64,000 nucleotides of DNA. It comes from Roseivivax sediminis (GTDB lineage Bacteria > Pseudomonadota > Alphaproteobacteria > Rhodobacterales > Rhodobacteraceae). The notes beneath the pieces are model-generated. The model did not search any database. It saw nothing but the letters and a program-made list of their open reading frames with translations, and was not told where the DNA came from. The stretch lies in assembly GCF_900112685.1 (NCBI RefSeq), contig NZ_FOMS01000002.1, forward strand, positions 434,001 through 498,000. The letters are read 5' to 3'. Positions 1-64,000 of the stretch are shown piece after piece. Numbering within the stretch: position 1 is the first letter of the stretch; every line of letters starts with the position of its first letter. A program made the position numbers and the translations under genes.

Positions 1-74
1 TCGCCGCGCCAGACCCCGATCCGCCGCGCGCCCGGCCCCTTCGGCGGCTCCGTGGGGGAGCGCCGTGGCGCGTC

Positions 75-1454
75 TCAGTCCTGCGGCACGACCTTGCCGG
101 GGTTAAGGATGCCCTTGGGGTCGAGCGCGTGCTTGATCGTGCCCATCACCGCCCAGGCGCTGCCGTGCTCCTCTTGCATGTAACCCAGCTTGCCCGTGCC
201 GATGCCGTGCTCGCCCGTGACGGTACCCCCGAAGGACAGCGCGAGGCGATTGAGCCGGTGCGCCACGTCCTTGGCGCGTCCCAGCTCCTCGGAATCGTCC
301 GGATCGATCAGAAGGAGCATGTGGAAGTTGCCGTCGCCGACATGCCCGACCAGCGGCGCGATCAGGCCGGCCGCGTCCGTCTCCGCCTTCGCCGCGGCGA
401 TGCAGTCGGCCAGCGCCGAGATCGGCACGCAGATATCCGTGACCAGCCCCGCGCAGCCCGGTTTCAGCGCCCGCGCGGCGTAATAGCCGTTGTGCCGTGC
501 TTCCCAGAGGCGGGTGCGGTCTTCGGGCCGGTTTGCCCAGGCGAAGTCGCTCGCGCCGTACTCCTCGGCGATCTCCCTGAACTGGGCGACCTGCTCCGCG
601 ACGCCGGCGGGCGAGCCGTGGAATTCGAGGAAGAGGTGCGGCGCCTCCGGCAGGGAGAAATCGGGATTGTAGAGCGCCATGCCGCGCATCTGCACCTCGT
701 CCAGAAGCTCCACCCGCGCCAGCGGGATGCCCGACTGGATCGCCAGGATCACCGTGTCGACCGCCGCCGCGACCGTGGGGAAGGCCGCCGTTGCCGCGGA
801 AATCTCCTCGGGAATGCCGTGCAGGCGCACGGTCAGTTGGGTGATGATCCCCAGCGTGCCCTCGCTGCCCACGAACAGGTGGGTGAGATCGTAGCCCGAG
901 GACGATTTCTTCGCCCGCGTGCCGGTCTCGATCACCGTGCCGTCGGCGAGAACGACCTCCAGCGCCAGCACCGTCTCGCGCATCGTGCCGTAGCGCACGG
1001 CGTTGGTGCCCGAGGCGCGCGTTGCCGCCATGCCGCCGAGCGTGGCATCCGCGCCGGGATCGACTGTGAACATCAGGCCCGAGGCGCGCAGGCTTTCGTT
1101 CAGCGCCTTGCGGGTCACGCCCGGCTGCACCACCGCGTCGAGGTCGGCCCCGTTGACCGCCAGCACCCGGTTCATCCGGCTCATGTCGAGGCTGACACCG
1201 CCCCGAACCGGGATCACGTGCCCCTCCAGCGAGGTGCCGACGCCGAAGGGGATCACCGGGCAGCCATCCTCGGCGCAGATCGCGACGATGCGCGACACCT
1301 CTTCGGTGCTTTCGGGGAAGGCGACGGCGTCGGGCAGGGCGGGCGCAGAATAGGCCTCGTCCCGGCCGTGTATGTCCCGGATCGACTCGCCCGTGGACAG
1401 CCGCTCGCCCAACAGATCGCGCAGGCGCTGGAGTGTGGCGGATCGGTCGGTCAT
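75..1454 (-). CDS. FAD-binding oxidase, D-lactate dehydrogenase / GlcD-like
   Basis: A 459-residue flavoprotein of the FAD-linked oxidase family (PF01565 plus the FAD-oxidase C-terminal domain), which oxidises 2-hydroxy acids such as D-lactate or glycolate. The N-terminal half has the FAD-binding pattern PFGVGTSLEGH followed by RGGVSLDMSRMNRV, then GSEGTLGIIT. The C-terminal half ends with the family signature GEHGIGTGKLGYM and DPKGILNPGK. The open frame extends further upstream, but the start at 1454 is chosen because it matches the family length and leaves a 153-base divergent spacer to the next gene. No cysteine-rich iron-sulfur domain is present, so it resembles the cytochrome-type D-lactate dehydrogenase or GlcD more than GlcF fusions. 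The exact substrate cannot be read from sequence. Confidence 0.9.
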   Translation of the reverse strand: MTDRSATLQRLRDLLGERLSTGESIRDIHGRDEAYSAPALPDAVAFPESTEEVSRIVAICAEDGCPVIPFGVGTSLEGHVIPVRGGVSLDMSRMNRVLAVNGADLDAVVQPGVTRKALNESLRASGLMFTVDPGADATLGGMAATRASGTNAVRYGTMRETVLALEVVLADGTVIETGTRAKKSSSGYDLTHLFVGSEGTLGIITQLTVRLHGIPEEISAATAAFPTVAAAVDTVILAIQSGIPLARVELLDEVQMRGMALYNPDFSLPEAPHLFLEFHGSPAGVAEQVAQFREIAEEYGASDFAWANRPEDRTRLWEARHNGYYAARALKPGCAGLVTDICVPISALADCIAAAKAETDAAGLIAPLVGHVGDGNFHMLLLIDPDDSEELGRAKDVAHRLNRLALSFGGTVTGEHGIGTGKLGYMQEEHGSAWAVMGTIKHALDPKGILNPGKVVPQD

Positions 1455-1607
1455 GGCGGTCTTCCTTACCCGGTGAAACGTGCAAGCGGCGATAGCACCG
1501 GGGCACGCGGGGGGACAGGGGCCGCTCGCGCTTGCGTGAGCCGAAAAGGCGTTGATCGGCTCACGCGCCCCCCTATCCTGCGCGCGTCCGTGTGTTCGGG
1601 AGGTTTC

Positions 1608-4600
1608 ATGCGCGCCGTCCTCGTCTGTCTGTTTCTGTTTCTTGCCGCGCCTGCCCTCGCGCAGGACCGGTCGGTCTATGTGTGGGGCAACAGCCTCGTG
1701 CATCACCCCGAGCAAGACCGCACCAACGTGCCCTACTGGCTCGGCCGGCTGGCGGCGGCGGAGGGGCGGGGCATCGCGCTCGACGGACAATGGACCTTCC
1801 TGCGCGAGGTCGCGGAGGCCGAGATGGCACCGCAATGGGGCTTCGACGGGGTGGAAAAGGTCGGCGCGGCCGATCCGGGCGCCTACGACGCCATTGTCAT
1901 CACGCCGACGAACTTCATCCAGTACCAGTCGCCGGAGGCGGAGTACGACGGGGCGGAGGGCTCGCCGCTCTCCGTGACGCTGTCGCTTCTGGACCGGATG
2001 CGCGAGGTCGCGCCGGAGGCCGCCTACCTGATCTTCGAAGGCTGGGCGGACATGGGCGATTACGGCTACCCGCCCGGCTGGTGGGCGGAACGGCGCTATC
2101 ACGGCTTCAACCGCGGGGATTACCACGACTGGTACGTGGATTACGTGGAAGCGCTGCGCGCCGCCCGGCCCGAGGCGCGCATCACGCTGATCCCCGTTGC
2201 GCCGATCCTGTCGGAGATCATCACCGGCCCCCTGTCGGACATGGAGGCCGAGGATTTCTACCTCGATGACGCGCCGCACGGCACGCAGGAGACCTATTTC
2301 CTCGCCGCGCTGGTGACCCATGCAGTCCTCAACGATGGGCCGCCGCCGGAGACGTTCGAGCTGCCCGAGACGCTCGCGCCCGAGCTGCGCGCGGCCTATC
2401 CGCAAATCCGTGCGCTGGTCTGGGACCGGGTGCAGGAGATGAGCGATCTCGCCGCGGCCGCCCGCAGCGCGGTGGTCGCCCCGGCCGGGTCAGCGACCGA
2501 CACCGCCGCGGCGCCGATGCCGGACGGTGCGGCGGAAGCGCCGGGTGCAACCGATCCGGGGAGCGAGGCCGAAACGGCGGAGGCGGCCGAAACCGAAGGG
2601 CCGGACGTTCCCGAGGAGCGCACCGGCCCCGACCTCGCGGCCATCGCCCCCGACGACGCGCCCCTGCCGGAGCGGCGCGAAATCGACCTGCCCCCGCGCG
2701 GCGCCCGCCCCGCCGGGGCGCCGGCGCTGGCGATGGGCCTCAACGGGGTGACCGACTGGTCCTCGCAGCACCCGTTCGTGGACATCATGAAGACCTCCCG
2801 CGCATGGATCGGCCATCTGCCCGGCCAATGGGGCGGCGTCGGCGTGGAAGAGTTGCGCGCCGGCGGTCATCTTGACGATCACGGCTGGCCGGTGAGCATT
2901 CCCGCCAACGTGGAGCGGCTGGAGACCCTGATCCTCACCGACCAGCCCGAAGCGGCGGAGCATCTGCGCGGCCCCTACGTGCTGCGCTACGAGGGGCAGG
3001 GCAGCATCGAGCTCACCGGCCGGGCGCAGCGCGTGCACTACCGGGACGGCGAGATCCGTTTCCACTACCAGCCGGGCGAGGGGCCTGTGGGCATCTCCCT
3101 CTCCGCGCTCGATGAAGACGACCCGATCCGCGAAATCACCGTCGTGCAGGAGCAGCATCTGCCGCTCTTCGAGGTCGGCGCGCTGTTCAATCCAGACTGG
3201 ATCGCGCGGGTGCAGGACATGCGCGTCCTGCGCTTCATGGACTGGATGATGACCAACGGCTCCACCGCGCAAGGCTGGGACGACCGGCCGCGCATGGAGG
3301 ATGCGACATGGACCGAATGGGGCGTGCCGCTGCCGGCGATGATCGAGCTTGCCAACCACGTGGGCGCCGATCCGTGGTTCACCCTGCCGCACCGTGCGGA
3401 CGACGCCTATGTCCGCGCCTTCGCCGAAGTGGTGCGGGACGGGCTCGCCCCCGATCTCAAGGCCTACGTCGAATATTCCAACGAAGTCTGGAATTTCATC
3501 TTCCCGCAGGCGCAATGGGCGCAGGCCCGCGCGGAGGAGCGCTGGGGCGAAAGCGGCACCGGCTGGATGCAGTTCTACGGGCTGCGCGCGGCGCAGATCA
3601 TGGATATCTGGACAGAGGTCTTCGGCGGCGCGGCCAGCGACCGGCTGGTCCGGGTCGTGTCGGTGCATACCGGCTGGCCGGGCTTGGAGGAGCATGTCCT
3701 GACCGCACCGCTCGCGTTCCTCGAGCTTGGCCGCCCGCCGCAGGACAGTTTCGACGCCTACGCCGTGACCGGCTATTTCGGCCACGACGTGTCGGATGCC
3801 GCGACGCGGGCGCGCGTGCAGACCTGGCTCGACCGGTCCGAAGCCGCAGCTCGCGCCTCCGGCGAGGCTCAGGGCCTCAGCCGCGTCGCCTTGCGCGAGC
3901 ACGTCAAGGCGCATCGCTTCGAGGGGGCCCTCGCGCCGATGGAGACGCTGCTGCGCCGGGGCGCCGTGGCGACGCTGACCGAGGATCTCTTTCCCTACCA
4001 CGCCGCCGCGGCCGGGGCGGCGGGCCTCGACCTCATCATGTACGAGGGCGGATCGCACGTCACCGCGCGCGCCGAGGACGTGGAGGACGCGCGGCTCACC
4101 GCATTCTTCGAGGCGTTCAATTACACGCCCGAAATGGCCGGGCTCTACCGCGACGTGCTGGAGGGCTGGACCGCGGCGGGCGGGCGGCTCTTCAATGCCT
4201 TCGTCGACGTTTCGGTACCGTCGAAATGGGGCAGCTGGGGCGCGCTGCGGCATCTCGACGATGCCAATCCGCGCTGGGACATGCTGATGGCGCACAACGC
4301 CACCGCCCCGGTCGACTGGGAGTCGCGCGCCGCCGGCGCCTTCGACGGCGGGATGTACCGGCGGGGAACCGGCCGGATCGCGGGCGGCGGCGGGCCGGAC
4401 GTCCTGATCGGCGGGCCGGGGGACGACGTTCTGGTGTCGAACGGCGGCTCGGACCGCCTCCACGGCGGCGCCGGCCGCGACCGGGCGGAGCTTCCGGGCG
4501 CGCGCGGCGACTACCGCTTCTCCAACGCGGGCGGACGGCTCGTCGCGGAGCGGGACGGCGCGGCGGTGATACTGGTCGCGGTGGAGGAGATGGTCTTTGC

Positions 4601-4634
4601 CGACGCGCCGGGCGAGGTCGTGCCGACGAACTGA
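1608..4634 (+). CDS. Secreted SGNH / glycosidase-like protein with RTX repeats
   Basis: A 1008-residue exported protein. Residues 1-19 form a signal peptide ending APALAQ. Residues 20-260 look like an SGNH-type esterase: a GNSL serine motif (S29) and a D-A-P-H motif (D221, H224). Residues about 285-355 are an Ala/Glu/Pro-rich linker. The central 370-910 region resembles the large 'cellulose-binding protein' hydrolase-like family, with VEYSNEVWN and MIYEGGSH-like strings containing carboxylates that would suit a glycosidase; this assignment is from pattern only. Residues about 925-960 carry glycine/aspartate calcium-binding RTX nonapeptides (GGPGDDVL, GGAGRDR). Combining a Sec signal peptide with RTX repeats is unusual, since RTX proteins normally use type I secretion without a cleaved signal. 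It probably acts on an extracellular glycan, and lies close to the polysaccharide locus. The GGGAGG-like sequence before 1608 supports the start. Confidence 0.72.
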   Translation: MRAVLVCLFLFLAAPALAQDRSVYVWGNSLVHHPEQDRTNVPYWLGRLAAAEGRGIALDGQWTFLREVAEAEMAPQWGFDGVEKVGAADPGAYDAIVITPTNFIQYQSPEAEYDGAEGSPLSVTLSLLDRMREVAPEAAYLIFEGWADMGDYGYPPGWWAERRYHGFNRGDYHDWYVDYVEALRAARPEARITLIPVAPILSEIITGPLSDMEAEDFYLDDAPHGTQETYFLAALVTHAVLNDGPPPETFELPETLAPELRAAYPQIRALVWDRVQEMSDLAAAARSAVVAPAGSATDTAAAPMPDGAAEAPGATDPGSEAETAEAAETEGPDVPEERTGPDLAAIAPDDAPLPERREIDLPPRGARPAGAPALAMGLNGVTDWSSQHPFVDIMKTSRAWIGHLPGQWGGVGVEELRAGGHLDDHGWPVSIPANVERLETLILTDQPEAAEHLRGPYVLRYEGQGSIELTGRAQRVHYRDGEIRFHYQPGEGPVGISLSALDEDDPIREITVVQEQHLPLFEVGALFNPDWIARVQDMRVLRFMDWMMTNGSTAQGWDDRPRMEDATWTEWGVPLPAMIELANHVGADPWFTLPHRADDAYVRAFAEVVRDGLAPDLKAYVEYSNEVWNFIFPQAQWAQARAEERWGESGTGWMQFYGLRAAQIMDIWTEVFGGAASDRLVRVVSVHTGWPGLEEHVLTAPLAFLELGRPPQDSFDAYAVTGYFGHDVSDAATRARVQTWLDRSEAAARASGEAQGLSRVALREHVKAHRFEGALAPMETLLRRGAVATLTEDLFPYHAAAAGAAGLDLIMYEGGSHVTARAEDVEDARLTAFFEAFNYTPEMAGLYRDVLEGWTAAGGRLFNAFVDVSVPSKWGSWGALRHLDDANPRWDMLMAHNATAPVDWESRAAGAFDGGMYRRGTGRIAGGGGPDVLIGGPGDDVLVSNGGSDRLHGGAGRDRAELPGARGDYRFSNAGGRLVAERDGAAVILVAVEEMVFADAPGEVVPTN

Positions 4635-4941
4635 AGGGGGCGGACGGGCTTGCTGCGCAGCCTTGCTGGTTGCGTCTGATCCAGCGGGCATCGGTGCGGT
4701 GGTGCGCCGAAGACGCAGCGCAACACCGGAAAGTTACCGAGACGCCCAGCGGTGGACGGGCCTGCGCTTGCATCCGTCCCTTCACGGGCAGCCCTTGCCA
4801 ACAGGCACGCTTTCTCGACAGAGCCGGACCCGAGCCGCATGATCCGGTTGTCAAAGCAGACGGCGTCCGCTACCGGGTGAAGTGTGATGTAATCACATAT
4901 TATATACCGGGTCGCAGACCACGCCAATACAGGAGTTCCTC
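4635..4941. other. Intergenic region, 307 bases
   Basis: Between the secreted RTX protein and zinT. The last 60 bases hold the zinT promoter and Zur-like operator. In the first 240 bases I see only a small GCTGCGCAGC palindrome near the upstream stop, and no convincing gene or RNA. Confidence 0.6.
4883..4897 (+). promoter_or_regulatory. Zur-like operator of zinT
   Basis: A perfect inverted repeat TGTGAT-GTA-ATCACA, 45 bases upstream of the zinT start. It resembles the Zur consensus TGTTATAATATAACA (11 of 15 positions by eye) and sits just before an AT-rich TATTATATA that could be the -10 element. Repression by zinc-loaded Zur is inferred from site and target together. Confidence 0.65.
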
Positions 4942-5613
4942 ATGCAACAGGCATTTGCCAAGCACGTCACCGCTCTCGCCGCCGGGGCAATGCTCGTTCT
5001 ATCCGCACCGGCTTTCGCCCAAAGCGATAACGCGCACAGCCACGATCACGACCACTCCGAAGAGCATGACCACGGTTCCGACGATATCTACAACGGCTAC
5101 TTCGACGACGATCAGATCGAGGCCCGAGACCTCTCGGACTGGGCGGGCGACTGGCAGTCGGTCTACCCGCTGTTGCAGGATGGAACGCTCGACCCGGTGA
5201 TTGCGCATAAAGCCGAGAACGGAGAGAGGACCGAGGCGGAATACAAGGCGTATTACCAGACCGGCTACGCGACCGAGGTGGACCGTATCCTCATCGAGGG
5301 TGACAGCGTCACCTTTTTCGAGGACGGCACGCCGATCCAGGGCCGCTATGCCGACGACGGCCACGAGGTGTTGACCTACGAGGCCGGCAATCGCGGTGTC
5401 CGCTACATCTTCGAGAAGAGCGGTGGCGATGCCGAGGCGCCCGCATTCATCCAGTTCAGCGACCACGCCATCGCGCCAACCGATGCCGGCCACTACCACC
5501 TTTACTGGGGTGACGACCGGGCCGCTCTGCTCGAGGAAGTCACGAATTGGCCGACCTACTACCCCGCAGACCTCAGCGGCGAAGAGGTCGCTGAAGAAAT
5601 GATGGCCCACTGA
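4942..5613 (+). CDS. zinT: Periplasmic zinc-binding protein ZinT
   Basis: A 223-residue periplasmic metal-binding protein of the ZinT/YodA family, a lipocalin-like fold that binds Zn(II) (and Cd(II)) and helps deliver zinc to ZnuABC when zinc is scarce. Residues 1-26 are a signal peptide ending APAFAQ. A histidine-rich loop (HSHDHDHSEEHDH, about residues 32-44) follows, then the ZinT domain opening with LSDWAGDWQSVYP. The C-terminal HYHLYWG motif holds further metal ligands. The AGGAG ribosome site six bases before the ATG fixes the start. The gene appears monocistronic: a Zur-like operator lies upstream and a strong hairpin downstream. znuABC is not in the window. Confidence 0.95.
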   Translation: MQQAFAKHVTALAAGAMLVLSAPAFAQSDNAHSHDHDHSEEHDHGSDDIYNGYFDDDQIEARDLSDWAGDWQSVYPLLQDGTLDPVIAHKAENGERTEAEYKAYYQTGYATEVDRILIEGDSVTFFEDGTPIQGRYADDGHEVLTYEAGNRGVRYIFEKSGGDAEAPAFIQFSDHAIAPTDAGHYHLYWGDDRAALLEEVTNWPTYYPADLSGEEVAEEMMAH

Positions 5614-5624
5614 CATTCGGGCAC

Positions 5625-5652
5625 TGCGGGCGGCCAGGTGTGGCCGCCCGCA
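5625..5652 (+). terminator. Hairpin after zinT
   Basis: A perfect 12-base stem TGCGGGCGGCCA / TGGCCGCCCGCA with a GGTG loop, 11 bases after the zinT stop and before the convergent glycosyltransferase gene. It lacks a clear T-run, so termination is likely but not certain. It could serve both converging transcripts. Confidence 0.6.
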
Positions 5653-5737
5653 CTTCCGGTCCATGTCGAAGGTGGAGGGCGGTCAACAGATCGGCGGCAG
5701 GATCGTCCGCAATGCCGCCCAAGCGGGGCGGCCCTTT

Positions 5738-6952
5738 CTATTCCGACTCCCGAACGCGGCAAATCTCCTCCGCGAGGAGTTCGGCGCCGAGGCTGGAGCG
5801 GAAATGCGCCTCCACGTGGGCGCGGGCGGCGGCGCTGAGCTGGCGCGCGTAGTCGGGTTTGCCGGCGAAATCGCGGATCGCGCGGGCGAGCACGCCGGGG
5901 TTCTGCGGCGGCACCAGGATGCCGGTATGGCCGTCGCGGATCAGCTCTCGCACGCCGCCCGAATCGGTGCCGAACACCGGCACGCCGCAGGCCATCGCCT
6001 CCATGTAGGCCACGCCGAGAGGTTCGTGCCAGCTTGCCAGCACGAAGGCGTCGGCGGCCATCAGCTTCGCCTTCACCTGGTCCGCGTCGATCGCCCCCAG
6101 CAGCTTCACGTGATCGCGCAGGTGCAGCTGCTTGAGATGCGCCTCGAGTTCCCTGCGGTAGCCGGTGCCGCCGGCGTCGTCCTCGCCGGCGATCTCGAGC
6201 CGGACGTCGACGCCCATGTCCAGAAGCTGGCGCATTGCGGTCATCAGGTCCTGGTGGCCCTTCACCACGTTGAGCCGCGCGCAGGAGAACAGACGCATCG
6301 GCCGGCCGTGGCTCACCGGCTCGTAGGGGGCGGCGCGCTTGAGAACCTCGGTGTCGACGCCCATCGGGCGGACGCGCACGCGCCCGGGCAGGTCGGGGCC
6401 GAGCGCCTCCGCGGCCTCGTCGCGCAGCTTCTCGGTGATCACCGTGGCGAAGGCCGCGCGCTGCCACTTGAAGCGCTGGCCGGATCCGTAATCGGACAAG
6501 GGCCCGTGCAGCGTCAGCGAATAGCTCGGCCCGCCCATGCGTTCGGCCAGCGCGGCGATGAGCGCGGCGCGCCCGCAGGAATGCACGTGAACATGCTCGA
6601 TCCCGTCCTCCTGCGCGGTGCAGCGCAGTTGCCAGGCGGCGGCGAGCGTCAGCAGGACGTCCCGCGAGAAGGAAAAGCCGCCTTTGAGCATCCACATGTA
6701 GAGCCCGCGCGGCAGCAGCTCGCTCAGCGTGCCGATCGCGGCCACGGGATCGAGCCGGTCGAGATAGGTGGTGCGAGCCATCGCCGCATCCGACCAGCCA
6801 TGCGCGATCAGCCCTTCGGGCGGCTTTCGGGTGGACAGAAGTCGCACCTCATGCCCCAGCCGCTCCAGCGCGTCGATCTCGCGCCAGAAAAAGATGTGGG
6901 TTTGCCCCGGAAACTGGGGCACTAGATATCCGATCCGCAAGGGTCGGGTCAC
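5738..6952 (-). CDS. GT4 family glycosyltransferase
   Basis: A 404-residue retaining glycosyltransferase with the two-domain GT-B fold. The N-terminal half starts RIGYLVPQFPGQTH. The C-terminal half carries the donor-sugar pattern of GT4 enzymes: SCARLNVVKGHQDL, then the E-x7-E region ASWHEPLGVAYMEAMACGVPV and GGVRELI. It adds a sugar from a nucleotide donor to a lipid-linked or nascent glycan on the cytoplasmic face; donor and acceptor are unknown. The start is GTG. It is divergent from the GT2/flippase/PKS operon, with 132 bases between the two starts, which suggests a shared control region. It marks the left edge of the polysaccharide locus. Confidence 0.9.
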   Translation of the reverse strand: MTRPLRIGYLVPQFPGQTHIFFWREIDALERLGHEVRLLSTRKPPEGLIAHGWSDAAMARTTYLDRLDPVAAIGTLSELLPRGLYMWMLKGGFSFSRDVLLTLAAAWQLRCTAQEDGIEHVHVHSCGRAALIAALAERMGGPSYSLTLHGPLSDYGSGQRFKWQRAAFATVITEKLRDEAAEALGPDLPGRVRVRPMGVDTEVLKRAAPYEPVSHGRPMRLFSCARLNVVKGHQDLMTAMRQLLDMGVDVRLEIAGEDDAGGTGYRRELEAHLKQLHLRDHVKLLGAIDADQVKAKLMAADAFVLASWHEPLGVAYMEAMACGVPVFGTDSGGVRELIRDGHTGILVPPQNPGVLARAIRDFAGKPDYARQLSAAARAHVEAHFRSSLGAELLAEEICRVRESE

Positions 6953-7084
6953 GACAACCGCCTGTCTATGAGTGTTCTGGATGTGCAGCGTCCCAGGATG
7001 TGCCCGAGGGTCCCCGATTTTTCATCAATTGGCCACACTGGGCTGGCATGTCGCCGGGGCCGCTGTGGCTGAAAATCCGCGAGT

Positions 7085-7960
7085 GTGACCCGTTTGAACC
7101 ACCTTCCCGAGTCCGTCCCGCCCGGGCGTCCCGCGCTTGCGGTGATCCTGCCCGCCTCGAACGAGGCGCGGCTGATCGGTGCCTGCCTCGATGCGCTGGT
7201 CGCCTCCTCCGCCGTGCCGGGCGGGGCGGAAATCGTGGTGATCGCCAATGGTTGCCGGGACGATACCGCCGGGCGCGCCCGGGCCTACGCGGGCGTCTTC
7301 GCGGCGCGGGGTTGGCGGCTCGAGGTGATCGAGCGGGCGGACGGCGGCAAGCTCGCGGCGCTCAACGCCGGCGATTCGGCGGCGACCGCGCCGATCCGGG
7401 TCTATCTCGATGCCGACGTGACGGTCGCGCCGGACCTTTTGCCGGCGCTGGCCGAGGCGCTGGACACGCCCGCGCCACGCTACGCGTCGGGCACGCTGGC
7501 CATCACTGCGCCGCGCAATTGGGCCAGCCGCGCCTATGCCCGCATCTGGGCGCAGGTGCCTTTCATGTCCACGGACGTGCCGGGATGTGGACTCTTTGCG
7601 GTGAACGCAGCGGGGCGGGCGCGCTGGGGCGCCTTTCCCGACATCATCTCCGACGACACCTTCGTGCGCCTCAACTTCGCCCCGGCCGAGCGCGAGGCGG
7701 TGCCGGCGCTCTATCGCTGGCCCATCGCGGAGGGGCTGGCGGCACTCGTCCGCGTGCGTCGGCGGCAGGATCGGGGCGTCACCGAGATCGCGGAGCGTTT
7801 TCCGGCACTTCTGGCCAACGACAACAAGCCGCCGTTCCCGCCGGCGCGCAAGTTGCGACTCGCGTTGCGGGACCCCGTGGGCTTCGCGATCTATTCCGGC
7901 GTGGCGCTCGCGGTTCGGCTGACGCCGTCGCGGGCACAGGGCTGGAGTCGCGGGCGATGA
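7085..7960 (+). CDS. GT2 family glycosyltransferase
   Basis: A 291-residue inverting GT-A enzyme. It opens with the GT2 nucleotide-binding strand AVILPASNEARLIGACLDAL, continues with GGKLAALNAGD and has the metal-binding YLDADVTV (DxD-like). A later SDDTFVRLNF fits the acceptor/catalytic-base region. No long membrane segment is seen. The GTG start is chosen because it is the first candidate and leaves a normal upstream spacer; no strong ribosome site is visible. Its stop overlaps the next gene's ATG (ATGA), so it is translationally coupled to the flippase gene and probably acts on the same lipid-linked sugar. Confidence 0.85.
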   Translation: MTRLNHLPESVPPGRPALAVILPASNEARLIGACLDALVASSAVPGGAEIVVIANGCRDDTAGRARAYAGVFAARGWRLEVIERADGGKLAALNAGDSAATAPIRVYLDADVTVAPDLLPALAEALDTPAPRYASGTLAITAPRNWASRAYARIWAQVPFMSTDVPGCGLFAVNAAGRARWGAFPDIISDDTFVRLNFAPAEREAVPALYRWPIAEGLAALVRVRRRQDRGVTEIAERFPALLANDNKPPFPPARKLRLALRDPVGFAIYSGVALAVRLTPSRAQGWSRGR

Positions 7961-9327
7961 TCGGCGCTGGACCCTTCGCGCGGCTGCGCGGCACGTCGCT
8001 GACCGCGCGGGCGGTCCGGTCCTCGCTATTATCGGTCGGCGGCTTCGGCACGGCGCAGATGCTGCGCCTTCTGTCCAACCTGGTGCTGACCCGGCTGCTC
8101 TTTCCCGAGGCGTTCGGCCTGATGGCGCTGGTCAGCGTGTTCATGACCGGGCTGCAGATGTTCTCGGACGTGGGCGTCACGCCCGCGATCATGCAGTCCA
8201 GGCGCGGCGACGACCGCGATTTCCTCGACACTGCGTGGACCATCCAGGTGATGCGCGGCGCGGCGCTGACGGCGGTGGCGGTCGGTCTCGCCTGGCCGAT
8301 GGCCTGGGTCTACGACGAGCCGATGCTGGCGCAGCTTCTGCCGGTGGCGGGGCTCACGCTGCTGATCTCGGGCTTCAACCCGACGCGGCTCGACACCGCG
8401 GGACGGCATCTGCTGATCGGGCGGGTCACAGTGATCGAGGTGGTCTCGCAGGTCGCCGGGCTGATCGTGGCGATCGCGCTGGCCTGGGCGCTGCAATCGG
8501 TCTGGGCGCTGGTGATATCGGGCCTCGTGAGCGCGGCGGTCAAGCTGGTTCTGCTCGACCGGTTCCTGCCCGGTGCGCGCAACCGCTTCCGCTGGGAAGG
8601 CCCGGCGGCGACAGAACTCATCACCTTCGGAAAGTGGATCTTCCTGTCGACGGTCTGCGGGTTCCTGTCGCATCAGGGCGACAAGCTGATCATCGGGCGG
8701 TACCTGCCGCTGGACCTCTTCGGGGTCTACAATATCGGCTATTTCCTTGCCTCCTTCCCGATGCTGCTGGGCACGATGGCGGTGGCGAAGGTGCTGATCC
8801 CGATCTACCGCGAGGCGCCCCCGACCGAGAGCCGCGCGAACTTCCTCAAGCTGCGCAAGATGCGAGCGTCGGTAACCGTGTCGCTTCTGGGATTGCTGGC
8901 GGTAGCGGCGCTGCTGGGGGTGTGGGCGGTCGATCTGCTCTACGATCCGCGCTACGCGCAGGCCGGTGCGGTGGTGGTGATCCTCGCCCTTGCCGGTATC
9001 CCGCAGATCGTCGCGCTGACCTACGATCAGGCGGCGTTGGCGGTCGGGGATTCCCGGCGGTTCTTCGTGCTGGCGCTGGCCAAGGCGGTGATCACCATCG
9101 CCAGCCTCGTCATGGGTCTGGAACTCGCGGGGCTGCTGGGTGCGCTGGTGGCGCAGGGCGTCGCGCATCTGGCGGTCTATCCGGTCGTGACCTGGCTGGC
9201 GCGGCGGTCGGGCGCCTGGGATCCGCTGCACGACGTGCTGGGCTATGCCGCCGGGGTGGGAATCATCGCGCTGGCGCTCTGGCTGAACGGTCCGGAAATC
9301 CTGGCGCTCGCGGCCGATTCCGGCTGA
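7957..9327 (+). CDS. Wzx-type polysaccharide flippase (MOP family)
   Basis: A 456-residue membrane protein with about 12 hydrophobic segments, typical of the Wzx/RfbX branch of the MOP exporter superfamily. It opens with a short basic stretch and then the GTAQMLRLLSNLVLTRLLFPE signature shared by oligosaccharide flippases; GDKLIIGRYLPLDLFGVYNIGY is another family-like stretch near the middle. It would move an undecaprenyl-linked repeat unit, or a lipid-linked product, to the periplasmic face. It overlaps the preceding GT2 gene by four bases. A Wzx implies a Wzx/Wzy-type system, but no Wzy polymerase is recognisable in this window. Confidence 0.88.
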   Translation: MIGAGPFARLRGTSLTARAVRSSLLSVGGFGTAQMLRLLSNLVLTRLLFPEAFGLMALVSVFMTGLQMFSDVGVTPAIMQSRRGDDRDFLDTAWTIQVMRGAALTAVAVGLAWPMAWVYDEPMLAQLLPVAGLTLLISGFNPTRLDTAGRHLLIGRVTVIEVVSQVAGLIVAIALAWALQSVWALVISGLVSAAVKLVLLDRFLPGARNRFRWEGPAATELITFGKWIFLSTVCGFLSHQGDKLIIGRYLPLDLFGVYNIGYFLASFPMLLGTMAVAKVLIPIYREAPPTESRANFLKLRKMRASVTVSLLGLLAVAALLGVWAVDLLYDPRYAQAGAVVVILALAGIPQIVALTYDQAALAVGDSRRFFVLALAKAVITIASLVMGLELAGLLGALVAQGVAHLAVYPVVTWLARRSGAWDPLHDVLGYAAGVGIIALALWLNGPEILALAADSG

Positions 9328-9518
9328 CTCGGGGCGCGTCGAGCGGGCGGCTTCGGAAACAATTCGCGCCGGGTTCGATATTGTGCGGGCGATGCGGACA
9401 GTCTCGCTGCGGTTCGGCTTGATTTCGTCCAGATCGGGATTTGATAACCAAAAATTGCCGCATTTCACGCGCATGTGCTGACGGCATTCGGACTCGAGCC
9501 GGTAGGATGATTTCGAGC

Positions 9519-12500
9519 ATGAACGATCGACCTGAAGCCAGCGATACAGACATCGCCATCGTCGGCATGGCCGCGCATCTGCCGGGCGCCGAGAATATCG
9601 CCGCCTACTGGCGCAACCTGCGCGACGGCGTCTCCTCCATCCGCCGGATGTCCGAAGAAGAGCTGATCGCGGCCGGGGAGCAGCCGGGCCTGATCCGCCA
9701 TCGCAACTACGTGCCCTATGCCGCGCCGCTGGACGGGTTCGAGATGTTCGATGCGGACTTCTTCGGCCTGTCGCCCAAGGACGCCGCGATCATGGACCCC
9801 CAGCACCGCCGGTTCCTCGAAACCGCGTGGGAGGCGCTGGAAACCGCCGGCCACGTGCCTGATGGCTTCGGCGGGCGCATCGGCGTCTTTGCCGGCTGCG
9901 GGATGGGGTCGTATTTCTACGTCAACGTCTGCTCCAACCCCGACCTGGTGGAGCAGACGGGCATGTTCCTGCTGCGCCATACCGGCAACGACAAGGACTT
10001 CATGACCACGCGGCTCAGCCACGTGCTGGACCTCACCGGGCCGTCGATCAACCTGCAGACGGCGTGCTCCACCTCTCTGGTGGCGACGCATTACGCGGCG
10101 CAGGCGCTGCTGAACGGCGAATGCGACATGGCGCTTGCCGGCGGTGTGACGATCGAGCTGCCGCAGGGCCGCGGCTACCTCTACAAGGAGAACGAGATCC
10201 TGTCGCCGGACGGCGCCTGTCACGCCTTCGACCACCGCGCACAAGGGACGGTGTTCGGCTCCGGCGCGGGGGTCGTGGTGCTGCGCCGGCTGGCGGACGC
10301 GATTGCCGACGGCGACTACGTCTGGGCGGTCATCAAGGGCAGCGCGGTCAACAACGACGGCGCGGCGAAGGCGGGGTACCTGGCCCCATCCGTGGACGGG
10401 CAGGCGGCGGCGGTGGCAGAGGCGCTCGCGGTCGCGAACGTCACCGCCGACACGGTGTCCTACGTCGAATGCCACGGCACAGGCACCTATCTGGGCGATC
10501 CGATCGAGGTGTCGGCCCTGACCCAGGCGTTCCGGGAGACGTCCGATGGCGTCGGCGCCACGCGGATCGGGTCGGTGAAGACCAATATCGGCCATCTCGA
10601 CACCGCCGCCGGGGTCGCGTCGCTGATCAAGACGTCGCTGGCGCTGCACAACCGCCAGATGCCGCCGTCGCTCGGCTTCGAAAAACCGAACCCGGCCATC
10701 GACTTCACGTCCTCGCCGTTCCGCGTGAGCGACCGGCTGACCGACTGGCAAAGCGCCGGCCCCCGCCGTGCCGGCGTCAATTCGCTGGGCGTGGGCGGGA
10801 CCAACGCGCACGTGGTGCTGGAAGAGGCGCCGGCGCGCGAGGCGTCGGCCGAGCCGGCGTTCCCGTTTCAGATCCTAACCCTGTCGGGTCGGTCGAAAGC
10901 CGCGCTGGATGCCAATGCCGCGCGGCTTGCCGGGCATCTTCGGGCCAGCCCCGAGCAGCCACTCGCGGACATCGCCTTCACGCTGAAAGAGGGCCGCCGG
11001 GCGTTCGAAAAGCGCCGCGTGATCGTCGCGGAGACCCACGAGGAGGCCGCGCGCCTGCTGGAGGCCGGCGATGCCCGCCGCGTCCACGACCACCAGGCGC
11101 TGGAGGCGCCCGACGTCGCCTTCCTCTTCCCCGGCGGCGGCGCGCAATATGCCGGCATGGCGCGCGATCTCTACGAGACCGAACCGGTCTTTGCCGAATG
11201 GATGGATCGCGGCCTCGATCGCCTCGCCACCCTGACCGGGGAGGACCCGCGGCCGGTGCTGTTTCCGGATGGTGACACGGACGCGGCGAACGCGCGCCTG
11301 CTGACGCCGTCGGTGCAATTGCCGCTGATCCTGATCGTGGAGGTCGCCCTCGCCGAGCTGTGGCAGAGCTGGGGGGTGATGCCCGCTGCGCTCGCCGGTC
11401 ATTCGATGGGCGAGAACGCGGCGGCCTGCGTCGCGGGGGTGATGACCTTCGAGGATTGCATCGGCCTCGTGCACCTGCGCGGCACGCTCTTCGACAGCGT
11501 GCCAGAGGGCGGGATGCTGTCCGTCGCGCTGCCGGCCGACAAGCTGCGGGAGCGGCTGGGCGAGGATCTCGACCTCGGGGCCGAGAATGCGCCGGGTCTG
11601 TCGGTCGCGACCGGGCCGAAGGCGGCGCTGGACCGGCTGCAGGCGGAGCTTGACGCAGAGGACATCGAGAGCCGCCGCATCGCCATCGACATCGCCGCGC
11701 ACAGCCGGATGCTCGATCCGATCCTCGATGAGTTTCGGGCGTATCTTCAAGGTATACAACTGAGCGCGCCGAAGATCCCGCTCACCTCCAACCGCACCGG
11801 CACATGGATGACCGAGGCGCAGGCGACCTCGCCCGATTATTGGGTCGAACACCTGCGCCATACCGTCCTATTCGCCGATTGCGTCGGCACGATCGCCGAG
11901 GAGGGCCGCATCCTTCTGGAGGTCGGGCCGGGCAAGGCGCTGTCCTCTCTCGCGCGCCAGCACGGGGAGGTCACCGCCAATGCCGTCCTGTCGAGCCTGC
12001 GCCACCCCGAGGAAGAGATCGCGGACGACCGCTATTTCCTCGAAGTGCTCGGCCGGCTCTGGGCGCTGGGATACGAGGCCGACTGGGCGCAGGTCTGGGG
12101 CGAGGGGCGGCGCAACCGCGTGCCGCTGCCGACCTATGCCTTCCAGCGCGCCGCCTATTTCATCGCGCCCGGAGAGGCGCGGGACGCGCCGCAGGAGACG
12201 TTCCTGACCCGCACCGACGACGTGGCGGGCTGGGGCTGGGCCCCGGTCTGGCGCCCCCGCGGCGCGGAGGTGGAGGTCGACGTCGAACACGCGCTGTCGG
12301 AGGCGGAGCCGCAGACCTGGCTGTTCTTCATGGACGAGGCGGGCGTCGCAGAGGCCGCCGCGACGCGCCTGCGCGGTGCCGGCCACACGGTGATCGAGCT
12401 GCGCGCCGGCGACATGTTCACGCGGATGAGTGACACCAGCTACCTCATCGCGCCGGAGCGGGGGCGCGAGGGCTATGACCTTCTGATTCAGGACCTCGTG

Positions 12501-15500
12501 CGGCAGGGCCACGTGCCCTCGCGCATCGGTCATTTCTGGCTGGTGACGGAGGGTGAGGGCCACCGCCCCGGATCGAGCTTCTTTCACCGCCTGCAGGAGC
12601 AGGGGTTCTACGCACTGATGTTCCTCGCGCAGGCCATCGCCGACGAGGCGCTGCCGCGTCCGCTGCAGGTCACCGCCTTCACCAACGGCGCCGCCCGCGT
12701 GCGCGACGAGGCGCTGCCCTATCCCGCGAAGGCGACGCTCGCCGGCCCCGCCCGCGTCATCCCGCGCGAGCTTCCGGGGGTCCATGTGACCACCTGCGAC
12801 CTCGCGTTGCCCGCCCGGTCCCGCAAGCGGGGCATGGACGAGGCGCTCGTGACCGGCGTGCTGGAAGAACTGTTGTCGGAGCCCGGTGATCGGATCGCCG
12901 CCTTGCGCGCCGGGCGGCGCTTCGAACGCGCGGTGAAACCCCGCGCGCTGCCCGATGCGCCGCTGCCGGAGGCCAGGGTGGTCCTGCTTACGGGGGGCTT
13001 CGGCGGGATCGGCCTGACCCTCGCCCGGGCCTTCGCGGACCGGGGCGCGAAGATCGCGCTGATTGCGCGGGGCGGCCTGCCGGATCGCGCCGACTGGGAT
13101 CTCTACCTCAAACGTCACGCGCCGCAGGACCGCACTGCGCGCCGGGTCCGCGCCGTGCAGGCGCTGGAAGAGGCCGGGGCGGAGGTGCTGTGCCTCGCCG
13201 CCGACGTCTGCAACGAGGACGAGATGCGCGCCGCCGTGGCCGAGGTGGAGGCCCGCTTCGGCCGGATCGACGGCGTGATCCACGGCGCTGGCGTGATCGC
13301 CGACGCCCCGCTTCTGGCCAAGACCCCTGCGAGCGTGGAGGACGTGTTCACGCCGAAGATCCACGGCACCGATGTGCTGGGCCGCATCTTCCCGGACGGC
13401 GCGCTCAAGTGGATGGCGCTGTTCTCGTCCTCCTCCACTGTCACCGCGCCGGCGGGGCAGGTCGATTACGTCGCCGCGAACGAATACCTCAACGCCTTCG
13501 CCCGCGCGTGGGCGGGCGGCGCAACGCGCGTCGTGGCGCTGAACTGGGGCATCTGGTCCGAGGTCGGCATGGCCGCCGAAGCGGTGGCCGAGCGCACCGG
13601 CGAGACGCGGGAGGCGCCGAGGACCGCGACGGGCCTGCCGCTGCTCGACACCGCCAGTTTCGATCGCGACGGGCGGCGGATCTTCGACACGCGCCTGTCC
13701 GAAGCCGACTGGATCATCGACGAGCATCGCACCGCCGCCGGGGAGGCGCTGCTTCCGGGCACCGGGTCGCTGACGCTCGCCGCGCATGCGCTGGCGGCGC
13801 AGGGCGAGGGCACGTCGTTCGAGATCCGCGACCTGACCTTCCTGCGCGCGGTCGCCGTGCCCGAAGGCGGTGCCCGCGACATCCGCGTGCGGCTGACGCG
13901 CGACGATGCGGGCTACGGGTTCGAGCTTCTCGCGGGCGCCGAGGCCAGCGGCAAGCGCGGCTACGCGCTCGCCGCGCAGGGCAGCCTCGCGCTGGCGCCG
14001 ATGGCGCCGCCGCGTCCGCTGAACCTTGCGGCGCTCCGCGCCCGGCTCGGCGCGCCGCAGGAAAGCGCCGAGGGCCGCAAGCTGCGCACAGGGCAGGAGG
14101 TGCACTTGAACTTCGGCCCGCGCTGGCGCGTGCTCGACCGCCGCGCGCACAAGGACGGCGAAGGCCTGGCGGAGCTGTCGCTGCCGCTCGAGGCACAGGA
14201 AGACGGGTGCCTCCTGCATCCCGCGCTTCTCGACATCGCGACCGGCTGGGCGATGGAGCTGATCGAGGGCTACCGCCCGACGCATCTCTGGGTGCCGGTC
14301 TCCTACGGGCGCGTGCGCGTTCACGGCACGCTGCCGGCCCGGATCGTCAGCTGGGTGCGCAATGCCGGCGACAACCGCGGCGAGGGGGAAAGCGCCCGCT
14401 TCGACGTCACGGTCGCGGACCCGGACGGCACGGTGCTTATGGAGATCGAGGGCTTCACCCTCCGCAAGCTCGCCGATCCCGCGCGGCTCGCCGCGCCGCC
14501 GCGCCTGAGCGCGGCCGAGATCGAGACGGGTGCCGCCCCCGGCCCGCAGCCTCTGTCCCCGGCCGAGGAACGCCTCGCCCACAACCTCACGCAGGGTATC
14601 CGCCCCGAGGAAGGCGCGGGCGCCTTCGCGCGGGCCATGGCGCTCGGCGCGCCGCAGGTGGTGGTGTCGTCCATGGACCTCGCCGCGCTCACCCGGCAGG
14701 CCGCCGCGAGCACGGAGGCGAAGCCCGGCCAGAGCTTCGAGCGGCCCGAGCTCGACAGCGATTACGCCGCGCCGGAAACCGACGTGGAAAAAACGCTCGC
14801 CGGCTTCTGGGAAGAGCTTCTGGGCGTCTCCCGCGTCGGGGTGGAGGACAGCTTCTTCGATCTCGGGGGCCACAGCCTGATCGCGGTGCGGCTCTTTGCG
14901 ATGATCCGCAAGGCCTACCGTGTCGACTTCCCGATCTCGATCCTCTTCGAGGCGCCCACCATCCGCGCCTGCGCCGCGCTCATCGCCGACCGCACCGGCG
15001 CCACCGACGCGCCCGCGCAAACGCGGCCCGAACGGCGGTTCAAACACCTCGTCGCCATGCATGACGGCGAGGGCGGGCCCAAGACGCCGTTCTTCCTTGT
15101 CGCCGGCATGTTCGGCAACGTGCTGAACCTGCGCCACCTCGCGCACCTTCTGGGCGCGGACCGGCCGTTCTACGGCCTCCAGGCCAAGGGGCTCTACGGG
15201 GACGAGGCGCCGCACGCCACGCTGGCCGAGGCTGCGAGCGACTACATCGCAGAGATGAAGCAGGTGCAGGCGCATGGCCCCTACCTCGTCGGCGGCTTTT
15301 CGGGCGGCGGCATCACCGCGTTCGAGATTGCGCGCCAACTCGAGGCGATGGGCGACGAGGTGGCGCAGGTCGTGCTGCTCGACACGCCCCTGCCGCAGCG
15401 CCGGCCGCTGTCGCGCCGCGACCGCGCGATCATCCAGTGGCACGAGTTGCGCCGGAAGGGTCCGGCCTACCCTGTCACCTGGGCGAAGAACCGCATCGCG

Positions 15501-15908
15501 TGGGAGATCGCCAAGCGCCGCGGCGGAGAGGCCGTGACCGAGGCGCCCGCCGCCTTCCACAATGCGGAGATCGAGGCCGCCTTCCTCTCTGCCGTCGCCG
15601 CCTACGAGGTCACGCCGTGGGACGGCCGGCTCGCGCTCTTCCGGCCGCCGCTGCGCGGGCACTGGAAGGTGTCGGGCGGCGCCTGGGTCGACAGCCAGCG
15701 CGCCTACCTCTTCGAGGACAACGACTGGGGCCAGTACGTGCCGGGGGTCGAGGTGCACGAGGTGCCGGGCGATCATGATTCCATGGTGCTGGAGCCCAAC
15801 GTGCGCGTCCTCGCCCAGAAGCTGCGCGGCGCCATCGCACGGGCCGAAGCGGCGGCCGGGCAGAAGGGCGACGTCGTCTCCTTCCGCAAGGTGGAGGCGG
15901 CCGAGTGA
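9519..15908 (+). CDS. Type I polyketide synthase KS-AT-KR-DH-ACP-TE
   Basis: A 2129-residue single-module PKS. KS (about 10-440) has C183 in TACSTS, H319 in HGTGT and H359 in NIGH. AT (about 540-840) has S629 in GHSMGE. A structural half-domain is followed by KR with GGFGGIG near 1160 and Y1317 in YVAANEYLN. A DH hot-dog domain follows, not precedes, the KR: H1403 in H-x3-G-x4-P-G and D1572 in HPALLD. The ACP carries S1786 in LGGHSL. The C-terminal thioesterase has S1928 in GFSGG and H2086 in PGDHD. All catalytic residues look intact, so the module should yield an alpha,beta-unsaturated acyl chain and release it. Start at 9519; ATG 9507 is an alternative. It lies between flippase and glycosyltransferase genes and overlaps the next gene (GTGA). 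Confidence 0.95.
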   Translation: MNDRPEASDTDIAIVGMAAHLPGAENIAAYWRNLRDGVSSIRRMSEEELIAAGEQPGLIRHRNYVPYAAPLDGFEMFDADFFGLSPKDAAIMDPQHRRFLETAWEALETAGHVPDGFGGRIGVFAGCGMGSYFYVNVCSNPDLVEQTGMFLLRHTGNDKDFMTTRLSHVLDLTGPSINLQTACSTSLVATHYAAQALLNGECDMALAGGVTIELPQGRGYLYKENEILSPDGACHAFDHRAQGTVFGSGAGVVVLRRLADAIADGDYVWAVIKGSAVNNDGAAKAGYLAPSVDGQAAAVAEALAVANVTADTVSYVECHGTGTYLGDPIEVSALTQAFRETSDGVGATRIGSVKTNIGHLDTAAGVASLIKTSLALHNRQMPPSLGFEKPNPAIDFTSSPFRVSDRLTDWQSAGPRRAGVNSLGVGGTNAHVVLEEAPAREASAEPAFPFQILTLSGRSKAALDANAARLAGHLRASPEQPLADIAFTLKEGRRAFEKRRVIVAETHEEAARLLEAGDARRVHDHQALEAPDVAFLFPGGGAQYAGMARDLYETEPVFAEWMDRGLDRLATLTGEDPRPVLFPDGDTDAANARLLTPSVQLPLILIVEVALAELWQSWGVMPAALAGHSMGENAAACVAGVMTFEDCIGLVHLRGTLFDSVPEGGMLSVALPADKLRERLGEDLDLGAENAPGLSVATGPKAALDRLQAELDAEDIESRRIAIDIAAHSRMLDPILDEFRAYLQGIQLSAPKIPLTSNRTGTWMTEAQATSPDYWVEHLRHTVLFADCVGTIAEEGRILLEVGPGKALSSLARQHGEVTANAVLSSLRHPEEEIADDRYFLEVLGRLWALGYEADWAQVWGEGRRNRVPLPTYAFQRAAYFIAPGEARDAPQETFLTRTDDVAGWGWAPVWRPRGAEVEVDVEHALSEAEPQTWLFFMDEAGVAEAAATRLRGAGHTVIELRAGDMFTRMSDTSYLIAPERGREGYDLLIQDLVRQGHVPSRIGHFWLVTEGEGHRPGSSFFHRLQEQGFYALMFLAQAIADEALPRPLQVTAFTNGAARVRDEALPYPAKATLAGPARVIPRELPGVHVTTCDLALPARSRKRGMDEALVTGVLEELLSEPGDRIAALRAGRRFERAVKPRALPDAPLPEARVVLLTGGFGGIGLTLARAFADRGAKIALIARGGLPDRADWDLYLKRHAPQDRTARRVRAVQALEEAGAEVLCLAADVCNEDEMRAAVAEVEARFGRIDGVIHGAGVIADAPLLAKTPASVEDVFTPKIHGTDVLGRIFPDGALKWMALFSSSSTVTAPAGQVDYVAANEYLNAFARAWAGGATRVVALNWGIWSEVGMAAEAVAERTGETREAPRTATGLPLLDTASFDRDGRRIFDTRLSEADWIIDEHRTAAGEALLPGTGSLTLAAHALAAQGEGTSFEIRDLTFLRAVAVPEGGARDIRVRLTRDDAGYGFELLAGAEASGKRGYALAAQGSLALAPMAPPRPLNLAALRARLGAPQESAEGRKLRTGQEVHLNFGPRWRVLDRRAHKDGEGLAELSLPLEAQEDGCLLHPALLDIATGWAMELIEGYRPTHLWVPVSYGRVRVHGTLPARIVSWVRNAGDNRGEGESARFDVTVADPDGTVLMEIEGFTLRKLADPARLAAPPRLSAAEIETGAAPGPQPLSPAEERLAHNLTQGIRPEEGAGAFARAMALGAPQVVVSSMDLAALTRQAAASTEAKPGQSFERPELDSDYAAPETDVEKTLAGFWEELLGVSRVGVEDSFFDLGGHSLIAVRLFAMIRKAYRVDFPISILFEAPTIRACAALIADRTGATDAPAQTRPERRFKHLVAMHDGEGGPKTPFFLVAGMFGNVLNLRHLAHLLGADRPFYGLQAKGLYGDEAPHATLAEAASDYIAEMKQVQAHGPYLVGGFSGGGITAFEIARQLEAMGDEVAQVVLLDTPLPQRRPLSRRDRAIIQWHELRRKGPAYPVTWAKNRIAWEIAKRRGGEAVTEAPAAFHNAEIEAAFLSAVAAYEVTPWDGRLALFRPPLRGHWKVSGGAWVDSQRAYLFEDNDWGQYVPGVEVHEVPGDHDSMVLEPNVRVLAQKLRGAIARAEAAAGQKGDVVSFRKVEAAE

Positions 15909-16906
15909 CCGCGATGACGCCGAAACTGATGACCGTCGTGCTGAACTGGCGCACGCCCGAGATGACGCTGAAGGCCGCGCGCGCGGCGGCGGCGGCGATG
16001 ACCGGCCTCGACGGCGAGATTGTCATCGTCGACAACGCCTCGGGCGATGGCTCCGAAGAGGCGCTGAGGGCGGGCTCTGCCACCGGCGACTGGCCGGTGC
16101 CGGTGCGCGTGGTGCAGAGCGGGCACAACGGCGGCTTCGGCGCGGGCAACAATGTCGGCATCCGTGCCGGGCGCGCAGACGGGGCGGCGCCCGATTACGT
16201 CTACATCCTCAATTCCGACGCCTTCCCGGCCCCGGACGCGATCCGCACATTGATGGCGCACCTTGAGGCGCATCCCGAGGCGGGGTTCGCCGGAAGCTAC
16301 ATCCACGGGCCGGAGGGGGAGGCGCATGTCACCGCCTTCCGCTTCCCCTCCCTCCTCTCGGAATTCGAGGGCGCAGCGCGCACGGGGCCCGTGTCGCGCC
16401 TTCTGCGGCGCCACAGCATGCCGCTTGGTGTGCCGGAGGAGACGCGCTCCGTCGACTGGCTCGCGGGCGCGTCGATGATGATGCGGCGGCGCGTGCTCGA
16501 CGAGATCGGCCTCTTCGACGAGGCGTTCTTCCTTTATTTCGAGGAAACCGACCTTTGCCGGCGTGCCGCGCGGGCCGGCCATCAGGTGCATTACGTGCGC
16601 GAAAGCCGTGTGGCGCATATCGGATCGGTCTCCACCGGTATGAAGGGCTGGCGCCGCGTGCCCGATTACTGGTTCGCGAGCCGCTGGCATTACTTCTCCA
16701 AGACCCACGGACGCGCCTATGCCGCCGCGGCGACGCTGGCGCATCTGGCCGGCGGGGCGCTGCACCGGCTGCGGCAGGCGATCCGTCGCCGCCCACCGGC
16801 GGACCCGCCGGGGTTCCTGCGCACGCTTGCCGCCCACGACCTGCGCCGCCTGACCGGGCGCCCGACCGATGCCCAGCGGGCTGCGCGCCCGCATCCAGCG
16901 GAGTGA
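15905..16906 (+). CDS. GT2 glycosyltransferase, rhamnosyltransferase-like
   Basis: A 333-residue GT2 enzyme of the WbbL/rhamnosyltransferase type. Motifs in order: VVLNWRTPEMT, IVIVDNASGDGS, GGFGAGNNVGI, YILNSDAFP (DxD-like) and FDEAFFLYFEETDLCRRA, where the ETD is the usual catalytic base region. No membrane anchor is obvious. The GTG start overlaps the PKS stop (GTGA), so glycosyl transfer and polyketide synthesis are translationally coupled. Five bases then separate it from the NRPS gene. That position hints that the glycosyl acceptor may be the PKS/NRPS product, or that the acyl product is attached to the glycan. Both are inference. Confidence 0.88.
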   Translation: MTAMTPKLMTVVLNWRTPEMTLKAARAAAAAMTGLDGEIVIVDNASGDGSEEALRAGSATGDWPVPVRVVQSGHNGGFGAGNNVGIRAGRADGAAPDYVYILNSDAFPAPDAIRTLMAHLEAHPEAGFAGSYIHGPEGEAHVTAFRFPSLLSEFEGAARTGPVSRLLRRHSMPLGVPEETRSVDWLAGASMMMRRRVLDEIGLFDEAFFLYFEETDLCRRAARAGHQVHYVRESRVAHIGSVSTGMKGWRRVPDYWFASRWHYFSKTHGRAYAAAATLAHLAGGALHRLRQAIRRRPPADPPGFLRTLAAHDLRRLTGRPTDAQRAARPHPAE

Positions 16907-16911
16907 AAGCC

Positions 16912-21435
<4,524 letters not shown>

Positions 21436-21827
21436 CACGGGCGACCGCCTGCACCTTGCTCAAGCCGCGCAGCGCCGGTCCGGGGGCGGCCCGGCGATGC
21501 GCGCTCCTCGGGCTTACGCCGCGCCACTGGCGCGACGGTCCCTCGTCACCCTTCGGCCTTTGCTCCGCGCAGGGGCATTGCTCGGCCCATGCGAAAGAGA
21601 CGCATCACTCGATCCGGCGTGCGCCGGCTGCGCGGCTGTCGCGGTTGCCCTTCTGAAACCGTGACCATCCGGACGCTTCCGGAAACGGGCTGTTTCCATC
21701 AAGAGCAGCTAAAAACATGGCCGAATTGGGGCTGATCCTGTAGCCAGGAGGCGAGATCGAGGCACATGGCCGCAAAATGCGGCGCTTCGGTTTCCGCATC
21801 GGGGGCACCTTTGCGGGAGTTTGTCGT
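21436..21827. other. Intergenic region, 392 bases
   Basis: Between the NRPS and the wzz-like gene, both on the plus strand. I see no convincing gene. Around 21669-21697 two short, mutually exclusive hairpins share bases (CCGGA/TCCGG and GGAAAC/GTTTCC), which could be a weak terminator or leader structure. The wzz-like gene probably has its own promoter in the more AT-rich last 130 bases, but no clean -35/-10 pair is visible. Confidence 0.5.
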
Positions 21828-23141
21828 ATGAACCAGTTCCAGTCCGTGCAGGAGGTCGTGGCCGCCCTGCGTCGGCGTGCCTTCCTGATCGTCGTGTTGA
21901 TCGCGCTGGGCTGTGCCGCGTCGGTCTACGTCGCGCAGCAGCAGGAAAAGATCTACGAGGCGACCGCCGTCGTCCAGATCGAGGATGCGCGCATCCCCGA
22001 GCAGATGACCGGGTCCGCCACTCTGCCGCCCAGCGACCCCGCCCGCCGGGTGCGGCTGATCGAACAGCGCCTCATGGCCCGAGACAACCTTCTCGGCGTG
22101 ATGGACGAACATGCGCTGTTCGAAGACGAGCCGTCGGTGAACGAGCGTGTCTTCGCCCTGCGCCAGTCGATCACGCTGGAGGAGATCCGCGGCAACGCGC
22201 AGCCCTGGCAGACCGATGTCGTGCCCTCGGGCCTGCGCATCATCGTGCGGCTGGGCGATCCGCAGGTGGCCGCCGATGTCGCCAATCACCTGATGCATTC
22301 CGTCATCGCCGAATCCCGCAGCCGCAGCGAGGTCCGCGCGCAGGAAACCCTGTCCTTCTTCGACGAGGAAGCGGCCCGCGTGTCGGCCGAAATCGCGGAA
22401 GCCGAGGCCCGCATCGCCACCTTCAAAGAGGAAAACGCCGGATCGCTGCCCGAGGGGCTCGTTGCGCTGCGCGACCAGCTGGCCGGTTTCGAAGAGGCCC
22501 TGCTGACGCTCGACCGCGAGATCATCGCGCTGGAGAACAACTCGGTCCGGTTGCGGGCCGAGGATCTGCAGCGCCAGGTTTCCCAGCTTCAGGACCAGAA
22601 GTCGCTGCTGGAGGATCGGATCGCCGGGCTGCAGGCGGATCTAGACCGCGCGCCGGAGGTGGAGCGCAATCTCGGCGCGCTCGAGCGCGAGCTGACCCAG
22701 CTGCAGGAGCGCTACACGATCATCACCCGGCGCCGCGCCGATGCGGAGATGGCGCAGGTCCTGCAGGAGCGCGACGCCGCCGACCGGTTCGAGGTGCTGG
22801 AGACGGCGCTCCCGCCCGAGGTGTCGATCTCGCGCAGCAAGAGAAAGGTCGCGATGGCCGGCGGCGTGGTCAGCGTGATCTTCGCGCTCGGCGTCGCGGT
22901 CATCCTGGAGCTTCTGAACCCCGCGATCCGGACTGCCGCGCAGCTCGAGCGCCAGCTCGGCATCACCCCGGTCGTGGCGATCCCCAGGATCCGGTCGCGC
23001 CGCAGCGCAGGCCGGCGGCGGCTGCTGTGGCTGGGCGGGCTGGTGGCGCTGATCGCCGCGGGCGCCGCTGCGGCGCGGACGTTCGGCGGCGCGTTGCTGG
23101 ATCTCGGCCTGTTCGGGCGCTTCCTGCGCGCCGGCGGCTGA
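21828..23141 (+). CDS. Wzz-type chain-length regulator (polysaccharide co-polymerase)
   Basis: A 437-residue inner-membrane protein of the Wzz/PCP family, which sets polysaccharide chain length and partners with a BY-kinase. TM1 lies at about 17-36. A long periplasmic coiled coil follows (about 170-320, rich in Glu, Arg and Gln heptads), with TM2 near 340-360 and an extra hydrophobic segment near 400-420. The third segment and the short basic tail are unusual for classical Wzz, which has two. A GGGAG site lies eight bases before the ATG. It converges on the CpsD-like gene with only eight bases between stops, so the PCP and its ATPase partner are neighbours but on opposite strands. Confidence 0.85.
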   Translation: MNQFQSVQEVVAALRRRAFLIVVLIALGCAASVYVAQQQEKIYEATAVVQIEDARIPEQMTGSATLPPSDPARRVRLIEQRLMARDNLLGVMDEHALFEDEPSVNERVFALRQSITLEEIRGNAQPWQTDVVPSGLRIIVRLGDPQVAADVANHLMHSVIAESRSRSEVRAQETLSFFDEEAARVSAEIAEAEARIATFKEENAGSLPEGLVALRDQLAGFEEALLTLDREIIALENNSVRLRAEDLQRQVSQLQDQKSLLEDRIAGLQADLDRAPEVERNLGALERELTQLQERYTIITRRRADAEMAQVLQERDAADRFEVLETALPPEVSISRSKRKVAMAGGVVSVIFALGVAVILELLNPAIRTAAQLERQLGITPVVAIPRIRSRRSAGRRRLLWLGGLVALIAAGAAAARTFGGALLDLGLFGRFLRAGG

Positions 23142-23153
23142 GCCGCGGCTCAG
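23138..23153. terminator. Palindrome spanning two convergent stops
   Basis: The perfect palindrome CTGAGCCGCGGCTCAG includes the stop codon of the wzz-like gene on one strand and that of the cpsD-like gene on the other. It could fold as a six-base stem with a CGCG loop and act as a bidirectional terminator. No T-run follows, so the role is uncertain. Confidence 0.4.
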
Positions 23154-24427
23154 TAGGCGTATTTTCGGCTATTGGTGCCCTCGGCCCGGTTGAGGATCAC
23201 GCCGAGGAGCGGCGTATTCTCGCCCAGGCGCTGTTCGACCGCGCGGATCTCGCTCTGGTTCGTCAGGCCGCCGCCGACCACCAGAAGCACGGCGTCGAAG
23301 CAGGGGCGCAGCGCCAGCACGTCGTCCGAGACCAGCGCCGGCGGCAGGTCGAACAGCATCACGTCGGGGGCGAGGCGTTCCTCTATCGTGTCGAGCGCGC
23401 GCGCGGTGCGCGAATCCTGCAGCAATTCCGCCGCGTAGGGCTCGGGTGCATCGTTGAAACCGAAGGCGATGTCGCGCCCGGCATGGAAGCCGTTGGGGCC
23501 GAGCCGGCGCAGATGCGCTTCGGGCGGCGTCGTGCCGCGAAGCACCGCGCCAAGCGGGCCGGGATTGGACAAGCCGAAGACCTCGTGCAGCCCCGGGCGC
23601 CGCAGATCGAGGTCGAGCACCACGGTCCGAAGCCCGCTCTGCCGCGACAGCGAGATACCGAGGTTGGCCGTGGTGAAGGTCTTGCCGCAGCCCTGGGTCG
23701 GAGAGGTGACGGCGACGCGGCTCCATTGTCGCTCGCTCAGGGCCTGCATCAGCCGTGTGCGCAGCACGTCGAAGGAGGCATGCGCCGGATCGTGGCGGCT
23801 GGCCGTTATGATCCGGTTGCGGTCGAGTTCGCGCTCGTCGACCGGAAAGCTCGACATCGTGTCCCAGATCAGACCGGGGTCGTCCTCGACGGCCGGCGCG
23901 CGCGCGACGGCGCGGCCGGACGCGGGGACAGGGGCGCGTTCGATGTGCGGCCGCCGGTCAGTGCGCTGTTCGTCGGCTCCGTCCGGCCCCGCATCGCCAT
24001 GCGCAACCTGATCGGCTCGCGCCCGCGCGCGTTGGCGGTCTTCCTCGGCTTGCTGGCGGGCCTCGGTCTCCTCCCGAAGGCGGACTTCCTCGGCCCTGCG
24101 CCGCGTTTCAGCCTCCACCCGGAGACGCTCTGCCTCGGCTTGCCGCTGCGCCTCCGCTTCGGCTCGCTGGCGATCTTGCTCGGCTTGGCGGCGGGCCTCC
24201 TCCTCTGCGCGCAGGCGGTCCTCTTGGGCCTGCCGGCGCGCGTCTTCTTCGGCCTGTTGCCGGGCCTCTTCGCGCTGACGTTCCGCCTCCGCCTCCGCCT
24301 CGCGGCGGGCGAGACGTTCCTGACGGGTGTCGAGCGGGGGGATCGGGCGCAGGTCGTCCTCGGCCGGCTCCTGCTCCGGCTGGGTCCGCCGGCGCCGGCG
24401 GAATTTCGGACGGTTCGTCATGTTCAT
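23150..24427 (-). CDS. CpsD/CapB-like tyrosine-kinase ATPase with coiled-coil N-terminus
   Basis: A 425-residue cytoplasmic protein. Its C-terminal half (about 205-425) is a CpsD/Wzc-type BY-kinase domain: Walker A in SPTQGCGKTFTTANLG, Walker A' in VVLDLDLRRPG and Walker B-like VMLFDLPPAL. The N-terminal 35 residues are basic. Residues about 50-160 are almost entirely Arg, Glu, Gln and Ala in heptad-like repeats, predicted as a long charged helix or coiled coil that is not part of the usual kinase. The C-terminal tail SRKYAY has only two tyrosines, far fewer than typical BY-kinase clusters. It would pair with the adjacent Wzz-type protein to control polymerisation or export. A 182-base gap to the upstream minus-strand operon suggests its own promoter. 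ATG 24421 is an alternative start. Confidence 0.85.
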   Translation of the reverse strand: MNMTNRPKFRRRRRTQPEQEPAEDDLRPIPPLDTRQERLARREAEAEAERQREEARQQAEEDARRQAQEDRLRAEEEARRQAEQDRQRAEAEAQRQAEAERLRVEAETRRRAEEVRLREETEARQQAEEDRQRARARADQVAHGDAGPDGADEQRTDRRPHIERAPVPASGRAVARAPAVEDDPGLIWDTMSSFPVDERELDRNRIITASRHDPAHASFDVLRTRLMQALSERQWSRVAVTSPTQGCGKTFTTANLGISLSRQSGLRTVVLDLDLRRPGLHEVFGLSNPGPLGAVLRGTTPPEAHLRRLGPNGFHAGRDIAFGFNDAPEPYAAELLQDSRTARALDTIEERLAPDVMLFDLPPALVSDDVLALRPCFDAVLLVVGGGLTNQSEIRAVEQRLGENTPLLGVILNRAEGTNSRKYAY

Positions 24428-24609
24428 CCCGGTCTGCCCCTCGATACGGGCACGATCACATCCGTGCCGGCATGCGGTCGGCACCCGATGCGACATGCGG
24501 CCAGCCGCATTGCATTAAGGTCTTTTGCTTCCACCTCATTCACCACGAAATGACGTCAAGAATAGGGCCGAAAGGCGGGGATTGTCGACGACCCGTGGCG
24601 TGCCGGCGA

Positions 24610-26697
24610 TCAAAAGCCGAAGAGCCCGGCGCGATCGACGGCCTTCAGCAGGAAGGCCTCGCGGCTGGACTCGGGCCGCCAGCCGAGCACCTCTTTCGGC
24701 TTGTCGTTGGCAAAGCGCGAGAGGTGCGCGCGGCTGATCCAGTCCGCGCGCGTCGGCCGGATCACGTTCGCCCGCCCCAGCGCGTGCCGCTTCAGCATCG
24801 CCTTGATTGCGTCCGCCGCCCAGAACGCCGTGAGGTTGCCCGAGGAGACCCGGATCTTCGCGCCAAGACGGTCGTGGATGGCGCGGAAATAGCCGCGCGC
24901 GGACAGCATCGGCTCTCCGATCAGGTTGAAGTCCTCCCCGAGCGCGGCGTCGCTGCGGGCCATGAGGATGAGCCCGTCCGCCACGTCGTCGTTGAGCACG
25001 AAGGGCAGGATGTTGTCGCCCGATCCCCAGATGCGCACCGCGCCGGCGCCGTGCCAGCGCCCGATCCCCCAGTGCTGGAGTGGCCCGCCGGGACCGACCA
25101 CGATGCCGGGCCGCGCGATGGTCAGAGGCAGGCCGCGGTCGCGGTGCATCGCCGTCAGCCGGCGCTCGCATTCCGCCTTGGACCGGGCGTAGAGGTTGCG
25201 GCCCGTCATGTCGCCCGGAAAGCCCGTCGTCTCGGTGATCGTCGCGGCGGGGTCCGACATGTCGTAGCTGGCGATCGTGCCGGTGTAGACGAGGCGCGAC
25301 ACCCCCGCCTCCAGCGCCGCCTCGGCGATGGTCACCGCCGGCTTCACGTCGTTCTCGAGGCAATCCTCCCACGAAGTGCCAAGCGCGCGGGCAAGGTTGT
25401 AGACCTCCGAGATCCCGTCCATCGCCTGCACCAGCTGCGCGCGATCCTTGAGCGACACGCCCACCGTCTCCACATTGTCCGGCAGGTCGGGGAAGGGGCC
25501 GTGGCGGCCGCGGGATAGGACGCGCACATCCGTGCCCCCGGCGACCAGCCCGCGGGTCAGCGCGCGGCCGATGAAGCCGGTGCCGCCGATCACCAAAGCC
25601 GTGGGACGCGGCGCACGGGTGGCGACCGCCGGCGCCTTGGGCGTGAGTTTCTCCGCCGGCACCAGCGCCAGTGCGTCGTCGAGCGCCTGCATGGCCTGTA
25701 CGGCCGCCTCCGCGCTGTACCTGCCGTCCTCCGCCGCGCCGTAGATCGCCGCGCACATCCCCCGGAAGCTCTGCGCATAGGGGCCCCTGGTGTTGAGCGA
25801 CCTGGTCTGGATCCAGCCATTCCGCAGCCCTTCGCGGGCGTGCTGGCGCGCGAGGTCGAGCTGCCGGCGCAGCGGGTTGACCACGAGGTCCGAGGCGTTC
25901 TCGCGCTCCACCACCAGCGTGTCGGCGGCGAAATCGAGCCGCGCGCGCCCGGAAGAGCCGCGCAGGGTGACGGAGCGGTCGTCGACCGTCTCCACCATGC
26001 TCAGCGTCAGTGTCACGTCGACATGGCCGGCACGGGCGAGGATGCGGATGGATTGCGGGCGCGGGTCATCCCCGGGCAGCATCACCGGCTTCGAGACGTC
26101 CGTGGCGATCACTTCCAGCGGGCCGAACAGGTCGACCGCGAAGGCCGCGAGGTGCGGGCCGAGTTCCAGCAGCAGATTCCTCGGCTCGCGCAGGAGCCAG
26201 ATGTTGTAGGGTCCCGACCGAAGTGGCGCGAGCGGCAGCGCCCATGTGACCTCGATCCCCGAGACGCGGCCGAGATCGCCTTGTCCGATCATCCGCTTCA
26301 GCCGGTCGTAGGATGGCAGGCCGAGGAAGTTGTGTCCGGGCGAGAACCGCGCGCACGAGGCCGCCGCGGCGGCGGCGAGCTGGCGGGTTTCCTCGGCGTT
26401 CTCGGCGACCGGCTTCTCGATCAGCACGTCGAGCCCGGCCTCCAGCGCCTGCAGGCCCAGGGCCAGGTGCAGATGCGGCGGCGTCAGGATGTGCACCGCG
26501 TCGCAGGTGCGGCTGTCGATCAGTGCGTCCAGCGAGGCGAAGACCGGCACGCCGCTTGGCTCTGCCAGCGCCTGCGCGGCGCCATCCGAGGGGTCGCAGA
26601 TCGCCGCGAGGGTGGCGCCTTGCGTGGCGCCGATCGCGTCCGCGTGCCAGCTCGCGATGTAGCCGGCGCCGACCAGGCCGATGCGTTTGGGACTCAT
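24610..26697 (-). CDS. Fused Gfo/Idh/MocA oxidoreductase and SDR epimerase/dehydratase
   Basis: A 695-residue bifunctional protein. Residues 1-345 are a Gfo/Idh/MocA NAD(P)-dependent sugar oxidoreductase: Rossmann motif GLVGAGYIASWHADAI, the catalytic-lysine EKP string, and a GPHLAAF region in the second domain. Residues about 358-695 are an extended SDR of the NAD-dependent epimerase type: GGTGFIGRALTRGL, VYTGTIASYD and the YARSK (YxxxK) catalytic pair, then a C-terminal region seen in nucleotide-sugar epimerases. Both active sites look intact. It likely performs sequential oxidation and reduction or epimerisation of a nucleotide sugar for the surrounding glycan. It is last in a five-gene minus-strand operon, seven bases after the GT2 gene. 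The fusion is notable because the same operon also encodes separate MocA and SDR proteins. Confidence 0.9.
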   Translation of the reverse strand: MSPKRIGLVGAGYIASWHADAIGATQGATLAAICDPSDGAAQALAEPSGVPVFASLDALIDSRTCDAVHILTPPHLHLALGLQALEAGLDVLIEKPVAENAEETRQLAAAAAASCARFSPGHNFLGLPSYDRLKRMIGQGDLGRVSGIEVTWALPLAPLRSGPYNIWLLREPRNLLLELGPHLAAFAVDLFGPLEVIATDVSKPVMLPGDDPRPQSIRILARAGHVDVTLTLSMVETVDDRSVTLRGSSGRARLDFAADTLVVERENASDLVVNPLRRQLDLARQHAREGLRNGWIQTRSLNTRGPYAQSFRGMCAAIYGAAEDGRYSAEAAVQAMQALDDALALVPAEKLTPKAPAVATRAPRPTALVIGGTGFIGRALTRGLVAGGTDVRVLSRGRHGPFPDLPDNVETVGVSLKDRAQLVQAMDGISEVYNLARALGTSWEDCLENDVKPAVTIAEAALEAGVSRLVYTGTIASYDMSDPAATITETTGFPGDMTGRNLYARSKAECERRLTAMHRDRGLPLTIARPGIVVGPGGPLQHWGIGRWHGAGAVRIWGSGDNILPFVLNDDVADGLILMARSDAALGEDFNLIGEPMLSARGYFRAIHDRLGAKIRVSSGNLTAFWAADAIKAMLKRHALGRANVIRPTRADWISRAHLSRFANDKPKEVLGWRPESSREAFLLKAVDRAGLFGF

Positions 26698-26704
26698 GGC
26701 AGTC

Positions 26705-27673
26705 TCACTTGTATTCGATCAGGCGCATCGGCGCGCGGCGCGCGCGGCGCAGGTGGAACCGCGCCATGCCGATCAGGTTGGGAAACTTGGATAGCGTCAG
26801 GAGCAGGCCGAGGACGCGCGCCGAGCGCGGATTGAGGCCGTCCCGCCGCAGCCCCGCCGCGCTCTTCCACCAGTTCAGCGGATAGGCCAGCAGAACGACA
26901 AGCGCGAGCCAGGGCGACAGCGCCGCCGCGACCAGCGCGGCCACGGGCACAGCCAGCCCGTAGACCAGCGCGCGCCGCCGCTCGGTAGCGAAATACTCGG
27001 GATGCAGTTGTCCGACCTGCGCGAAACCGTGCCCCGTCCGCTCCGCCCGTCGCCACCACTGGCCGAACCGCGTCATCGCGGCGTCGTGGCGCGTCATCTC
27101 CGCCGGCAGCCGTTCCAGCCGCCAGCCGGCTTTCCTGAGGCGCGTGCAGAACTCGTCGTCCTCTGCCGCGATCACGGTCGGGTCGAACCCGCCGAGCGCC
27201 TGAAACGCGCCGCTCCGGACCATCATGTCGCCGCCGCAGGCCGCGATCTCTCCGGCCGGGCGGCGCCATTCCCAGTGGCACAGCCGGTTGTATGGGCTCG
27301 CCTCGGCATGAATTTCCGCCCGCCACCCGGTGACGAGCGCGGTCTCAAGGCGGGCGTCCAGATGCGCTGCGGCCTGCCGGGTCCAGCCGTCCACGATGGC
27401 GCAGTCGCCGTCGATGAACTGAATGTAATCGGGCGGGTCCACCGCCAGCACCCGCGCCGCGCCGGCGTTGCGGGCGCGGGCGGCGGTGAACGGCACCGAC
27501 AGGTCCAGCGTCACGATCTCGGCGCCCGCCGTGTGCGCGGCATCCAGGCTGCCGTCGGTAGAGCCCGAATCGACATAGACGATGCGCCGCGCCTGGCCCT
27601 CGGCCGCCGCCAGCGCGGCGACGAGCCGCGCGCCTTCGTTGCGGCCGATCAGGACGAGGTCGACCACGCTCAT
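26705..27673 (-). CDS. GT2 family glycosyltransferase, membrane-anchored
   Basis: A 322-residue GT2 enzyme: LVLIGRNEGARL, IVYVDSGSTDGS, AARARNAG and YIQFIDGDCAI (DxD-like), followed by AAEDDEFCTRLRKAGW. Residues about 238-262 form one or two hydrophobic segments, so it may sit at the membrane. The start codon overlaps the preceding GT4 stop (ATGA). Donor and acceptor are unknown. The motifs are strong and the operon context fits glycan assembly. Confidence 0.87.
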   Translation of the reverse strand: MSVVDLVLIGRNEGARLVAALAAAEGQARRIVYVDSGSTDGSLDAAHTAGAEIVTLDLSVPFTAARARNAGAARVLAVDPPDYIQFIDGDCAIVDGWTRQAAAHLDARLETALVTGWRAEIHAEASPYNRLCHWEWRRPAGEIAACGGDMMVRSGAFQALGGFDPTVIAAEDDEFCTRLRKAGWRLERLPAEMTRHDAAMTRFGQWWRRAERTGHGFAQVGQLHPEYFATERRRALVYGLAVPVAALVAAALSPWLALVVLLAYPLNWWKSAAGLRRDGLNPRSARVLGLLLTLSKFPNLIGMARFHLRRARRAPMRLIEYK

Positions 27674-28917
27674 GCTTCCGGCTCCGGCCGTTTCGGCGGC
27701 GCCTCGCCGCCCGCGTAGGCCCGGATAAGGGCCGACAGGCGCCGCGCCTCGCCCCCCGCGTCGTAGCTTTCCGCCACCTTCGCACGCCCGGCCGCACCCA
27801 TGCGCGCCCGTGCCTCCGGATCGTCCAGCAGCGTGCCGATCGCGTCCTGTAGCGTCGCGCCGTCCCCTGGCGCGACGAGTCGGCCGTGCACGCCGTCCTC
27901 CACCAGTTCCGGCACTCCGGCGATGCGCGTGGTCACCACCGGCACCTGCGCCGCCATCGCCTCCATCAGGACCACCGGCACGCCCTCGGCGAAGCTCGGC
28001 AGGACCAGCATATCCGCCTCGCGCAGCGCCTCGGCCACCTCCGCCTGACCGCGAAAGCCGAGGAAGGCGCAACGCTTGGCGATGCCGAGCCGCGCCGCCT
28101 GCGCCTCCAGCGCCGCCCGCTCCGGCCCGTCGCCGATCAGGGTGAGCCGCAGCTCGGGCCGCTCCGGGGCCAGCGCCGCCAGTGCGTCGAGAAGGAGCGG
28201 CACGCCCTTGACCGCCGCGAGCCGCCCGACGAACAGGAGGTGCTGGCCGGGCGCGGGCCGGGCGCCGTCGTAGCGCGCCGGGTCGACGCCGCAATGCACG
28301 ACGTGCAGCCTCGGCCAGCTCTCCTGCGGGGCAAAGCACATCAGCTGCGAGCGCGCGAAATCCGAGATGCAGGCGACGAAGCGCGCGCGCCGCGCCTTTT
28401 CGTCGATGCGCCAGTGCTCGGGGGCAAAGAAGATGTCCGGCCCGTGGATGGTGAAGCTGTAGGGCAGGCCCGACAGCGCCGAGGCCAGCATCGCCACCGT
28501 GCAGGAGGCCTTGGCAATGTGGTTGTGCAGGTGGGTGACGCCCCGGTCCGCCAGATGCGCCGCCAGCACCCCGGCCTCCGCGAAATAGATCAGGTTGTAA
28601 AGGTGCCCGCGCAGCCCCGCCGGCGCCGTGCGCCAGGCGAGGCGCAGCGCCGAGAGGTAGCGCCCCGGCGACCGCATCCAGCGCGCATGCGCCGCGATCA
28701 GCCGCCCCGGCCGCTTCGCCGCCTCCAGAACGTGAAAGGTCGCCGCCTGTTCCGCGCGCTGCTCGGGTCCGACGAGGTGTTCGCCCCCCGTGCGCCGGAT
28801 GGAGCAGGTCAGGACCTCGTGCCCGCAGGCGCGCAGGCCCGCCACCTCGCGCTGGATGAACGTGTCCGAGGCGCGGGGGTATTCGCCGGTAAGGTAGGCG
28901 ATCCTCGGCGGGCTCAT
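27670..28917 (-). CDS. GT4 family glycosyltransferase
   Basis: A 415-residue GT-B glycosyltransferase. It opens IAYLTGEYPRASDTFIQREV, contains HNHIAKASCTVA and SFTIHGPDIFF, and has the GT4 donor region LLFVGRLAAVKGVPLLL followed by SFAEGVPVVLMEAMAAQVPVV, holding the E-x7-E pattern. It is related in architecture to the GT4 at 5738-6952 but clearly a different enzyme. It overlaps both neighbours by four bases, so it is tightly coupled within the operon. Confidence 0.9.
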   Translation of the reverse strand: MSPPRIAYLTGEYPRASDTFIQREVAGLRACGHEVLTCSIRRTGGEHLVGPEQRAEQAATFHVLEAAKRPGRLIAAHARWMRSPGRYLSALRLAWRTAPAGLRGHLYNLIYFAEAGVLAAHLADRGVTHLHNHIAKASCTVAMLASALSGLPYSFTIHGPDIFFAPEHWRIDEKARRARFVACISDFARSQLMCFAPQESWPRLHVVHCGVDPARYDGARPAPGQHLLFVGRLAAVKGVPLLLDALAALAPERPELRLTLIGDGPERAALEAQAARLGIAKRCAFLGFRGQAEVAEALREADMLVLPSFAEGVPVVLMEAMAAQVPVVTTRIAGVPELVEDGVHGRLVAPGDGATLQDAIGTLLDDPEARARMGAAGRAKVAESYDAGGEARRLSALIRAYAGGEAPPKRPEPEA

Positions 28918-29849
28918 CCGAACCGCTCCTCGAACGTGCCGCGGTCACGCTCCGGGAAGGCGGCACGCAGCCGGGCGTTGGACCAGTGGTACGGCGCCAT
29001 CCGGGCGCGTAACGCGCGCTCCCGCAGGAGGCCCGGCCGCCCCGGCCAGCCTGCCAGCGCCTTCGCGGCGGGCAGGAGCAGCGGCCAGGGCAGGGGAGCC
29101 ACCGCCGTCGGCCAGCCGGTGCGGCGGAGCGCGGCGAGGTAGCGCCCCCGGTCCGGCAGGTCGTCGTCGAGAAGGTTCAGCACCGTCACGCCGTCGCCCG
29201 CCGTGCCGGCCGCGTCCAGAAGCGCGCGCGCCGCCCGGTCACGGTGGACCAGCGGCAACGTTCCTCCGCGGCCGAGCCGCAACAGAACCGGTCCGGCCCT
29301 GACGCCCAGATGCGCGTTCCAAAGCCGCCCCGGCCCGTAGACCGCCCCGGCCCGCAGGATATGCGCCGACCGGCCGGGCGCCGCCGCCCAGTCCCGCACC
29401 AGCGCCTCTTGCGCGATCTTGGCACGGGCATAGGTGTCGGCTGCGGCGGCCTCCGTTGCGACGGGCGTGTCCTCGTCGACCGCGCTGCCGGGCGGCAGAG
29501 CCGCAACGTCGTAGACCGCGGCCGACCCGACCAGAACCAGTCGCGCGACCCCCGCGTCGGTCATCGCGCGCAGCAGGCGCTCCGTCGCGCGCAGCGTGTC
29601 GCGGGCATGCACTTCAGTGTCCCCGCCCATATGCGCCGCCGCGTGTATCACCGCGTCCGCGCCGCGCAGCGCATCCGCCAGTTCCGGTCCAGAATCGGCG
29701 AGGTCGCAGGCCACGACGTCCGCATCGAGCTCATCCGCCCGGCGCGCCAGCGCCGTCGCCGCGATCCCGCGCGCCCGCGCCTCGGCCAGCACCGCGCGGC
29801 CGAGGAAGCCGCCGGCGCCGGTCACCGCGATGCGGCCTAGCGCGCCCAT
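28914..29849 (-). CDS. NAD-dependent epimerase/dehydratase (extended SDR)
   Basis: A 311-residue nucleotide-sugar SDR: the Rossmann motif TGAGGFLGRAVLAE, LVLVGSAAVYDV with the catalytic Ser/Thr region, then YARAK as the YxxxK pair and RAGAVYGPGRLW. It would epimerise, dehydrate or reduce a nucleotide sugar. It overlaps the upstream MocA gene by 13 bases and the downstream GT4 by four. It is paralogous in role to the SDR half of the fused protein at 24610-26697. Confidence 0.87.
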   Translation of the reverse strand: MGALGRIAVTGAGGFLGRAVLAEARARGIAATALARRADELDADVVACDLADSGPELADALRGADAVIHAAAHMGGDTEVHARDTLRATERLLRAMTDAGVARLVLVGSAAVYDVAALPPGSAVDEDTPVATEAAAADTYARAKIAQEALVRDWAAAPGRSAHILRAGAVYGPGRLWNAHLGVRAGPVLLRLGRGGTLPLVHRDRAARALLDAAGTAGDGVTVLNLLDDDLPDRGRYLAALRRTGWPTAVAPLPWPLLLPAAKALAGWPGRPGLLRERALRARMAPYHWSNARLRAAFPERDRGTFEERFG

Positions 29850-30967
29850 GGCATCGGCTCCATCGGCGCGCAGCGCGTGGTCATCGCCTGCGCGCCCGAG
29901 GTCTCGCCCGCGTACTGGATCGCCAGCGTCACCTCGGTCAGATGCACGGCGTAGTCGCCGGCGATGCGCGACGGGCGGCCCGCGCCGATCGCCTCAAGCA
30001 TTTCCACCGGGCCGAGCAGGAAGTTCATCGCCGCCGCGCCCCAGCGTTTCACCTTCGGATGCGTCCGCCCGGACAGGCGGTGGCGGCGCGGCCAGGGGCT
30101 TTCCATCAGCTTGCGGCGCAGGGTCAGGCGGCGACGGTACGTGACCTGTGCCGCGTTGTCCCATGCGGAGCGCGTCTCCAGCACGCCGCCATCGCCGATC
30201 ACCCGGATGCGGTGGTCGTGCGGTGCGACGATGGAACATGTGAGCCGCGTGACCGGCCCGTCCTCGAAGAACAGCGTGGCGACCGAGAGGTCGGCGGCCA
30301 TCGGGCCCGTGCCCTCCTTGCCCGGGATCGTCTCGGCCGAGGCGGCGACGACCGTGCGGACCGGCCCGAACCAGGCGATCAGCCAGGACAGGTAGTAGCC
30401 CGCATGCTCCAGCGTGCAGCCGGTGCGGAACTCGTCCTCGAACGGCCAGGGCGCGCCGCTTTCGGTGATCCACTTGCGGTAGGCTGCCTGCGGCACGAAC
30501 CCGTCGTCGAGCTCCGCGTAAATCGCGCGCGGCGTGCCGGCGACGCCCGTCCGGATCGCGTGCCCGAGCGTCTGTGCCGCCTCGCCCAGCACCGAACAGG
30601 GGGCGGAGCCGAGCTGCAGCCCGGCGGCCTTCGCCCGCTCCGACAGATCGCGCGCGGCGGCGGTGTCGAGCGCGAGCGGCTTCTCGCAATAGACGTGGTG
30701 CCCGGCGTCGATGCAGGCGGCGTTGATCTCGTGATGCGCGGCCGGGTTGGTGAGGTTCAGTACCAGTCCGTCTGCCGGCGTGGCGGCCAGCGCGGCGTCG
30801 AGGCTCTCGGCCGCGGGCAGGTTCCAATGCGTGCAGAAGGCGCGCAGGCGGTCGGGATCGCGATCCCAGACCGCGGCAACCCGCAGATCGGGATAAAGCG
30901 GCAGGGCGCGCGCGTAGAGATCGGCGACGAACCCGGCGCCGATCAGGGTGATCGTGCCGTCGCTCAT
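29837..30967 (-). CDS. Gfo/Idh/MocA family oxidoreductase
   Basis: A 376-residue NAD(P)-dependent oxidoreductase, first gene of the minus-strand glycan operon. It begins ITLIGAGFVADLYARAL (Rossmann) and has YCEKPLALD with the catalytic lysine, then a longer C-terminal domain with GCTLEHAGYYLSWLI. It likely oxidises or reduces a nucleotide sugar. The frame continues upstream of 30967 into the divergent promoter region, but the chosen ATG matches the family N-terminus. The 277 bases between this start and that of the WecG-like gene hold the divergent promoters. Confidence 0.87.
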   Translation of the reverse strand: MSDGTITLIGAGFVADLYARALPLYPDLRVAAVWDRDPDRLRAFCTHWNLPAAESLDAALAATPADGLVLNLTNPAAHHEINAACIDAGHHVYCEKPLALDTAAARDLSERAKAAGLQLGSAPCSVLGEAAQTLGHAIRTGVAGTPRAIYAELDDGFVPQAAYRKWITESGAPWPFEDEFRTGCTLEHAGYYLSWLIAWFGPVRTVVAASAETIPGKEGTGPMAADLSVATLFFEDGPVTRLTCSIVAPHDHRIRVIGDGGVLETRSAWDNAAQVTYRRRLTLRRKLMESPWPRRHRLSGRTHPKVKRWGAAAMNFLLGPVEMLEAIGAGRPSRIAGDYAVHLTEVTLAIQYAGETSGAQAMTTRCAPMEPMPWAR

Positions 30968-31180
30968 GGGACCTCGCGCGCGTTTCGTGCGGCCTGTCTC
31001 CGGCTCATCTGCCTGTTCCGATTCGAATCGTGCCGTCGCTGCGCGCAGCCAGACCACCGAATAATGGCTCAAATGCGACGTATGTTCATCCGCGTGCACA
31101 ATCTGCGCCCGGACGGGGGCATCGTTTCGCGGATCTCCGGGTAATACGGAAAACTCGGGCGGGAATCGTCAAAACGTGTC

Positions 31181-31214
31181 ACGCGCCGCCGTAATATGCT
31201 ATCCGGCGGCGCGT
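31181..31214 (+). promoter_or_regulatory. Inverted repeat upstream of the WecG-like gene
   Basis: A perfect 11-base inverted repeat, ACGCGCCGCCG and CGGCGGCGCGT, with a 12-base AT-rich loop, ending 30 bases before the WecG-like start. A second dyad CCGTAAT (31189-31195) / ATTACGG (31224-31230) overlaps it. It could be a leader hairpin or an operator in the divergent promoter region; which one cannot be told from sequence. Confidence 0.45.
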
Positions 31215-31244
31215 TCATGCCACATTACGGGGTGCCTGACTGCG

Positions 31245-32009
31245 ATGCAATTCACGATTCAAGGCCACCGATTGACTGTCAACATGACGGGCTGGGCGAT
31301 CCTGACGGAAGAAGTCGGCCGCCGGCTCGATGCGCGTGAGGGGTTTGCGCTCGCGACGCTGAACCTCGATCACCTCGTAAAGCTGGCGCGTTCGGAGACG
31401 TTCCGCGCGGCCTATGCGGCGCAGGATCTGGTGACGGCGGACGGCAACCCGATCGTCTGGATGTCGCGCCTCGCGCGGCGGTCGGTCGACCTCATCCCCG
31501 GTTCGGACGCGATCGTGCCGCTCGCGCGTCTCGCGGCGGAACGGGGCGTGCCAGTGGCGTTCGTCGGCAGCACCAAGCCAGCGCTGGACGGCGCCGCGGC
31601 TTGTCTGGAGCGTCTCGTGCCCGGCCTGACGGTCGTCACGCGTCTCGCGCCGCCGATGGGGTTCGATCCGGACGGTGCCGGCGCCGAGGCCGTTCTTGCC
31701 GAACTGGAGGCCAGCGGCGCGGGCCTGACCTTCGTTGCGCTGGGTGCACCGAAGCAGGAACGCTTCGCGGCGGCGGGTCGTCAGAGGCTTCCGCAGATGG
31801 GCTTCGCCTCTATCGGGGCGGGGCTCGATTTCTTCGCCGGCACCCAGGAGCGCGCGCCGCGCTGGGTGCGGCGCATGGCGCTGGAATGGGTCTGGCGCAT
31901 GGCATCGAGCCCGCGGCGCCTGGTGCCGCGCTACGCCGCCTGCGCCGCTGTCCTGCCGGGCCACGCGCTGCGCGCCCTGCGGCAGCGCTGGCGGATGCCG
32001 GCGGTCTAG
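31245..32009 (+). CDS. WecG/TagA/CpsF family glycosyltransferase
   Basis: A 254-residue GT26 enzyme, the WecG/TagA family that transfers a sugar (for example N-acetylmannosaminuronate) onto a lipid-linked acceptor at the inner face of the membrane. Family patterns present: LNLDHLVKLAR, TADGNPIVWMSRL, PGSDAIVPLA, VGSTKPAL, LGAPKQERF and SIGAGLDFFAGTQERAPRW. No signal peptide is present; the enzyme is usually membrane-associated. It is divergent from the glycan-modification operon and closes the polysaccharide locus on the right. Its TAG stop overlaps the TAG stop of the convergent gene within the tetranucleotide CTAG. An upstream in-frame ATG at 31176 is less likely. Confidence 0.9.
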   Translation: MQFTIQGHRLTVNMTGWAILTEEVGRRLDAREGFALATLNLDHLVKLARSETFRAAYAAQDLVTADGNPIVWMSRLARRSVDLIPGSDAIVPLARLAAERGVPVAFVGSTKPALDGAAACLERLVPGLTVVTRLAPPMGFDPDGAGAEAVLAELEASGAGLTFVALGAPKQERFAAAGRQRLPQMGFASIGAGLDFFAGTQERAPRWVRRMALEWVWRMASSPRRLVPRYAACAAVLPGHALRALRQRWRMPAV

Positions 32010-32971
32010 ACCCCGAAGGTCCGGTCCGCGAGCGATTGCAGTCTCTCGAAGCGCCGCGCCTGCGCCGGCGAGCGTGCGCCGGGATCGGCCGGCAGGCCCC
32101 ACCAGTCCGCAAGCACCCTGTGGCGCAGCAGCAGGCCCACCGAGGGGTCGTTCGCGCCGACCACGCGGTAGCCCTCGAAGAATGCCGCTTCGGCGTCCTG
32201 CGGCAGCACGTCACCCGACGCGATCTGCGCGTGGTCCGCGTGCAACGTGGCGTAATCGACCAGGAGCCGTGCGAGATCGTGTCCCACCGGCGCCATGTCG
32301 CCGGGGGTGAAATCTATGCCCCAGACCGCCTCTCCGACGAGAATGTTGCGCAGGTGCAGATCGCCGTGGAGCCGCGCGGCGACCGTTTCCCGGCCCTCGA
32401 AACGGTCCGCGCCGGCGATCTGTGCGGCGGCGGCGGCGCGGAACCGGTCAGGCGCGGCGATGGCGCGGGTGCCGGCGTCGAGCTCGCCGAGGATCCGGTC
32501 GAGGTAGCGCAGGGTGAATTTCGGCTGGAAGATACGCCGCGTGCCGGGCCGCGCGCTATGGAAGGCGCCCACCCACGCGCCGGCGCGGGTCAGTAGTGGT
32601 CCATGCGGCGCGGTCTCGAACAGCGGGCCAATGGGGCGGGCGGCAGCGTGTTCCATCAGCAGGCTTTGGCGGTCGATATCGACGGCGAGCAGGGCGGGAA
32701 TGCCGAGGCCGGGCGCGGTGGGAAACGCCGCTTGCGCCTCCATGTGCGCGCCGGCGGCGGCGGCGAACGCCTCTGGTCTGTGCGGCCGCGCCTCGTGCTT
32801 GAGGACGAGCGACATCCCCGGCCGGTCGAGGCGCAGGAGGATGCGGGCGACGCGGGCGTCGATACGTTCGGACAGGGGGCGCATCTGCCAGCCCTCCGCC
32901 GGCAGCCCGGCCTCTTCGGCCAAGGCGGGCAGCGCCGCGAGGGCGGCCTGGACGAGGGCGGGGTCGGGCAC
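32006..32971 (-). CDS. Aminoglycoside-phosphotransferase-like small-molecule kinase
   Basis: A 321-residue protein of the APH/choline kinase-like superfamily. The catalytic loop is [12 protein letters not shown] (HGDLHxxN) and the metal-binding site follows in [12 protein letters not shown], a variant of IDF/WE-D. The N-terminal lobe contains a possible ATP lysine in [10 protein letters not shown]. Such kinases phosphorylate sugars, amino alcohols or drugs; here the substrate is unknown, and resistance should not be assumed. The start is placed at GTG 32971 because longer in-frame starts would run into the divergent hslV gene. It converges on the WecG-like gene with overlapping stops. Confidence 0.72.
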
Positions 32972-33077
32972 GGCGGGTCTTGTCCTCGGGCCGGGCGGGT
33001 GGCGGGGGTCAGCCAATCCGCTTGCCCCGCTGCTGTCCAGCCCCCATATGCGGCGCCAGACCGAAAGGAAGGACGCG

Positions 33078-33635
33078 ATGGCAGACGAGACGTTTCCGGG
33101 CTGGCACGGCACCACGATCATCGGCGTGCGAAAGGGCGGCCGGGTGGTCGTCGCGGGCGACGGGCAGGTGAGCCTCGGCCAGACTGTGATCAAGGGCTCG
33201 GCCCGCAAGGTGCGGCGGCTCAGCCCCGGCGGGTCGGACGTGGTCGCGGGCTTCGCGGGATCCACCGCCGATGCCTTCGCGCTGCTGGAGCGGCTGGAAT
33301 CGAAACTCGAGGCGACCCCTGGGCAGCTTCAGCGCGCCTGCGTGGAACTGGCCAAGGACTGGCGCACGGACAAATATCTGCAGAAGCTCGAGGCGATGCT
33401 GATCGTCACCGACGGCGCGCAGCTTTACGTCGTCACCGGCGCCGGCGACGTGCTGGAGCCCGAGGACGGCGTCGCCGCCATCGGCTCGGGCGGCAACTAC
33501 GCGCTGGCGGCGGCGCGCGCGCTGGTCGACAGCGACATGGACGCCGAGGCCATCGCCCGCCGCGCCATGGCGATCGCGGCCGAGATCTGCGTCTACACCA
33601 ACGGAAACCTCACGGTCGAGGCCCTGGACGCCTGA
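33078..33635 (+). CDS. hslV: ATP-dependent protease peptidase subunit HslV
   Basis: A 185-residue proteasome-like threonine peptidase, which forms the HslVU (ClpQY) chamber with HslU. The catalytic threonine is T12 in [12 protein letters not shown], after an 11-residue propeptide like those of other alphaproteobacterial HslV proteins. [12 protein letters not shown] and [15 protein letters not shown] are family signatures. The AAGGA site five bases before the ATG supports the start. hslU follows 81 bases later, with two tandem hairpins in between, which is unusual for genes whose products form a fixed complex. Confidence 0.97.
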
Positions 33636-33659
33636 GAATTTTAGATAAAATTCTCAGGC
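33630..33659 (+). terminator. Hairpin 1 at the end of hslV
   Basis: A perfect 13-base stem GCCTGAGAATTTT / AAAATTCTCAGGC with an AGAT loop. It includes the hslV stop codon and is followed by ATTTTCTT, a T-rich tract like that of an intrinsic terminator or attenuator. It probably sets the ratio of hslV to hslU transcript or protects the hslV 3' end. Confidence 0.65.
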
Positions 33660-33682
33660 ATTTTCTTGGTTTAAGAAAATGC
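33658..33682 (+). repeat. Hairpin 2 between hslV and hslU
   Basis: A perfect 10-base stem GCATTTTCTT / AAGAAAATGC with a GGTTT loop, directly abutting hairpin 1 and sharing two bases with it. It is AT-rich in an otherwise GC-rich region. It may be part of a dispersed intergenic element or a second transcript-processing signal. Confidence 0.55.
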
Positions 33683-33716
33683 GCACCCGGCCCGATCGTC
33701 TGTGAAGGACCCTGAC

Positions 33717-35024
33717 ATGACCGACCTGACCCCGCGCGAGATCGTCTCCGAGCTCGATCGTTTCATCATCGGCCAGAAGGACGCCAAGCGCGCCGTCGCT
33801 GTGGCCTTGCGCAACCGCTGGCGGCGCAAGCAGCTCTCCGACGACATCCGCGACGAGGTGTATCCCAAGAACATCCTGATGATCGGCCCCACCGGCGTCG
33901 GCAAGACCGAGATCAGCCGGCGCCTCGCCAAGCTCGCGCATGCGCCCTTCACCAAGGTCGAGGCCACGAAGTTCACCGAAGTCGGCTATGTCGGCCGCGA
34001 TGTCGAACAGATCGTGCGCGACCTGATGGACGCGGCCATGACCATGACCCGCGACAAGATGCGCGAGGACGTCAAGAACGCTGCGCACCAGGCGGCCGAG
34101 GACCGCGTGATCTCCGCCATCGCCGGGGAGGACGCGCGCGACGGCACGCGTGAGATGTTCCGCAAGAAGCTCAAAACCGGACAGCTCGACGACACGATGA
34201 TCGACCTCGACCTGAAGGAGACCGGCCAGTCCTTCCCGATGATGGAGATCCCCGGCCAGCCCGGTCAGGGCATGGGCGGGATGAACCTCGGAGACATCTT
34301 CGGCAAGGCCTTCGGCGGACGCACCACGCGCAAGCGCATGTCCGTGGCCGAGAGCTACGAGGTGCTGATCCAGGAAGAGGCCGACAAGCTTCTCGACGAC
34401 GAGGCGGTGAAGGCGTCCGCCCTGGAGTCGGTGGAGCAGAACGGCATCGTGTTCATCGACGAGATCGACAAGGTCTGCGCGAAATCCGACGCCCGTGGCG
34501 GCGATGTCAGCCGCGAGGGCGTGCAGCGCGATCTTCTCCCGCTGATCGAGGGCACGACCGTCAGCACCAAGCACGGGCCGGTGCGTACCGACCACATCCT
34601 CTTCATCGCCTCGGGGGCGTTTCACGTCGCCAAGCCCTCGGACCTTCTGCCCGAGCTGCAGGGCCGCCTGCCGATCCGCGTCAACCTGCGCGATCTGACC
34701 GAGGCGGATTTCGTGCGGATCCTGACCGAGACCGACAACGCGCTGACCCGGCAGTACAGCGCGCTGATGGAGACCGAGCAGGTGACCGTCGAGTTCACCG
34801 GGGGCGGCATCGCGGCGCTGGCGCGGATCGCGGCGGAGGTCAACGCCGCGGTCGAGAACATCGGCGCGCGGCGGCTCTATACCGTGATGGAGCGGGTCTT
34901 CGAGGAACTGTCCTTCGAGGCGCCGGACAAGGCCGGAGAGACGATCACAGTGGACGACGCGTTCGTCGAGCGGCACCTGGGCGATCTCAGCCGGTCGACG
35001 GATCTCAGCCGCTACGTCCTTTGA
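33717..35024 (+). CDS. hslU: ATP-dependent protease ATPase subunit HslU
   Basis: A 435-residue AAA+ unfoldase that feeds substrates to HslV. The N-terminal [16 protein letters not shown] is the family signature. Walker A is GPTGVGKTE, followed by [10 protein letters not shown] (pore loop region). The family I domain lies at about 110-225. Walker B is [10 protein letters not shown], and the C-terminal [17 protein letters not shown] and final YVL match the HslV-docking tail. The AAGGA site six bases before ATG 33717 makes this start more likely than GTG 33702. Length matches the family. Confidence 0.98.
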
Positions 35025-35031
35025 GGGCGGC

Positions 35032-35060
35032 GGGAGCGAGGGCGCTGCCCTCGCGCTCCC
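35032..35060 (+). terminator. Hairpin after hslU
   Basis: A stem GGGAGC-GAGGGC / GCCCTC-GC-GCTCCC with a GCT loop and a two-base bulge, seven bases after hslU. It is followed by the GGAGTATTT repeat described next and probably terminates hslU transcription. Confidence 0.55.
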
Positions 35061-35085
35061 GGAGTATTTAGGGGCCCAAAGAAGC
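35061..35085 (+). repeat. Intergenic GGAGTATTT...CCCAAAGAAGC repeat, copy 1
   Basis: A 25-base element that recurs nearly identically at 41313-41336 (one base substituted, one base length difference). It lies between the convergent hslU and trhO genes, immediately after the hslU hairpin. I recall similar elements at gene ends in Rhodobacterales, where they may form part of terminators. Confidence 0.6.
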
Positions 35086-35162
35086 AGGGGCGCGGGGCGC
35101 GTGGGTGAAGGATGCGCCCGGTGCGGGATCGGTGCTGTCGGTTTGCGCGCAGCCAGGCGGCG

Positions 35163-36080
35163 TCACTCCGCCCGTGCGTCGGCAGTGAGGTGCGTTTCGC
35201 CGCGGGCCCGGGCAAGGGCGATCTGGCGCTGGCGTTCGCGGAAGCGGGCCTTGTCCTCCGCGCTCGTCTCGTGCGCGCAGTGGTGGCAGGCGACGCCCTC
35301 TTCGTAGTCGGGGTGAGCGCGGTCTTCCGGCAGGAGCGGGCTGCGGCAGGCGTGGCAGAGGATGTGCGGGCCTTCGCTGAGGCCGTGGCCGACCGACACG
35401 CGATTGTCGAAGACGAAGCAGTCGCCCTGCCAGGCGCTTTGCTCTTCGGGGACCTCTTCGAGGTATTTCAGGATGCCGCCCTTGAGGTGATAGACCTCCT
35501 CCACCCCCTGTCCGAGGAGCCAGTTGGTCGATTTCTCGCAACGGATGCCGCCGGTGCAGAACATTGCGATCTTCTTGTTGTGGAAGCGGTGGCGGTTCGC
35601 CTCCCACCAGGCGGGAAAGTCGCGGAAACTGGCGGTACCGGGATCGACGGCGCCCTCGAACGTGCCTATGGCGACCTCGTAATCGTTGCGGGTGTCGATC
35701 ACGGCGACGTCGGGGGAGCGGATGAACTCGGTCCACTCGGCCGGCTCGACATAGTTGCCCGTGCGGGCGCGGGGATCGACGCCCGGCTGGCCGAGGGTGA
35801 CGATCTCTTTCTTCAGGCGCACCTTGAGGCGGGCGAAGGGGCGCTCGGCGGCGGTGGAGAATTTCGGTTCGAGATCGGCGCAGCCGGGCAGGGTGCGCAA
35901 GTGGGCGAGAAGGCTCTCGATCCCGGCCTCCGGGCCCGCGACCGTGCCGTTGATCCCCTCGGGGGCAAGCAGGAGCGTGCCGGTCACGCCGCCGGTGCGG
36001 GCCGCCGCCTCGATCCCGGGGACAAGGTCCGCTGGGGCGTCGAACGGCGTGAAGCGGTAGAGGGCGGCGATCAGGTACAT
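35163..36080 (-). CDS. trhO: tRNA uridine 5-hydroxylase TrhO (rhodanese-like)
   Basis: A 305-residue protein of the TrhO/YceA family, which hydroxylates U34 of certain tRNAs in an oxygen-dependent reaction. An N-terminal acylphosphatase-like region (LIAALYRFTPF, LLAPEGINGTVAG) is followed by a rhodanese domain with the catalytic C175 in FCTGGIRCEKST. The C-terminal part has four cysteines in CHACR and CHHCAHE, probably a zinc site. The start at 36080 matches the family's MYLIAALYRF opening. The gene is divergent from pncA and converges on hslU. Confidence 0.93.
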   Translation of the reverse strand: MYLIAALYRFTPFDAPADLVPGIEAAARTGGVTGTLLLAPEGINGTVAGPEAGIESLLAHLRTLPGCADLEPKFSTAAERPFARLKVRLKKEIVTLGQPGVDPRARTGNYVEPAEWTEFIRSPDVAVIDTRNDYEVAIGTFEGAVDPGTASFRDFPAWWEANRHRFHNKKIAMFCTGGIRCEKSTNWLLGQGVEEVYHLKGGILKYLEEVPEEQSAWQGDCFVFDNRVSVGHGLSEGPHILCHACRSPLLPEDRAHPDYEEGVACHHCAHETSAEDKARFRERQRQIALARARGETHLTADARAE

Positions 36081-36183
36081 GCCCGCCAGATACGCAGCGC
36101 GCGGCGTGCGATCAAGCCGGCGGGTTGCAGCGGCGGCGCGCGGCGGTAGGCTCTGCGCGCGAAGATGGCAGAGGAGCGGGCCG

Positions 36184-36780
36184 ATGCAGGCGCTGATCGT
36201 GATCGACGTGCAGAACGATTTCTGCGAGGGGGGCGCGCTGGCGGTGCCGGGCGGCGGCGAGGTCGTCGCGCCGATCAACGCGCTGATGGAAGAGGCCGGC
36301 GCCGTGGTGCTGACCCAGGACTGGCACCCGGAGGGGCATTCGTCCTTCGCATCGCAGCATCCCGGCAAGGCGCCGCTGGAGATGGTCGAGGCACCGTACG
36401 GGCCGCAGGTGCTCTGGCCGGATCACTGCGTGATCGGCAGCGCGGGCGCCGCGTTCCACCCCGATCTTCGCACGGACCGGGCGGAGCTGGTCGTGCGCAA
36501 GGGGTTCCGGCGCGGGATCGACAGCTACTCGGCCTTTTTCGAGAACAACCACGAAACGCCCACGGGTCTTGCGGGGTACCTGCGCGAGCGCGGGATCGAG
36601 GCGCTGACGTTCGTCGGGCTCGCCTTCGATTTCTGCGTCGCCTGGTCGGCGATGGACGCCGCGAAGCTGGGGTTCAGGGCCACCGTACGGGAAGACCTCT
36701 GCCGCGCCATCGACGCGAACGGATCACGCGCAGCGGCGACCGAGGCGATGACGGCGGCGGGCGTGCGGCTGACCGGCTGA
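36184..36780 (+). CDS. pncA: Nicotinamidase PncA
   Basis: A 198-residue isochorismatase-fold amidase that converts nicotinamide to nicotinic acid in NAD salvage. The catalytic triad is visible as D8 in VIDVQNDF, K106 and C151 in GLAFDFCV. Metal ligands lie in QDWHPEGH (D46, H48) and H81 in WPDHCVIGS. Usual family length. A GAGGAG site seven bases before the ATG fixes the start. It lies 60 bases before pncB on the same strand, so the two consecutive salvage steps are probably one operon. Confidence 0.95.
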   Translation: MQALIVIDVQNDFCEGGALAVPGGGEVVAPINALMEEAGAVVLTQDWHPEGHSSFASQHPGKAPLEMVEAPYGPQVLWPDHCVIGSAGAAFHPDLRTDRAELVVRKGFRRGIDSYSAFFENNHETPTGLAGYLRERGIEALTFVGLAFDFCVAWSAMDAAKLGFRATVREDLCRAIDANGSRAAATEAMTAAGVRLTG

Positions 36781-36840
36781 CGCTTGCCACCCCTCGCTTC
36801 GGTTGATTTAAGCTGAGCCGCGCCCCGGAGGAGAGCCGAT

Positions 36841-38130
36841 TTGGACATCGCCACACGCGTCTGGAATCACAAGTGGAAGATCGACCCGATCGTCCGTTCG
36901 CTGATCGACACCGATTTCTACAAGCTGCTGATGTGCCAGTCGGTGTTCCGCAACCGTCCGGAGACGACTGTCACCTTCAGCCTGATCAACCGCTCGACGG
37001 ACGTGCCGCTGGCCAAGCTGATCGACGAGGGCGAGCTGCGCGAACAGCTCGACCACATCCGGTCGCTGTCGCTGAGCCGCGGCGAGTCCACCTGGCTGCG
37101 CGGCAACACGTTCTACGGCAAGCGGCAGATGTTCCGGCCCGACTTCATGGAATGGTTCGAGAACCTGCGCCTGCCGCCCTACTACCTCGAACGCGTCGGC
37201 GATCAGTACGAGCTGACCTTCGAGGGCAAGTGGCCCGAGGTCATGCTGTGGGAGATCCCGGCGCTCGCTGTGCTGATGGAGCTGCGCGGCCGTGCCGTCC
37301 TGCACGACATGGGCCGGTTCGAATTGCAGGTGCTCTATGCCCAGGCGATGACCAAGCTGTGGGAGAAGATCCAGCGGCTGCGCGGGATCGAGGGGCTGAG
37401 GATCGCCGATTTCGGCACAAGGCGGCGCCATTCCTTCCTGTGGCAGGACTGGTGCGTGCAGGCGATGATCGAGGGGCTGGGGCCGGCCTTTACCGGCACG
37501 TCGAACTGCCTGATCGCCAAGAACCGCGATCTGGAGGCGATCGGCACCAACGCGCACGAGATGCCCATGGTCTATGCCGCGCTTGCCGAAGACGACGACG
37601 AACTGGCGCGCGCGCCCTACGACGTGCTGGCCGACTGGCACGAGGAGCATGACGGCAACCTGCGCATCATCCTGCCCGACACCTACGGGACCGAAGGCTT
37701 TCTCGAACGGGCGCCCGACTGGCTGGTGGGCTGGACCGGCATCCGGATCGATTCGGGCGATCCGGCCAAGGGCGCGGAGGCGGCGATCCGCTGGTGGCGC
37801 AAGCGCGGGGAGGATCCGCGCGAGAAGCTGGTGATCTTCTCGGACGGGCTCGACGTGCCGAAGATCGAGGCGCTGCAGAAGCAGTTCGCCGGCCGGGTGC
37901 GCACGTCGTTCGGCTGGGGCACGCTTCTGACCAACGACTTCAAGGGGCTGACCGCGGGCGATCGGCTCGCCCCGTTCAGCCTTGTGTGCAAGGCCGTCGC
38001 GGCCGACGGGCGGCCGACGGTGAAGCTGTCGGACAACCCCGAGAAGGCGATGGGCCCCGACAGCGAAATCGCCCGCTACAAGCGGGTGTTCGACGTCGGC
38101 CAGCAGGAGCGGCTGGCGGTCGAGGTCTGA
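36841..38130 (+). CDS. pncB: Nicotinate phosphoribosyltransferase PncB
   Basis: A 429-residue enzyme that makes nicotinate mononucleotide from nicotinate, PRPP and ATP, the step after PncA. It has the family's N-terminal SLIDTDFYKLLMCQ and the active-site FGTRRRHSF with the phosphorylated-histidine region, plus SGDPAKGAEAA and FGWGTLLTND in the phosphate-binding part. The start is TTG: a GGAGGAG site seven bases upstream makes it far better placed than any ATG. The C-terminus is complete. Confidence 0.96.
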   Translation: MDIATRVWNHKWKIDPIVRSLIDTDFYKLLMCQSVFRNRPETTVTFSLINRSTDVPLAKLIDEGELREQLDHIRSLSLSRGESTWLRGNTFYGKRQMFRPDFMEWFENLRLPPYYLERVGDQYELTFEGKWPEVMLWEIPALAVLMELRGRAVLHDMGRFELQVLYAQAMTKLWEKIQRLRGIEGLRIADFGTRRRHSFLWQDWCVQAMIEGLGPAFTGTSNCLIAKNRDLEAIGTNAHEMPMVYAALAEDDDELARAPYDVLADWHEEHDGNLRIILPDTYGTEGFLERAPDWLVGWTGIRIDSGDPAKGAEAAIRWWRKRGEDPREKLVIFSDGLDVPKIEALQKQFAGRVRTSFGWGTLLTNDFKGLTAGDRLAPFSLVCKAVAADGRPTVKLSDNPEKAMGPDSEIARYKRVFDVGQQERLAVEV

Positions 38131-38230
38131 TCGCGCGGCCGGCGCCGATCCGCGTGCCAACGAAAATTTCACTGGATTTCGGCGCGTTGCGCCCCACACC
38201 CGTAGGGGAACGTCTTACGGGAGGCCCCTT

Positions 38231-40000
38231 TTGCAGGAACTCGACCGCCACAGCCTGGCCGGCAGCCGGCCGATCGCCCGGACCGATGCCCCCACGGTCT
38301 TCGACGAGACACGGCGCCTGCGAGGGCGACGGGCGCTGATCCTGGCGCTCAACCTCGTGACGGTCGCGGTGCTTTTCGCGGCGATGGCGGCGCTGCTGTC
38401 GGCGGGCGGGCTCCTGGGCCTCGAAATCGCGATGCTGGGCGCCTATGCCGTCACGCTGCCTTGGCTGTCCATCGGGCTGTGGAACAGCGTCATCGGCCTC
38501 TGGCTCGATCGTCGGCACGGGGCCGGGGCGGCCGAGGCGGTGACCCCGGCGCTCGGGCGGGTGCGCGGCGACGAGGCGGTGACCACGCGCACCGCCATCG
38601 TCATGCCGCTGCGCAACGAGGATCCCGACGCCTCCATCGCCCGGCTGGAGCGGCTGGAGGCGGAGCTTGCGGGCACGTCCTGGGCGGACCGCTTCGCCTT
38701 TCATGTTCTCAGCGACACCGACCGCGAGGACGTCGCGCGCCGCGAGGAGGCGCTGATCGCGCGCTGGCAGGCGGCGCGGCCGGGGGAGGAGATCGCCTAT
38801 CACCGGCGCACCGACAACACCGGCTACAAGGCCGGCAACATCGCGGAGTTTCTGCACCGCGAGCGCGGGTTCGACTTCTTCCTGCCGCTCGACGCCGACA
38901 GCGAGATGGGCGCGGCGACGGTGCTGCGCATGGTCCGCGTGATGCAGGCCGCGCCCGAGATCGGCGTCCTGCAATCACTGGTGACGGGCCTTCCGTCGAA
39001 GACCTTCTTCACCCGCGCCTTCCAGTTCGGGATGCGGCACGGGATGCGGTCCTACACGCTGGGCTCGGCCTGGTGGCAGGGCGATTGCGGGCCGAACTGG
39101 GGGCACAACGTGCTGATCCGGGCCGAGCCCTTCCGCCGCCACTGCATGCTGCCGGTGCTGCCGGGCAAGGGGCCGCTGTCGGGCCACATCCTCAGCCACG
39201 ACCAGGTCGAGGCGGTGCTGATGCGCCGCGCCGGCTACGAGGTGCGGGTGATGGCCGAGGAAAGTGACAGCCGCGAGGAAAACCCGCCGAGCCTGCCCGA
39301 CTTCATCCGGCGCGAGCTGCGCTGGGCCAACGGCAACATGCAATACCTGCGGCTTCTGGGGATGCGGGGCCTCAAGCCGGTGTCGCGACTGCAACTCCTC
39401 CTGGCGATACAGATGTATGCCGCGGCACCGGCGTGGATGGCCTTCGTGATCGCCGGCGCGGCGCTGGCTGCGGTGCCGGGGCAGGTCTCGGCGGTGTCGA
39501 TCTGGTGGGGCGTCGGCTTCTTCGCCTTCATCATGGCGCTGAACCTCTTTCCCAAGGTCATGGGCGTGGCGCAGGTGCTGGCGGACCACGCCCGCAGCGC
39601 CGCCTATGGCGGCCGGGCGCGCGTGGTGTCGGGGGCGTTCGTGGAGGTCGCTTTCTCCATGCTGATCGCGCCCATCGTCGCCGTGTCGATCACGCGGTTC
39701 CTCATCGGCCTCCTGTTCGGCCGCCGGGTCGGCTGGGACGCGCAGCAGCGCACGCGCGCGCGGCTGGAATGGCACGAGGCGGCGCGCGTGCTGTGGCCGC
39801 AGACACTGCTTGGCGCGGCGCTCGTGGCTTGGCTGGGCTGGTTCGCGCCGGGACTCGTCGTCTTCGCGGCGCCGATCCTGATCGCTTTCCTCGGGGCCAT
39901 CCCGATCGCGGTTTGGTCGACGCGGCCGGCGCTGTCGGACTGGTCGCTGCGCACGGGGCTTTTCGACATCCCGGAGGATCGCGCCGCCGCGCTCCCCTGA
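38231..40000 (+). CDS. opgH: Osmoregulated periplasmic glucan glucosyltransferase OpgH (MdoH)
   Basis: A 589-residue inner-membrane glucosyltransferase that polymerises glucose from UDP-glucose into the backbone of osmoregulated periplasmic glucans. Two N-terminal membrane segments (about 38-60 and 65-90) precede the GT2 core with VMPLRNEDP, DADS (DxD), the GDCGPNWGHN region and RRELRWANGNMQYL (RW-type motif), then about five further membrane helices. The start is TTG with GGGAGG six bases upstream. The usual partner opgG is absent from the window, so the gene is isolated here. Its stop and that of the convergent LysR gene are separated by one base. Confidence 0.93.
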   Translation: MQELDRHSLAGSRPIARTDAPTVFDETRRLRGRRALILALNLVTVAVLFAAMAALLSAGGLLGLEIAMLGAYAVTLPWLSIGLWNSVIGLWLDRRHGAGAAEAVTPALGRVRGDEAVTTRTAIVMPLRNEDPDASIARLERLEAELAGTSWADRFAFHVLSDTDREDVARREEALIARWQAARPGEEIAYHRRTDNTGYKAGNIAEFLHRERGFDFFLPLDADSEMGAATVLRMVRVMQAAPEIGVLQSLVTGLPSKTFFTRAFQFGMRHGMRSYTLGSAWWQGDCGPNWGHNVLIRAEPFRRHCMLPVLPGKGPLSGHILSHDQVEAVLMRRAGYEVRVMAEESDSREENPPSLPDFIRRELRWANGNMQYLRLLGMRGLKPVSRLQLLLAIQMYAAAPAWMAFVIAGAALAAVPGQVSAVSIWWGVGFFAFIMALNLFPKVMGVAQVLADHARSAAYGGRARVVSGAFVEVAFSMLIAPIVAVSITRFLIGLLFGRRVGWDAQQRTRARLEWHEAARVLWPQTLLGAALVAWLGWFAPGLVVFAAPILIAFLGAIPIAVWSTRPALSDWSLRTGLFDIPEDRAAALP

Positions 40001-40001
40001 C

Positions 40002-41195
40002 TCAGCCCCGCGTTTCTGCCACCACCTCGCGCAGGAGCGCCACGAAACGCTGCTGCGGCACGCTCGGCGCCCAGTCGGCGCGGCTGGTGACGCCGATCGG
40101 TCGCGTGCCCGGCGGGAGGTCCGCATCGATCCGCACCAGCCGCCCGGCGGCGATATCGCTGCGCACCTGCGCCGCGGAGATCAGCGTCAGCCGATCCGAC
40201 CGCACCAGGAGCTGCGTCATCACGCTCGGCGCGCCCGTCTCGATGGGACGCGGAAGACCGGCAGGCGCCGTCAGTCTGTCCTGCAGCCGGGTGAAATGCG
40301 TGCGGGCCGGCGCACCGGCGCGCGGCGCCACCCAGGCGAAGCGAGACAGCTGCGCCGTGTCGACGCCGCGGCGGCCTTCAAGCGGATGGCCGGGCCGCGC
40401 GACCACCCAGAGCGGATCGTCGAACAGCGCCTCCTGCCGCAACCCCTCGGGCAGATCGTCGGTCCGCAACGCGCCGACGATCAGGTCGAGCGCTCCGCGC
40501 AGCAGATCCTGCGCCAGGGCGCGGTAGAGCCCGTCGGTCACGCGCGGCGCGATGCCGGGAAACTCCGTGCCGAAGCGGCACAGCGCCTCGGGCAGGAGCG
40601 CGGTCTGCGCAAGCGGCAGGCACCCGATGTCGAGCCGGCCGCCGAACCGGCCCTCGCGGTCCGTCACGTCATGCTCCGCCTGCTCGAACTCCCGGAGCGC
40701 GAGTCGCGCGTGGCGGGCGACGCTTTCGGCCTGGCGGGTCGGTCGCAGCCCCTGCGAGGTCTGCTCGAAGAGGGGGATGCCGGCGATGCGCTCCACCTCC
40801 CGGCAGGTGCGGCTGATCGTCGACACCTGCCGGCCGAGCGCCACCGCCGCGGGGCGGAAGCCGCCATGGTCCACCGCCGCGATCACCGCGCGCAGCTGCC
40901 CGGCGCCGAGCGTGCGCCAGACATGCGGGCGCGCGAACCCGCGCGCGGCGCGGCGCAGGAAGCCGAAGCCACGCTCCAGGCGCGCGAGGTAGAGGTGCCC
41001 GGCCTCGGTCGGGACCATGCCGTCTGCGGTGCGCCGGAACAGCGGCGTGCCGAGCGCGCCCTCGATCCGCGCGAGACCCTGGGTCAGCGCGGGTTGCGAG
41101 AGGTTGATATGCGCGGCGGCCGCCGACAACGTGCCCTCGGCCGCGATTGCAGCAATCCCCGAGAGGTGGCGGAGGTTGGGGCCGGTGCCGGACAT
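40002..41195 (-). CDS. LysR-family regulator with two HTH domains
   Basis: A 397-residue transcription factor. Residues about 8-70 are a complete LysR winged-helix domain (AAAAHINLSQPALTQGLARIE, PLFRRTADGMVPTEAG). Residues about 95-155 hold a second, LysR-like one (AAVALGRQVSTISRTCREVE, PLFEQTSQGLRPTRQA). A single effector-binding domain follows (about 185-390). Standard LysR proteins are near 300 residues, so the extra length is the second HTH. It lies 170 bases downstream of galBCD on the same strand and may control that operon, as GalR does for gallate genes in pseudomonads. That link is from position only. Confidence 0.85.
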   Translation of the reverse strand: MSGTGPNLRHLSGIAAIAAEGTLSAAAAHINLSQPALTQGLARIEGALGTPLFRRTADGMVPTEAGHLYLARLERGFGFLRRAARGFARPHVWRTLGAGQLRAVIAAVDHGGFRPAAVALGRQVSTISRTCREVERIAGIPLFEQTSQGLRPTRQAESVARHARLALREFEQAEHDVTDREGRFGGRLDIGCLPLAQTALLPEALCRFGTEFPGIAPRVTDGLYRALAQDLLRGALDLIVGALRTDDLPEGLRQEALFDDPLWVVARPGHPLEGRRGVDTAQLSRFAWVAPRAGAPARTHFTRLQDRLTAPAGLPRPIETGAPSVMTQLLVRSDRLTLISAAQVRSDIAAGRLVRIDADLPPGTRPIGVTSRADWAPSVPQQRFVALLREVVAETRG

Positions 41196-41312
41196 GCGGG
41201 ATCCCTTGCCGGGTCGTGTTGCGCCGAATGAATACCGCCCGGGGGGGCGGGCGGCAATCGGGGAGCACGTGTCGGCCAGTGTGCGGACGGCGCCGGCGGG
41301 ACGCCTCCGGCG

Positions 41313-41336
41313 GGAGTATTTTGGGCCCAAAGAAGC
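41313..41336 (+). repeat. Intergenic GGAGTATTT...CCCAAAGAAGC repeat, copy 2
   Basis: The second copy of the element at 35061-35085, here preceded by a CGCCGG...CCGGCG dyad. It lies between galD and the LysR gene on the minus strand, so it may act at the 3' end of the gal transcript. Confidence 0.6.
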
Positions 41337-41365
41337 CCGAGGGGCGGGGCATAGACCGGGCGCGG

Positions 41366-42409
41366 TCAGGGAAAGATGTGACCGTCCATCAGCTTGCGCG
41401 CGGTGCGCAGGATGGCGGCGCGGGTGAACGTGCCGCCGGCGCGTGTCGCGAGGATTGTCATCTCGCCGGTGGGGTGTTCGATGGAGAGGGCTTTGTCGTC
41501 GCCCTCCGGCAGTGCGGCGACCTCGGCGGCGGGCCCTGCGGGCAGGAGTGCGGCGGTCGCCACGCTGACCGCGCCGAGAACCCCGATCGCCCTGTGGCAG
41601 CGATGCGGGATGAAGGTGCGCGTCGAGAGCGCGCCGCCCGCGCGCGGCGGGGCGACCATCTTCATCTTGGGAACGGACATTGCTGAGACGTCCCCGAGCC
41701 TCATCAGCGGTCCGGCCTGCAGCCGGATCGCCTCCAGCCGCGCACGGAGGGCGCGGTCGGCCTCCAGCGCCGCCGGATCCTCGTTGCCTGCAAGGCCGAG
41801 CGCGTCGGCGCGGATCACCACGCAGGGCATGCCGTTGTCGATCAGCGTGCAGGCGACCCCGTCGATCTCGTCCACCGCGCGGCCGGTGGGCAGGAGCGCG
41901 CCGCAGGTCGATCCGGCGGTGTCCTCGAAGGTGAGCGGCACCGGCGCGGCGGTGCCCGGCACACCGTCGATCCGTGCGGGTCCGTCGTAGCGCACGCGCC
42001 CGCCCGGGGTCTGAATGGCCGCCTCTGCCACCTGGCCGGTGTTCTGCATGAAGATGCGCACCGGCGTCGTGCCGTCCTGCGCGGGCACGAGCCCCCGCTC
42101 GATCGCGAAGGCGCCGACCCCGGCGAGGATGTTGCCGCAATTTTGCGCGTCCGAGACGATGGCCTCCTCGACGTGGACCTGCAGGAAGAGGTAATCGACG
42201 TCGATGCCGGGGCGCGCGGAGCGGCGCACCACCGCGACCTTGGAGGTCAGCGGATCGCCCCCGCCCATCCCGTCGATCTGCCGCGGATCCGGAGAGCCCA
42301 TGACCCGCAGCAGAAAGGCGTCGCGATCCGGCGGCAGGTCGCGTTCGACGAAGTACCCGCCCTTCGAGGTGCCGCCGCGCATCCACATGACGCGCACGCC
42401 CTCAGACAT
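41366..42409 (-). CDS. galD: 4-oxalomesaconate tautomerase (PrpF family)
   Basis: A 347-residue diaminopimelate-epimerase-fold protein of the PrpF/GalD family. GalD interconverts the keto and enol forms of 4-oxalomesaconate in gallate degradation. It opens [13 protein letters not shown], a hallmark of the family, and has the catalytic cysteine C91 in [14 protein letters not shown] and the second-site NGMPCVVI. The assignment to GalD rather than 2-methylaconitate isomerase PrpF rests on its neighbours galB and galC. The start overlaps the upstream galC stop by eight bases. Confidence 0.85.
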
Positions 42410-43076
42410 ATCTGAGCCCCTTCGCGGCCAGCCGGCCGCGCATGTCGTAAAGATCCAGGCCGAGCTCGCCGGCGGCGAGGCGCGCGCGCTTGTCCTCTTC
42501 CTTGGCCATGCGGTCCTCGGCGGCCGCCAGCACCTCCGTGGCACGGGCGCGGTGGACCACGCAGACGCCGTCGTCGTCCGCGACGATCACGTCGCCCGGG
42601 CGCACATAGGCGCCGGCGCAGACGATGGGCACGTTCACCGAGCCGATGGTTTCCTTCACCGTGCCTTGCGCGTGCACGACCTTGGACCAGACCGGAAAGC
42701 CCATGCGGGCAAGGTCGGCGACGTCGCGCGTGCCGGCGTCGATCACCATGCCGCGGCAGCCGCGGGCCTTGGCCGACGTCGCAAGCAGGTCGCCGAAATA
42801 GCCGTCGTCGCAGGGAGAGGTCGGCGCGAGGACGAGGATGTCGCCCTCCTGCACCTGTTCGATGGCGACGTGCAGCATCCAGTTGTCGCCCGGCGGCGCG
42901 CTGACAGTGACCGCCGAGGCGCCCACGGCCGCACCGGCATAGATCGGCGTCATGTAGGGCGCGAGCAGACCCGTACGCCCCTGCGCCTCGTGCACCGCCG
43001 CGACGCCGCATTGCCCGAGGCGGCGAACCACTTCCGCGTCCGCGCGCGCGATACTCTGCACCACGACGCCGCCCAT
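42402..43076 (-). CDS. galC: 4-carboxy-4-hydroxy-2-oxoadipate aldolase (RraA-like)
   Basis: A 224-residue RraA-fold class II aldolase of the LigK/GalC type, which splits 4-carboxy-4-hydroxy-2-oxoadipate into pyruvate and oxaloacetate (and often decarboxylates oxaloacetate). Signatures: [37 protein letters not shown] and [14 protein letters not shown], where the R-D pair binds substrate and metal; the C-terminal [14 protein letters not shown] is typical. Start ATG 43076 overlaps the galB stop by one base (TGATG), giving tight coupling. Confidence 0.88.
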
Positions 43077-43807
43077 CAAAGCGACTCCACGGTGCGGGGA
43101 AAGACGGACTGGAACCCCTCGGCATGGGTGGCGGGCCGCCCGCCGGACTGGCCGCCGGAATTGCGGCGGAAATGGTTGCCGCGGTTCTCGGCGAGGTTGG
43201 TGTAATAGGCCCAGAGGTGTTCCTGCCCGGACATGCATTCGATGGCGGCGCGCTTTGCGTCCCAGACCGAAGAGATGTCGAGGAAGACATCGGGCTTCCA
43301 GCCCATCTGCTCGGTCTGGTGTGGCTCGAACAGGTAGACCTGCGGCGCGCCGAGAACCGTCTCACCGGGATTGTGGCCCCAGGCCTGCGCGATCATCCGG
43401 CATTCCAGCGTGACCTCGCAGGTATGCATGTGATCCGTGTTGTACGGATCGTATTTCGAATGCGTCAGGATGAAGTCGGGCTGGACCTCGCGCATCGCTT
43501 CGACGAGCCGCTCCCTGGCGGCGCGGTCCATCTGGAGGGGGTAGTCGCCGAGGTCGAAGAACCGGATGTCGGAGACGCCGAGTGCGGCGGCGGCGGCCTC
43601 CGCTTCCGCGCGGCGGGCGGCCTTCACCTTGTCCAGCGTCATGCCGTCCTGTTTCCAGAGCTTGGCGCTTTCGCCGCGTTCGCCGTAGCTCAGGCAGACG
43701 ACGGTGACGGCCGTTCCGGCGGCCTGGTGCAGCGCGATGGCGCCGCCGCAGCGCCAGACGAAATCGGCGGAATGCGCGCTGACGACGAGCGCGGTCCGGT
43801 CGCTCAT
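43076..43807 (-). CDS. galB: 4-oxalomesaconate hydratase (PIG-L fold)
   Basis: A 243-residue protein of the PIG-L/LmbE zinc fold, the family of the GalB-type 4-oxalomesaconate hydratase. The metal motif is [12 protein letters not shown] (a variant of AHPDDE), with further ligands in [17 protein letters not shown] is also typical. PIG-L members are often deacetylases, but the gal operon context favours the hydratase. The GAGGAG site before ATG 43807 supports the start. It is the first gene of galB-galC-galD, and makes the substrate for the aldolase. Confidence 0.82.
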
Positions 43808-43921
43808 GGGGCTCCTCCTCATCCGGGCGCGCGGCGGCGCCGGTCGCGAGGAGGGTGGAGCCAAAGCGGCACGCGCGCCAATGCAAAGCCACGCCCGGCC
43901 ATTCGTTTCGCGCACATCCGG

Positions 43922-45775
43922 CTAGCCTGGCGCGTGCCACTCTTCCCGGTCGATGCCCAGCGCCCGCAGCCGCGAATAAAGCGTCGTCGGGCGCAGGCCG
44001 AGCCGCGCCGCCGCGCCGCCGGGGCCGGAGACCTTGCCGCCGGCCTCGCGCAGCGCGGCGACCACGTTGTCGCGCAGGGCCTGCTGCATCTCGGCCTCGG
44101 TGCGCACCTCGACCGGGCCGGGGGCCGACCCGCCCGCGCCGTGGCCAAGTTCGACCACCAGCTTGCCGCGGGTCGACAGGATCGCACCACGCTCGATCAC
44201 GTTGCGGAGTTCTCGCACGTTGCCGGGCCAGTGATAGGCCGACAGCTGCTGCATCGTGCCTTCGGTGATGATGGGCGGGTCGCGGTTGATGCGCTTGCAG
44301 GCGAGCCGCAGCAGGTGGTCGCTCAGCGCCGGGATGTCTTCGGGCCGCGCGCGCAGGGGCGCGCAGGCGATGGGGAAGACATCGAGGAAGAAGTGCAGAT
44401 CGGCGCGCAGCCGCCCGCGGCGCACCGCGTCGTCCAGCGGCGCCGACGACGAGGCGATCACCCTCAGGTCGACCTCGCGTGCGCGGGTGTCGCCGAGCCG
44501 GGTGACCGCGCCGTTTTGCAGCGCGTGCAGGAGGCGCCCCTGCGAGTCGAGCGGCAGCTCCTCGATGTCCTCGATGAAGAGCGTGCCGCCATGCGCCAGC
44601 TCGAGCTTGCCGGGCCGGTCGCGCAGGGCGCCAGGATAGGCGCCGCGCATCTGGCCGAAAAGCTCCGCATCCACGGCGTCGGGCGCGACGGAGCCGCATT
44701 TGAAATGGATCAGCGGCCGGCGGGAGCGGTGCGAGTCCTTGTGGATCGCGGTCGCCACCAGCGCCTTGCCGGTTCCCGGCTCGCCGGTGATCATCACGGT
44801 CGCGTCGGTGCGCGCGACAAGGTCGATCTTTTGCAGAAGCTGCCGGATCTGCGGCGACTGGCCCAGGATGTCGTGATGCGCCCGCTCGGAGCTGATCGCC
44901 TCCTGCAGGTAGGCGTTCTCCTGCTCCAGCCGGTCGCGCAGGTCGGCGACCTCCTGCATCGCGTCGTGCAGGCGCCGTTCGTTCTCCTTTCGCTCGGTGA
45001 TGTCGCGGAAGATGATGACGGCGCCGGCGAGCACCTTGTGATCGTAGATCGGGGTGGAGACGTATTCGACGCGGATCGGCCGGCCGTCCTTGCGCCAGAA
45101 CACCTCGTCCTCGATCCGGTGCACCTGTTCGAAGCGGAAGGCGCGGTAGATCGGGCAATCCTGCGCGTGGTAGACATCGCCGTTGAGGTGGTGGTGATGG
45201 ATCAGCGCGTGCATGTCGCGGCCGAGCAGATCCTCGGAGGTCCAGCCCAGCATCTCCTGCGCGGCGCGGTTGACGAAGGTGGTCTTGCCGTCCGCGTTGA
45301 CGCCGTAGATGCCTTCGCCGGCGGCGTTGAGGATCAGCTGGTTCTGCCGCTCGAGCTCGGCAAAGAAGTGCTGCGCGCGTTTCCATTCGCCGACGCCGGC
45401 GCGGTGCAGGTCGGCCGCCTCGGAAATTTGGGCGTGGCGGTCGATCTCGCGCAGGTCGTGAAGGACGATCAGGAACAGGCCCGGCGCGTCCGGCAGGGGA
45501 CGGCCGCGGATCTCGCAGCGCGGGGCGCCCGGCAGCTCTATGTCGCGGGTCCAGGCGGCGCCGCGATGATCCACTTCCTCAAGGAACACGATGAAGTGCG
45601 GCAGCGCTGCGCCGAAATGGCCCGACACCGCGCGACCGCCGGTGCCCGACAGGTCGAGCAGCGCGTCGGCGGCATCGTTCCAGCCGATGGCGGCGTCGGC
45701 GGAGGCATCGAGGACCAGCGCCGCGTCCGGCAGCGCGGTCAGAAGGGAATCGAGCGAGAGCTGTCCGTCGAGCAT
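43922..45775 (-). CDS. NtrC-type AAA+ regulator with degenerate sigma-54 contact motif
   Basis: A 617-residue regulator. Two PAS-like domains (about 1-120 and 135-270, the second with GIYGVNADGKTTFVNRAAQEM and FRDITERK) precede a coiled coil and the AAA+ domain. Walker A is GEPGTGKA near 330. The sigma-54 loop, normally GAFTGA, reads GAYPGA at 378-383, and the Walker B, normally DE, reads FIEDI. A Fis-type HTH closes the protein (AAARLGLRPTTLYSRL). Loss of the threonine in GAFTGA usually abolishes sigma-54 activation, as in some alphaproteobacterial NtrC-like proteins that work with sigma-70. It is divergent from the cyanate operon, which it may regulate, and follows galB by 114 bases. Ligand unknown. 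Confidence 0.85.
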   Translation of the reverse strand: MLDGQLSLDSLLTALPDAALVLDASADAAIGWNDAADALLDLSGTGGRAVSGHFGAALPHFIVFLEEVDHRGAAWTRDIELPGAPRCEIRGRPLPDAPGLFLIVLHDLREIDRHAQISEAADLHRAGVGEWKRAQHFFAELERQNQLILNAAGEGIYGVNADGKTTFVNRAAQEMLGWTSEDLLGRDMHALIHHHHLNGDVYHAQDCPIYRAFRFEQVHRIEDEVFWRKDGRPIRVEYVSTPIYDHKVLAGAVIIFRDITERKENERRLHDAMQEVADLRDRLEQENAYLQEAISSERAHHDILGQSPQIRQLLQKIDLVARTDATVMITGEPGTGKALVATAIHKDSHRSRRPLIHFKCGSVAPDAVDAELFGQMRGAYPGALRDRPGKLELAHGGTLFIEDIEELPLDSQGRLLHALQNGAVTRLGDTRAREVDLRVIASSSAPLDDAVRRGRLRADLHFFLDVFPIACAPLRARPEDIPALSDHLLRLACKRINRDPPIITEGTMQQLSAYHWPGNVRELRNVIERGAILSTRGKLVVELGHGAGGSAPGPVEVRTEAEMQQALRDNVVAALREAGGKVSGPGGAAARLGLRPTTLYSRLRALGIDREEWHAPG

Positions 45776-45817
45776 GGCACGACGATACGGGCCGGCCGAC
45801 CCGGCGCCAGCGAAATT

Positions 45818-45840
45818 TCGTAATTTACGATATTTCGTAA
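45818..45840 (+). promoter_or_regulatory. Triple TCGTAA half-site operator
   Basis: Three half-sites in 23 bases: TCGTAA (45818-45823), TTACGA (45825-45830) and TCGTAA (45835-45840). Adjacent pairs form two overlapping inverted repeats with one- and four-base centres. They are AT-rich islands in a GC-rich spacer, about 150 bases before the cyanate operon and 43 bases before the regulator gene, so they are a good candidate operator for that regulator or another dimer. Confidence 0.6.
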
Positions 45841-45863
45841 CGGTCTGTCGAGGCGCCCGCTTC

Positions 45864-45875
45864 TCAATGCATTGA
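45864..45875 (+). promoter_or_regulatory. Palindrome in the divergent cyanate promoter region
   Basis: The perfect 12-base palindrome TCAATGCATTGA, 24 bases downstream of the triple half-site. It may be a second operator or only a chance palindrome. No sigma-54 type GG-N10-GC promoter could be seen nearby. Confidence 0.35.
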
Positions 45876-45989
45876 TGAAAAAGGGTATTTCGATACTGCC
45901 TCAATTTCGGGCGCGGGCTTACGCGGCGATGCGGCAGGCGGTCATGATGATCGTCAGAAGGCACACAAAACCACGACAGGGGGAACGTC

Positions 45990-47375
45990 ATGCCGATCAA
46001 GAGCCTCGGGGATCCGTACTCGGAAAAGACCGACCTGCGCCACGGCGCGGATTGTGGATGCCACGCCTGCACCACCGGCGAGGGCCACGCCCACGACCAC
46101 GACGCGGCGCCGATGTCGTCCGACGCGATGATGGAACGCGCGGTCGAAAGCGCGATCGTGCGCTCGGTCTTCAGCCACAGCGACGTCAGCCGCCGGTCCT
46201 TCATGGGGATGATGGGCGGCGGCACGATGGCGGCGGCGCTCGCCTCCGCCCTGCCGCTCGACAAGGCCAAGGCGGCGATCCTCGACGAGCTGGGGCCGCC
46301 CGAGAAGACCGACCTCAACATCGGTTTCGTGCCGATCACCTGCGCGACGCCGATCATCATGGCGCAGCCCATGGGCTTCTACGAAAAGCACGGGCTGAGC
46401 GCGCAGGTCATCAAGACGGCTGGCTGGGCCGTGGCGCGCGACAAGTCGCTGTCGGGCGAATACGACGCGAGCCACATGCTCACCCCGATGCCGCTGGCGA
46501 TGACGCTGGGCGCGGGATCGGTGGCCGAGCCCTACATCATGCCGGCGGTGGAGAACATCAACGGCCAGGCGATCGTGCTGTCGAACGAACACCAGGACAA
46601 GCGCGATCCGCAGCAATGGAAGGGCTTCACCTTCGGCGTGCCGTTCGAATATTCGATGCACAACTTCCTGCTGCGCTACTACGTGGCCGAACACGGGCTC
46701 GACCCCGATCAGGACATCCAGATCCGCGTGGTGCCGCCGCCCGAGATGGTCGCCAACCTGCGCGCCGGGAACCTCGACGGGTACCTGTCGCCCGACCCGT
46801 TCAACCAGCGCGCGGTGTGGGAGGAGATCGGCTTCATCCACATCCTGACGAAGGACATCTGGGAAGGGCATCCCTGCTGCGCCTTCGCCTGCCCGCAAAG
46901 CTTCGCGACCGAGCTGCCGAACACCTATGGCGCGCTGCTGAAGTCGATCATCGACGCGACGCAGTACGCCTCCGACCCCGAAAACCGCAAGGAAATCTCG
47001 GAGGCGATTGCGCCCACCAACTACCTCAACCAACCGGTCCCGGTGATCGAACAGGTGCTGACCGGCACCTATGCCGACGGGCTGGGAGAGGTGAAGCGCG
47101 TGCCCGACCGGATCGATTTCGACCCGTTCCCGTGGCATTCCATGGGGGTGTGGATCCTCACCCAGATGAAGCGCTGGGGCTATATCGAGGGCGACGTCGA
47201 CTACAAGGGCGTGGCCGAGCAGGTCTACCTCGCCGCCGATTGCGCCAAGGTGATGAACGATCTGGGCTACGAGGCGCCCGACGTCACGTACAAGTCGCAT
47301 ACGATCATGGGCAAGACCTTCGACCCCGAAGCGCCGGCCGACTACGTGTCGAGCTTCGAGATCGGGCGGGGGTAA
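45990..47375 (+). CDS. ABC transporter substrate-binding protein, NrtA/CmpA/CynA type
   Basis: A 461-residue periplasmic anion-binding protein of the nitrate/bicarbonate/cyanate family. Residues 1-65 include a Cys- and His-rich stretch (CGCHACTTGEGHAHDHD). The twin-arginine signal is at 66-72 (SRRSFMG) with a hydrophobic segment after it, so export is by Tat. The mature protein starts with LNIGFVPITCATPII and has GWAVARDKSL, GFTFGVPFEYSMHN and YLSPDPFNQRAVW, family patterns around the ligand pocket. The operon ends with cyanase, which makes cyanate the likely ligand. A GGGGGAA site precedes the ATG. Confidence 0.88.
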   Translation: MPIKSLGDPYSEKTDLRHGADCGCHACTTGEGHAHDHDAAPMSSDAMMERAVESAIVRSVFSHSDVSRRSFMGMMGGGTMAAALASALPLDKAKAAILDELGPPEKTDLNIGFVPITCATPIIMAQPMGFYEKHGLSAQVIKTAGWAVARDKSLSGEYDASHMLTPMPLAMTLGAGSVAEPYIMPAVENINGQAIVLSNEHQDKRDPQQWKGFTFGVPFEYSMHNFLLRYYVAEHGLDPDQDIQIRVVPPPEMVANLRAGNLDGYLSPDPFNQRAVWEEIGFIHILTKDIWEGHPCCAFACPQSFATELPNTYGALLKSIIDATQYASDPENRKEISEAIAPTNYLNQPVPVIEQVLTGTYADGLGEVKRVPDRIDFDPFPWHSMGVWILTQMKRWGYIEGDVDYKGVAEQVYLAADCAKVMNDLGYEAPDVTYKSHTIMGKTFDPEAPADYVSSFEIGRG

Positions 47376-47379
47376 GGCG

Positions 47380-48216
47380 ATGTTCGCCAATCTTTCCCTC
47401 AACCAGCGGGCGGCGATCCTGTCCCTCGTCCTGCTCGCCGTCGGCCTCCTGATCTGGGAGGCCGCGATCCCCGCCCAGAAGGCGGTCGGGGAGCTGACCG
47501 AATACGAACGCCTCACCGGCGGCGGCGCGCCCAAGGCGGGCATCCCGCCGCCGTCCGAGGTGCTCGGCAAGGCCTGGGACGAGTTGTCGAACCCGTTCTA
47601 CGACGCGGGGCCGAACGACAAGGGCATCGGGATCCAGATCGGCTATTCGCTCTACCGGGTGCTGTCGGGCTACTTCCTTGCCGCGCTCGTGGCGATCCCG
47701 CTGGGTTTCCTGATCGGGATGTCGCCGGTGGCGTACCGCGCGCTCAACCCGTTCATCCAGGTGTTGCGGCCGATCTCTCCGCTCGCGTGGATGCCGCTGG
47801 CGCTGTTCGTCATCCAGGACAGCCAGCTCTCGGCGATCTTCGTGATCTTCATATGCTCGATCTGGCCGATGCTGCTCAACACCGCCTTCGGCGTCGCCGG
47901 GGTTCGTGACGACTGGGTAAATGTCGCCCGCACGCACGAGCTTGGCCATCTGCGCACCGCCTTCACGGTGATCCTGCCGGCCGCCGCGCCGACCATCGTC
48001 ACCGGCATGCGCATCTCCATCGGCATCGCCTGGCTGGTGATCGTCGCGGCCGAGATGCTCGTCGGCGGGACCGGGATCGGCTACTACGTGTGGAACGAGT
48101 GGAACAATCTCGACCTCACCTCGGTCATCTTCTCCATCCTCATGATCGGCATTGTCGGCATGGCGCTCGACGCGGCCTTCGCGGCGCTCCAGCGCTCCGT
48201 CGCCTACGCCGAATAA
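47380..48216 (+). CDS. ABC transporter permease, NrtB/CynB type
   Basis: A 278-residue inner-membrane permease with about six helices. The EAA-like loop ARTHELGHLRTAFTVILPAAAPTIVTGMR contacts the ATPase. It opens with a membrane helix (AAILSLVLLAVGLLIW) and a periplasmic loop. It starts four bases after the binding-protein gene and is followed 11 bases later by the ATPase gene, consistent with one transporter. Confidence 0.9.
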   Translation: MFANLSLNQRAAILSLVLLAVGLLIWEAAIPAQKAVGELTEYERLTGGGAPKAGIPPPSEVLGKAWDELSNPFYDAGPNDKGIGIQIGYSLYRVLSGYFLAALVAIPLGFLIGMSPVAYRALNPFIQVLRPISPLAWMPLALFVIQDSQLSAIFVIFICSIWPMLLNTAFGVAGVRDDWVNVARTHELGHLRTAFTVILPAAAPTIVTGMRISIGIAWLVIVAAEMLVGGTGIGYYVWNEWNNLDLTSVIFSILMIGIVGMALDAAFAALQRSVAYAE

Positions 48217-48227
48217 GGAGTTCCCTC

Positions 48228-49139
48228 ATGTCCAGACCATTTCTGTCGGTCGAGCAGCTGACCCAGCAATTCCCGGACGGGCAGGGCGGCATACAGACCG
48301 TGTTCGAGAATGCCAGCTTCGGCATCGAGCAGGGCGAATTCGTCGTCATCCTCGGCCATTCCGGCTGCGGCAAGTCGACTATCATGAACATCCTAGCGGG
48401 GCTGGCAGAGCCGACCTCGGGCGTGGTGAAGATGGACGGCTACGCGGTGTCGGGGCCCAGCCTCGACCGCGGCGTGGTGTTCCAGAACTACTCGCTGCTG
48501 CCGTGGCTGTCGGCGCTGTCGAACGTCACCTTCGGCGTCGGCGCACGGCACCGCGACTGGCCCAAGTCCAGGGTGACCGAGGAGGCCAAGCGCTTTTTGT
48601 CCATGGTCGGGCTGGAGGGCGACGTGATCCACCGCAAGCCTTCGCAGCTTTCGGGGGGCATGCGCCAGCGCGTGTCCATCGCGCGGGCCTTCGCCAACCA
48701 GCCCAAGCTCCTGCTGCTGGACGAGCCGTTCGGTGCGCTCGACGCGCTGACGCGGGGCACGATCCAGGACGAGCTTCTGAAGATCTGGGGCGGCACCGAG
48801 CAGACGGTGTTCATGATCACCCACGACATCGACGAGGCGATCCTTCTGGCCGACCGCATCCTGCTGATGACCAACGGTCCCTTCGCCCGCGTCGCGGAAT
48901 CGGTGGAGATCACCATCCCCCGCCCGCGCACCCGCACCGGAATCGTCGAGCACCCGAACTACTACGCCATCCGCAACCATCTCGTGCACTTCCTCGGGGA
49001 GCGGTCGAAGGCGCTGTCCGGGCAGGTGCCGGGCGACGCCATGCAGCGGCCCGAGACGGTGCGCATCGACCATACGGCGCGTGAGCCCGCGCCGGACGCG
49101 GAGGATGCGCCGGCGCCCCTGCGCGCGGTCAACAGCTGA
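48228..49139 (+). CDS. ABC transporter ATPase, NrtD/CynD type
   Basis: A 303-residue ATP-binding subunit. Walker A is GHSGCGKST, the Q-loop is VVFQNYSLLPWLS, the signature is LSGGMRQRVSIARA and Walker B with the catalytic Glu is LLLLDEPFGALD; the H-switch is ITHDIDEA. It would energise cyanate import with the preceding permease and binding protein. The AAGGAG site lies seven bases upstream of the ATG. The C-terminal 50 residues form a low-complexity Pro/Ala/Asp tail. Confidence 0.93.
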   Translation: MSRPFLSVEQLTQQFPDGQGGIQTVFENASFGIEQGEFVVILGHSGCGKSTIMNILAGLAEPTSGVVKMDGYAVSGPSLDRGVVFQNYSLLPWLSALSNVTFGVGARHRDWPKSRVTEEAKRFLSMVGLEGDVIHRKPSQLSGGMRQRVSIARAFANQPKLLLLDEPFGALDALTRGTIQDELLKIWGGTEQTVFMITHDIDEAILLADRILLMTNGPFARVAESVEITIPRPRTRTGIVEHPNYYAIRNHLVHFLGERSKALSGQVPGDAMQRPETVRIDHTAREPAPDAEDAPAPLRAVNS

Positions 49140-49156
49140 CAAGAGAGGAGACCAAG

Positions 49157-49624
49157 ATGAAGGACAGTTACGTGACCGAGACGATGACCAAGGAAGACGT
49201 CACCGCGATGATCCTGTCGGCCAAGAAGCAGGCCGGCCTGACCTGGGAAGGCATCGCAGAAAAGATCGACATGTCGCCGGTCTGGACCCATTCGGCCTGC
49301 ATGGGCATGCAGGCCTTCCCGAAGGACAAGGCGGACGCGTTGGTCACGGCCCTCGGCCTGCCGCAGGAATCGGCGCAGGTGCTGGAGGAGAGCCCGACGA
49401 AGATCTGGGAACAGACGGTGCCGACCGATCCCTGCATCTACCGCCTCTACGAGATCGTCGGGGTGTACGGCCCCACGATCAAGGCGCTCATCCACGAGAA
49501 GTTCGGCGACGGCATCATGTCCGCCATCGACTTCGACATGCAGGTCGTGCGCGTGCCCCACGAAAAGGGCGACCGCGTGAAGATCGAGATGTCGGGCAAG
49601 TACCTCGGCTACAATTCCTGGTAA
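49157..49624 (+). CDS. cynS: Cyanate hydratase (cyanase)
   Basis: A 155-residue cyanase, which converts cyanate and bicarbonate to ammonia and carbon dioxide (via carbamate) and lets cells use or detoxify cyanate. The catalytic residues R96, E99 and S122 are in exactly the E. coli positions (YRLYEIV and GIMSAIDF). An N-terminal HTH-like domain ([16 protein letters not shown]) precedes the active-site domain. It lies 17 bases after the ATPase gene and identifies the transporter as probably for cyanate. An AGAGAGGAGA stretch before the ATG is the ribosome site. Confidence 0.97.
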
Positions 49625-49631
49625 GGGCTCC

Positions 49632-49656
49632 GGGGCGCGCGCACCCCGTGCGCCCC
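49632..49656 (+). terminator. Possible hairpin after cynS
   Basis: GGGGCGC (49632-49638) and GCGCCCC (49650-49656) could pair around an 11-base loop, eight bases after the cynS stop. No T-run follows, so it may only attenuate readthrough into the DUF1348 gene. Confidence 0.4.
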
Positions 49657-49676
49657 GCTGCAATGCGGAGCGACAG

Positions 49677-50141
49677 ATGACCCGACCCCCGGTGCCGCCC
49701 TTCGGTTACGACGACGCCGTGCGCAAGGTTCGCATGGCCGAGGATGCGTGGAACACCCGCGATCCGGCGAAGGTCGCTCTCGCCTACACGCCGGACACGC
49801 GCTGGCGCAACAGGTCTGAGTTCCTCTCGGGTCGCGCGGAGGTGGAGGCGTTCCTGACCCGCAAATGGGCGAAGGAGAACGGCTACCGCCTGATCAAGGA
49901 GATCTGGTGCCACGGCGAGGACCGCATCGCCGTGCGCTTCTGCTACGAATGGCACGACGCGGGCGGCCAGTGGTATCGCGCCCACGGCAACGAGAACTGG
50001 CTTTTCGACGCCGAGGGGTACATGGCCGTGCGCCACGCCTCGATCAACGACGTGCCCATCGCCGACAGGGAAAGGCTGTTCCTCTGGCCGCAGGGGCCCC
50101 GGCCCGAGGATCACCCGGGGCTGAGCGAGCTCGGACTCTGA
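49677..50141 (+). CDS. DUF1348 / NTF2-like protein
   Basis: A 154-residue protein of the DUF1348 family with an NTF2/SnoaL-like fold. Patterns: [51 protein letters not shown] and [12 protein letters not shown]. Biochemical function is not established. It sits 52 bases after cynS in the same direction, so may be co-expressed with the cyanate operon. It converges on the chemosensory operon, 23 bases away. Confidence 0.8.
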
Positions 50142-50164
50142 CATCCGGGCGGTGTGTCGGGCTG

Positions 50165-51817
50165 TCAGAAAAAGACATCCTCGAGCTCGCCCGAGGCCGC
50201 CGCAGGCTCCGGCAACGCCGGCCGGGTGTTAGGCGCCGGGCCGGTCTGCGCAAAGAGCGTATCGTGTAGCTCCCGTTCCGCCTGCATCGTGTAGGTCGCG
50301 CGGATATCTCCGAGCACGTGCAGCGTCTCCGGCGGCAGCCGGTCGGGGGGCGCCAGAGTGCATGGCGGCGCGCTGTCGCGTACCTCGCTTCGAAAAGCGG
50401 AGAGGCGCGTGCGCAAGGCCTCCAGTGGGGCCGTCGCCTTCTGACCCAGGCGCGCCCGGGTCTCCGCCACCGCCCGATCGAGTTGCCTTGCATGGTCCTG
50501 CACGCCGCGCAGCTCCGCATCGGTCGCCGAATCAGCGGTCTGCTCGGTCAGGATCGTGAAGACCATGGCATTGAGCTCCTGCAGCTTGGCGAGCGACACG
50601 ATCTGCGCGCTATCCTCGCCGATGGCCTTGGTGCATTCGCGCAGCTGGTGCGACACCTCGGACATGGCGCGGCCCTCCTCGCCCGCCTTGCTCGCCATCA
50701 GCGTTGCGTTGATGCCGAGAAGGTGCATCTCGCTCTCGAGGTTCGAGATGCTCTCGGCGGTCTTGGCGCCATGGGCAAAGTCGCTTGCCAGCTGTTCCAT
50801 GTGCGGCACTGTCTCCTCGCGGATAACCTCCAGCCGGGCGAGCCCGTCGGCCATGCGCCCCGCCAGGGTCGCCGTTTCGGCCAACGCGCGGGCGATCTCC
50901 GATCCGGCGAGGGCGTGGAGTTCCTGCCGCGCCGTCTGCAATTCCCGGCCGATCGCGTCGAGTTGCGGCAGGGCGGTCGCCACCGCGTCGTCCAGATCCC
51001 GTACAGTCGCCGCAAGCTGCGCCGTCGCCAGCGCCGTGATCGCCTGGTCGGTTGCCGACCCCGACTGCTCCGACCGCGCCAGCATCGCGCCGACATGGTC
51101 GAGCCTCTGCCGTGCGGCGTCTCCGGTCTGCAGCGCCGTGACTGTCGCGTTCAGTGCCGCCGTCAGCCTGCCGTGCGCGCTCGACATCCGGTCGAGCGTG
51201 GCCGCGAGGCCGGCACTCTCGATCAGGCCGGCCAGTATTCCCGGCAATTCCTCGCGGACCGCGCCGAGCGTCTGCGCGGTCGCGGTCATGTTCTGAATGC
51301 CGACGGCCACCTGTTGCAGATGCGAGTCCGCGACCGACAACTCGCGTCCGACCGTCGTCGCCGTGGAGCCCGCGGAGGCGAGGATCGACTTCACGTCGCC
51401 GGCGAAGGTGACCAGGGATTCGTCCCTGTTCGGCAGGCTGAGGCTGACCACGTGGGCGTTCGTCGCGACCATGCCGGCCAGCCGCATGCTGCGCGCCTGG
51501 CGGTCGAGCCGATCGCCGATCTCGCGGCCGGTGGAGGTAAGCTTCTGCAGCACCGTTTCGAGAAAGCCGGACACCCCCTGGACCTTGTCGAGGTGGGTCC
51601 CGGCTACGTGCGCCGATGCGCGCAGGCGGGCCTGGCCCTCGGGACCGATCACATCGGCGATGTCGCGGAGGAGGGCGGAGACCCCGCGCATCTCGTCGAG
51701 TTGCGCGAAAACCGTCGCGGAGGCGGATTCGAAGATCGTCTCGACCGTGCGCCCCAGGTGTTGTGCCTGGCGTTGCGTCTCGGCGATGTCGGGAACTGGA
51801 TCGTCCGGTCGCGTCAT
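50165..51817 (-). CDS. Soluble coiled-coil chemosensory-associated protein
   Basis: A 550-residue protein with no signal peptide or membrane segment, last gene of the chemosensory operon. Most of it is helical and Ala/Leu-rich, with methyl-accepting-protein-like coiled-coil patterns (for example NLESEMHLLGINATLMASKAG, where MCPs have a comparable region). The canonical MCP signalling tip is not recognisable. It ends with an acidic-aromatic tail, ELEDVFF, a little like the CheY-binding tail of CheZ. I do not recognise the family with certainty; a cytoplasmic receptor, a CheY phosphatase or a scaffold are possible. The start ATG overlaps the cheB stop (ATGA), so it is coupled to cheB. Confidence 0.6.
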   Translation of the reverse strand: MTRPDDPVPDIAETQRQAQHLGRTVETIFESASATVFAQLDEMRGVSALLRDIADVIGPEGQARLRASAHVAGTHLDKVQGVSGFLETVLQKLTSTGREIGDRLDRQARSMRLAGMVATNAHVVSLSLPNRDESLVTFAGDVKSILASAGSTATTVGRELSVADSHLQQVAVGIQNMTATAQTLGAVREELPGILAGLIESAGLAATLDRMSSAHGRLTAALNATVTALQTGDAARQRLDHVGAMLARSEQSGSATDQAITALATAQLAATVRDLDDAVATALPQLDAIGRELQTARQELHALAGSEIARALAETATLAGRMADGLARLEVIREETVPHMEQLASDFAHGAKTAESISNLESEMHLLGINATLMASKAGEEGRAMSEVSHQLRECTKAIGEDSAQIVSLAKLQELNAMVFTILTEQTADSATDAELRGVQDHARQLDRAVAETRARLGQKATAPLEALRTRLSAFRSEVRDSAPPCTLAPPDRLPPETLHVLGDIRATYTMQAERELHDTLFAQTGPAPNTRPALPEPAAASGELEDVFF

Positions 51818-52923
51818 GCCGCCACCTTTGCCGCGAAGCGCGCGATCTCCGCCGGGATCGTGTCCAACGGTACCGCCCGGTCCGCCGCTCCGAGTCGCAT
51901 CGCCTCGCCCGGCATGCCCCAGACAACGGAGCTCTCCTCGTCCTGCACCAGCGTGTCGGCGCCGGCCTCTAGCATCTCCAGAAGGCCGCGCGCCCCGTCG
52001 TCGCCCATGCCGGTCATCAGAATACCGAGCCCCGCCGGACCGGCCGCGATCGCGGTAGACCGAAACAGCACGTCGACCGAGGGACGGTGCCGCGCCACGC
52101 AGGGGCCGTCCGCGATCTCCACCCGGTATCCGGCTCCCTGGCGGCGCAGCAGCATGTGCCGGTCCCCGGGCGCCAGGAGCGCGGTGCCCGGCCCGGGGCG
52201 ATCGCCGTTCGCGGCTTCCTGTACGCGCAGCTTGCACGTCGCATCGAGGCGCCGCGCGTAAGTGGCCGTGAACTTCTCCGGCATGTGCAGCACGATGACC
52301 AGCGGCGGGATTGTCGGCGCCAGGCGCGGCAACAGCCGGGCCAGCGCTTCAGTCCCACCGGTGGAGGCGCCGAGGGCGATCACCGGCGGCAGGCCGCGCG
52401 GCGGTTTCGCGGCGCGCGGCGGCGGCAGGATCGCATCCGCGGTCAGCTTCGGCGCCGGGGAGAATGGCGCCGGCTGCGGCACCGGCCGGGCGCGCACCGG
52501 GTTGCCGAAACCGCGCGTGCGACTTGCCTCGGCCGCCGCACGCACCGCATCGGTCAGCCGTATCTGCGCCTCGTGGCGGTTTTCGGCAGAGCCGAGCCGC
52601 GGTTTGCCTATGACGTCGCAGGCGCCCATCTCGAGGGCGCGCAGCGCCGCGCGCGAGCCTGCTTCGCTGTGACTCGAACAGATCACGACCGGGACCGGGT
52701 GCTGCGCCATGATCTTGCCGAGGAAGGTCAGCCCGTCCATGCGCGGCAGTTCGAGATCCAGCAGGATCACGTCGGGCAGGGCCGTGCGCATCCGCGCGGC
52801 GGCATCGAACGGATCGGCGGCGGTGGCGGCGACCGCGATGCCGGGATCTTCGGAAAGAAGATCGGACAAAGCCCGCCGCGCCGCGGCGCTGTCATCGACG
52901 ATCAGGACGCGGATCTGGTTCAT
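51814..52923 (-). CDS. cheB: Chemotaxis response regulator methylesterase CheB
   Basis: A 369-residue protein. The N-terminal receiver domain has DD at 10-11 and the phospho-acceptor D56 in LLDLELPRMDG. A proline- and alanine-rich linker (about 145-175) leads to the methylesterase domain with S187 in GASTGG, VLHMPEKFTATYA and MTGMGDDGA as the active-site Ser, His and Asp regions. It demethylates (and deamidates) chemoreceptors. It overlaps cheR and the downstream gene by four bases each. Confidence 0.96.
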   Translation of the reverse strand: MNQIRVLIVDDSAAARRALSDLLSEDPGIAVAATAADPFDAAARMRTALPDVILLDLELPRMDGLTFLGKIMAQHPVPVVICSSHSEAGSRAALRALEMGACDVIGKPRLGSAENRHEAQIRLTDAVRAAAEASRTRGFGNPVRARPVPQPAPFSPAPKLTADAILPPPRAAKPPRGLPPVIALGASTGGTEALARLLPRLAPTIPPLVIVLHMPEKFTATYARRLDATCKLRVQEAANGDRPGPGTALLAPGDRHMLLRRQGAGYRVEIADGPCVARHRPSVDVLFRSTAIAAGPAGLGILMTGMGDDGARGLLEMLEAGADTLVQDEESSVVWGMPGEAMRLGAADRAVPLDTIPAEIARFAAKVAA

Positions 52924-53777
52924 CGGGTTCCTTTCGTCTGCCGGAACGCGCCTGGCGCGATCTGGCTGAGCGAGGCTTCGTTGACATTCATCGATTCGGT
53001 GTGCCCGACGATGAGGTGACCGCCGGGACGCAGGTGCCGAGAGACGGCAGCCACCACCCGCCGCTGCACGTCCGGTTCGAAGTAGATCAGCACGTTGCGC
53101 AGGAAGACGACGTCGAGCCCCGCCTCCACCTCGTAGGGCGCCTCCATCAGGTTGAGCGCGGCGAACCGCACACGCGCGCGCAGTTCCGGCACGATCCGGC
53201 CGCGCGCGACAGTGCCGGCACGGCCGGACATCACATAGGCGCAGCGAAGATCCTCGGGCACCGGGCGCAGCTCCTCCGCCGAGTAGATGGCCCGGCGGGC
53301 ACCCTCCAGCACCCGGCGCGAGATGTCGGTGCCCAGGATCGCCCAGTCGAGCCGCGGGTCCGCCTCGGCGGCGCGCGCGAGCAGCATCGCCGCCGACCAT
53401 GCCTCCGCGCCCGTGGAGGCGGCGGCGCTCCATACGCGGAAGCGGACCGTCCGGCCGGGCGGCGCGCGGCCCAGCGCTTGGGGGATGATACGGTCGCGCA
53501 AGAGCCGGAAATGCGCCTCCTCGCGAAAGAAATCGGTCTTGTTCGTGGTCAGAAGGTCGACGATTTCGGGAAGCTCGGCATCGAGCCGGCCGCCGTCGAA
53601 CAGGCAGGACAGGTAGGTCTCCAGGTCGGGCAGCCCGAGGTACAGGACACGGCGTTGCAGACGGCTCTGGATCATCAGGTCCTTAGCTGGCGGCAGCCGG
53701 ATGCCGGTCTCCGCGTGCACCGCGCAGCGCAGGCGATCCATCGGCGCCGGGCTGCCGGAGATGGTCCTGGCCCTCAT
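52920..53777 (-). CDS. cheR: Chemotaxis protein methyltransferase CheR
   Basis: A 285-residue SAM-dependent methyltransferase for chemoreceptor glutamates. The CheR N-terminal helical domain has TTNKTDFFREEAHF. The SAM-binding domain has FRVWSAAASTGAEAWS, ILGTDIS and LDVVFLRNVLIYF. Start 53777 overlaps the cheW stop (ATGA), which supports it over a later in-frame ATG. Opposed in function to the adjacent CheB. Confidence 0.95.
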   Translation of the reverse strand: MRARTISGSPAPMDRLRCAVHAETGIRLPPAKDLMIQSRLQRRVLYLGLPDLETYLSCLFDGGRLDAELPEIVDLLTTNKTDFFREEAHFRLLRDRIIPQALGRAPPGRTVRFRVWSAAASTGAEAWSAAMLLARAAEADPRLDWAILGTDISRRVLEGARRAIYSAEELRPVPEDLRCAYVMSGRAGTVARGRIVPELRARVRFAALNLMEAPYEVEAGLDVVFLRNVLIYFEPDVQRRVVAAVSRHLRPGGHLIVGHTESMNVNEASLSQIAPGAFRQTKGTR

Positions 53778-54259
53778 GCATCCTCCGCAGGCCGCGCGGC
53801 ATTGGCGGGCAGATCGGACAGCTCGGCTGCGAACAGGCCTGCGACGTCGAGCACCGTCACGAAGGAGCCGTTGCGCCGACCGATTCCCGCAATCATGTGC
53901 TCGCGCCAGCGCAGCAGGTCGGCTTCGGCGAGCGGCGCACTGCCGGCGTCATCGAGCGCGGTCACCTCGATCACCCGGTCGACCCGCAGGCCCACGCTGT
54001 GACCTGCATCGCCGGGGAGCGCCAGCACGACGATGCGGGTCTCCGGGGTGTCGGTGCGGTCTCCCCGCCCCATCAGGCGGCGCAAATCGACCACCGGTAC
54101 CGAGGCGCCGCGCCGGTCGATCAGTCCCAGCAGGTGGCCGGGCGCCCGCGGCAGCGACGCGATCTCCCGGGTGTCGAGAATCTCGACAACGGCCGCTACC
54201 GGCAGCGCGAAAAGCGTATTGTCGAGGCCGAAGGTGACGCAGGTTTCAGGGCGGGCCAT
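53774..54259 (-). CDS. cheW: Chemotaxis adaptor CheW (first copy)
   Basis: A 161-residue scaffold protein linking CheA and receptors. The CheW domain begins CVTFGLDNTLFALPVAAVVEIL and has the LLGLIDRRGASVPVVDLRRLMG strand pair and SVGLRVDRVIEV. It lies between mcp and cheR in the operon. Its start overlaps nothing; 37 bases separate it from mcp. Confidence 0.92.
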   Translation of the reverse strand: MARPETCVTFGLDNTLFALPVAAVVEILDTREIASLPRAPGHLLGLIDRRGASVPVVDLRRLMGRGDRTDTPETRIVVLALPGDAGHSVGLRVDRVIEVTALDDAGSAPLAEADLLRWREHMIAGIGRRNGSFVTVLDVAGLFAAELSDLPANAARPAEDA

Positions 54260-54296
54260 CGCGGCGGTCCTTTTCGTTGGCGGTCGGGCCGGGCGA

Positions 54297-55937
54297 TCAA
54301 GCCGCCGAGCGGGACGCGCGGACGAATTCCGCGTCGAGCTCGTCCTCGCCGGCGCCCATGTCGAAATCGAAGCCGGCCTTCGGACCCGTTGCCTTGCGCG
54401 GTTGCGCCGGGGGTGATGCGGTCGCCGCCGGTTTCGGGACGTCACCGGCGCTCAGCCGGAAGAAGGCCATGGCGGTACGCAGGGTGTCGGCCTGGGCCGC
54501 CAGTTCCTCGGCGGTGGACGACAGCTCCTCGGAGGCGGCGGTATTCTCCTGCGTGACCTTGTCGAGTTGCTGGATGGCCAGATTCACCTGGGACGCGCCG
54601 GTCGCCAGTTCCTGGCTGGCGCCGCTGATCTGGCTGACCAGGCGCGCCGTCTCCTCGATGTCGGGCACCAGCCCTTCCAGCATGCGGCCGGCATCCTCGG
54701 CCGCCTTCACCGTGTCCGAGGAGAGCGCGCTGATCTCTCCAGCGGCTTCCTGGCTGCGTTCGGCGAGCTTGCGCACCTCCGAGGCGACGACGGCGAAGCC
54801 GCGGCCGTGTTCTCCGGCGCGCGCGGCTTCGACCGCGGCGTTGAGGGCCAGAAGGTCGGTCTGGCGCGCGATCTCCTGCACCACCATGATGCGCTCGGCA
54901 ATCGTCTTCATGGCGCCCACGGCCTCTGCCACGGCCTTGCCGCTGGCGCGTGCGTCGGCGGCGGATTTCTTGGCCATCCGCTCCGTTCCGCCGGCATTCT
55001 CGGCGGTCTGCTGGATGTTGGCCGTCATCTCCTCCATGGAGCCCGAGGCTTCCTCGGTGGAGGAGGCCTGTTCCGTCGCCCCCTGGCTCAGTTGTTCGGA
55101 AGTGGAGGCCATCTGGCCCGCCCCGGACGCGACGTTGGCGGATCCGGCGCCGACCTCCCCGGCGACCTGGCGCAATCTCTCGACCATGTCGTTGAGCGCG
55201 CGGATCAGCTCGGTCACTTCGTCGTTGCCGCGCAGCGTGGCGGTCTGCGTCAGGTCGCCGTCGGCCACGGAACGGGCCAGCTTGATGCCGCGCGCCAGCC
55301 CGCGTGAGATCGTCAGGACGATCCAGGTGCCGGCCACGGCGCCGAAGACCAGCATGGCGACGATCAGGATCGTCATCATCCGGCGTGCCCCGGCGTAGTT
55401 TACGGCGGCGCGCGCCTCGGCGGCGGCAAGGCCGGCGCGGTTGGTCTCGACCACGCCGTCGATGCTGTCTTCCATCGATTCCCAAAGCGTCTGCCCCTCG
55501 CCGTTGACCAACCGGAAGGCCCGCAGGCCGTCACCCGCATCCGCGAGGCTGGCAGCCCGTTGATTGAGCGACCGGATCTGGGCGACGAGATCGGAATATG
55601 TCGAGAGCAATTCGCGGCCTTCGGGGCTGGCCAGCGCCAACGTTTCTTCGAGAACGGCGTCGTGGTAGGCGCGCGCGGCGGTCATTTCCTCCCGGATGTC
55701 GGCGCGCGCGGTGGGCGATTCCGCCAGGATGTATTCGCGCAGGTCGCGTTGCACGCGGAGCTGTTCGGCCAGCAGATCCTGGGACAGGCGCACCCTCTCC
55801 GCATCCTCGTTGACGATGCCCGAGAGGTTTGTCGACATGGTCCCGAGCGATGTGACGCCGGTTATCATCCCGAAGACGGCGAGGCCGATCAGTAGCACGA
55901 GGGTGGCCGCGAGTTTCAATTTCAGGGTCAGTCGCAT
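54297..55937 (-). CDS. Methyl-accepting chemotaxis protein
   Basis: A 546-residue chemoreceptor. TM1 is about 8-30, the periplasmic helical sensor about 31-185, TM2 about 188-212, then a HAMP domain ([19 protein letters not shown]). The signalling domain has the canonical tip [21 protein letters not shown] and [19 protein letters not shown], with methylation-type helices on both sides. There is no NWETF-type CheR/CheB pentapeptide at the C-terminus, which ends with an acidic tail and ASRSAA. The ligand is unknown. It overlaps the second cheW by ten bases. Confidence 0.95.
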
Positions 55938-56476
55938 CCGAAGGGCTCCGGTTCCGTGGGGTGGGCGGCACCGGAGGTGCCGGCGGGGGCGGGGCGACCG
56001 TTCTGGCCGGAGAGGAATTCGGCGAAGATCGCCGGCAGGTCGGGGATGGTCACGAACTCGCCGGCCCAGCGGCCGACGGCGGCGACGTGGCGCGGCGGCC
56101 AGCGGGTGCCGACGGGCGGGATCGCCTGCAGCGAGCCGCGGTCGAGGCGGGTGACCTCGTGCACGCTGTCGGCGACGATGCCGACGACGGCGACCTGCCC
56201 GGCGAGCGGCAGTTCGAGCACGAGGATGCGCGGATCGGCACGGTGCGCCGGGCGCGGCATCCGCAGCGGGACGCGTAGATCGGCCAGCGGCACCACCGCG
56301 CCGCGCACGTTCAGCAGGCCAGACACGAAATCGTCGGCGCCCGGCACGCGGGTGATCGCCACCGGTTCCAGCACCTCGCGCAGTTCGGCGGCCGGGACGG
56401 CCAGGACCTCGTCGCCGAGCCGGAATGTAACCACGTCCGATCCGGCTATGGCATCCAGTCGCGCGTTCCGGGTCAT
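55928..56476 (-). CDS. cheW: Chemotaxis adaptor CheW (second copy)
   Basis: A 182-residue CheW domain protein: [43 protein letters not shown] and [15 protein letters not shown] proline-rich 25-residue C-terminal extension is absent from the other CheW. It starts immediately inside the cheA stop (ATGA) and runs into mcp, so the receptor, kinase and adaptor are translated together. Two different CheW copies in one operon may build alternative arrays. Confidence 0.92.
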
Positions 56477-58371
56477 GCCGCCTCCTGGCCGGTGTCGGCG
56501 TCGGCCCGGCCGCGCGCCACGAGTTGCGGCACGTCGAGGATCAGAGCGACCGACCCATCGCCGAGGATCGTGGCGCCCGAGAACGCCTTGAGCGCGGCGT
56601 GCAGGGGCGAGAGCTGCTTGATGACGGTCTGGTTGGAGCCGATGATGCGGTCGACGACGAGGCCGACATGGCCGTCGCTGCTTGTGACCACGACCACCTT
56701 CTGGTGCGGTCCGGGCGTGCCGGGGCTCTGCAGCAGGTGGCGCAGGCGCAGGAACGGGACCAGGCTGTCGCGAATGTCTAGGAAGGCGTTGCCGGTCTCG
56801 CACTCCGCGATGGCGGCGGGCAGTTCCACGATCTCCTCGACCGCGGCGAGGGGGATGACGAAGCGTTCGCCGGCGACCTCGATCAGCAGCCCGTCGATGA
56901 TCGCCAGGGTCAGGGGCAGGCGCAGGGTGACCGTGGTGCCATGGCCCGGCTCGCTGTCCACCTCGATACTGCCGCGGAGCGAATCGATCGTGCGGCGCAC
57001 CACGTCCATGCCGACGCCGCGGCCGGAAAGTTCCGTCACCTCGGTCGCGGTGGAGAAACCGGGCTCGAAGATCAGGGTCGGAATCGCGTCGTCGGGCAGA
57101 TCGGCGGTCCCGGGCAGGCCGCGTTCGCGCGCCCGGGCGCGGATCGCGTCACGATCGAGCCCGCGCCCGTCGTCCGAGAGCGAGATCAGCACCTCGGCGC
57201 CGGCATGGCGGGCCGACAGGCGGATATGGCCGACCTCCGGCTTGCCCATGGCGCGCCGCGTCTCGGTGGCCTCCAGCCCGTGGTCGGCGGCGTTGCGGAT
57301 GATGTGCATGAGAGGTTCGGTCAGCCGCTCAACCACCGTCTTGTCGAGCTCCGTCTCCTCGCCCTCGGCGACGAAGGAGATGGGTTTGCCGGTGGCTTCG
57401 GTGAGGTCGTGCGCCAGCCGGCGGAAACGGCCGGTGATGGCGCGGATCGGGGTCATTCGGATCGACATCGTGGTATCGCGCATGGCGGTGGTCAGGCGCT
57501 GGATATCCTCGGCCACCGCGATCAGGCCCGGCTCGGCGAGGCGCGCGGCGAGTTCAACGAGACGCGCTTCGGCGATCACGAGCTCGCCCACGCGGTCCAT
57601 GATGTCGTCGAGCCGTTCGGCGGGCACGCGCATCAGGGCGCCGGAGGACGATCCCGTGGGCGGCGCGGCCGCGGCGGCCACAGGTTCCGCCTCGGCAGGC
57701 TCGGGCGCGATCGGGGCGGACCCGGGCGTCCCGATCTCCAGCCGCAGGCCATCCTCGTGGAACAGGAAGGCCGCGCGGATCTGCTCCTCGGTCACGGCCG
57801 TGTCGATATCGGCTTCCCAGCCCAGGTGAAGCTGCAACGGATCGAGCTCCGGGAGCGGCGGCACCTCCCCGGTCAGCGCGCGGATGTTGCGGGCGCCGAG
57901 TCGACGCAACTCGTCGAGAACGAAGTCGGGCCGACCGCCGAGCGCGAGGGTGTCGGGCGGCATGAAGAAGCGAATGCGCCGGGAGGAGGTCCGCGCTCCG
58001 CCGGTCGCCGGGGCGCCGAGACGGGTGGCGAGCCGGTCGAGGATCGCCTGTCCGTCGCCGTCTGCGCCATCGAGCAGCGCCGCGACATGGTCGCGGGCCG
58101 CCAGGCTGATCGTCACGAGCTCCGTATCGACGGTGGCGCTGCCGTCGCGGACCGCCTCGAACGCGCTTTCGAAGTCGTGCAGGAACCCGGCAATGTCGGC
58201 ACGCCCGAACATCGCCCCGGTGCCCTTCAGCGTGTGCAGGTCGCGAAAGACGCTGTCGATCAGCGCGCGGTCGCCGGGCGCGGCCTTCAGCGCCAGCAGG
58301 CGATCCTGCAGGCTGTCCACCAGCGCCTCCGCCTCCGCGCGGAACATGGTCATCGCGTCGGGATCGGTCAT
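56473..58371 (-). CDS. cheA: Chemotaxis histidine kinase CheA
   Basis: A 632-residue kinase. The HPt domain holds the phospho-acceptor H46 in [13 protein letters not shown] short P2-like region and an Ala/Pro/Glu-rich linker (about 215-245) follow. Then dimerisation, a HATPase domain with the N-box [12 protein letters not shown]1 DDGRGLD and G2 [10 protein letters not shown], and a CheW-like P5 domain (about 495-620). The protein looks complete and active. It overlaps cheY (upstream) and cheW (downstream) by four bases each. Confidence 0.96.
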
Positions 58372-58736
58372 GCCCGCACCACGCGGCCGATGACGTCCAG
58401 CAGCTTCTGCTGGTCGAATGGCTTGATCATCCAGCCGATGGCCCCGGCCTGCCGGGCCTTTTCCTTCACGCTCGCCTCGCTTTCGGTGGACAGGAACACC
58501 ACCGGCACGCCGCGGTTCTCCGGCCGCGCGCGGAAGGCGCGGCAGAAGCCGAGCCCGTCGAGCCGTGGCATGTTCTGATCGGTGATCACCGCGTGAACCG
58601 GTCGGCGGCGGCTGACCTCGAGTGCGTCCTCGCCGTCCACCGCGGTGTCGACCGCGTATCCCGCGGCTTTCAGCGTGTTGGCGATCATGTTCCGGACGGA
58701 GGGCGAATCGTCCACGACGAGGATGTTGCTGGGCAT
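58368..58736 (-). CDS. cheY: Chemotaxis response regulator CheY
   Basis: A 122-residue single-domain receiver. Acidic pocket D9-D10, phospho-acceptor D53 in ITDQNMPRLDG, switch serine region in VFLSTES and the conserved lysine in MIKPFD. It would carry the signal from CheA to a flagellar motor or another output; no flagellar genes are in the window. It follows the STAS gene by ten bases. Confidence 0.95.
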   Translation of the reverse strand: MPSNILVVDDSPSVRNMIANTLKAAGYAVDTAVDGEDALEVSRRRPVHAVITDQNMPRLDGLGFCRAFRARPENRGVPVVFLSTESEASVKEKARQAGAIGWMIKPFDQQKLLDVIGRVVRA

Positions 58737-58746
58737 CGACTGGATC

Positions 58747-58992
58747 TCACCTGGTGGAACTGGAGGGGGTGTCCCCGAGGCCGAGGGACGTCCACAGATC
58801 GCGGACCGCCGGCGCCTCGAGAACGTGGTCCGGCGGCGCGATGCCGGCCTTCATGGCCGAGACGATGAGCTGGATCCCCGCGGTGTCGATCGCATCGACC
58901 TCGGGCCAGTCCGTGGGATCGCGCAGGAGGGCGGTATGGGCGTCCACCGCCTCGCCGATCAGGAGTTTCGGGGCTCTGGGTGCGCTGGGCAT
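58747..58992 (-). CDS. STAS-domain protein
   Basis: An 81-residue protein with a STAS-domain pattern like anti-sigma-factor antagonists and MlaB: EVDAIDTAGIQLIVSAMKAG holds the DTAG phospho-acceptor position (Thr in place of the usual Ser). It is shorter than most STAS proteins. It is the first gene of the chemosensory operon, so it may adjust CheA or an output by phosphorylation-dependent binding; this is inference from position. The frame is complete with an ATG at 58992. Confidence 0.75.
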   Translation of the reverse strand: MPSAPRAPKLLIGEAVDAHTALLRDPTDWPEVDAIDTAGIQLIVSAMKAGIAPPDHVLEAPAVRDLWTSLGLGDTPSSSTR

Positions 58993-59240
58993 GATCGGGC
59001 CTGCTGATAAAATGCCTTCCGTCGTCTGGGACGCGGGTTTTTGGTACCGTCAGAATCTCAACAGCGCCCTAAGATCAGCCGCCCGGCGCGCGATTTTCGG
59101 CTCGTCTCCCGGACGACGCGTCCGTTACGGGATCGTGTCGGCCTGTGCGCCGTGATAGGCGACACTCGGGCTTGAAAGCGGCCGGTGCGCCCGTACGTGC
59201 GTGCGGGGCCGCCGCAGGGGCCGCCACGAAAGGGAACAGC
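58993..59240. promoter_or_regulatory. Divergent promoter region, che operon and RND pump
   Basis: 248 bases between the STAS start on the minus strand and the RND adaptor start on the plus strand. It must hold both promoters. No clear sigma-28 or sigma-70 pair or repeat could be assigned by eye. Confidence 0.4.
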
Positions 59241-60458
59241 ATGGACGAGCGTTCGGAAGCCGGCGGCGCGGCGCCGGAAGGTCTCAGATTTGACACCGAT
59301 CGCGGCGCGTCGCGCTCCTTCTGGATCGCCTCGCTGCTGCTTGTCGCCATCGTGGCCTGGATGGGCAGCGGTTTCGTCCTGCCCGGCGAGGACGCGGCGC
59401 CACAGCAGACCGAGGCCGCCGCGCCGGAGCTGCCCTCGGTCCTCGTGCGCCGCTCCACTGCCGAGCCGGTGACGCTGCGGTTCACCGCCGAGGGACAGGC
59501 GGAGCCGGACCGCGATACCGAGATCCCGGCAGAGGCCGCCGGTAACGTCGTCGAGCTGCCGGTGGCCAAGGGCGACGGGGTCGCGCGCGGCGACGTCATC
59601 GCGCGGCTGTCGTCGGATCAGGCAGAGGCGGCGCTGCGCCAGGCCGAGGAGGAACAGGCCCGGGCGCAGCGCGAATTCGACAATGCCAGCCAGCTGCTCG
59701 AGCGCGGCATCGCCACGGCCGACCGCGTGGCCGAGGCGCGCGCCACGCTTGCCGCCGCCGAGGCGCAGGTCAGCTCGGCCGGGCGGGCGCTGGAGGATCT
59801 CACCATCGAGGCGCCGTTCGACGGCCGGATCGAACGGCTCGACGTGAACGAGGGCGAATTCGTCGCCGCCGGAGAGACGGTCGCGCGGCTGGTCGATAAC
59901 GACCCGCTGACCGTGGCGATTCAGGTGCCGCAGCAGGCGCTCAACCGCATCCAGGTTGGCCAGAGCGCCGAGGTCCGCTTCATCACCGGGCAGACGCGGT
60001 CGGGCGAGGTGGCCTTCGTCGGCACCGCCGCCGAGTCGGCGACGCGCACCTTCCTCGCCGAGATCGAGGTGGGCAATCCGGACGGAGAGATCCCCGCCGG
60101 CGTCTCGGCGGAAGTGACCATCCCCACCGGCGATGTGACCGCGCATCTGGTGCGCCCGTCGATCGTGTCGCTCGATCCCGACGGTCGGATCGGCGTGAAG
60201 ACGGTCGAGGAAGGCCACGTGGTCTTTCACCCGATCGAGGTCGCCCGGGCGGAGATCGACGGCGTCTGGGTCCAGGGTCTGCCCGAGAGCGCGGAAATCA
60301 TCACCGTGGGCCAGGGCTTCGTGCGGGACGGGGAGGCCGTGCGCGCCAGCGCCGAGGCAGAGGCCGACATGGCCGCAAGCCCCGCGACGACGGCGGAAGG
60401 CCCCGGCACCGCGGACGTTTCCGGCGGCGAAGGCGACGCCGAGGAGACGCAGCCTTGA
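59241..60458 (+). CDS. RND efflux periplasmic adaptor (membrane fusion protein)
   Basis: A 405-residue HlyD/AcrA-type adaptor. A single membrane helix at about 27-47 (FWIASLLLVAIVAWMGS) is followed by a biotinyl-lipoyl-like half (NVVELPVAKGDGVARGDVIARL), a helical hairpin (about 130-190, AEAALRQAEEEQARAQ), the second lipoyl half (IEAPFDGRIERLDVNEGEFV) and beta-barrel domains. The C-terminus is a Glu/Ala-rich tail. It bridges the RND pump and an outer-membrane channel not present here. The GGGA site before ATG 59241 supports the start. It overlaps the pump gene (TTGA). Confidence 0.93.
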   Translation: MDERSEAGGAAPEGLRFDTDRGASRSFWIASLLLVAIVAWMGSGFVLPGEDAAPQQTEAAAPELPSVLVRRSTAEPVTLRFTAEGQAEPDRDTEIPAEAAGNVVELPVAKGDGVARGDVIARLSSDQAEAALRQAEEEQARAQREFDNASQLLERGIATADRVAEARATLAAAEAQVSSAGRALEDLTIEAPFDGRIERLDVNEGEFVAAGETVARLVDNDPLTVAIQVPQQALNRIQVGQSAEVRFITGQTRSGEVAFVGTAAESATRTFLAEIEVGNPDGEIPAGVSAEVTIPTGDVTAHLVRPSIVSLDPDGRIGVKTVEEGHVVFHPIEVARAEIDGVWVQGLPESAEIITVGQGFVRDGEAVRASAEAEADMAASPATTAEGPGTADVSGGEGDAEETQP

Positions 60459-63400
60459 ACGCGATCATCGACGCCGCCTTCTCGCGCAGCCGCGCCGTCG
60501 TCATCCTGCTGCTGATGATCCTGACCGTCGGCGCCGTCGCCTACGTGGCGATCCCGAAAGAGGCCAACCCCGAGGTGCCGCTGCCGCTGGTCTACGTCTC
60601 GACCAGTGTCGACGGGATCAGCCCGTCCGACGCCGAGCGGCTGCTGCTTGAGCCGATGGAGGCGGAGTTCGGCGCCATCGAGGGGCTCGACCAGATGTCG
60701 AGCGAGGCCACCGAAGGCTTTGCCAGCGTTCAGCTCGAATTCGCCGCCGGCGGCGACATCGACGAGGCGCTCGACAAGGTGCGCGAGGCCGCTGACAGCG
60801 TGCAGGGAGACCTGCCCGAGGACGCCTCCGAGCTCAACGTGACGGAGATCAACACCGCGCTCTTCCCGATCATCACCGCCGTCCTGTCGGGGCCGGTGCC
60901 GGAACGGACGCTCAACGATCTTGCCGACGCGGTGCAGGACGAGGTGGAGGCGCTGCCCGGTGTGCTCGAGGTCGATATCGGCGGTGCGCGTGAGGAATTC
61001 CTCGAGGTGCTGATCGATTCGACGGTGTTCCAGACCTACAATCTCAGCTTCGACACGCTCATCAACCAGCTTCAGCGCAACAACCAGCTGATCGCCGCGG
61101 GCGCGATCGAGACCGGCGGCGGGCGCATCGTGCTGAAGGTCCCGGGCCTGATCCAGGACCTCGAGGACGTGTTGGCGATGCCGGTGAAGGTGGAGGGCGA
61201 CACCGTCGTCACCTTCGGCGACGTCGCCACCGTGCGCCGCGCCTTCGAGGATCCGACCGGATTTGCCCGGATCGACGGCCAACCGGCACTGGCGCTCGAA
61301 GTGACGAAACGGTCGGGCGCGAACATTATCGACACTGTCGCTGCGACCAAGGCGGCGGTCGAGGAGCTGCGCGTCGACTGGCCCGACAGCGTGCGCGTGA
61401 CCTACCTGCAGGACCAGTCCGAAGAGGTGAAGACGCTGCTGTCGGACCTCGAATCCAACGTTATCGCGGCGGTGATCCTGGTGATGATCGTCATCGTCTT
61501 CGCGCTGGGTCTGCGGTCGGCGGTGCTGGTGGGGCTCGCCATCCCCGGCGCGTTCCTGGCGGGCGTCGCGGCGATCTGGGCGATGGGCTACACGATGAAC
61601 ATCGTGGTCCTGTTCGCGCTGATCCTGGTGGTCGGCATGCTGGTGGACGGCGCCATTGTCACGGTGGAACTGGCCGACCGGCGCCTGCACGAAGGCGACA
61701 CGCCGAAGGCGGCCTATGCCCATGCCGCCAAGCGCATGGCCTGGCCGATCATCGCGTCGACGGCGACGACGCTCAGCGTGTTCTTCCCGCTGCTGTTCTG
61801 GACCGGGCTGATCGGCCAGTTCATGAAATACCTGCCCATCACCGTGCTTTTGACGCTATCGGCGTCTCTCTTCATGGCGCTGATCTTCATTCCGGTGATG
61901 GGCGGCGTCATCGGCCGGGCGCAGCCGCAGACTGCGGTTTCCAAGCGGACGCTGCACGCCGCCGAACACGGCGACCCGCGCTGTATCCCGGGATTTACCG
62001 GCGCATATGTGCGGCTCCTGGAGCGGGCGATCCTCCGGCCGTGGACGACGGTGATCCTGGCGCTGGCGCTGCTGATGGGCGGCTTCGCGGTCTACGGGGA
62101 GTTCGGGCGCGGCATCTCGTTCTTTCCGTCCATCGAACCGGAGTTCATGCAGGTGCAGGTCCGCGCCCGCGACAACCTGTCGATCTACGAACGCGACGAC
62201 CTCGTGCGGCAGGTGGAGAGCCGGCTTCTCGGAGCGGAGGGCGTCGCCAGCGTCTACGCCCGGTCGACCATGAGCGCGGGGCAGGGCGACGAGGACGTCA
62301 TCGGCACCATCCAGCTCGACCTCGTCGACTGGCAGGTGCGCCGCCCGGCGGCCGAGATCGCCGCCGGCATCCGCCAGGACATGGCCGACATCGCCGGCAT
62401 CGAGGTGCAGGTCGAGACCGAGAGCGGCGGACCGGCGAGCGGCAAGCCGGTGAACCTGCGCATATCCGCCCGCGACCCGATCGCGCAGGCCGAGGCGGTG
62501 GAGACCGCGCTCGCCACGATGGACCAGGTGGGCGGATTCACCGATGTCACCGACACAAGGCCGCTGCCGGGCGTCGAGGTCGCGATCAACGTCGACCGGG
62601 CGGAGGCGGCGCGCTTCGGCGCCGATGTGAGCCTTCTCGGCCAGGCGATCCAGCTTCTGACCCAGGGCATCACGGTGACCGACTACCGCCCCGCCGACGC
62701 CGACGGGGAGCTCGACGTGCGCGTGCGCTTCCCCAGCGACGACCGCTCGCTCGGCGAGCTCGGCAGCCTGCGGGTGCCGACCTCATCGGGGCTGGTGCCG
62801 ATCTCCAACTTCGTGTCGTTCGAACCGGTGGAGCGCGTCGGCGTGATCCGCCGCATCGACGAACGCCGCGTGACCACGATCGAGGCGAACGTCGCGCAGG
62901 GCGAGCTGGTCAACGACCGCATCGTGGCGCTGCGCGGCGCGCTCGCCGCCGCCGACCTGCCCGAGGGGGCGGAGTACGAGTTCGCCGGCGAATCCGAGGA
63001 CCAGCAGGAATCGATGGTCTTCCTCGCCAGCGCCTTCGTCGCGGCCATCGTGCTGATGGCGATGATCCTGGTGCTGCAGTTCAACAGTTTCTTCCAGGCC
63101 TTCGTGGTGATGAGCGCGATCGTCTTCTCGGTCGCCGGGGTGCTTCTGGGTCTTGTCGTCACAGGGCGGCCGTTCGGCATCGTCATGGGCGGCGTCGGGG
63201 TGATCGCGCTGGCCGGTATCGTGGTGAACAACAACATCGTGCTGATCGACACCTACAACGACCTCAAGCGGGCCGGCGCCTCGCCGCTGGAGGCGGCGCT
63301 GCGCACCGGCGCGCAACGTCTTCGGCCGGTGGTGCTGACCTCGGTGACGACGGCGCTGGGGCTCATGCCGATGGTGATCGGCCTCAACGTCAACTTCTTC

Positions 63401-63580
63401 ACGCGGGAGATCGTCTACGGCGCGCCCTCCACGCAATACTGGACGGAGCTGTCGAGCGCGATCGCCGGGGGCCTGACGGTGGCGACGGTGCTGACGCTGG
63501 TGGTCACCCCCGCGATGCTGATGCTGCGCGAGAAGCGGGCGACCCGCGCGGCGCCCACGGCGCCGGTGCCGGCGGAGTGA
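60455..63580 (+). CDS. RND superfamily efflux permease
   Basis: A 1041-residue inner-membrane transporter with the AcrB-like arrangement: TM1, a large periplasmic loop, TM2-TM6, a second periplasmic loop, TM7-TM12. The transmembrane proton-relay region is GMLVDGAIVTVE with D398; the second Asp of the usual DD pair is Gly here. GGVGVIALAGIVVNNNIVLID in the second half is the related TM10-type motif. The start is TTG, overlapping the adaptor stop and preceded by a GGAG site. Substrate not predictable. Confidence 0.95.
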   Translation: MNAIIDAAFSRSRAVVILLLMILTVGAVAYVAIPKEANPEVPLPLVYVSTSVDGISPSDAERLLLEPMEAEFGAIEGLDQMSSEATEGFASVQLEFAAGGDIDEALDKVREAADSVQGDLPEDASELNVTEINTALFPIITAVLSGPVPERTLNDLADAVQDEVEALPGVLEVDIGGAREEFLEVLIDSTVFQTYNLSFDTLINQLQRNNQLIAAGAIETGGGRIVLKVPGLIQDLEDVLAMPVKVEGDTVVTFGDVATVRRAFEDPTGFARIDGQPALALEVTKRSGANIIDTVAATKAAVEELRVDWPDSVRVTYLQDQSEEVKTLLSDLESNVIAAVILVMIVIVFALGLRSAVLVGLAIPGAFLAGVAAIWAMGYTMNIVVLFALILVVGMLVDGAIVTVELADRRLHEGDTPKAAYAHAAKRMAWPIIASTATTLSVFFPLLFWTGLIGQFMKYLPITVLLTLSASLFMALIFIPVMGGVIGRAQPQTAVSKRTLHAAEHGDPRCIPGFTGAYVRLLERAILRPWTTVILALALLMGGFAVYGEFGRGISFFPSIEPEFMQVQVRARDNLSIYERDDLVRQVESRLLGAEGVASVYARSTMSAGQGDEDVIGTIQLDLVDWQVRRPAAEIAAGIRQDMADIAGIEVQVETESGGPASGKPVNLRISARDPIAQAEAVETALATMDQVGGFTDVTDTRPLPGVEVAINVDRAEAARFGADVSLLGQAIQLLTQGITVTDYRPADADGELDVRVRFPSDDRSLGELGSLRVPTSSGLVPISNFVSFEPVERVGVIRRIDERRVTTIEANVAQGELVNDRIVALRGALAAADLPEGAEYEFAGESEDQQESMVFLASAFVAAIVLMAMILVLQFNSFFQAFVVMSAIVFSVAGVLLGLVVTGRPFGIVMGGVGVIALAGIVVNNNIVLIDTYNDLKRAGASPLEAALRTGAQRLRPVVLTSVTTALGLMPMVIGLNVNFFTREIVYGAPSTQYWTELSSAIAGGLTVATVLTLVVTPAMLMLREKRATRAAPTAPVPAE

Positions 63581-64000
63581 GGCGGGCGGTGGCAACGCCG
63601 ATCCGCACCTGGACACTGGGCGACAGCCGGCAGAGCCTCGTCCTTGCCGCTGAGGCAGACAGGCTGCCGGCCGTGGTCTACTGGGGCCCGCCGGTCCCGG
63701 AGGCAGAGGCCGAGGCGCTTGCCCGCGCGGCCGAGCGGGACGTGACCGGCGGCATGCTCGACCGCAACCCCGCGCTCAGCATCTGCCCCGAAGCCAGCGC
63801 GACCTTTCCCGGTCAGCCCGGCCTCTTCGCGCGCGACGGCGCGGGCACGCCGATCCTGCCGGTCTTCCGTATCGAGACGGTCGAGGAGACGCCGGGGACG
63901 CTGCACTTCGTTTGCCGCGACGCCGCCGCCGGGCTTACCTATCACGCGCGCATCGCGCTCGATCCTGTCACGGGGGTCGTGACGGCCTCGGCTGCGCTGG
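63577..64000 (+). CDS. Alpha-galactosidase-like protein (GH36 N-terminal domain), partial
   Basis: The first 141 codons of a gene that continues past the window end. It reads VVYWGPPVP, GGMLDRNPALSICPEASATFPGQPG and ARDGAGTPILPVFRIE, which closely resemble the N-terminal beta-sandwich domain of GH36 alpha-galactosidases. GTG 63577 overlaps the RND stop by four bases; GTG 63589 is better spaced from the GGAG site. The catalytic domain lies outside the window, so activity cannot be judged. Confidence 0.7.
   Translation, partial: MRRAVATPIRTWTLGDSRQSLVLAAEADRLPAVVYWGPPVPEAEAEALARAAERDVTGGMLDRNPALSICPEASATFPGQPGLFARDGAGTPILPVFRIETVEETPGTLHFVCRDAAAGLTYHARIALDPVTGVVTASAAL

What the first reader, a model, noticed from the sequence alone, without database searches (positions are those of the whole stretch)
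5738..32009. PKS and NRPS embedded in a surface-polysaccharide locus
Between a Wzx flippase and a Wzz-type regulator, in one direction, are a full PKS, a glycosyltransferase overlapping it by four bases, and an NRPS. Flanking genes are glycan GTs, MocA and SDR sugar enzymes, CpsD and WecG-like. The sequence shows this interleaving; a shared product is inference. It suggests an acyl-peptide-decorated glycan or a glycosylated lipopeptide exported by a Wzx/Wzz pathway, which I do not recognise as a described system.
Basis: partly seen in the sequence, partly recalled or inferred. Interest (0 to 1): 0.87.

Follow-up and report, generated by a model that had tools for sequence, protein, structure and literature searches.

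The report
Glycine-polyketide module inside exopolysaccharide gene clusters
A pair of antibiotic-style assembly enzymes, predicted to turn glycine plus one malonate unit into a small unusual acid, sits beside sugar-polymer genes in many marine bacteria, which suggests that it makes a chemical decoration for their surface sugar coat, although no product has been shown.

Summary
In detail: Wzx, a PKS, a GT2 overlapping it by 4 bp, an "NRPS" and a Wzz run in one direction inside an EPS-type locus, probably of a Roseivivax. The "NRPS" is not peptide-forming. It is one initiation module: formyltransferase, half-size condensation remnant without HHxxxDG, adenylation domain with a glycine code and an embedded MupA-type monooxygenase (MOX), PCP. 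The PKS is one module, KS-AT-KR-DH-ACP-TE. The catalytic residues checked are invariant in 87 NRPS-like and 79 PKS proteins.

In 248 genomes, one per genus of the family, 84 hold both proteins, 5 hold one, 159 neither. A WecG/TagA glycosyltransferase lies within 30 kb in 70 of 85 carriers, about 1.5 expected.

Best mechanism: N-formylglycyl-PCP is oxidised at C-alpha, as in myxothiazol-type Gly-MOX modules; the PKS extends it once; the TE releases a small C4 acyl group for the EPS. Peptide or lipopeptide products are unlikely. The pair has very probably been catalogued as an orphan hybrid BGC; in the open papers searched I found no link to polysaccharide. Product, acceptor and MOX chemistry remain inferred.

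The parts
5738..6952 (-). GT4 glycosyltransferase, NCBIfam exopolysaccharide GT EpsE (NF041876, 623 bits, cut-off 400)
   Evidence: relatives in 53 of 86 loci by a loose GT4 search, 22 loci and the window in the tight family
8035..9327 (+). Wzx-type MOP flippase (start approximate; the ORF is open from 7000)
   Evidence: PF13440, NF007773 below cut-off; found in 53 of 86 loci
9507..15908 (+). single-module type I PKS: KS-AT-KR-DH-ACP-TE (start codon inferred)
   Evidence: domains; catalytic residues in 79 proteins
15905..16906 (+). GT2 glycosyltransferase between PKS and NRPS-like gene, 4-bp overlap with PKS
   Evidence: between PKS and NRPS-like gene in 84 of 86
16912..21435 (+). NRPS-like initiation module FT - half C - A(Gly) with MOX inserted between A4 and A5 - PCP
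16912..17800 (+). formyltransferase domain (FMT/ArnA fold; catalytic N, H, D kept in 87 of 87)
17797..18426 (+). degenerate half-size condensation domain, no HHxxxD in 87 of 87 sequences
   Evidence: AF2 pLDDT 95.5, Foldseek hits to C domains, motif scan
19165..20115 (+). MupA/Atu3671-type FMN luciferase-like monooxygenase inserted in the A domain
   Evidence: PF00296, TIGR04020 470 bits, cut-off 244; PuwE 319 bits
21121..21312 (+). peptidyl carrier protein domain
   Evidence: PF00550; GGHS kept in 87 of 87
21777..23141 (+). Wzz-type chain-length protein (TIGR03007-like)
   Evidence: below cut-offs; found in 60 of 86 loci
23150..24496 (-). CpsD/Wzc-type tyrosine autokinase
   Evidence: TIGR03018, TIGR01007, both below their cut-offs; 47 of 86 loci
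24610..26697 (-). fusion of GFO/IDH/MocA oxidoreductase and NAD-dependent epimerase
26708..27664 (-). GT2 glycosyltransferase
27670..28917 (-). GT4 glycosyltransferase
28914..29849 (-). NAD-dependent epimerase/SDR
29837..31099 (-). GFO/IDH/MocA oxidoreductase
31176..32009 (+). WecG/TagA/CpsF glycosyltransferase (EpsA-like, below that cut-off)
   Evidence: PF03808, TIGR00696 above cut-off; PF03808 gene within 30 kb in 70 of 85 carriers

Best explanation
The PKS-GT2-NRPS-like block is a dedicated sub-pathway of a Wzx/Wzz-type exopolysaccharide system. The NRPS-like protein adenylates glycine and loads it on its PCP. The formyltransferase caps the amine, giving N-formylglycyl-S-PCP, the smallest possible acyl-glycine. 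The embedded MOX then hydroxylates the glycine alpha-carbon, as in the glycine-MOX modules of myxothiazol, melithiazol and solanimycin. The result is N-formyl-alpha-hydroxyglycyl-S-PCP or, after loss of formamide, glyoxylyl-S-PCP. The PKS takes this starter, adds one malonyl unit, reduces and dehydrates it, and its thioesterase releases a C4 acyl group (4-formamido-4-hydroxycrotonyl or 4-oxocrotonyl type), which is attached to the repeat unit or to a sugar precursor before export. SHOWN by sequence: domain content, glycine code, invariant catalytic residues, conserved order, near-obligate pairing, linkage to EPS genes. INFERRED: order of action NRPS to PKS, malonyl use, non-iterative PKS, site of MOX oxidation, transfer to the glycan.
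For: Domains. A-domain code DILQxGM[I/V]W in 87 of 87 proteins, window included; a survey reports that four Gly-A-MOX domains all carry DILQLGMIWK (PMC12283262). A MOX in a Gly-A domain hydroxylates C-alpha and can leave glyoxylate on the carrier (PMC11342130; also PMC9396620, and PMC10204066). The closest MOX in the PDB is PuwE. FT catalytic N, H, D in 87 of 87; FT fold. Half C domain without HHxxxD. KR S and Y, DH H and D in 79 of 79 PKSs; KS, AT, ACP and TE motifs likewise. PKS and NRPS-like protein co-occur in 84 of 248 genera with 5 discordant; 81 of 88 FT places have the PKS upstream on the same strand within 12 kb. WecG within 30 kb in 70 of 85 carriers against about 1.5 expected. 83 of 86 loci hold at least one Wzx/Wzz/CpsD/WecG/sugar-transferase/export/ligase gene. 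Pairwise distances of NRPS-like protein and PKS correlate (Spearman 0.83). In L109 and Methylobacterium L107 the PKS lies directly downstream of FT-A-MOX-PCP.
Against: No product, mutant or glycan structure was available. An oxygenase acting on a glycine primer leads to an oxime in necroxime (PMC7318616; lobatamide recalled), so the MOX chemistry is not settled. The FT sequence is closer to tRNA and sugar formyltransferases (up to 67 bits) than to LgrA (up to 31 bits). 15 of 85 carriers had no WecG within 30 kb on the contig; 7 of these have 250 or more contigs, but 8 have only 30-90 (G109, G110, G168, G203, G209, G241, G266, G268), and 4 of 85 have no WecG match at all. WecG and PPTase distances follow the NRPS-like protein poorly (Spearman 0.30 and 0.35; GT2 0.62, Wzx 0.55, Wzz 0.72), so those neighbours may be exchanged independently. 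In L109 a related FT-A-MOX-PCP protein stands before a larger PKS-NRPS and the 15-kb flanks show no polysaccharide genes. No glycan acyltransferase shared by all loci was found. The window has no PPTase in the block, while 77 of 86 loci hold one; two PF01648 genes lie elsewhere in its genome.
Confidence: 0.5

Rival explanations
1. Same block and EPS role, but the MOX oxidises the glycine nitrogen: N-hydroxyglycyl-PCP becomes an oxime, or is formylated to an N-formyl-N-hydroxyglycyl (hadacidin-like) unit, giving a metal-binding hydroxamate or an oxime on the glycan.
For: The necroxime assembly line is proposed to form an oxime on its glycine primer with an oxygenase domain. The FT could formylate a hydroxylamine, as in hydroxamate siderophores (recalled). 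The module starts the chain, as in necroxime.
Against: The A code and the insertion in a Gly A domain match the C-alpha-hydroxylating Gly-MOX modules. No MT domain, which necroxime has. The best PDB relative, PuwE, is recalled to act on an acyl chain. I could not place necroxime or lobatamide oxygenases in a tree.
Confidence: 0.2
2. The block makes a free small secreted molecule (signal, antibiotic or siderophore) and only shares export or regulation with the EPS genes.
For: The PKS ends in a TE that can hydrolyse. L109 shows a related line outside an EPS locus. Such pairs are annotated as orphan NRPS-like/T1PKS BGCs. 15 of 85 carriers lack a linked WecG.
Against: Core polysaccharide genes in 83 of 86 loci, WecG linkage in 70 of 85 genera, and a GT2 between the two genes in 84 of 86.
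Confidence: 0.2
3. The product is a lipid or acyl anchor for the polysaccharide (the PKS acts iteratively), like the PKSs of some capsule loci.
For: Capsule loci with PKS/FAS genes are recalled (Burkholderia wcbR, Rhizobium rkpA). Among NCBIfam hits of the PKS are mycobacterial lipid PKSs (Pks13 594 bits, Pks2 559 bits) and PfaA (322 bits), all far below their cut-offs.
Against: The best NCBIfam hit is a general type I PKS model (953 bits, also below cut-off); KS-AT is closest to 8xju, 7zma, CurL and DEBS chains in the PDB list (best 60 of 239 shown). The partner is a glycine starter module. No separate enoyl reductase domain: PF13561 matches only the KR stretch.
Confidence: 0.1

Closest known systems
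Orphan 'NRPS-like/T1PKS hybrid' BGC of Rhodobacteraceae (Roseibaca domitiana, PMC10584327, passages read; perhaps Phaeobacter inhibens Inhi_1972/Inhi_1974, PMC4062626, passages read)
   Same: Very probably the same gene pair: NRPS gene of 4,527 nt and PKS gene of 6,333 nt about 1 kb apart; this hybrid type was reported in 18 of 37 species there
   Different: No domain-level product model and no polysaccharide link in the passages read ('exopolysaccharide' and 'glycosyltransferase' occur 0 times in that text). I did not fetch those genes: identity rests on size, order and taxon, and for Phaeobacter on gene numbers alone
Glycine A-MOX modules of myxothiazol, melithiazol, solanimycin and crz-like clusters (passages)
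   Same: MOX embedded in a glycine A domain; the code DILQLGMIW is exact in 14 of 87 proteins and one change away in the other 73
   Different: Those modules elongate or end a chain; here the module has an FT instead of a working C domain and should only start one
Linear gramicidin synthetase LgrA initiation module (FT-A-PCP)
   Same: Formyltransferase fused to A and PCP; LgrA chains are among the Foldseek hits of the half C domain
   Different: LgrA has no MOX, and no half C in its first module (recalled); FT sequence similarity to LgrA is weak (31 bits at best)
XrtA/PEP-CTERM exopolysaccharide loci with acyl-CoA ligase TIGR03098
   Same: Wzz, kinase and A domain hit XrtA-associated families; that such loci carry an adenylating enzyme is recalled
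   Different: All those hits are below family cut-offs; here a full PKS and an FT-A-MOX-PCP protein take the place of the ligase
PKS genes in capsule loci (Burkholderia wcbR, Rhizobium rkpA; recalled, not tested)
   Same: PKS encoded within a surface-polysaccharide locus
   Different: No FT-A(Gly)-MOX-PCP partner as far as recalled; thought to make lipid anchors

Membership tests
Glycine A-MOX module (myxothiazol type) | MOX of the TIGR04020 family inserted in an A domain | tested here: met
   470 bits against a cut-off of 244, between the two AMP-binding stretches. That the myxothiazol MOX itself belongs to TIGR04020 was not tested
Glycine A-MOX module (myxothiazol type) | glycine specificity code | tested here: met
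   DILQxGM[I/V]W in 87 of 87, positions set by eye from motifs; published Gly-MOX code DILQLGMIWK
Glycine A-MOX module (myxothiazol type) | C-alpha hydroxylation of acyl-glycine | not testable with these tools
   needs an enzyme assay
Peptide-forming NRPS | condensation domain with HHxxxDG | tested here: not met
   half-size C fold; HHxxxD absent in 87 of 87
LgrA-type formylating initiation module | intact formyltransferase fused to A-PCP | tested here: met
   catalytic N, H and D in 87 of 87; FMT/ArnA fold; activity not tested
Wzx/Wzy-dependent EPS system | Wzx, Wzz/Wzc-type proteins and WecG or sugar-transferase GTs in the locus | tested here: met
   window: (Wzz and kinase hits below cut-offs); relatives:
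Wzx/Wzy-dependent EPS system | Wzy polymerase | tested here: inconclusive
   a family whose member L020:26382-27872 hits Wzy_C below cut-off (24.3 bits) is in 39 of 86 loci and not in the window
Modular (non-iterative) PKS | one extension per module | not testable with these tools
   only sequence similarity to modular PKS structures

The most novel reading that the evidence does not exclude
About a third of the Rhodobacteraceae genera sampled build a surface polysaccharide carrying a small reactive acyl group (4-oxocrotonyl aldehyde or N-formyl-alpha-hydroxyglycine-derived). It would be made by a myxothiazol-type glycine-cleaving oxidation run at the start of an assembly line, with formylation creating the acyl-glycine that the oxygenase needs, so that assembly-line chemistry serves EPS structure rather than a secreted natural product.
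Probability: 0.25. Interest if true: 0.87.

Novelty: new variant of a known kind. Interest (0 to 1): 0.72.

Why it matters
About a third of the genera sampled from this family (85 of 248) carry the module, in 70 of 85 beside a WecG gene. If it decorates EPS, a large group of mostly marine bacteria uses PKS/NRPS chemistry to set the chemistry of its matrix (adhesion, cross-linking, metal binding, or contact with phages and hosts). Orphan hybrid BGCs reported in Rhodobacteraceae would then be misread as clusters for secreted drugs. It also makes a clear enzymological prediction: FT plus MOX acting on a glycine starter.

Tried and rejected
Peptide or lipopeptide product: rejected because there is one A domain, only half a C domain, no HHxxxD and one PKS module. 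Chance adjacency: rejected. Independent mobility of the PKS/NRPS pair and glycan genes: tested and largely rejected; the discordant genomes are G168 (FT only) and G052, G121, G142, G182 (PKS only), which I did not examine further. Searching the literature for hadacidin and N-formyl-N-hydroxy units gave no link to such modules (listings only).

Papers: listings; passages; one named section; no paper was read whole. The statement that I found no paper linking the pair to polysaccharide rests on searches of the open library only; their lists were read as titles and abstract starts, plus passages of the papers named above.

Limits: the printed rows were cut in the middle; the counts at its end cover all 86 loci (6 plasmid loci and 80). 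Of 29 plasmid records matched, 9 were opened. The expectation assumes 4-Mb genomes and a 61-kb target per WecG gene; the Fisher test and the distance correlations are not corrected for phylogeny. The count of polysaccharide genes in 83 of 86 loci has no matched control loci; the control is the WecG test. L090, the only long locus without any hit to the 13 polysaccharide queries, has a ManC-type gene just upstream of the PKS and acyltransferase-like genes downstream.
Full report
WHAT IS THERE. The window lies in a genome of 4.62 Mb. One same-genus relative (G002) holds its copy on a contig of 545,681 bases at the coordinates of the copy in Roseivivax marinus NZ_FOAI01000001.1, whose contig has the same length, so the genus is probably Roseivivax. 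Two GT4s resemble the EpsE exopolysaccharide family: 623 bits, above the cut-off of 400, for 5738-6952; 221 bits, below it, for 27670-28917.

THE 'NRPS' IS A STARTER MODULE. Pfam and NCBIfam give Formyl_trans_N, AMP-binding split in two, a luciferase-like monooxygenase of the MupA/Atu3671 family (TIGR04020, 470 bits) inside the A domain, and a PCP. The stretch between FT and A has no Pfam match at E<=1. AlphaFold2 gives a confident 210-residue model (pLDDT 95.5) whose best Foldseek hits are NRPS condensation domains (best E 9.6e-9, TMq 0.65; 50 of 407 hits were listed). It is about half a C domain (median 220 residues), and HHxxxD is absent in 87 of 87 aligned proteins. The model of FT plus half C (pLDDT 94.1) matches methionyl-tRNA formyltransferase and ArnA over the FT part, and the catalytic N, H and D are kept in 87 of 87. 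The nine A-domain code residues, placed by eye from the motifs, read DILQxGM[I/V]W in 87 of 87: 52 DILQMGMIW, 16 DILQFGMIW (the window's), 14 DILQLGMIW and 5 others. A 2025 survey reports that four glycine A domains with MOX all have DILQLGMIWK (PMC12283262, passages, section 10). So glycine is the predicted substrate.

THE PKS. KS-AT-KR-DH-ACP-TE. In 79 proteins of at least 1,900 aa, window included, KS TACS, HGTGT and GHxDTAAG, AT GHSMGE, ACP GGHS and TE GxSGGG are kept in 79 of 79, and so are the KR active-site S and Y and the DH H and D. Departures: the KR cofactor loop reads GGLGDLA in 2, and its last G is A in 4. KS-AT is closest to PKS chains 8xju, 7zma, CurL and DEBS among the 60 PDB sequences shown of 239. 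The NCBIfam hits, all below their cut-offs, include mycobacterial lipid PKSs.

CONSERVATION. In 41 genomes (own, 8 of the same genus, 16 of the family, 16 of the class) the NRPS-like protein is found over its full length in 11, and the PKS in the same 11. The other 7 NRPS matches are partial and lie on other A domains; the other 2 PKS matches are KS-AT only. In one of the 11 (G017) both genes are in pieces, and in another (G006) the PKS match holds one stop. In 248 genomes, one per genus of the family, FT-NRPS is in 85 and the PKS C-terminal part in 88; both in 84, one only in 5, neither in 159 (Fisher p 4e-60, not corrected for phylogeny). Of 88 FT places, 82 have the PKS within 12 kb and 81 have it upstream on the same strand; 72 of the 82 gaps between matches are 0.94-1.10 kb, the length of the GT2 gene. 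Of the 86 sequences with both genes (85 of the 86 fetched loci and the window), the GT2 sits between them in 84; the two exceptions, L022 and L023, are Hyphomicrobiales with a divergent PKS. By tblastn a PPTase is in 77 of 86 loci, Wzz in 60, Wzx 53, CpsD 47, WecG 42 (flanks were mostly 10 kb, so these are lower bounds). 83 of 86 hold at least one core polysaccharide gene. Of the other three, L078 is a short contig, L092 has GT and MocA/epimerase hits, and L090 has a ManC-type gene. WecG/TagA is in 81 of 85 carriers against 33 of 163 non-carriers, and within 30 kb in 70 of 85 against about 1.5 expected. A distant copy (Methylobacterium, 44% identity) also sits beside two GT4s, an epimerase and a protein with a weak Wzz match (25.0 bits, cut-off 25.5).

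AGAINST. 15 of 85 carriers show no WecG within 30 kb; 7 are split into 250 or more contigs, 8 are not, and 4 of the 15 have no WecG match at all. Sequence distances of the NRPS-like protein follow those of PKS (0.83), Wzz (0.72), GT2 (0.62) and Wzx (0.55) better than those of PPTase (0.35) and WecG (0.30). One related line (L109, 42% identity, same code) stands outside an EPS locus, before a PKS-NRPS with a further C-A-PCP-TE.

MECHANISM. MOX domains in glycine A domains hydroxylate C-alpha of an acyl-glycine. In solanimycin B the hydroxyglycine stays; in myxothiazol-type modules the N-C-alpha bond breaks and glyoxylate stays on the carrier (passages: PMC10204066, PMC9396620, PMC11342130). The present protein lacks a working C domain to supply an acyl-glycine, but has an FT that can make the smallest one, N-formylglycine. 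This gives one coherent reading for the FT plus MOX combination: formylation prepares the substrate, the MOX oxidises it, and N-formyl-alpha-hydroxyglycyl or glyoxylyl is the starter. One PKS round with KR and DH then gives a C4 acyl, and the TE releases or transfers it. That the NRPS-like protein acts before the PKS is inferred from the lack of a working C domain, the TE on the PKS, and two relatives where the PKS gene follows it (L107, L109). The EPS acceptor is inferred from linkage alone. The N-oxidation rival (as for the glycine primer of necroxime, PMC7318616, passages) is not excluded.

NOVELTY. A gene pair of matching size, order and family is known as an orphan hybrid BGC (PMC10584327; perhaps also PMC4062626). 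I found no paper linking it to polysaccharide in searches of an open-access library, which lacks most subscription journals. The single domains, and PKS genes in capsule loci (recalled), are known. The combination FT-halfC-A(Gly)-MOX-PCP plus one PKS module tied to EPS loci appears new, so I rate it a new variant of a known kind.

Noticed in passing
window 129-4634 (+): 1,501-aa protein with a C-terminal RTX calcium-binding repeat; its loose family (median 651 aa, usually about 13 kb upstream of the NRPS-like gene) has members in 43 of 86 loci besides the window. Perhaps an EPS-associated surface protein.
   Followed up: partly
L109:13480-27219: Aliiroseovarius plasmid: FT-A-MOX-PCP with the same glycine code before KS-AT-KR-DH-ACP-C-A-PCP-TE, beside nos genes, a VPLPA-CTERM protein and xrtD, with no EPS genes in the 15-kb flanks.
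   Followed up: partly
L020:25309-26247 and 25 further loci: A protein family of about 330 aa, median position just downstream of the NRPS-like gene, in 26 of 86 loci and not in the window; two members hit DUF4886 weakly, below cut-off. A candidate glycan acyltransferase or esterase.
   Followed up: partly
L021:680-4558 and L069:20922-24662: A second, different NRPS gene near the block in a Paracoccus plasmid, with a distant match (27% identity) in a Hydrogenophaga locus.
   Followed up: no
L064, L068, L069: The block also occurs in Hydrogenophaga (Betaproteobacteria) at 56-57% identity, suggesting horizontal transfer; two of the three are MAGs.
   Followed up: no
G017:C3:516553-528498: Both PKS and NRPS-like genes are split into pieces in one relative, by decay or by assembly errors.
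   Followed up: no
window 21436-21776: No PPTase in the block in the window and L025, while 77 of 86 loci hold one; two PF01648 genes lie elsewhere in the window's genome.
   Followed up: partly
window 45990-49624: NMT1-like and ABC transport genes followed by a cyanate lyase, unrelated to the finding.
   Followed up: no
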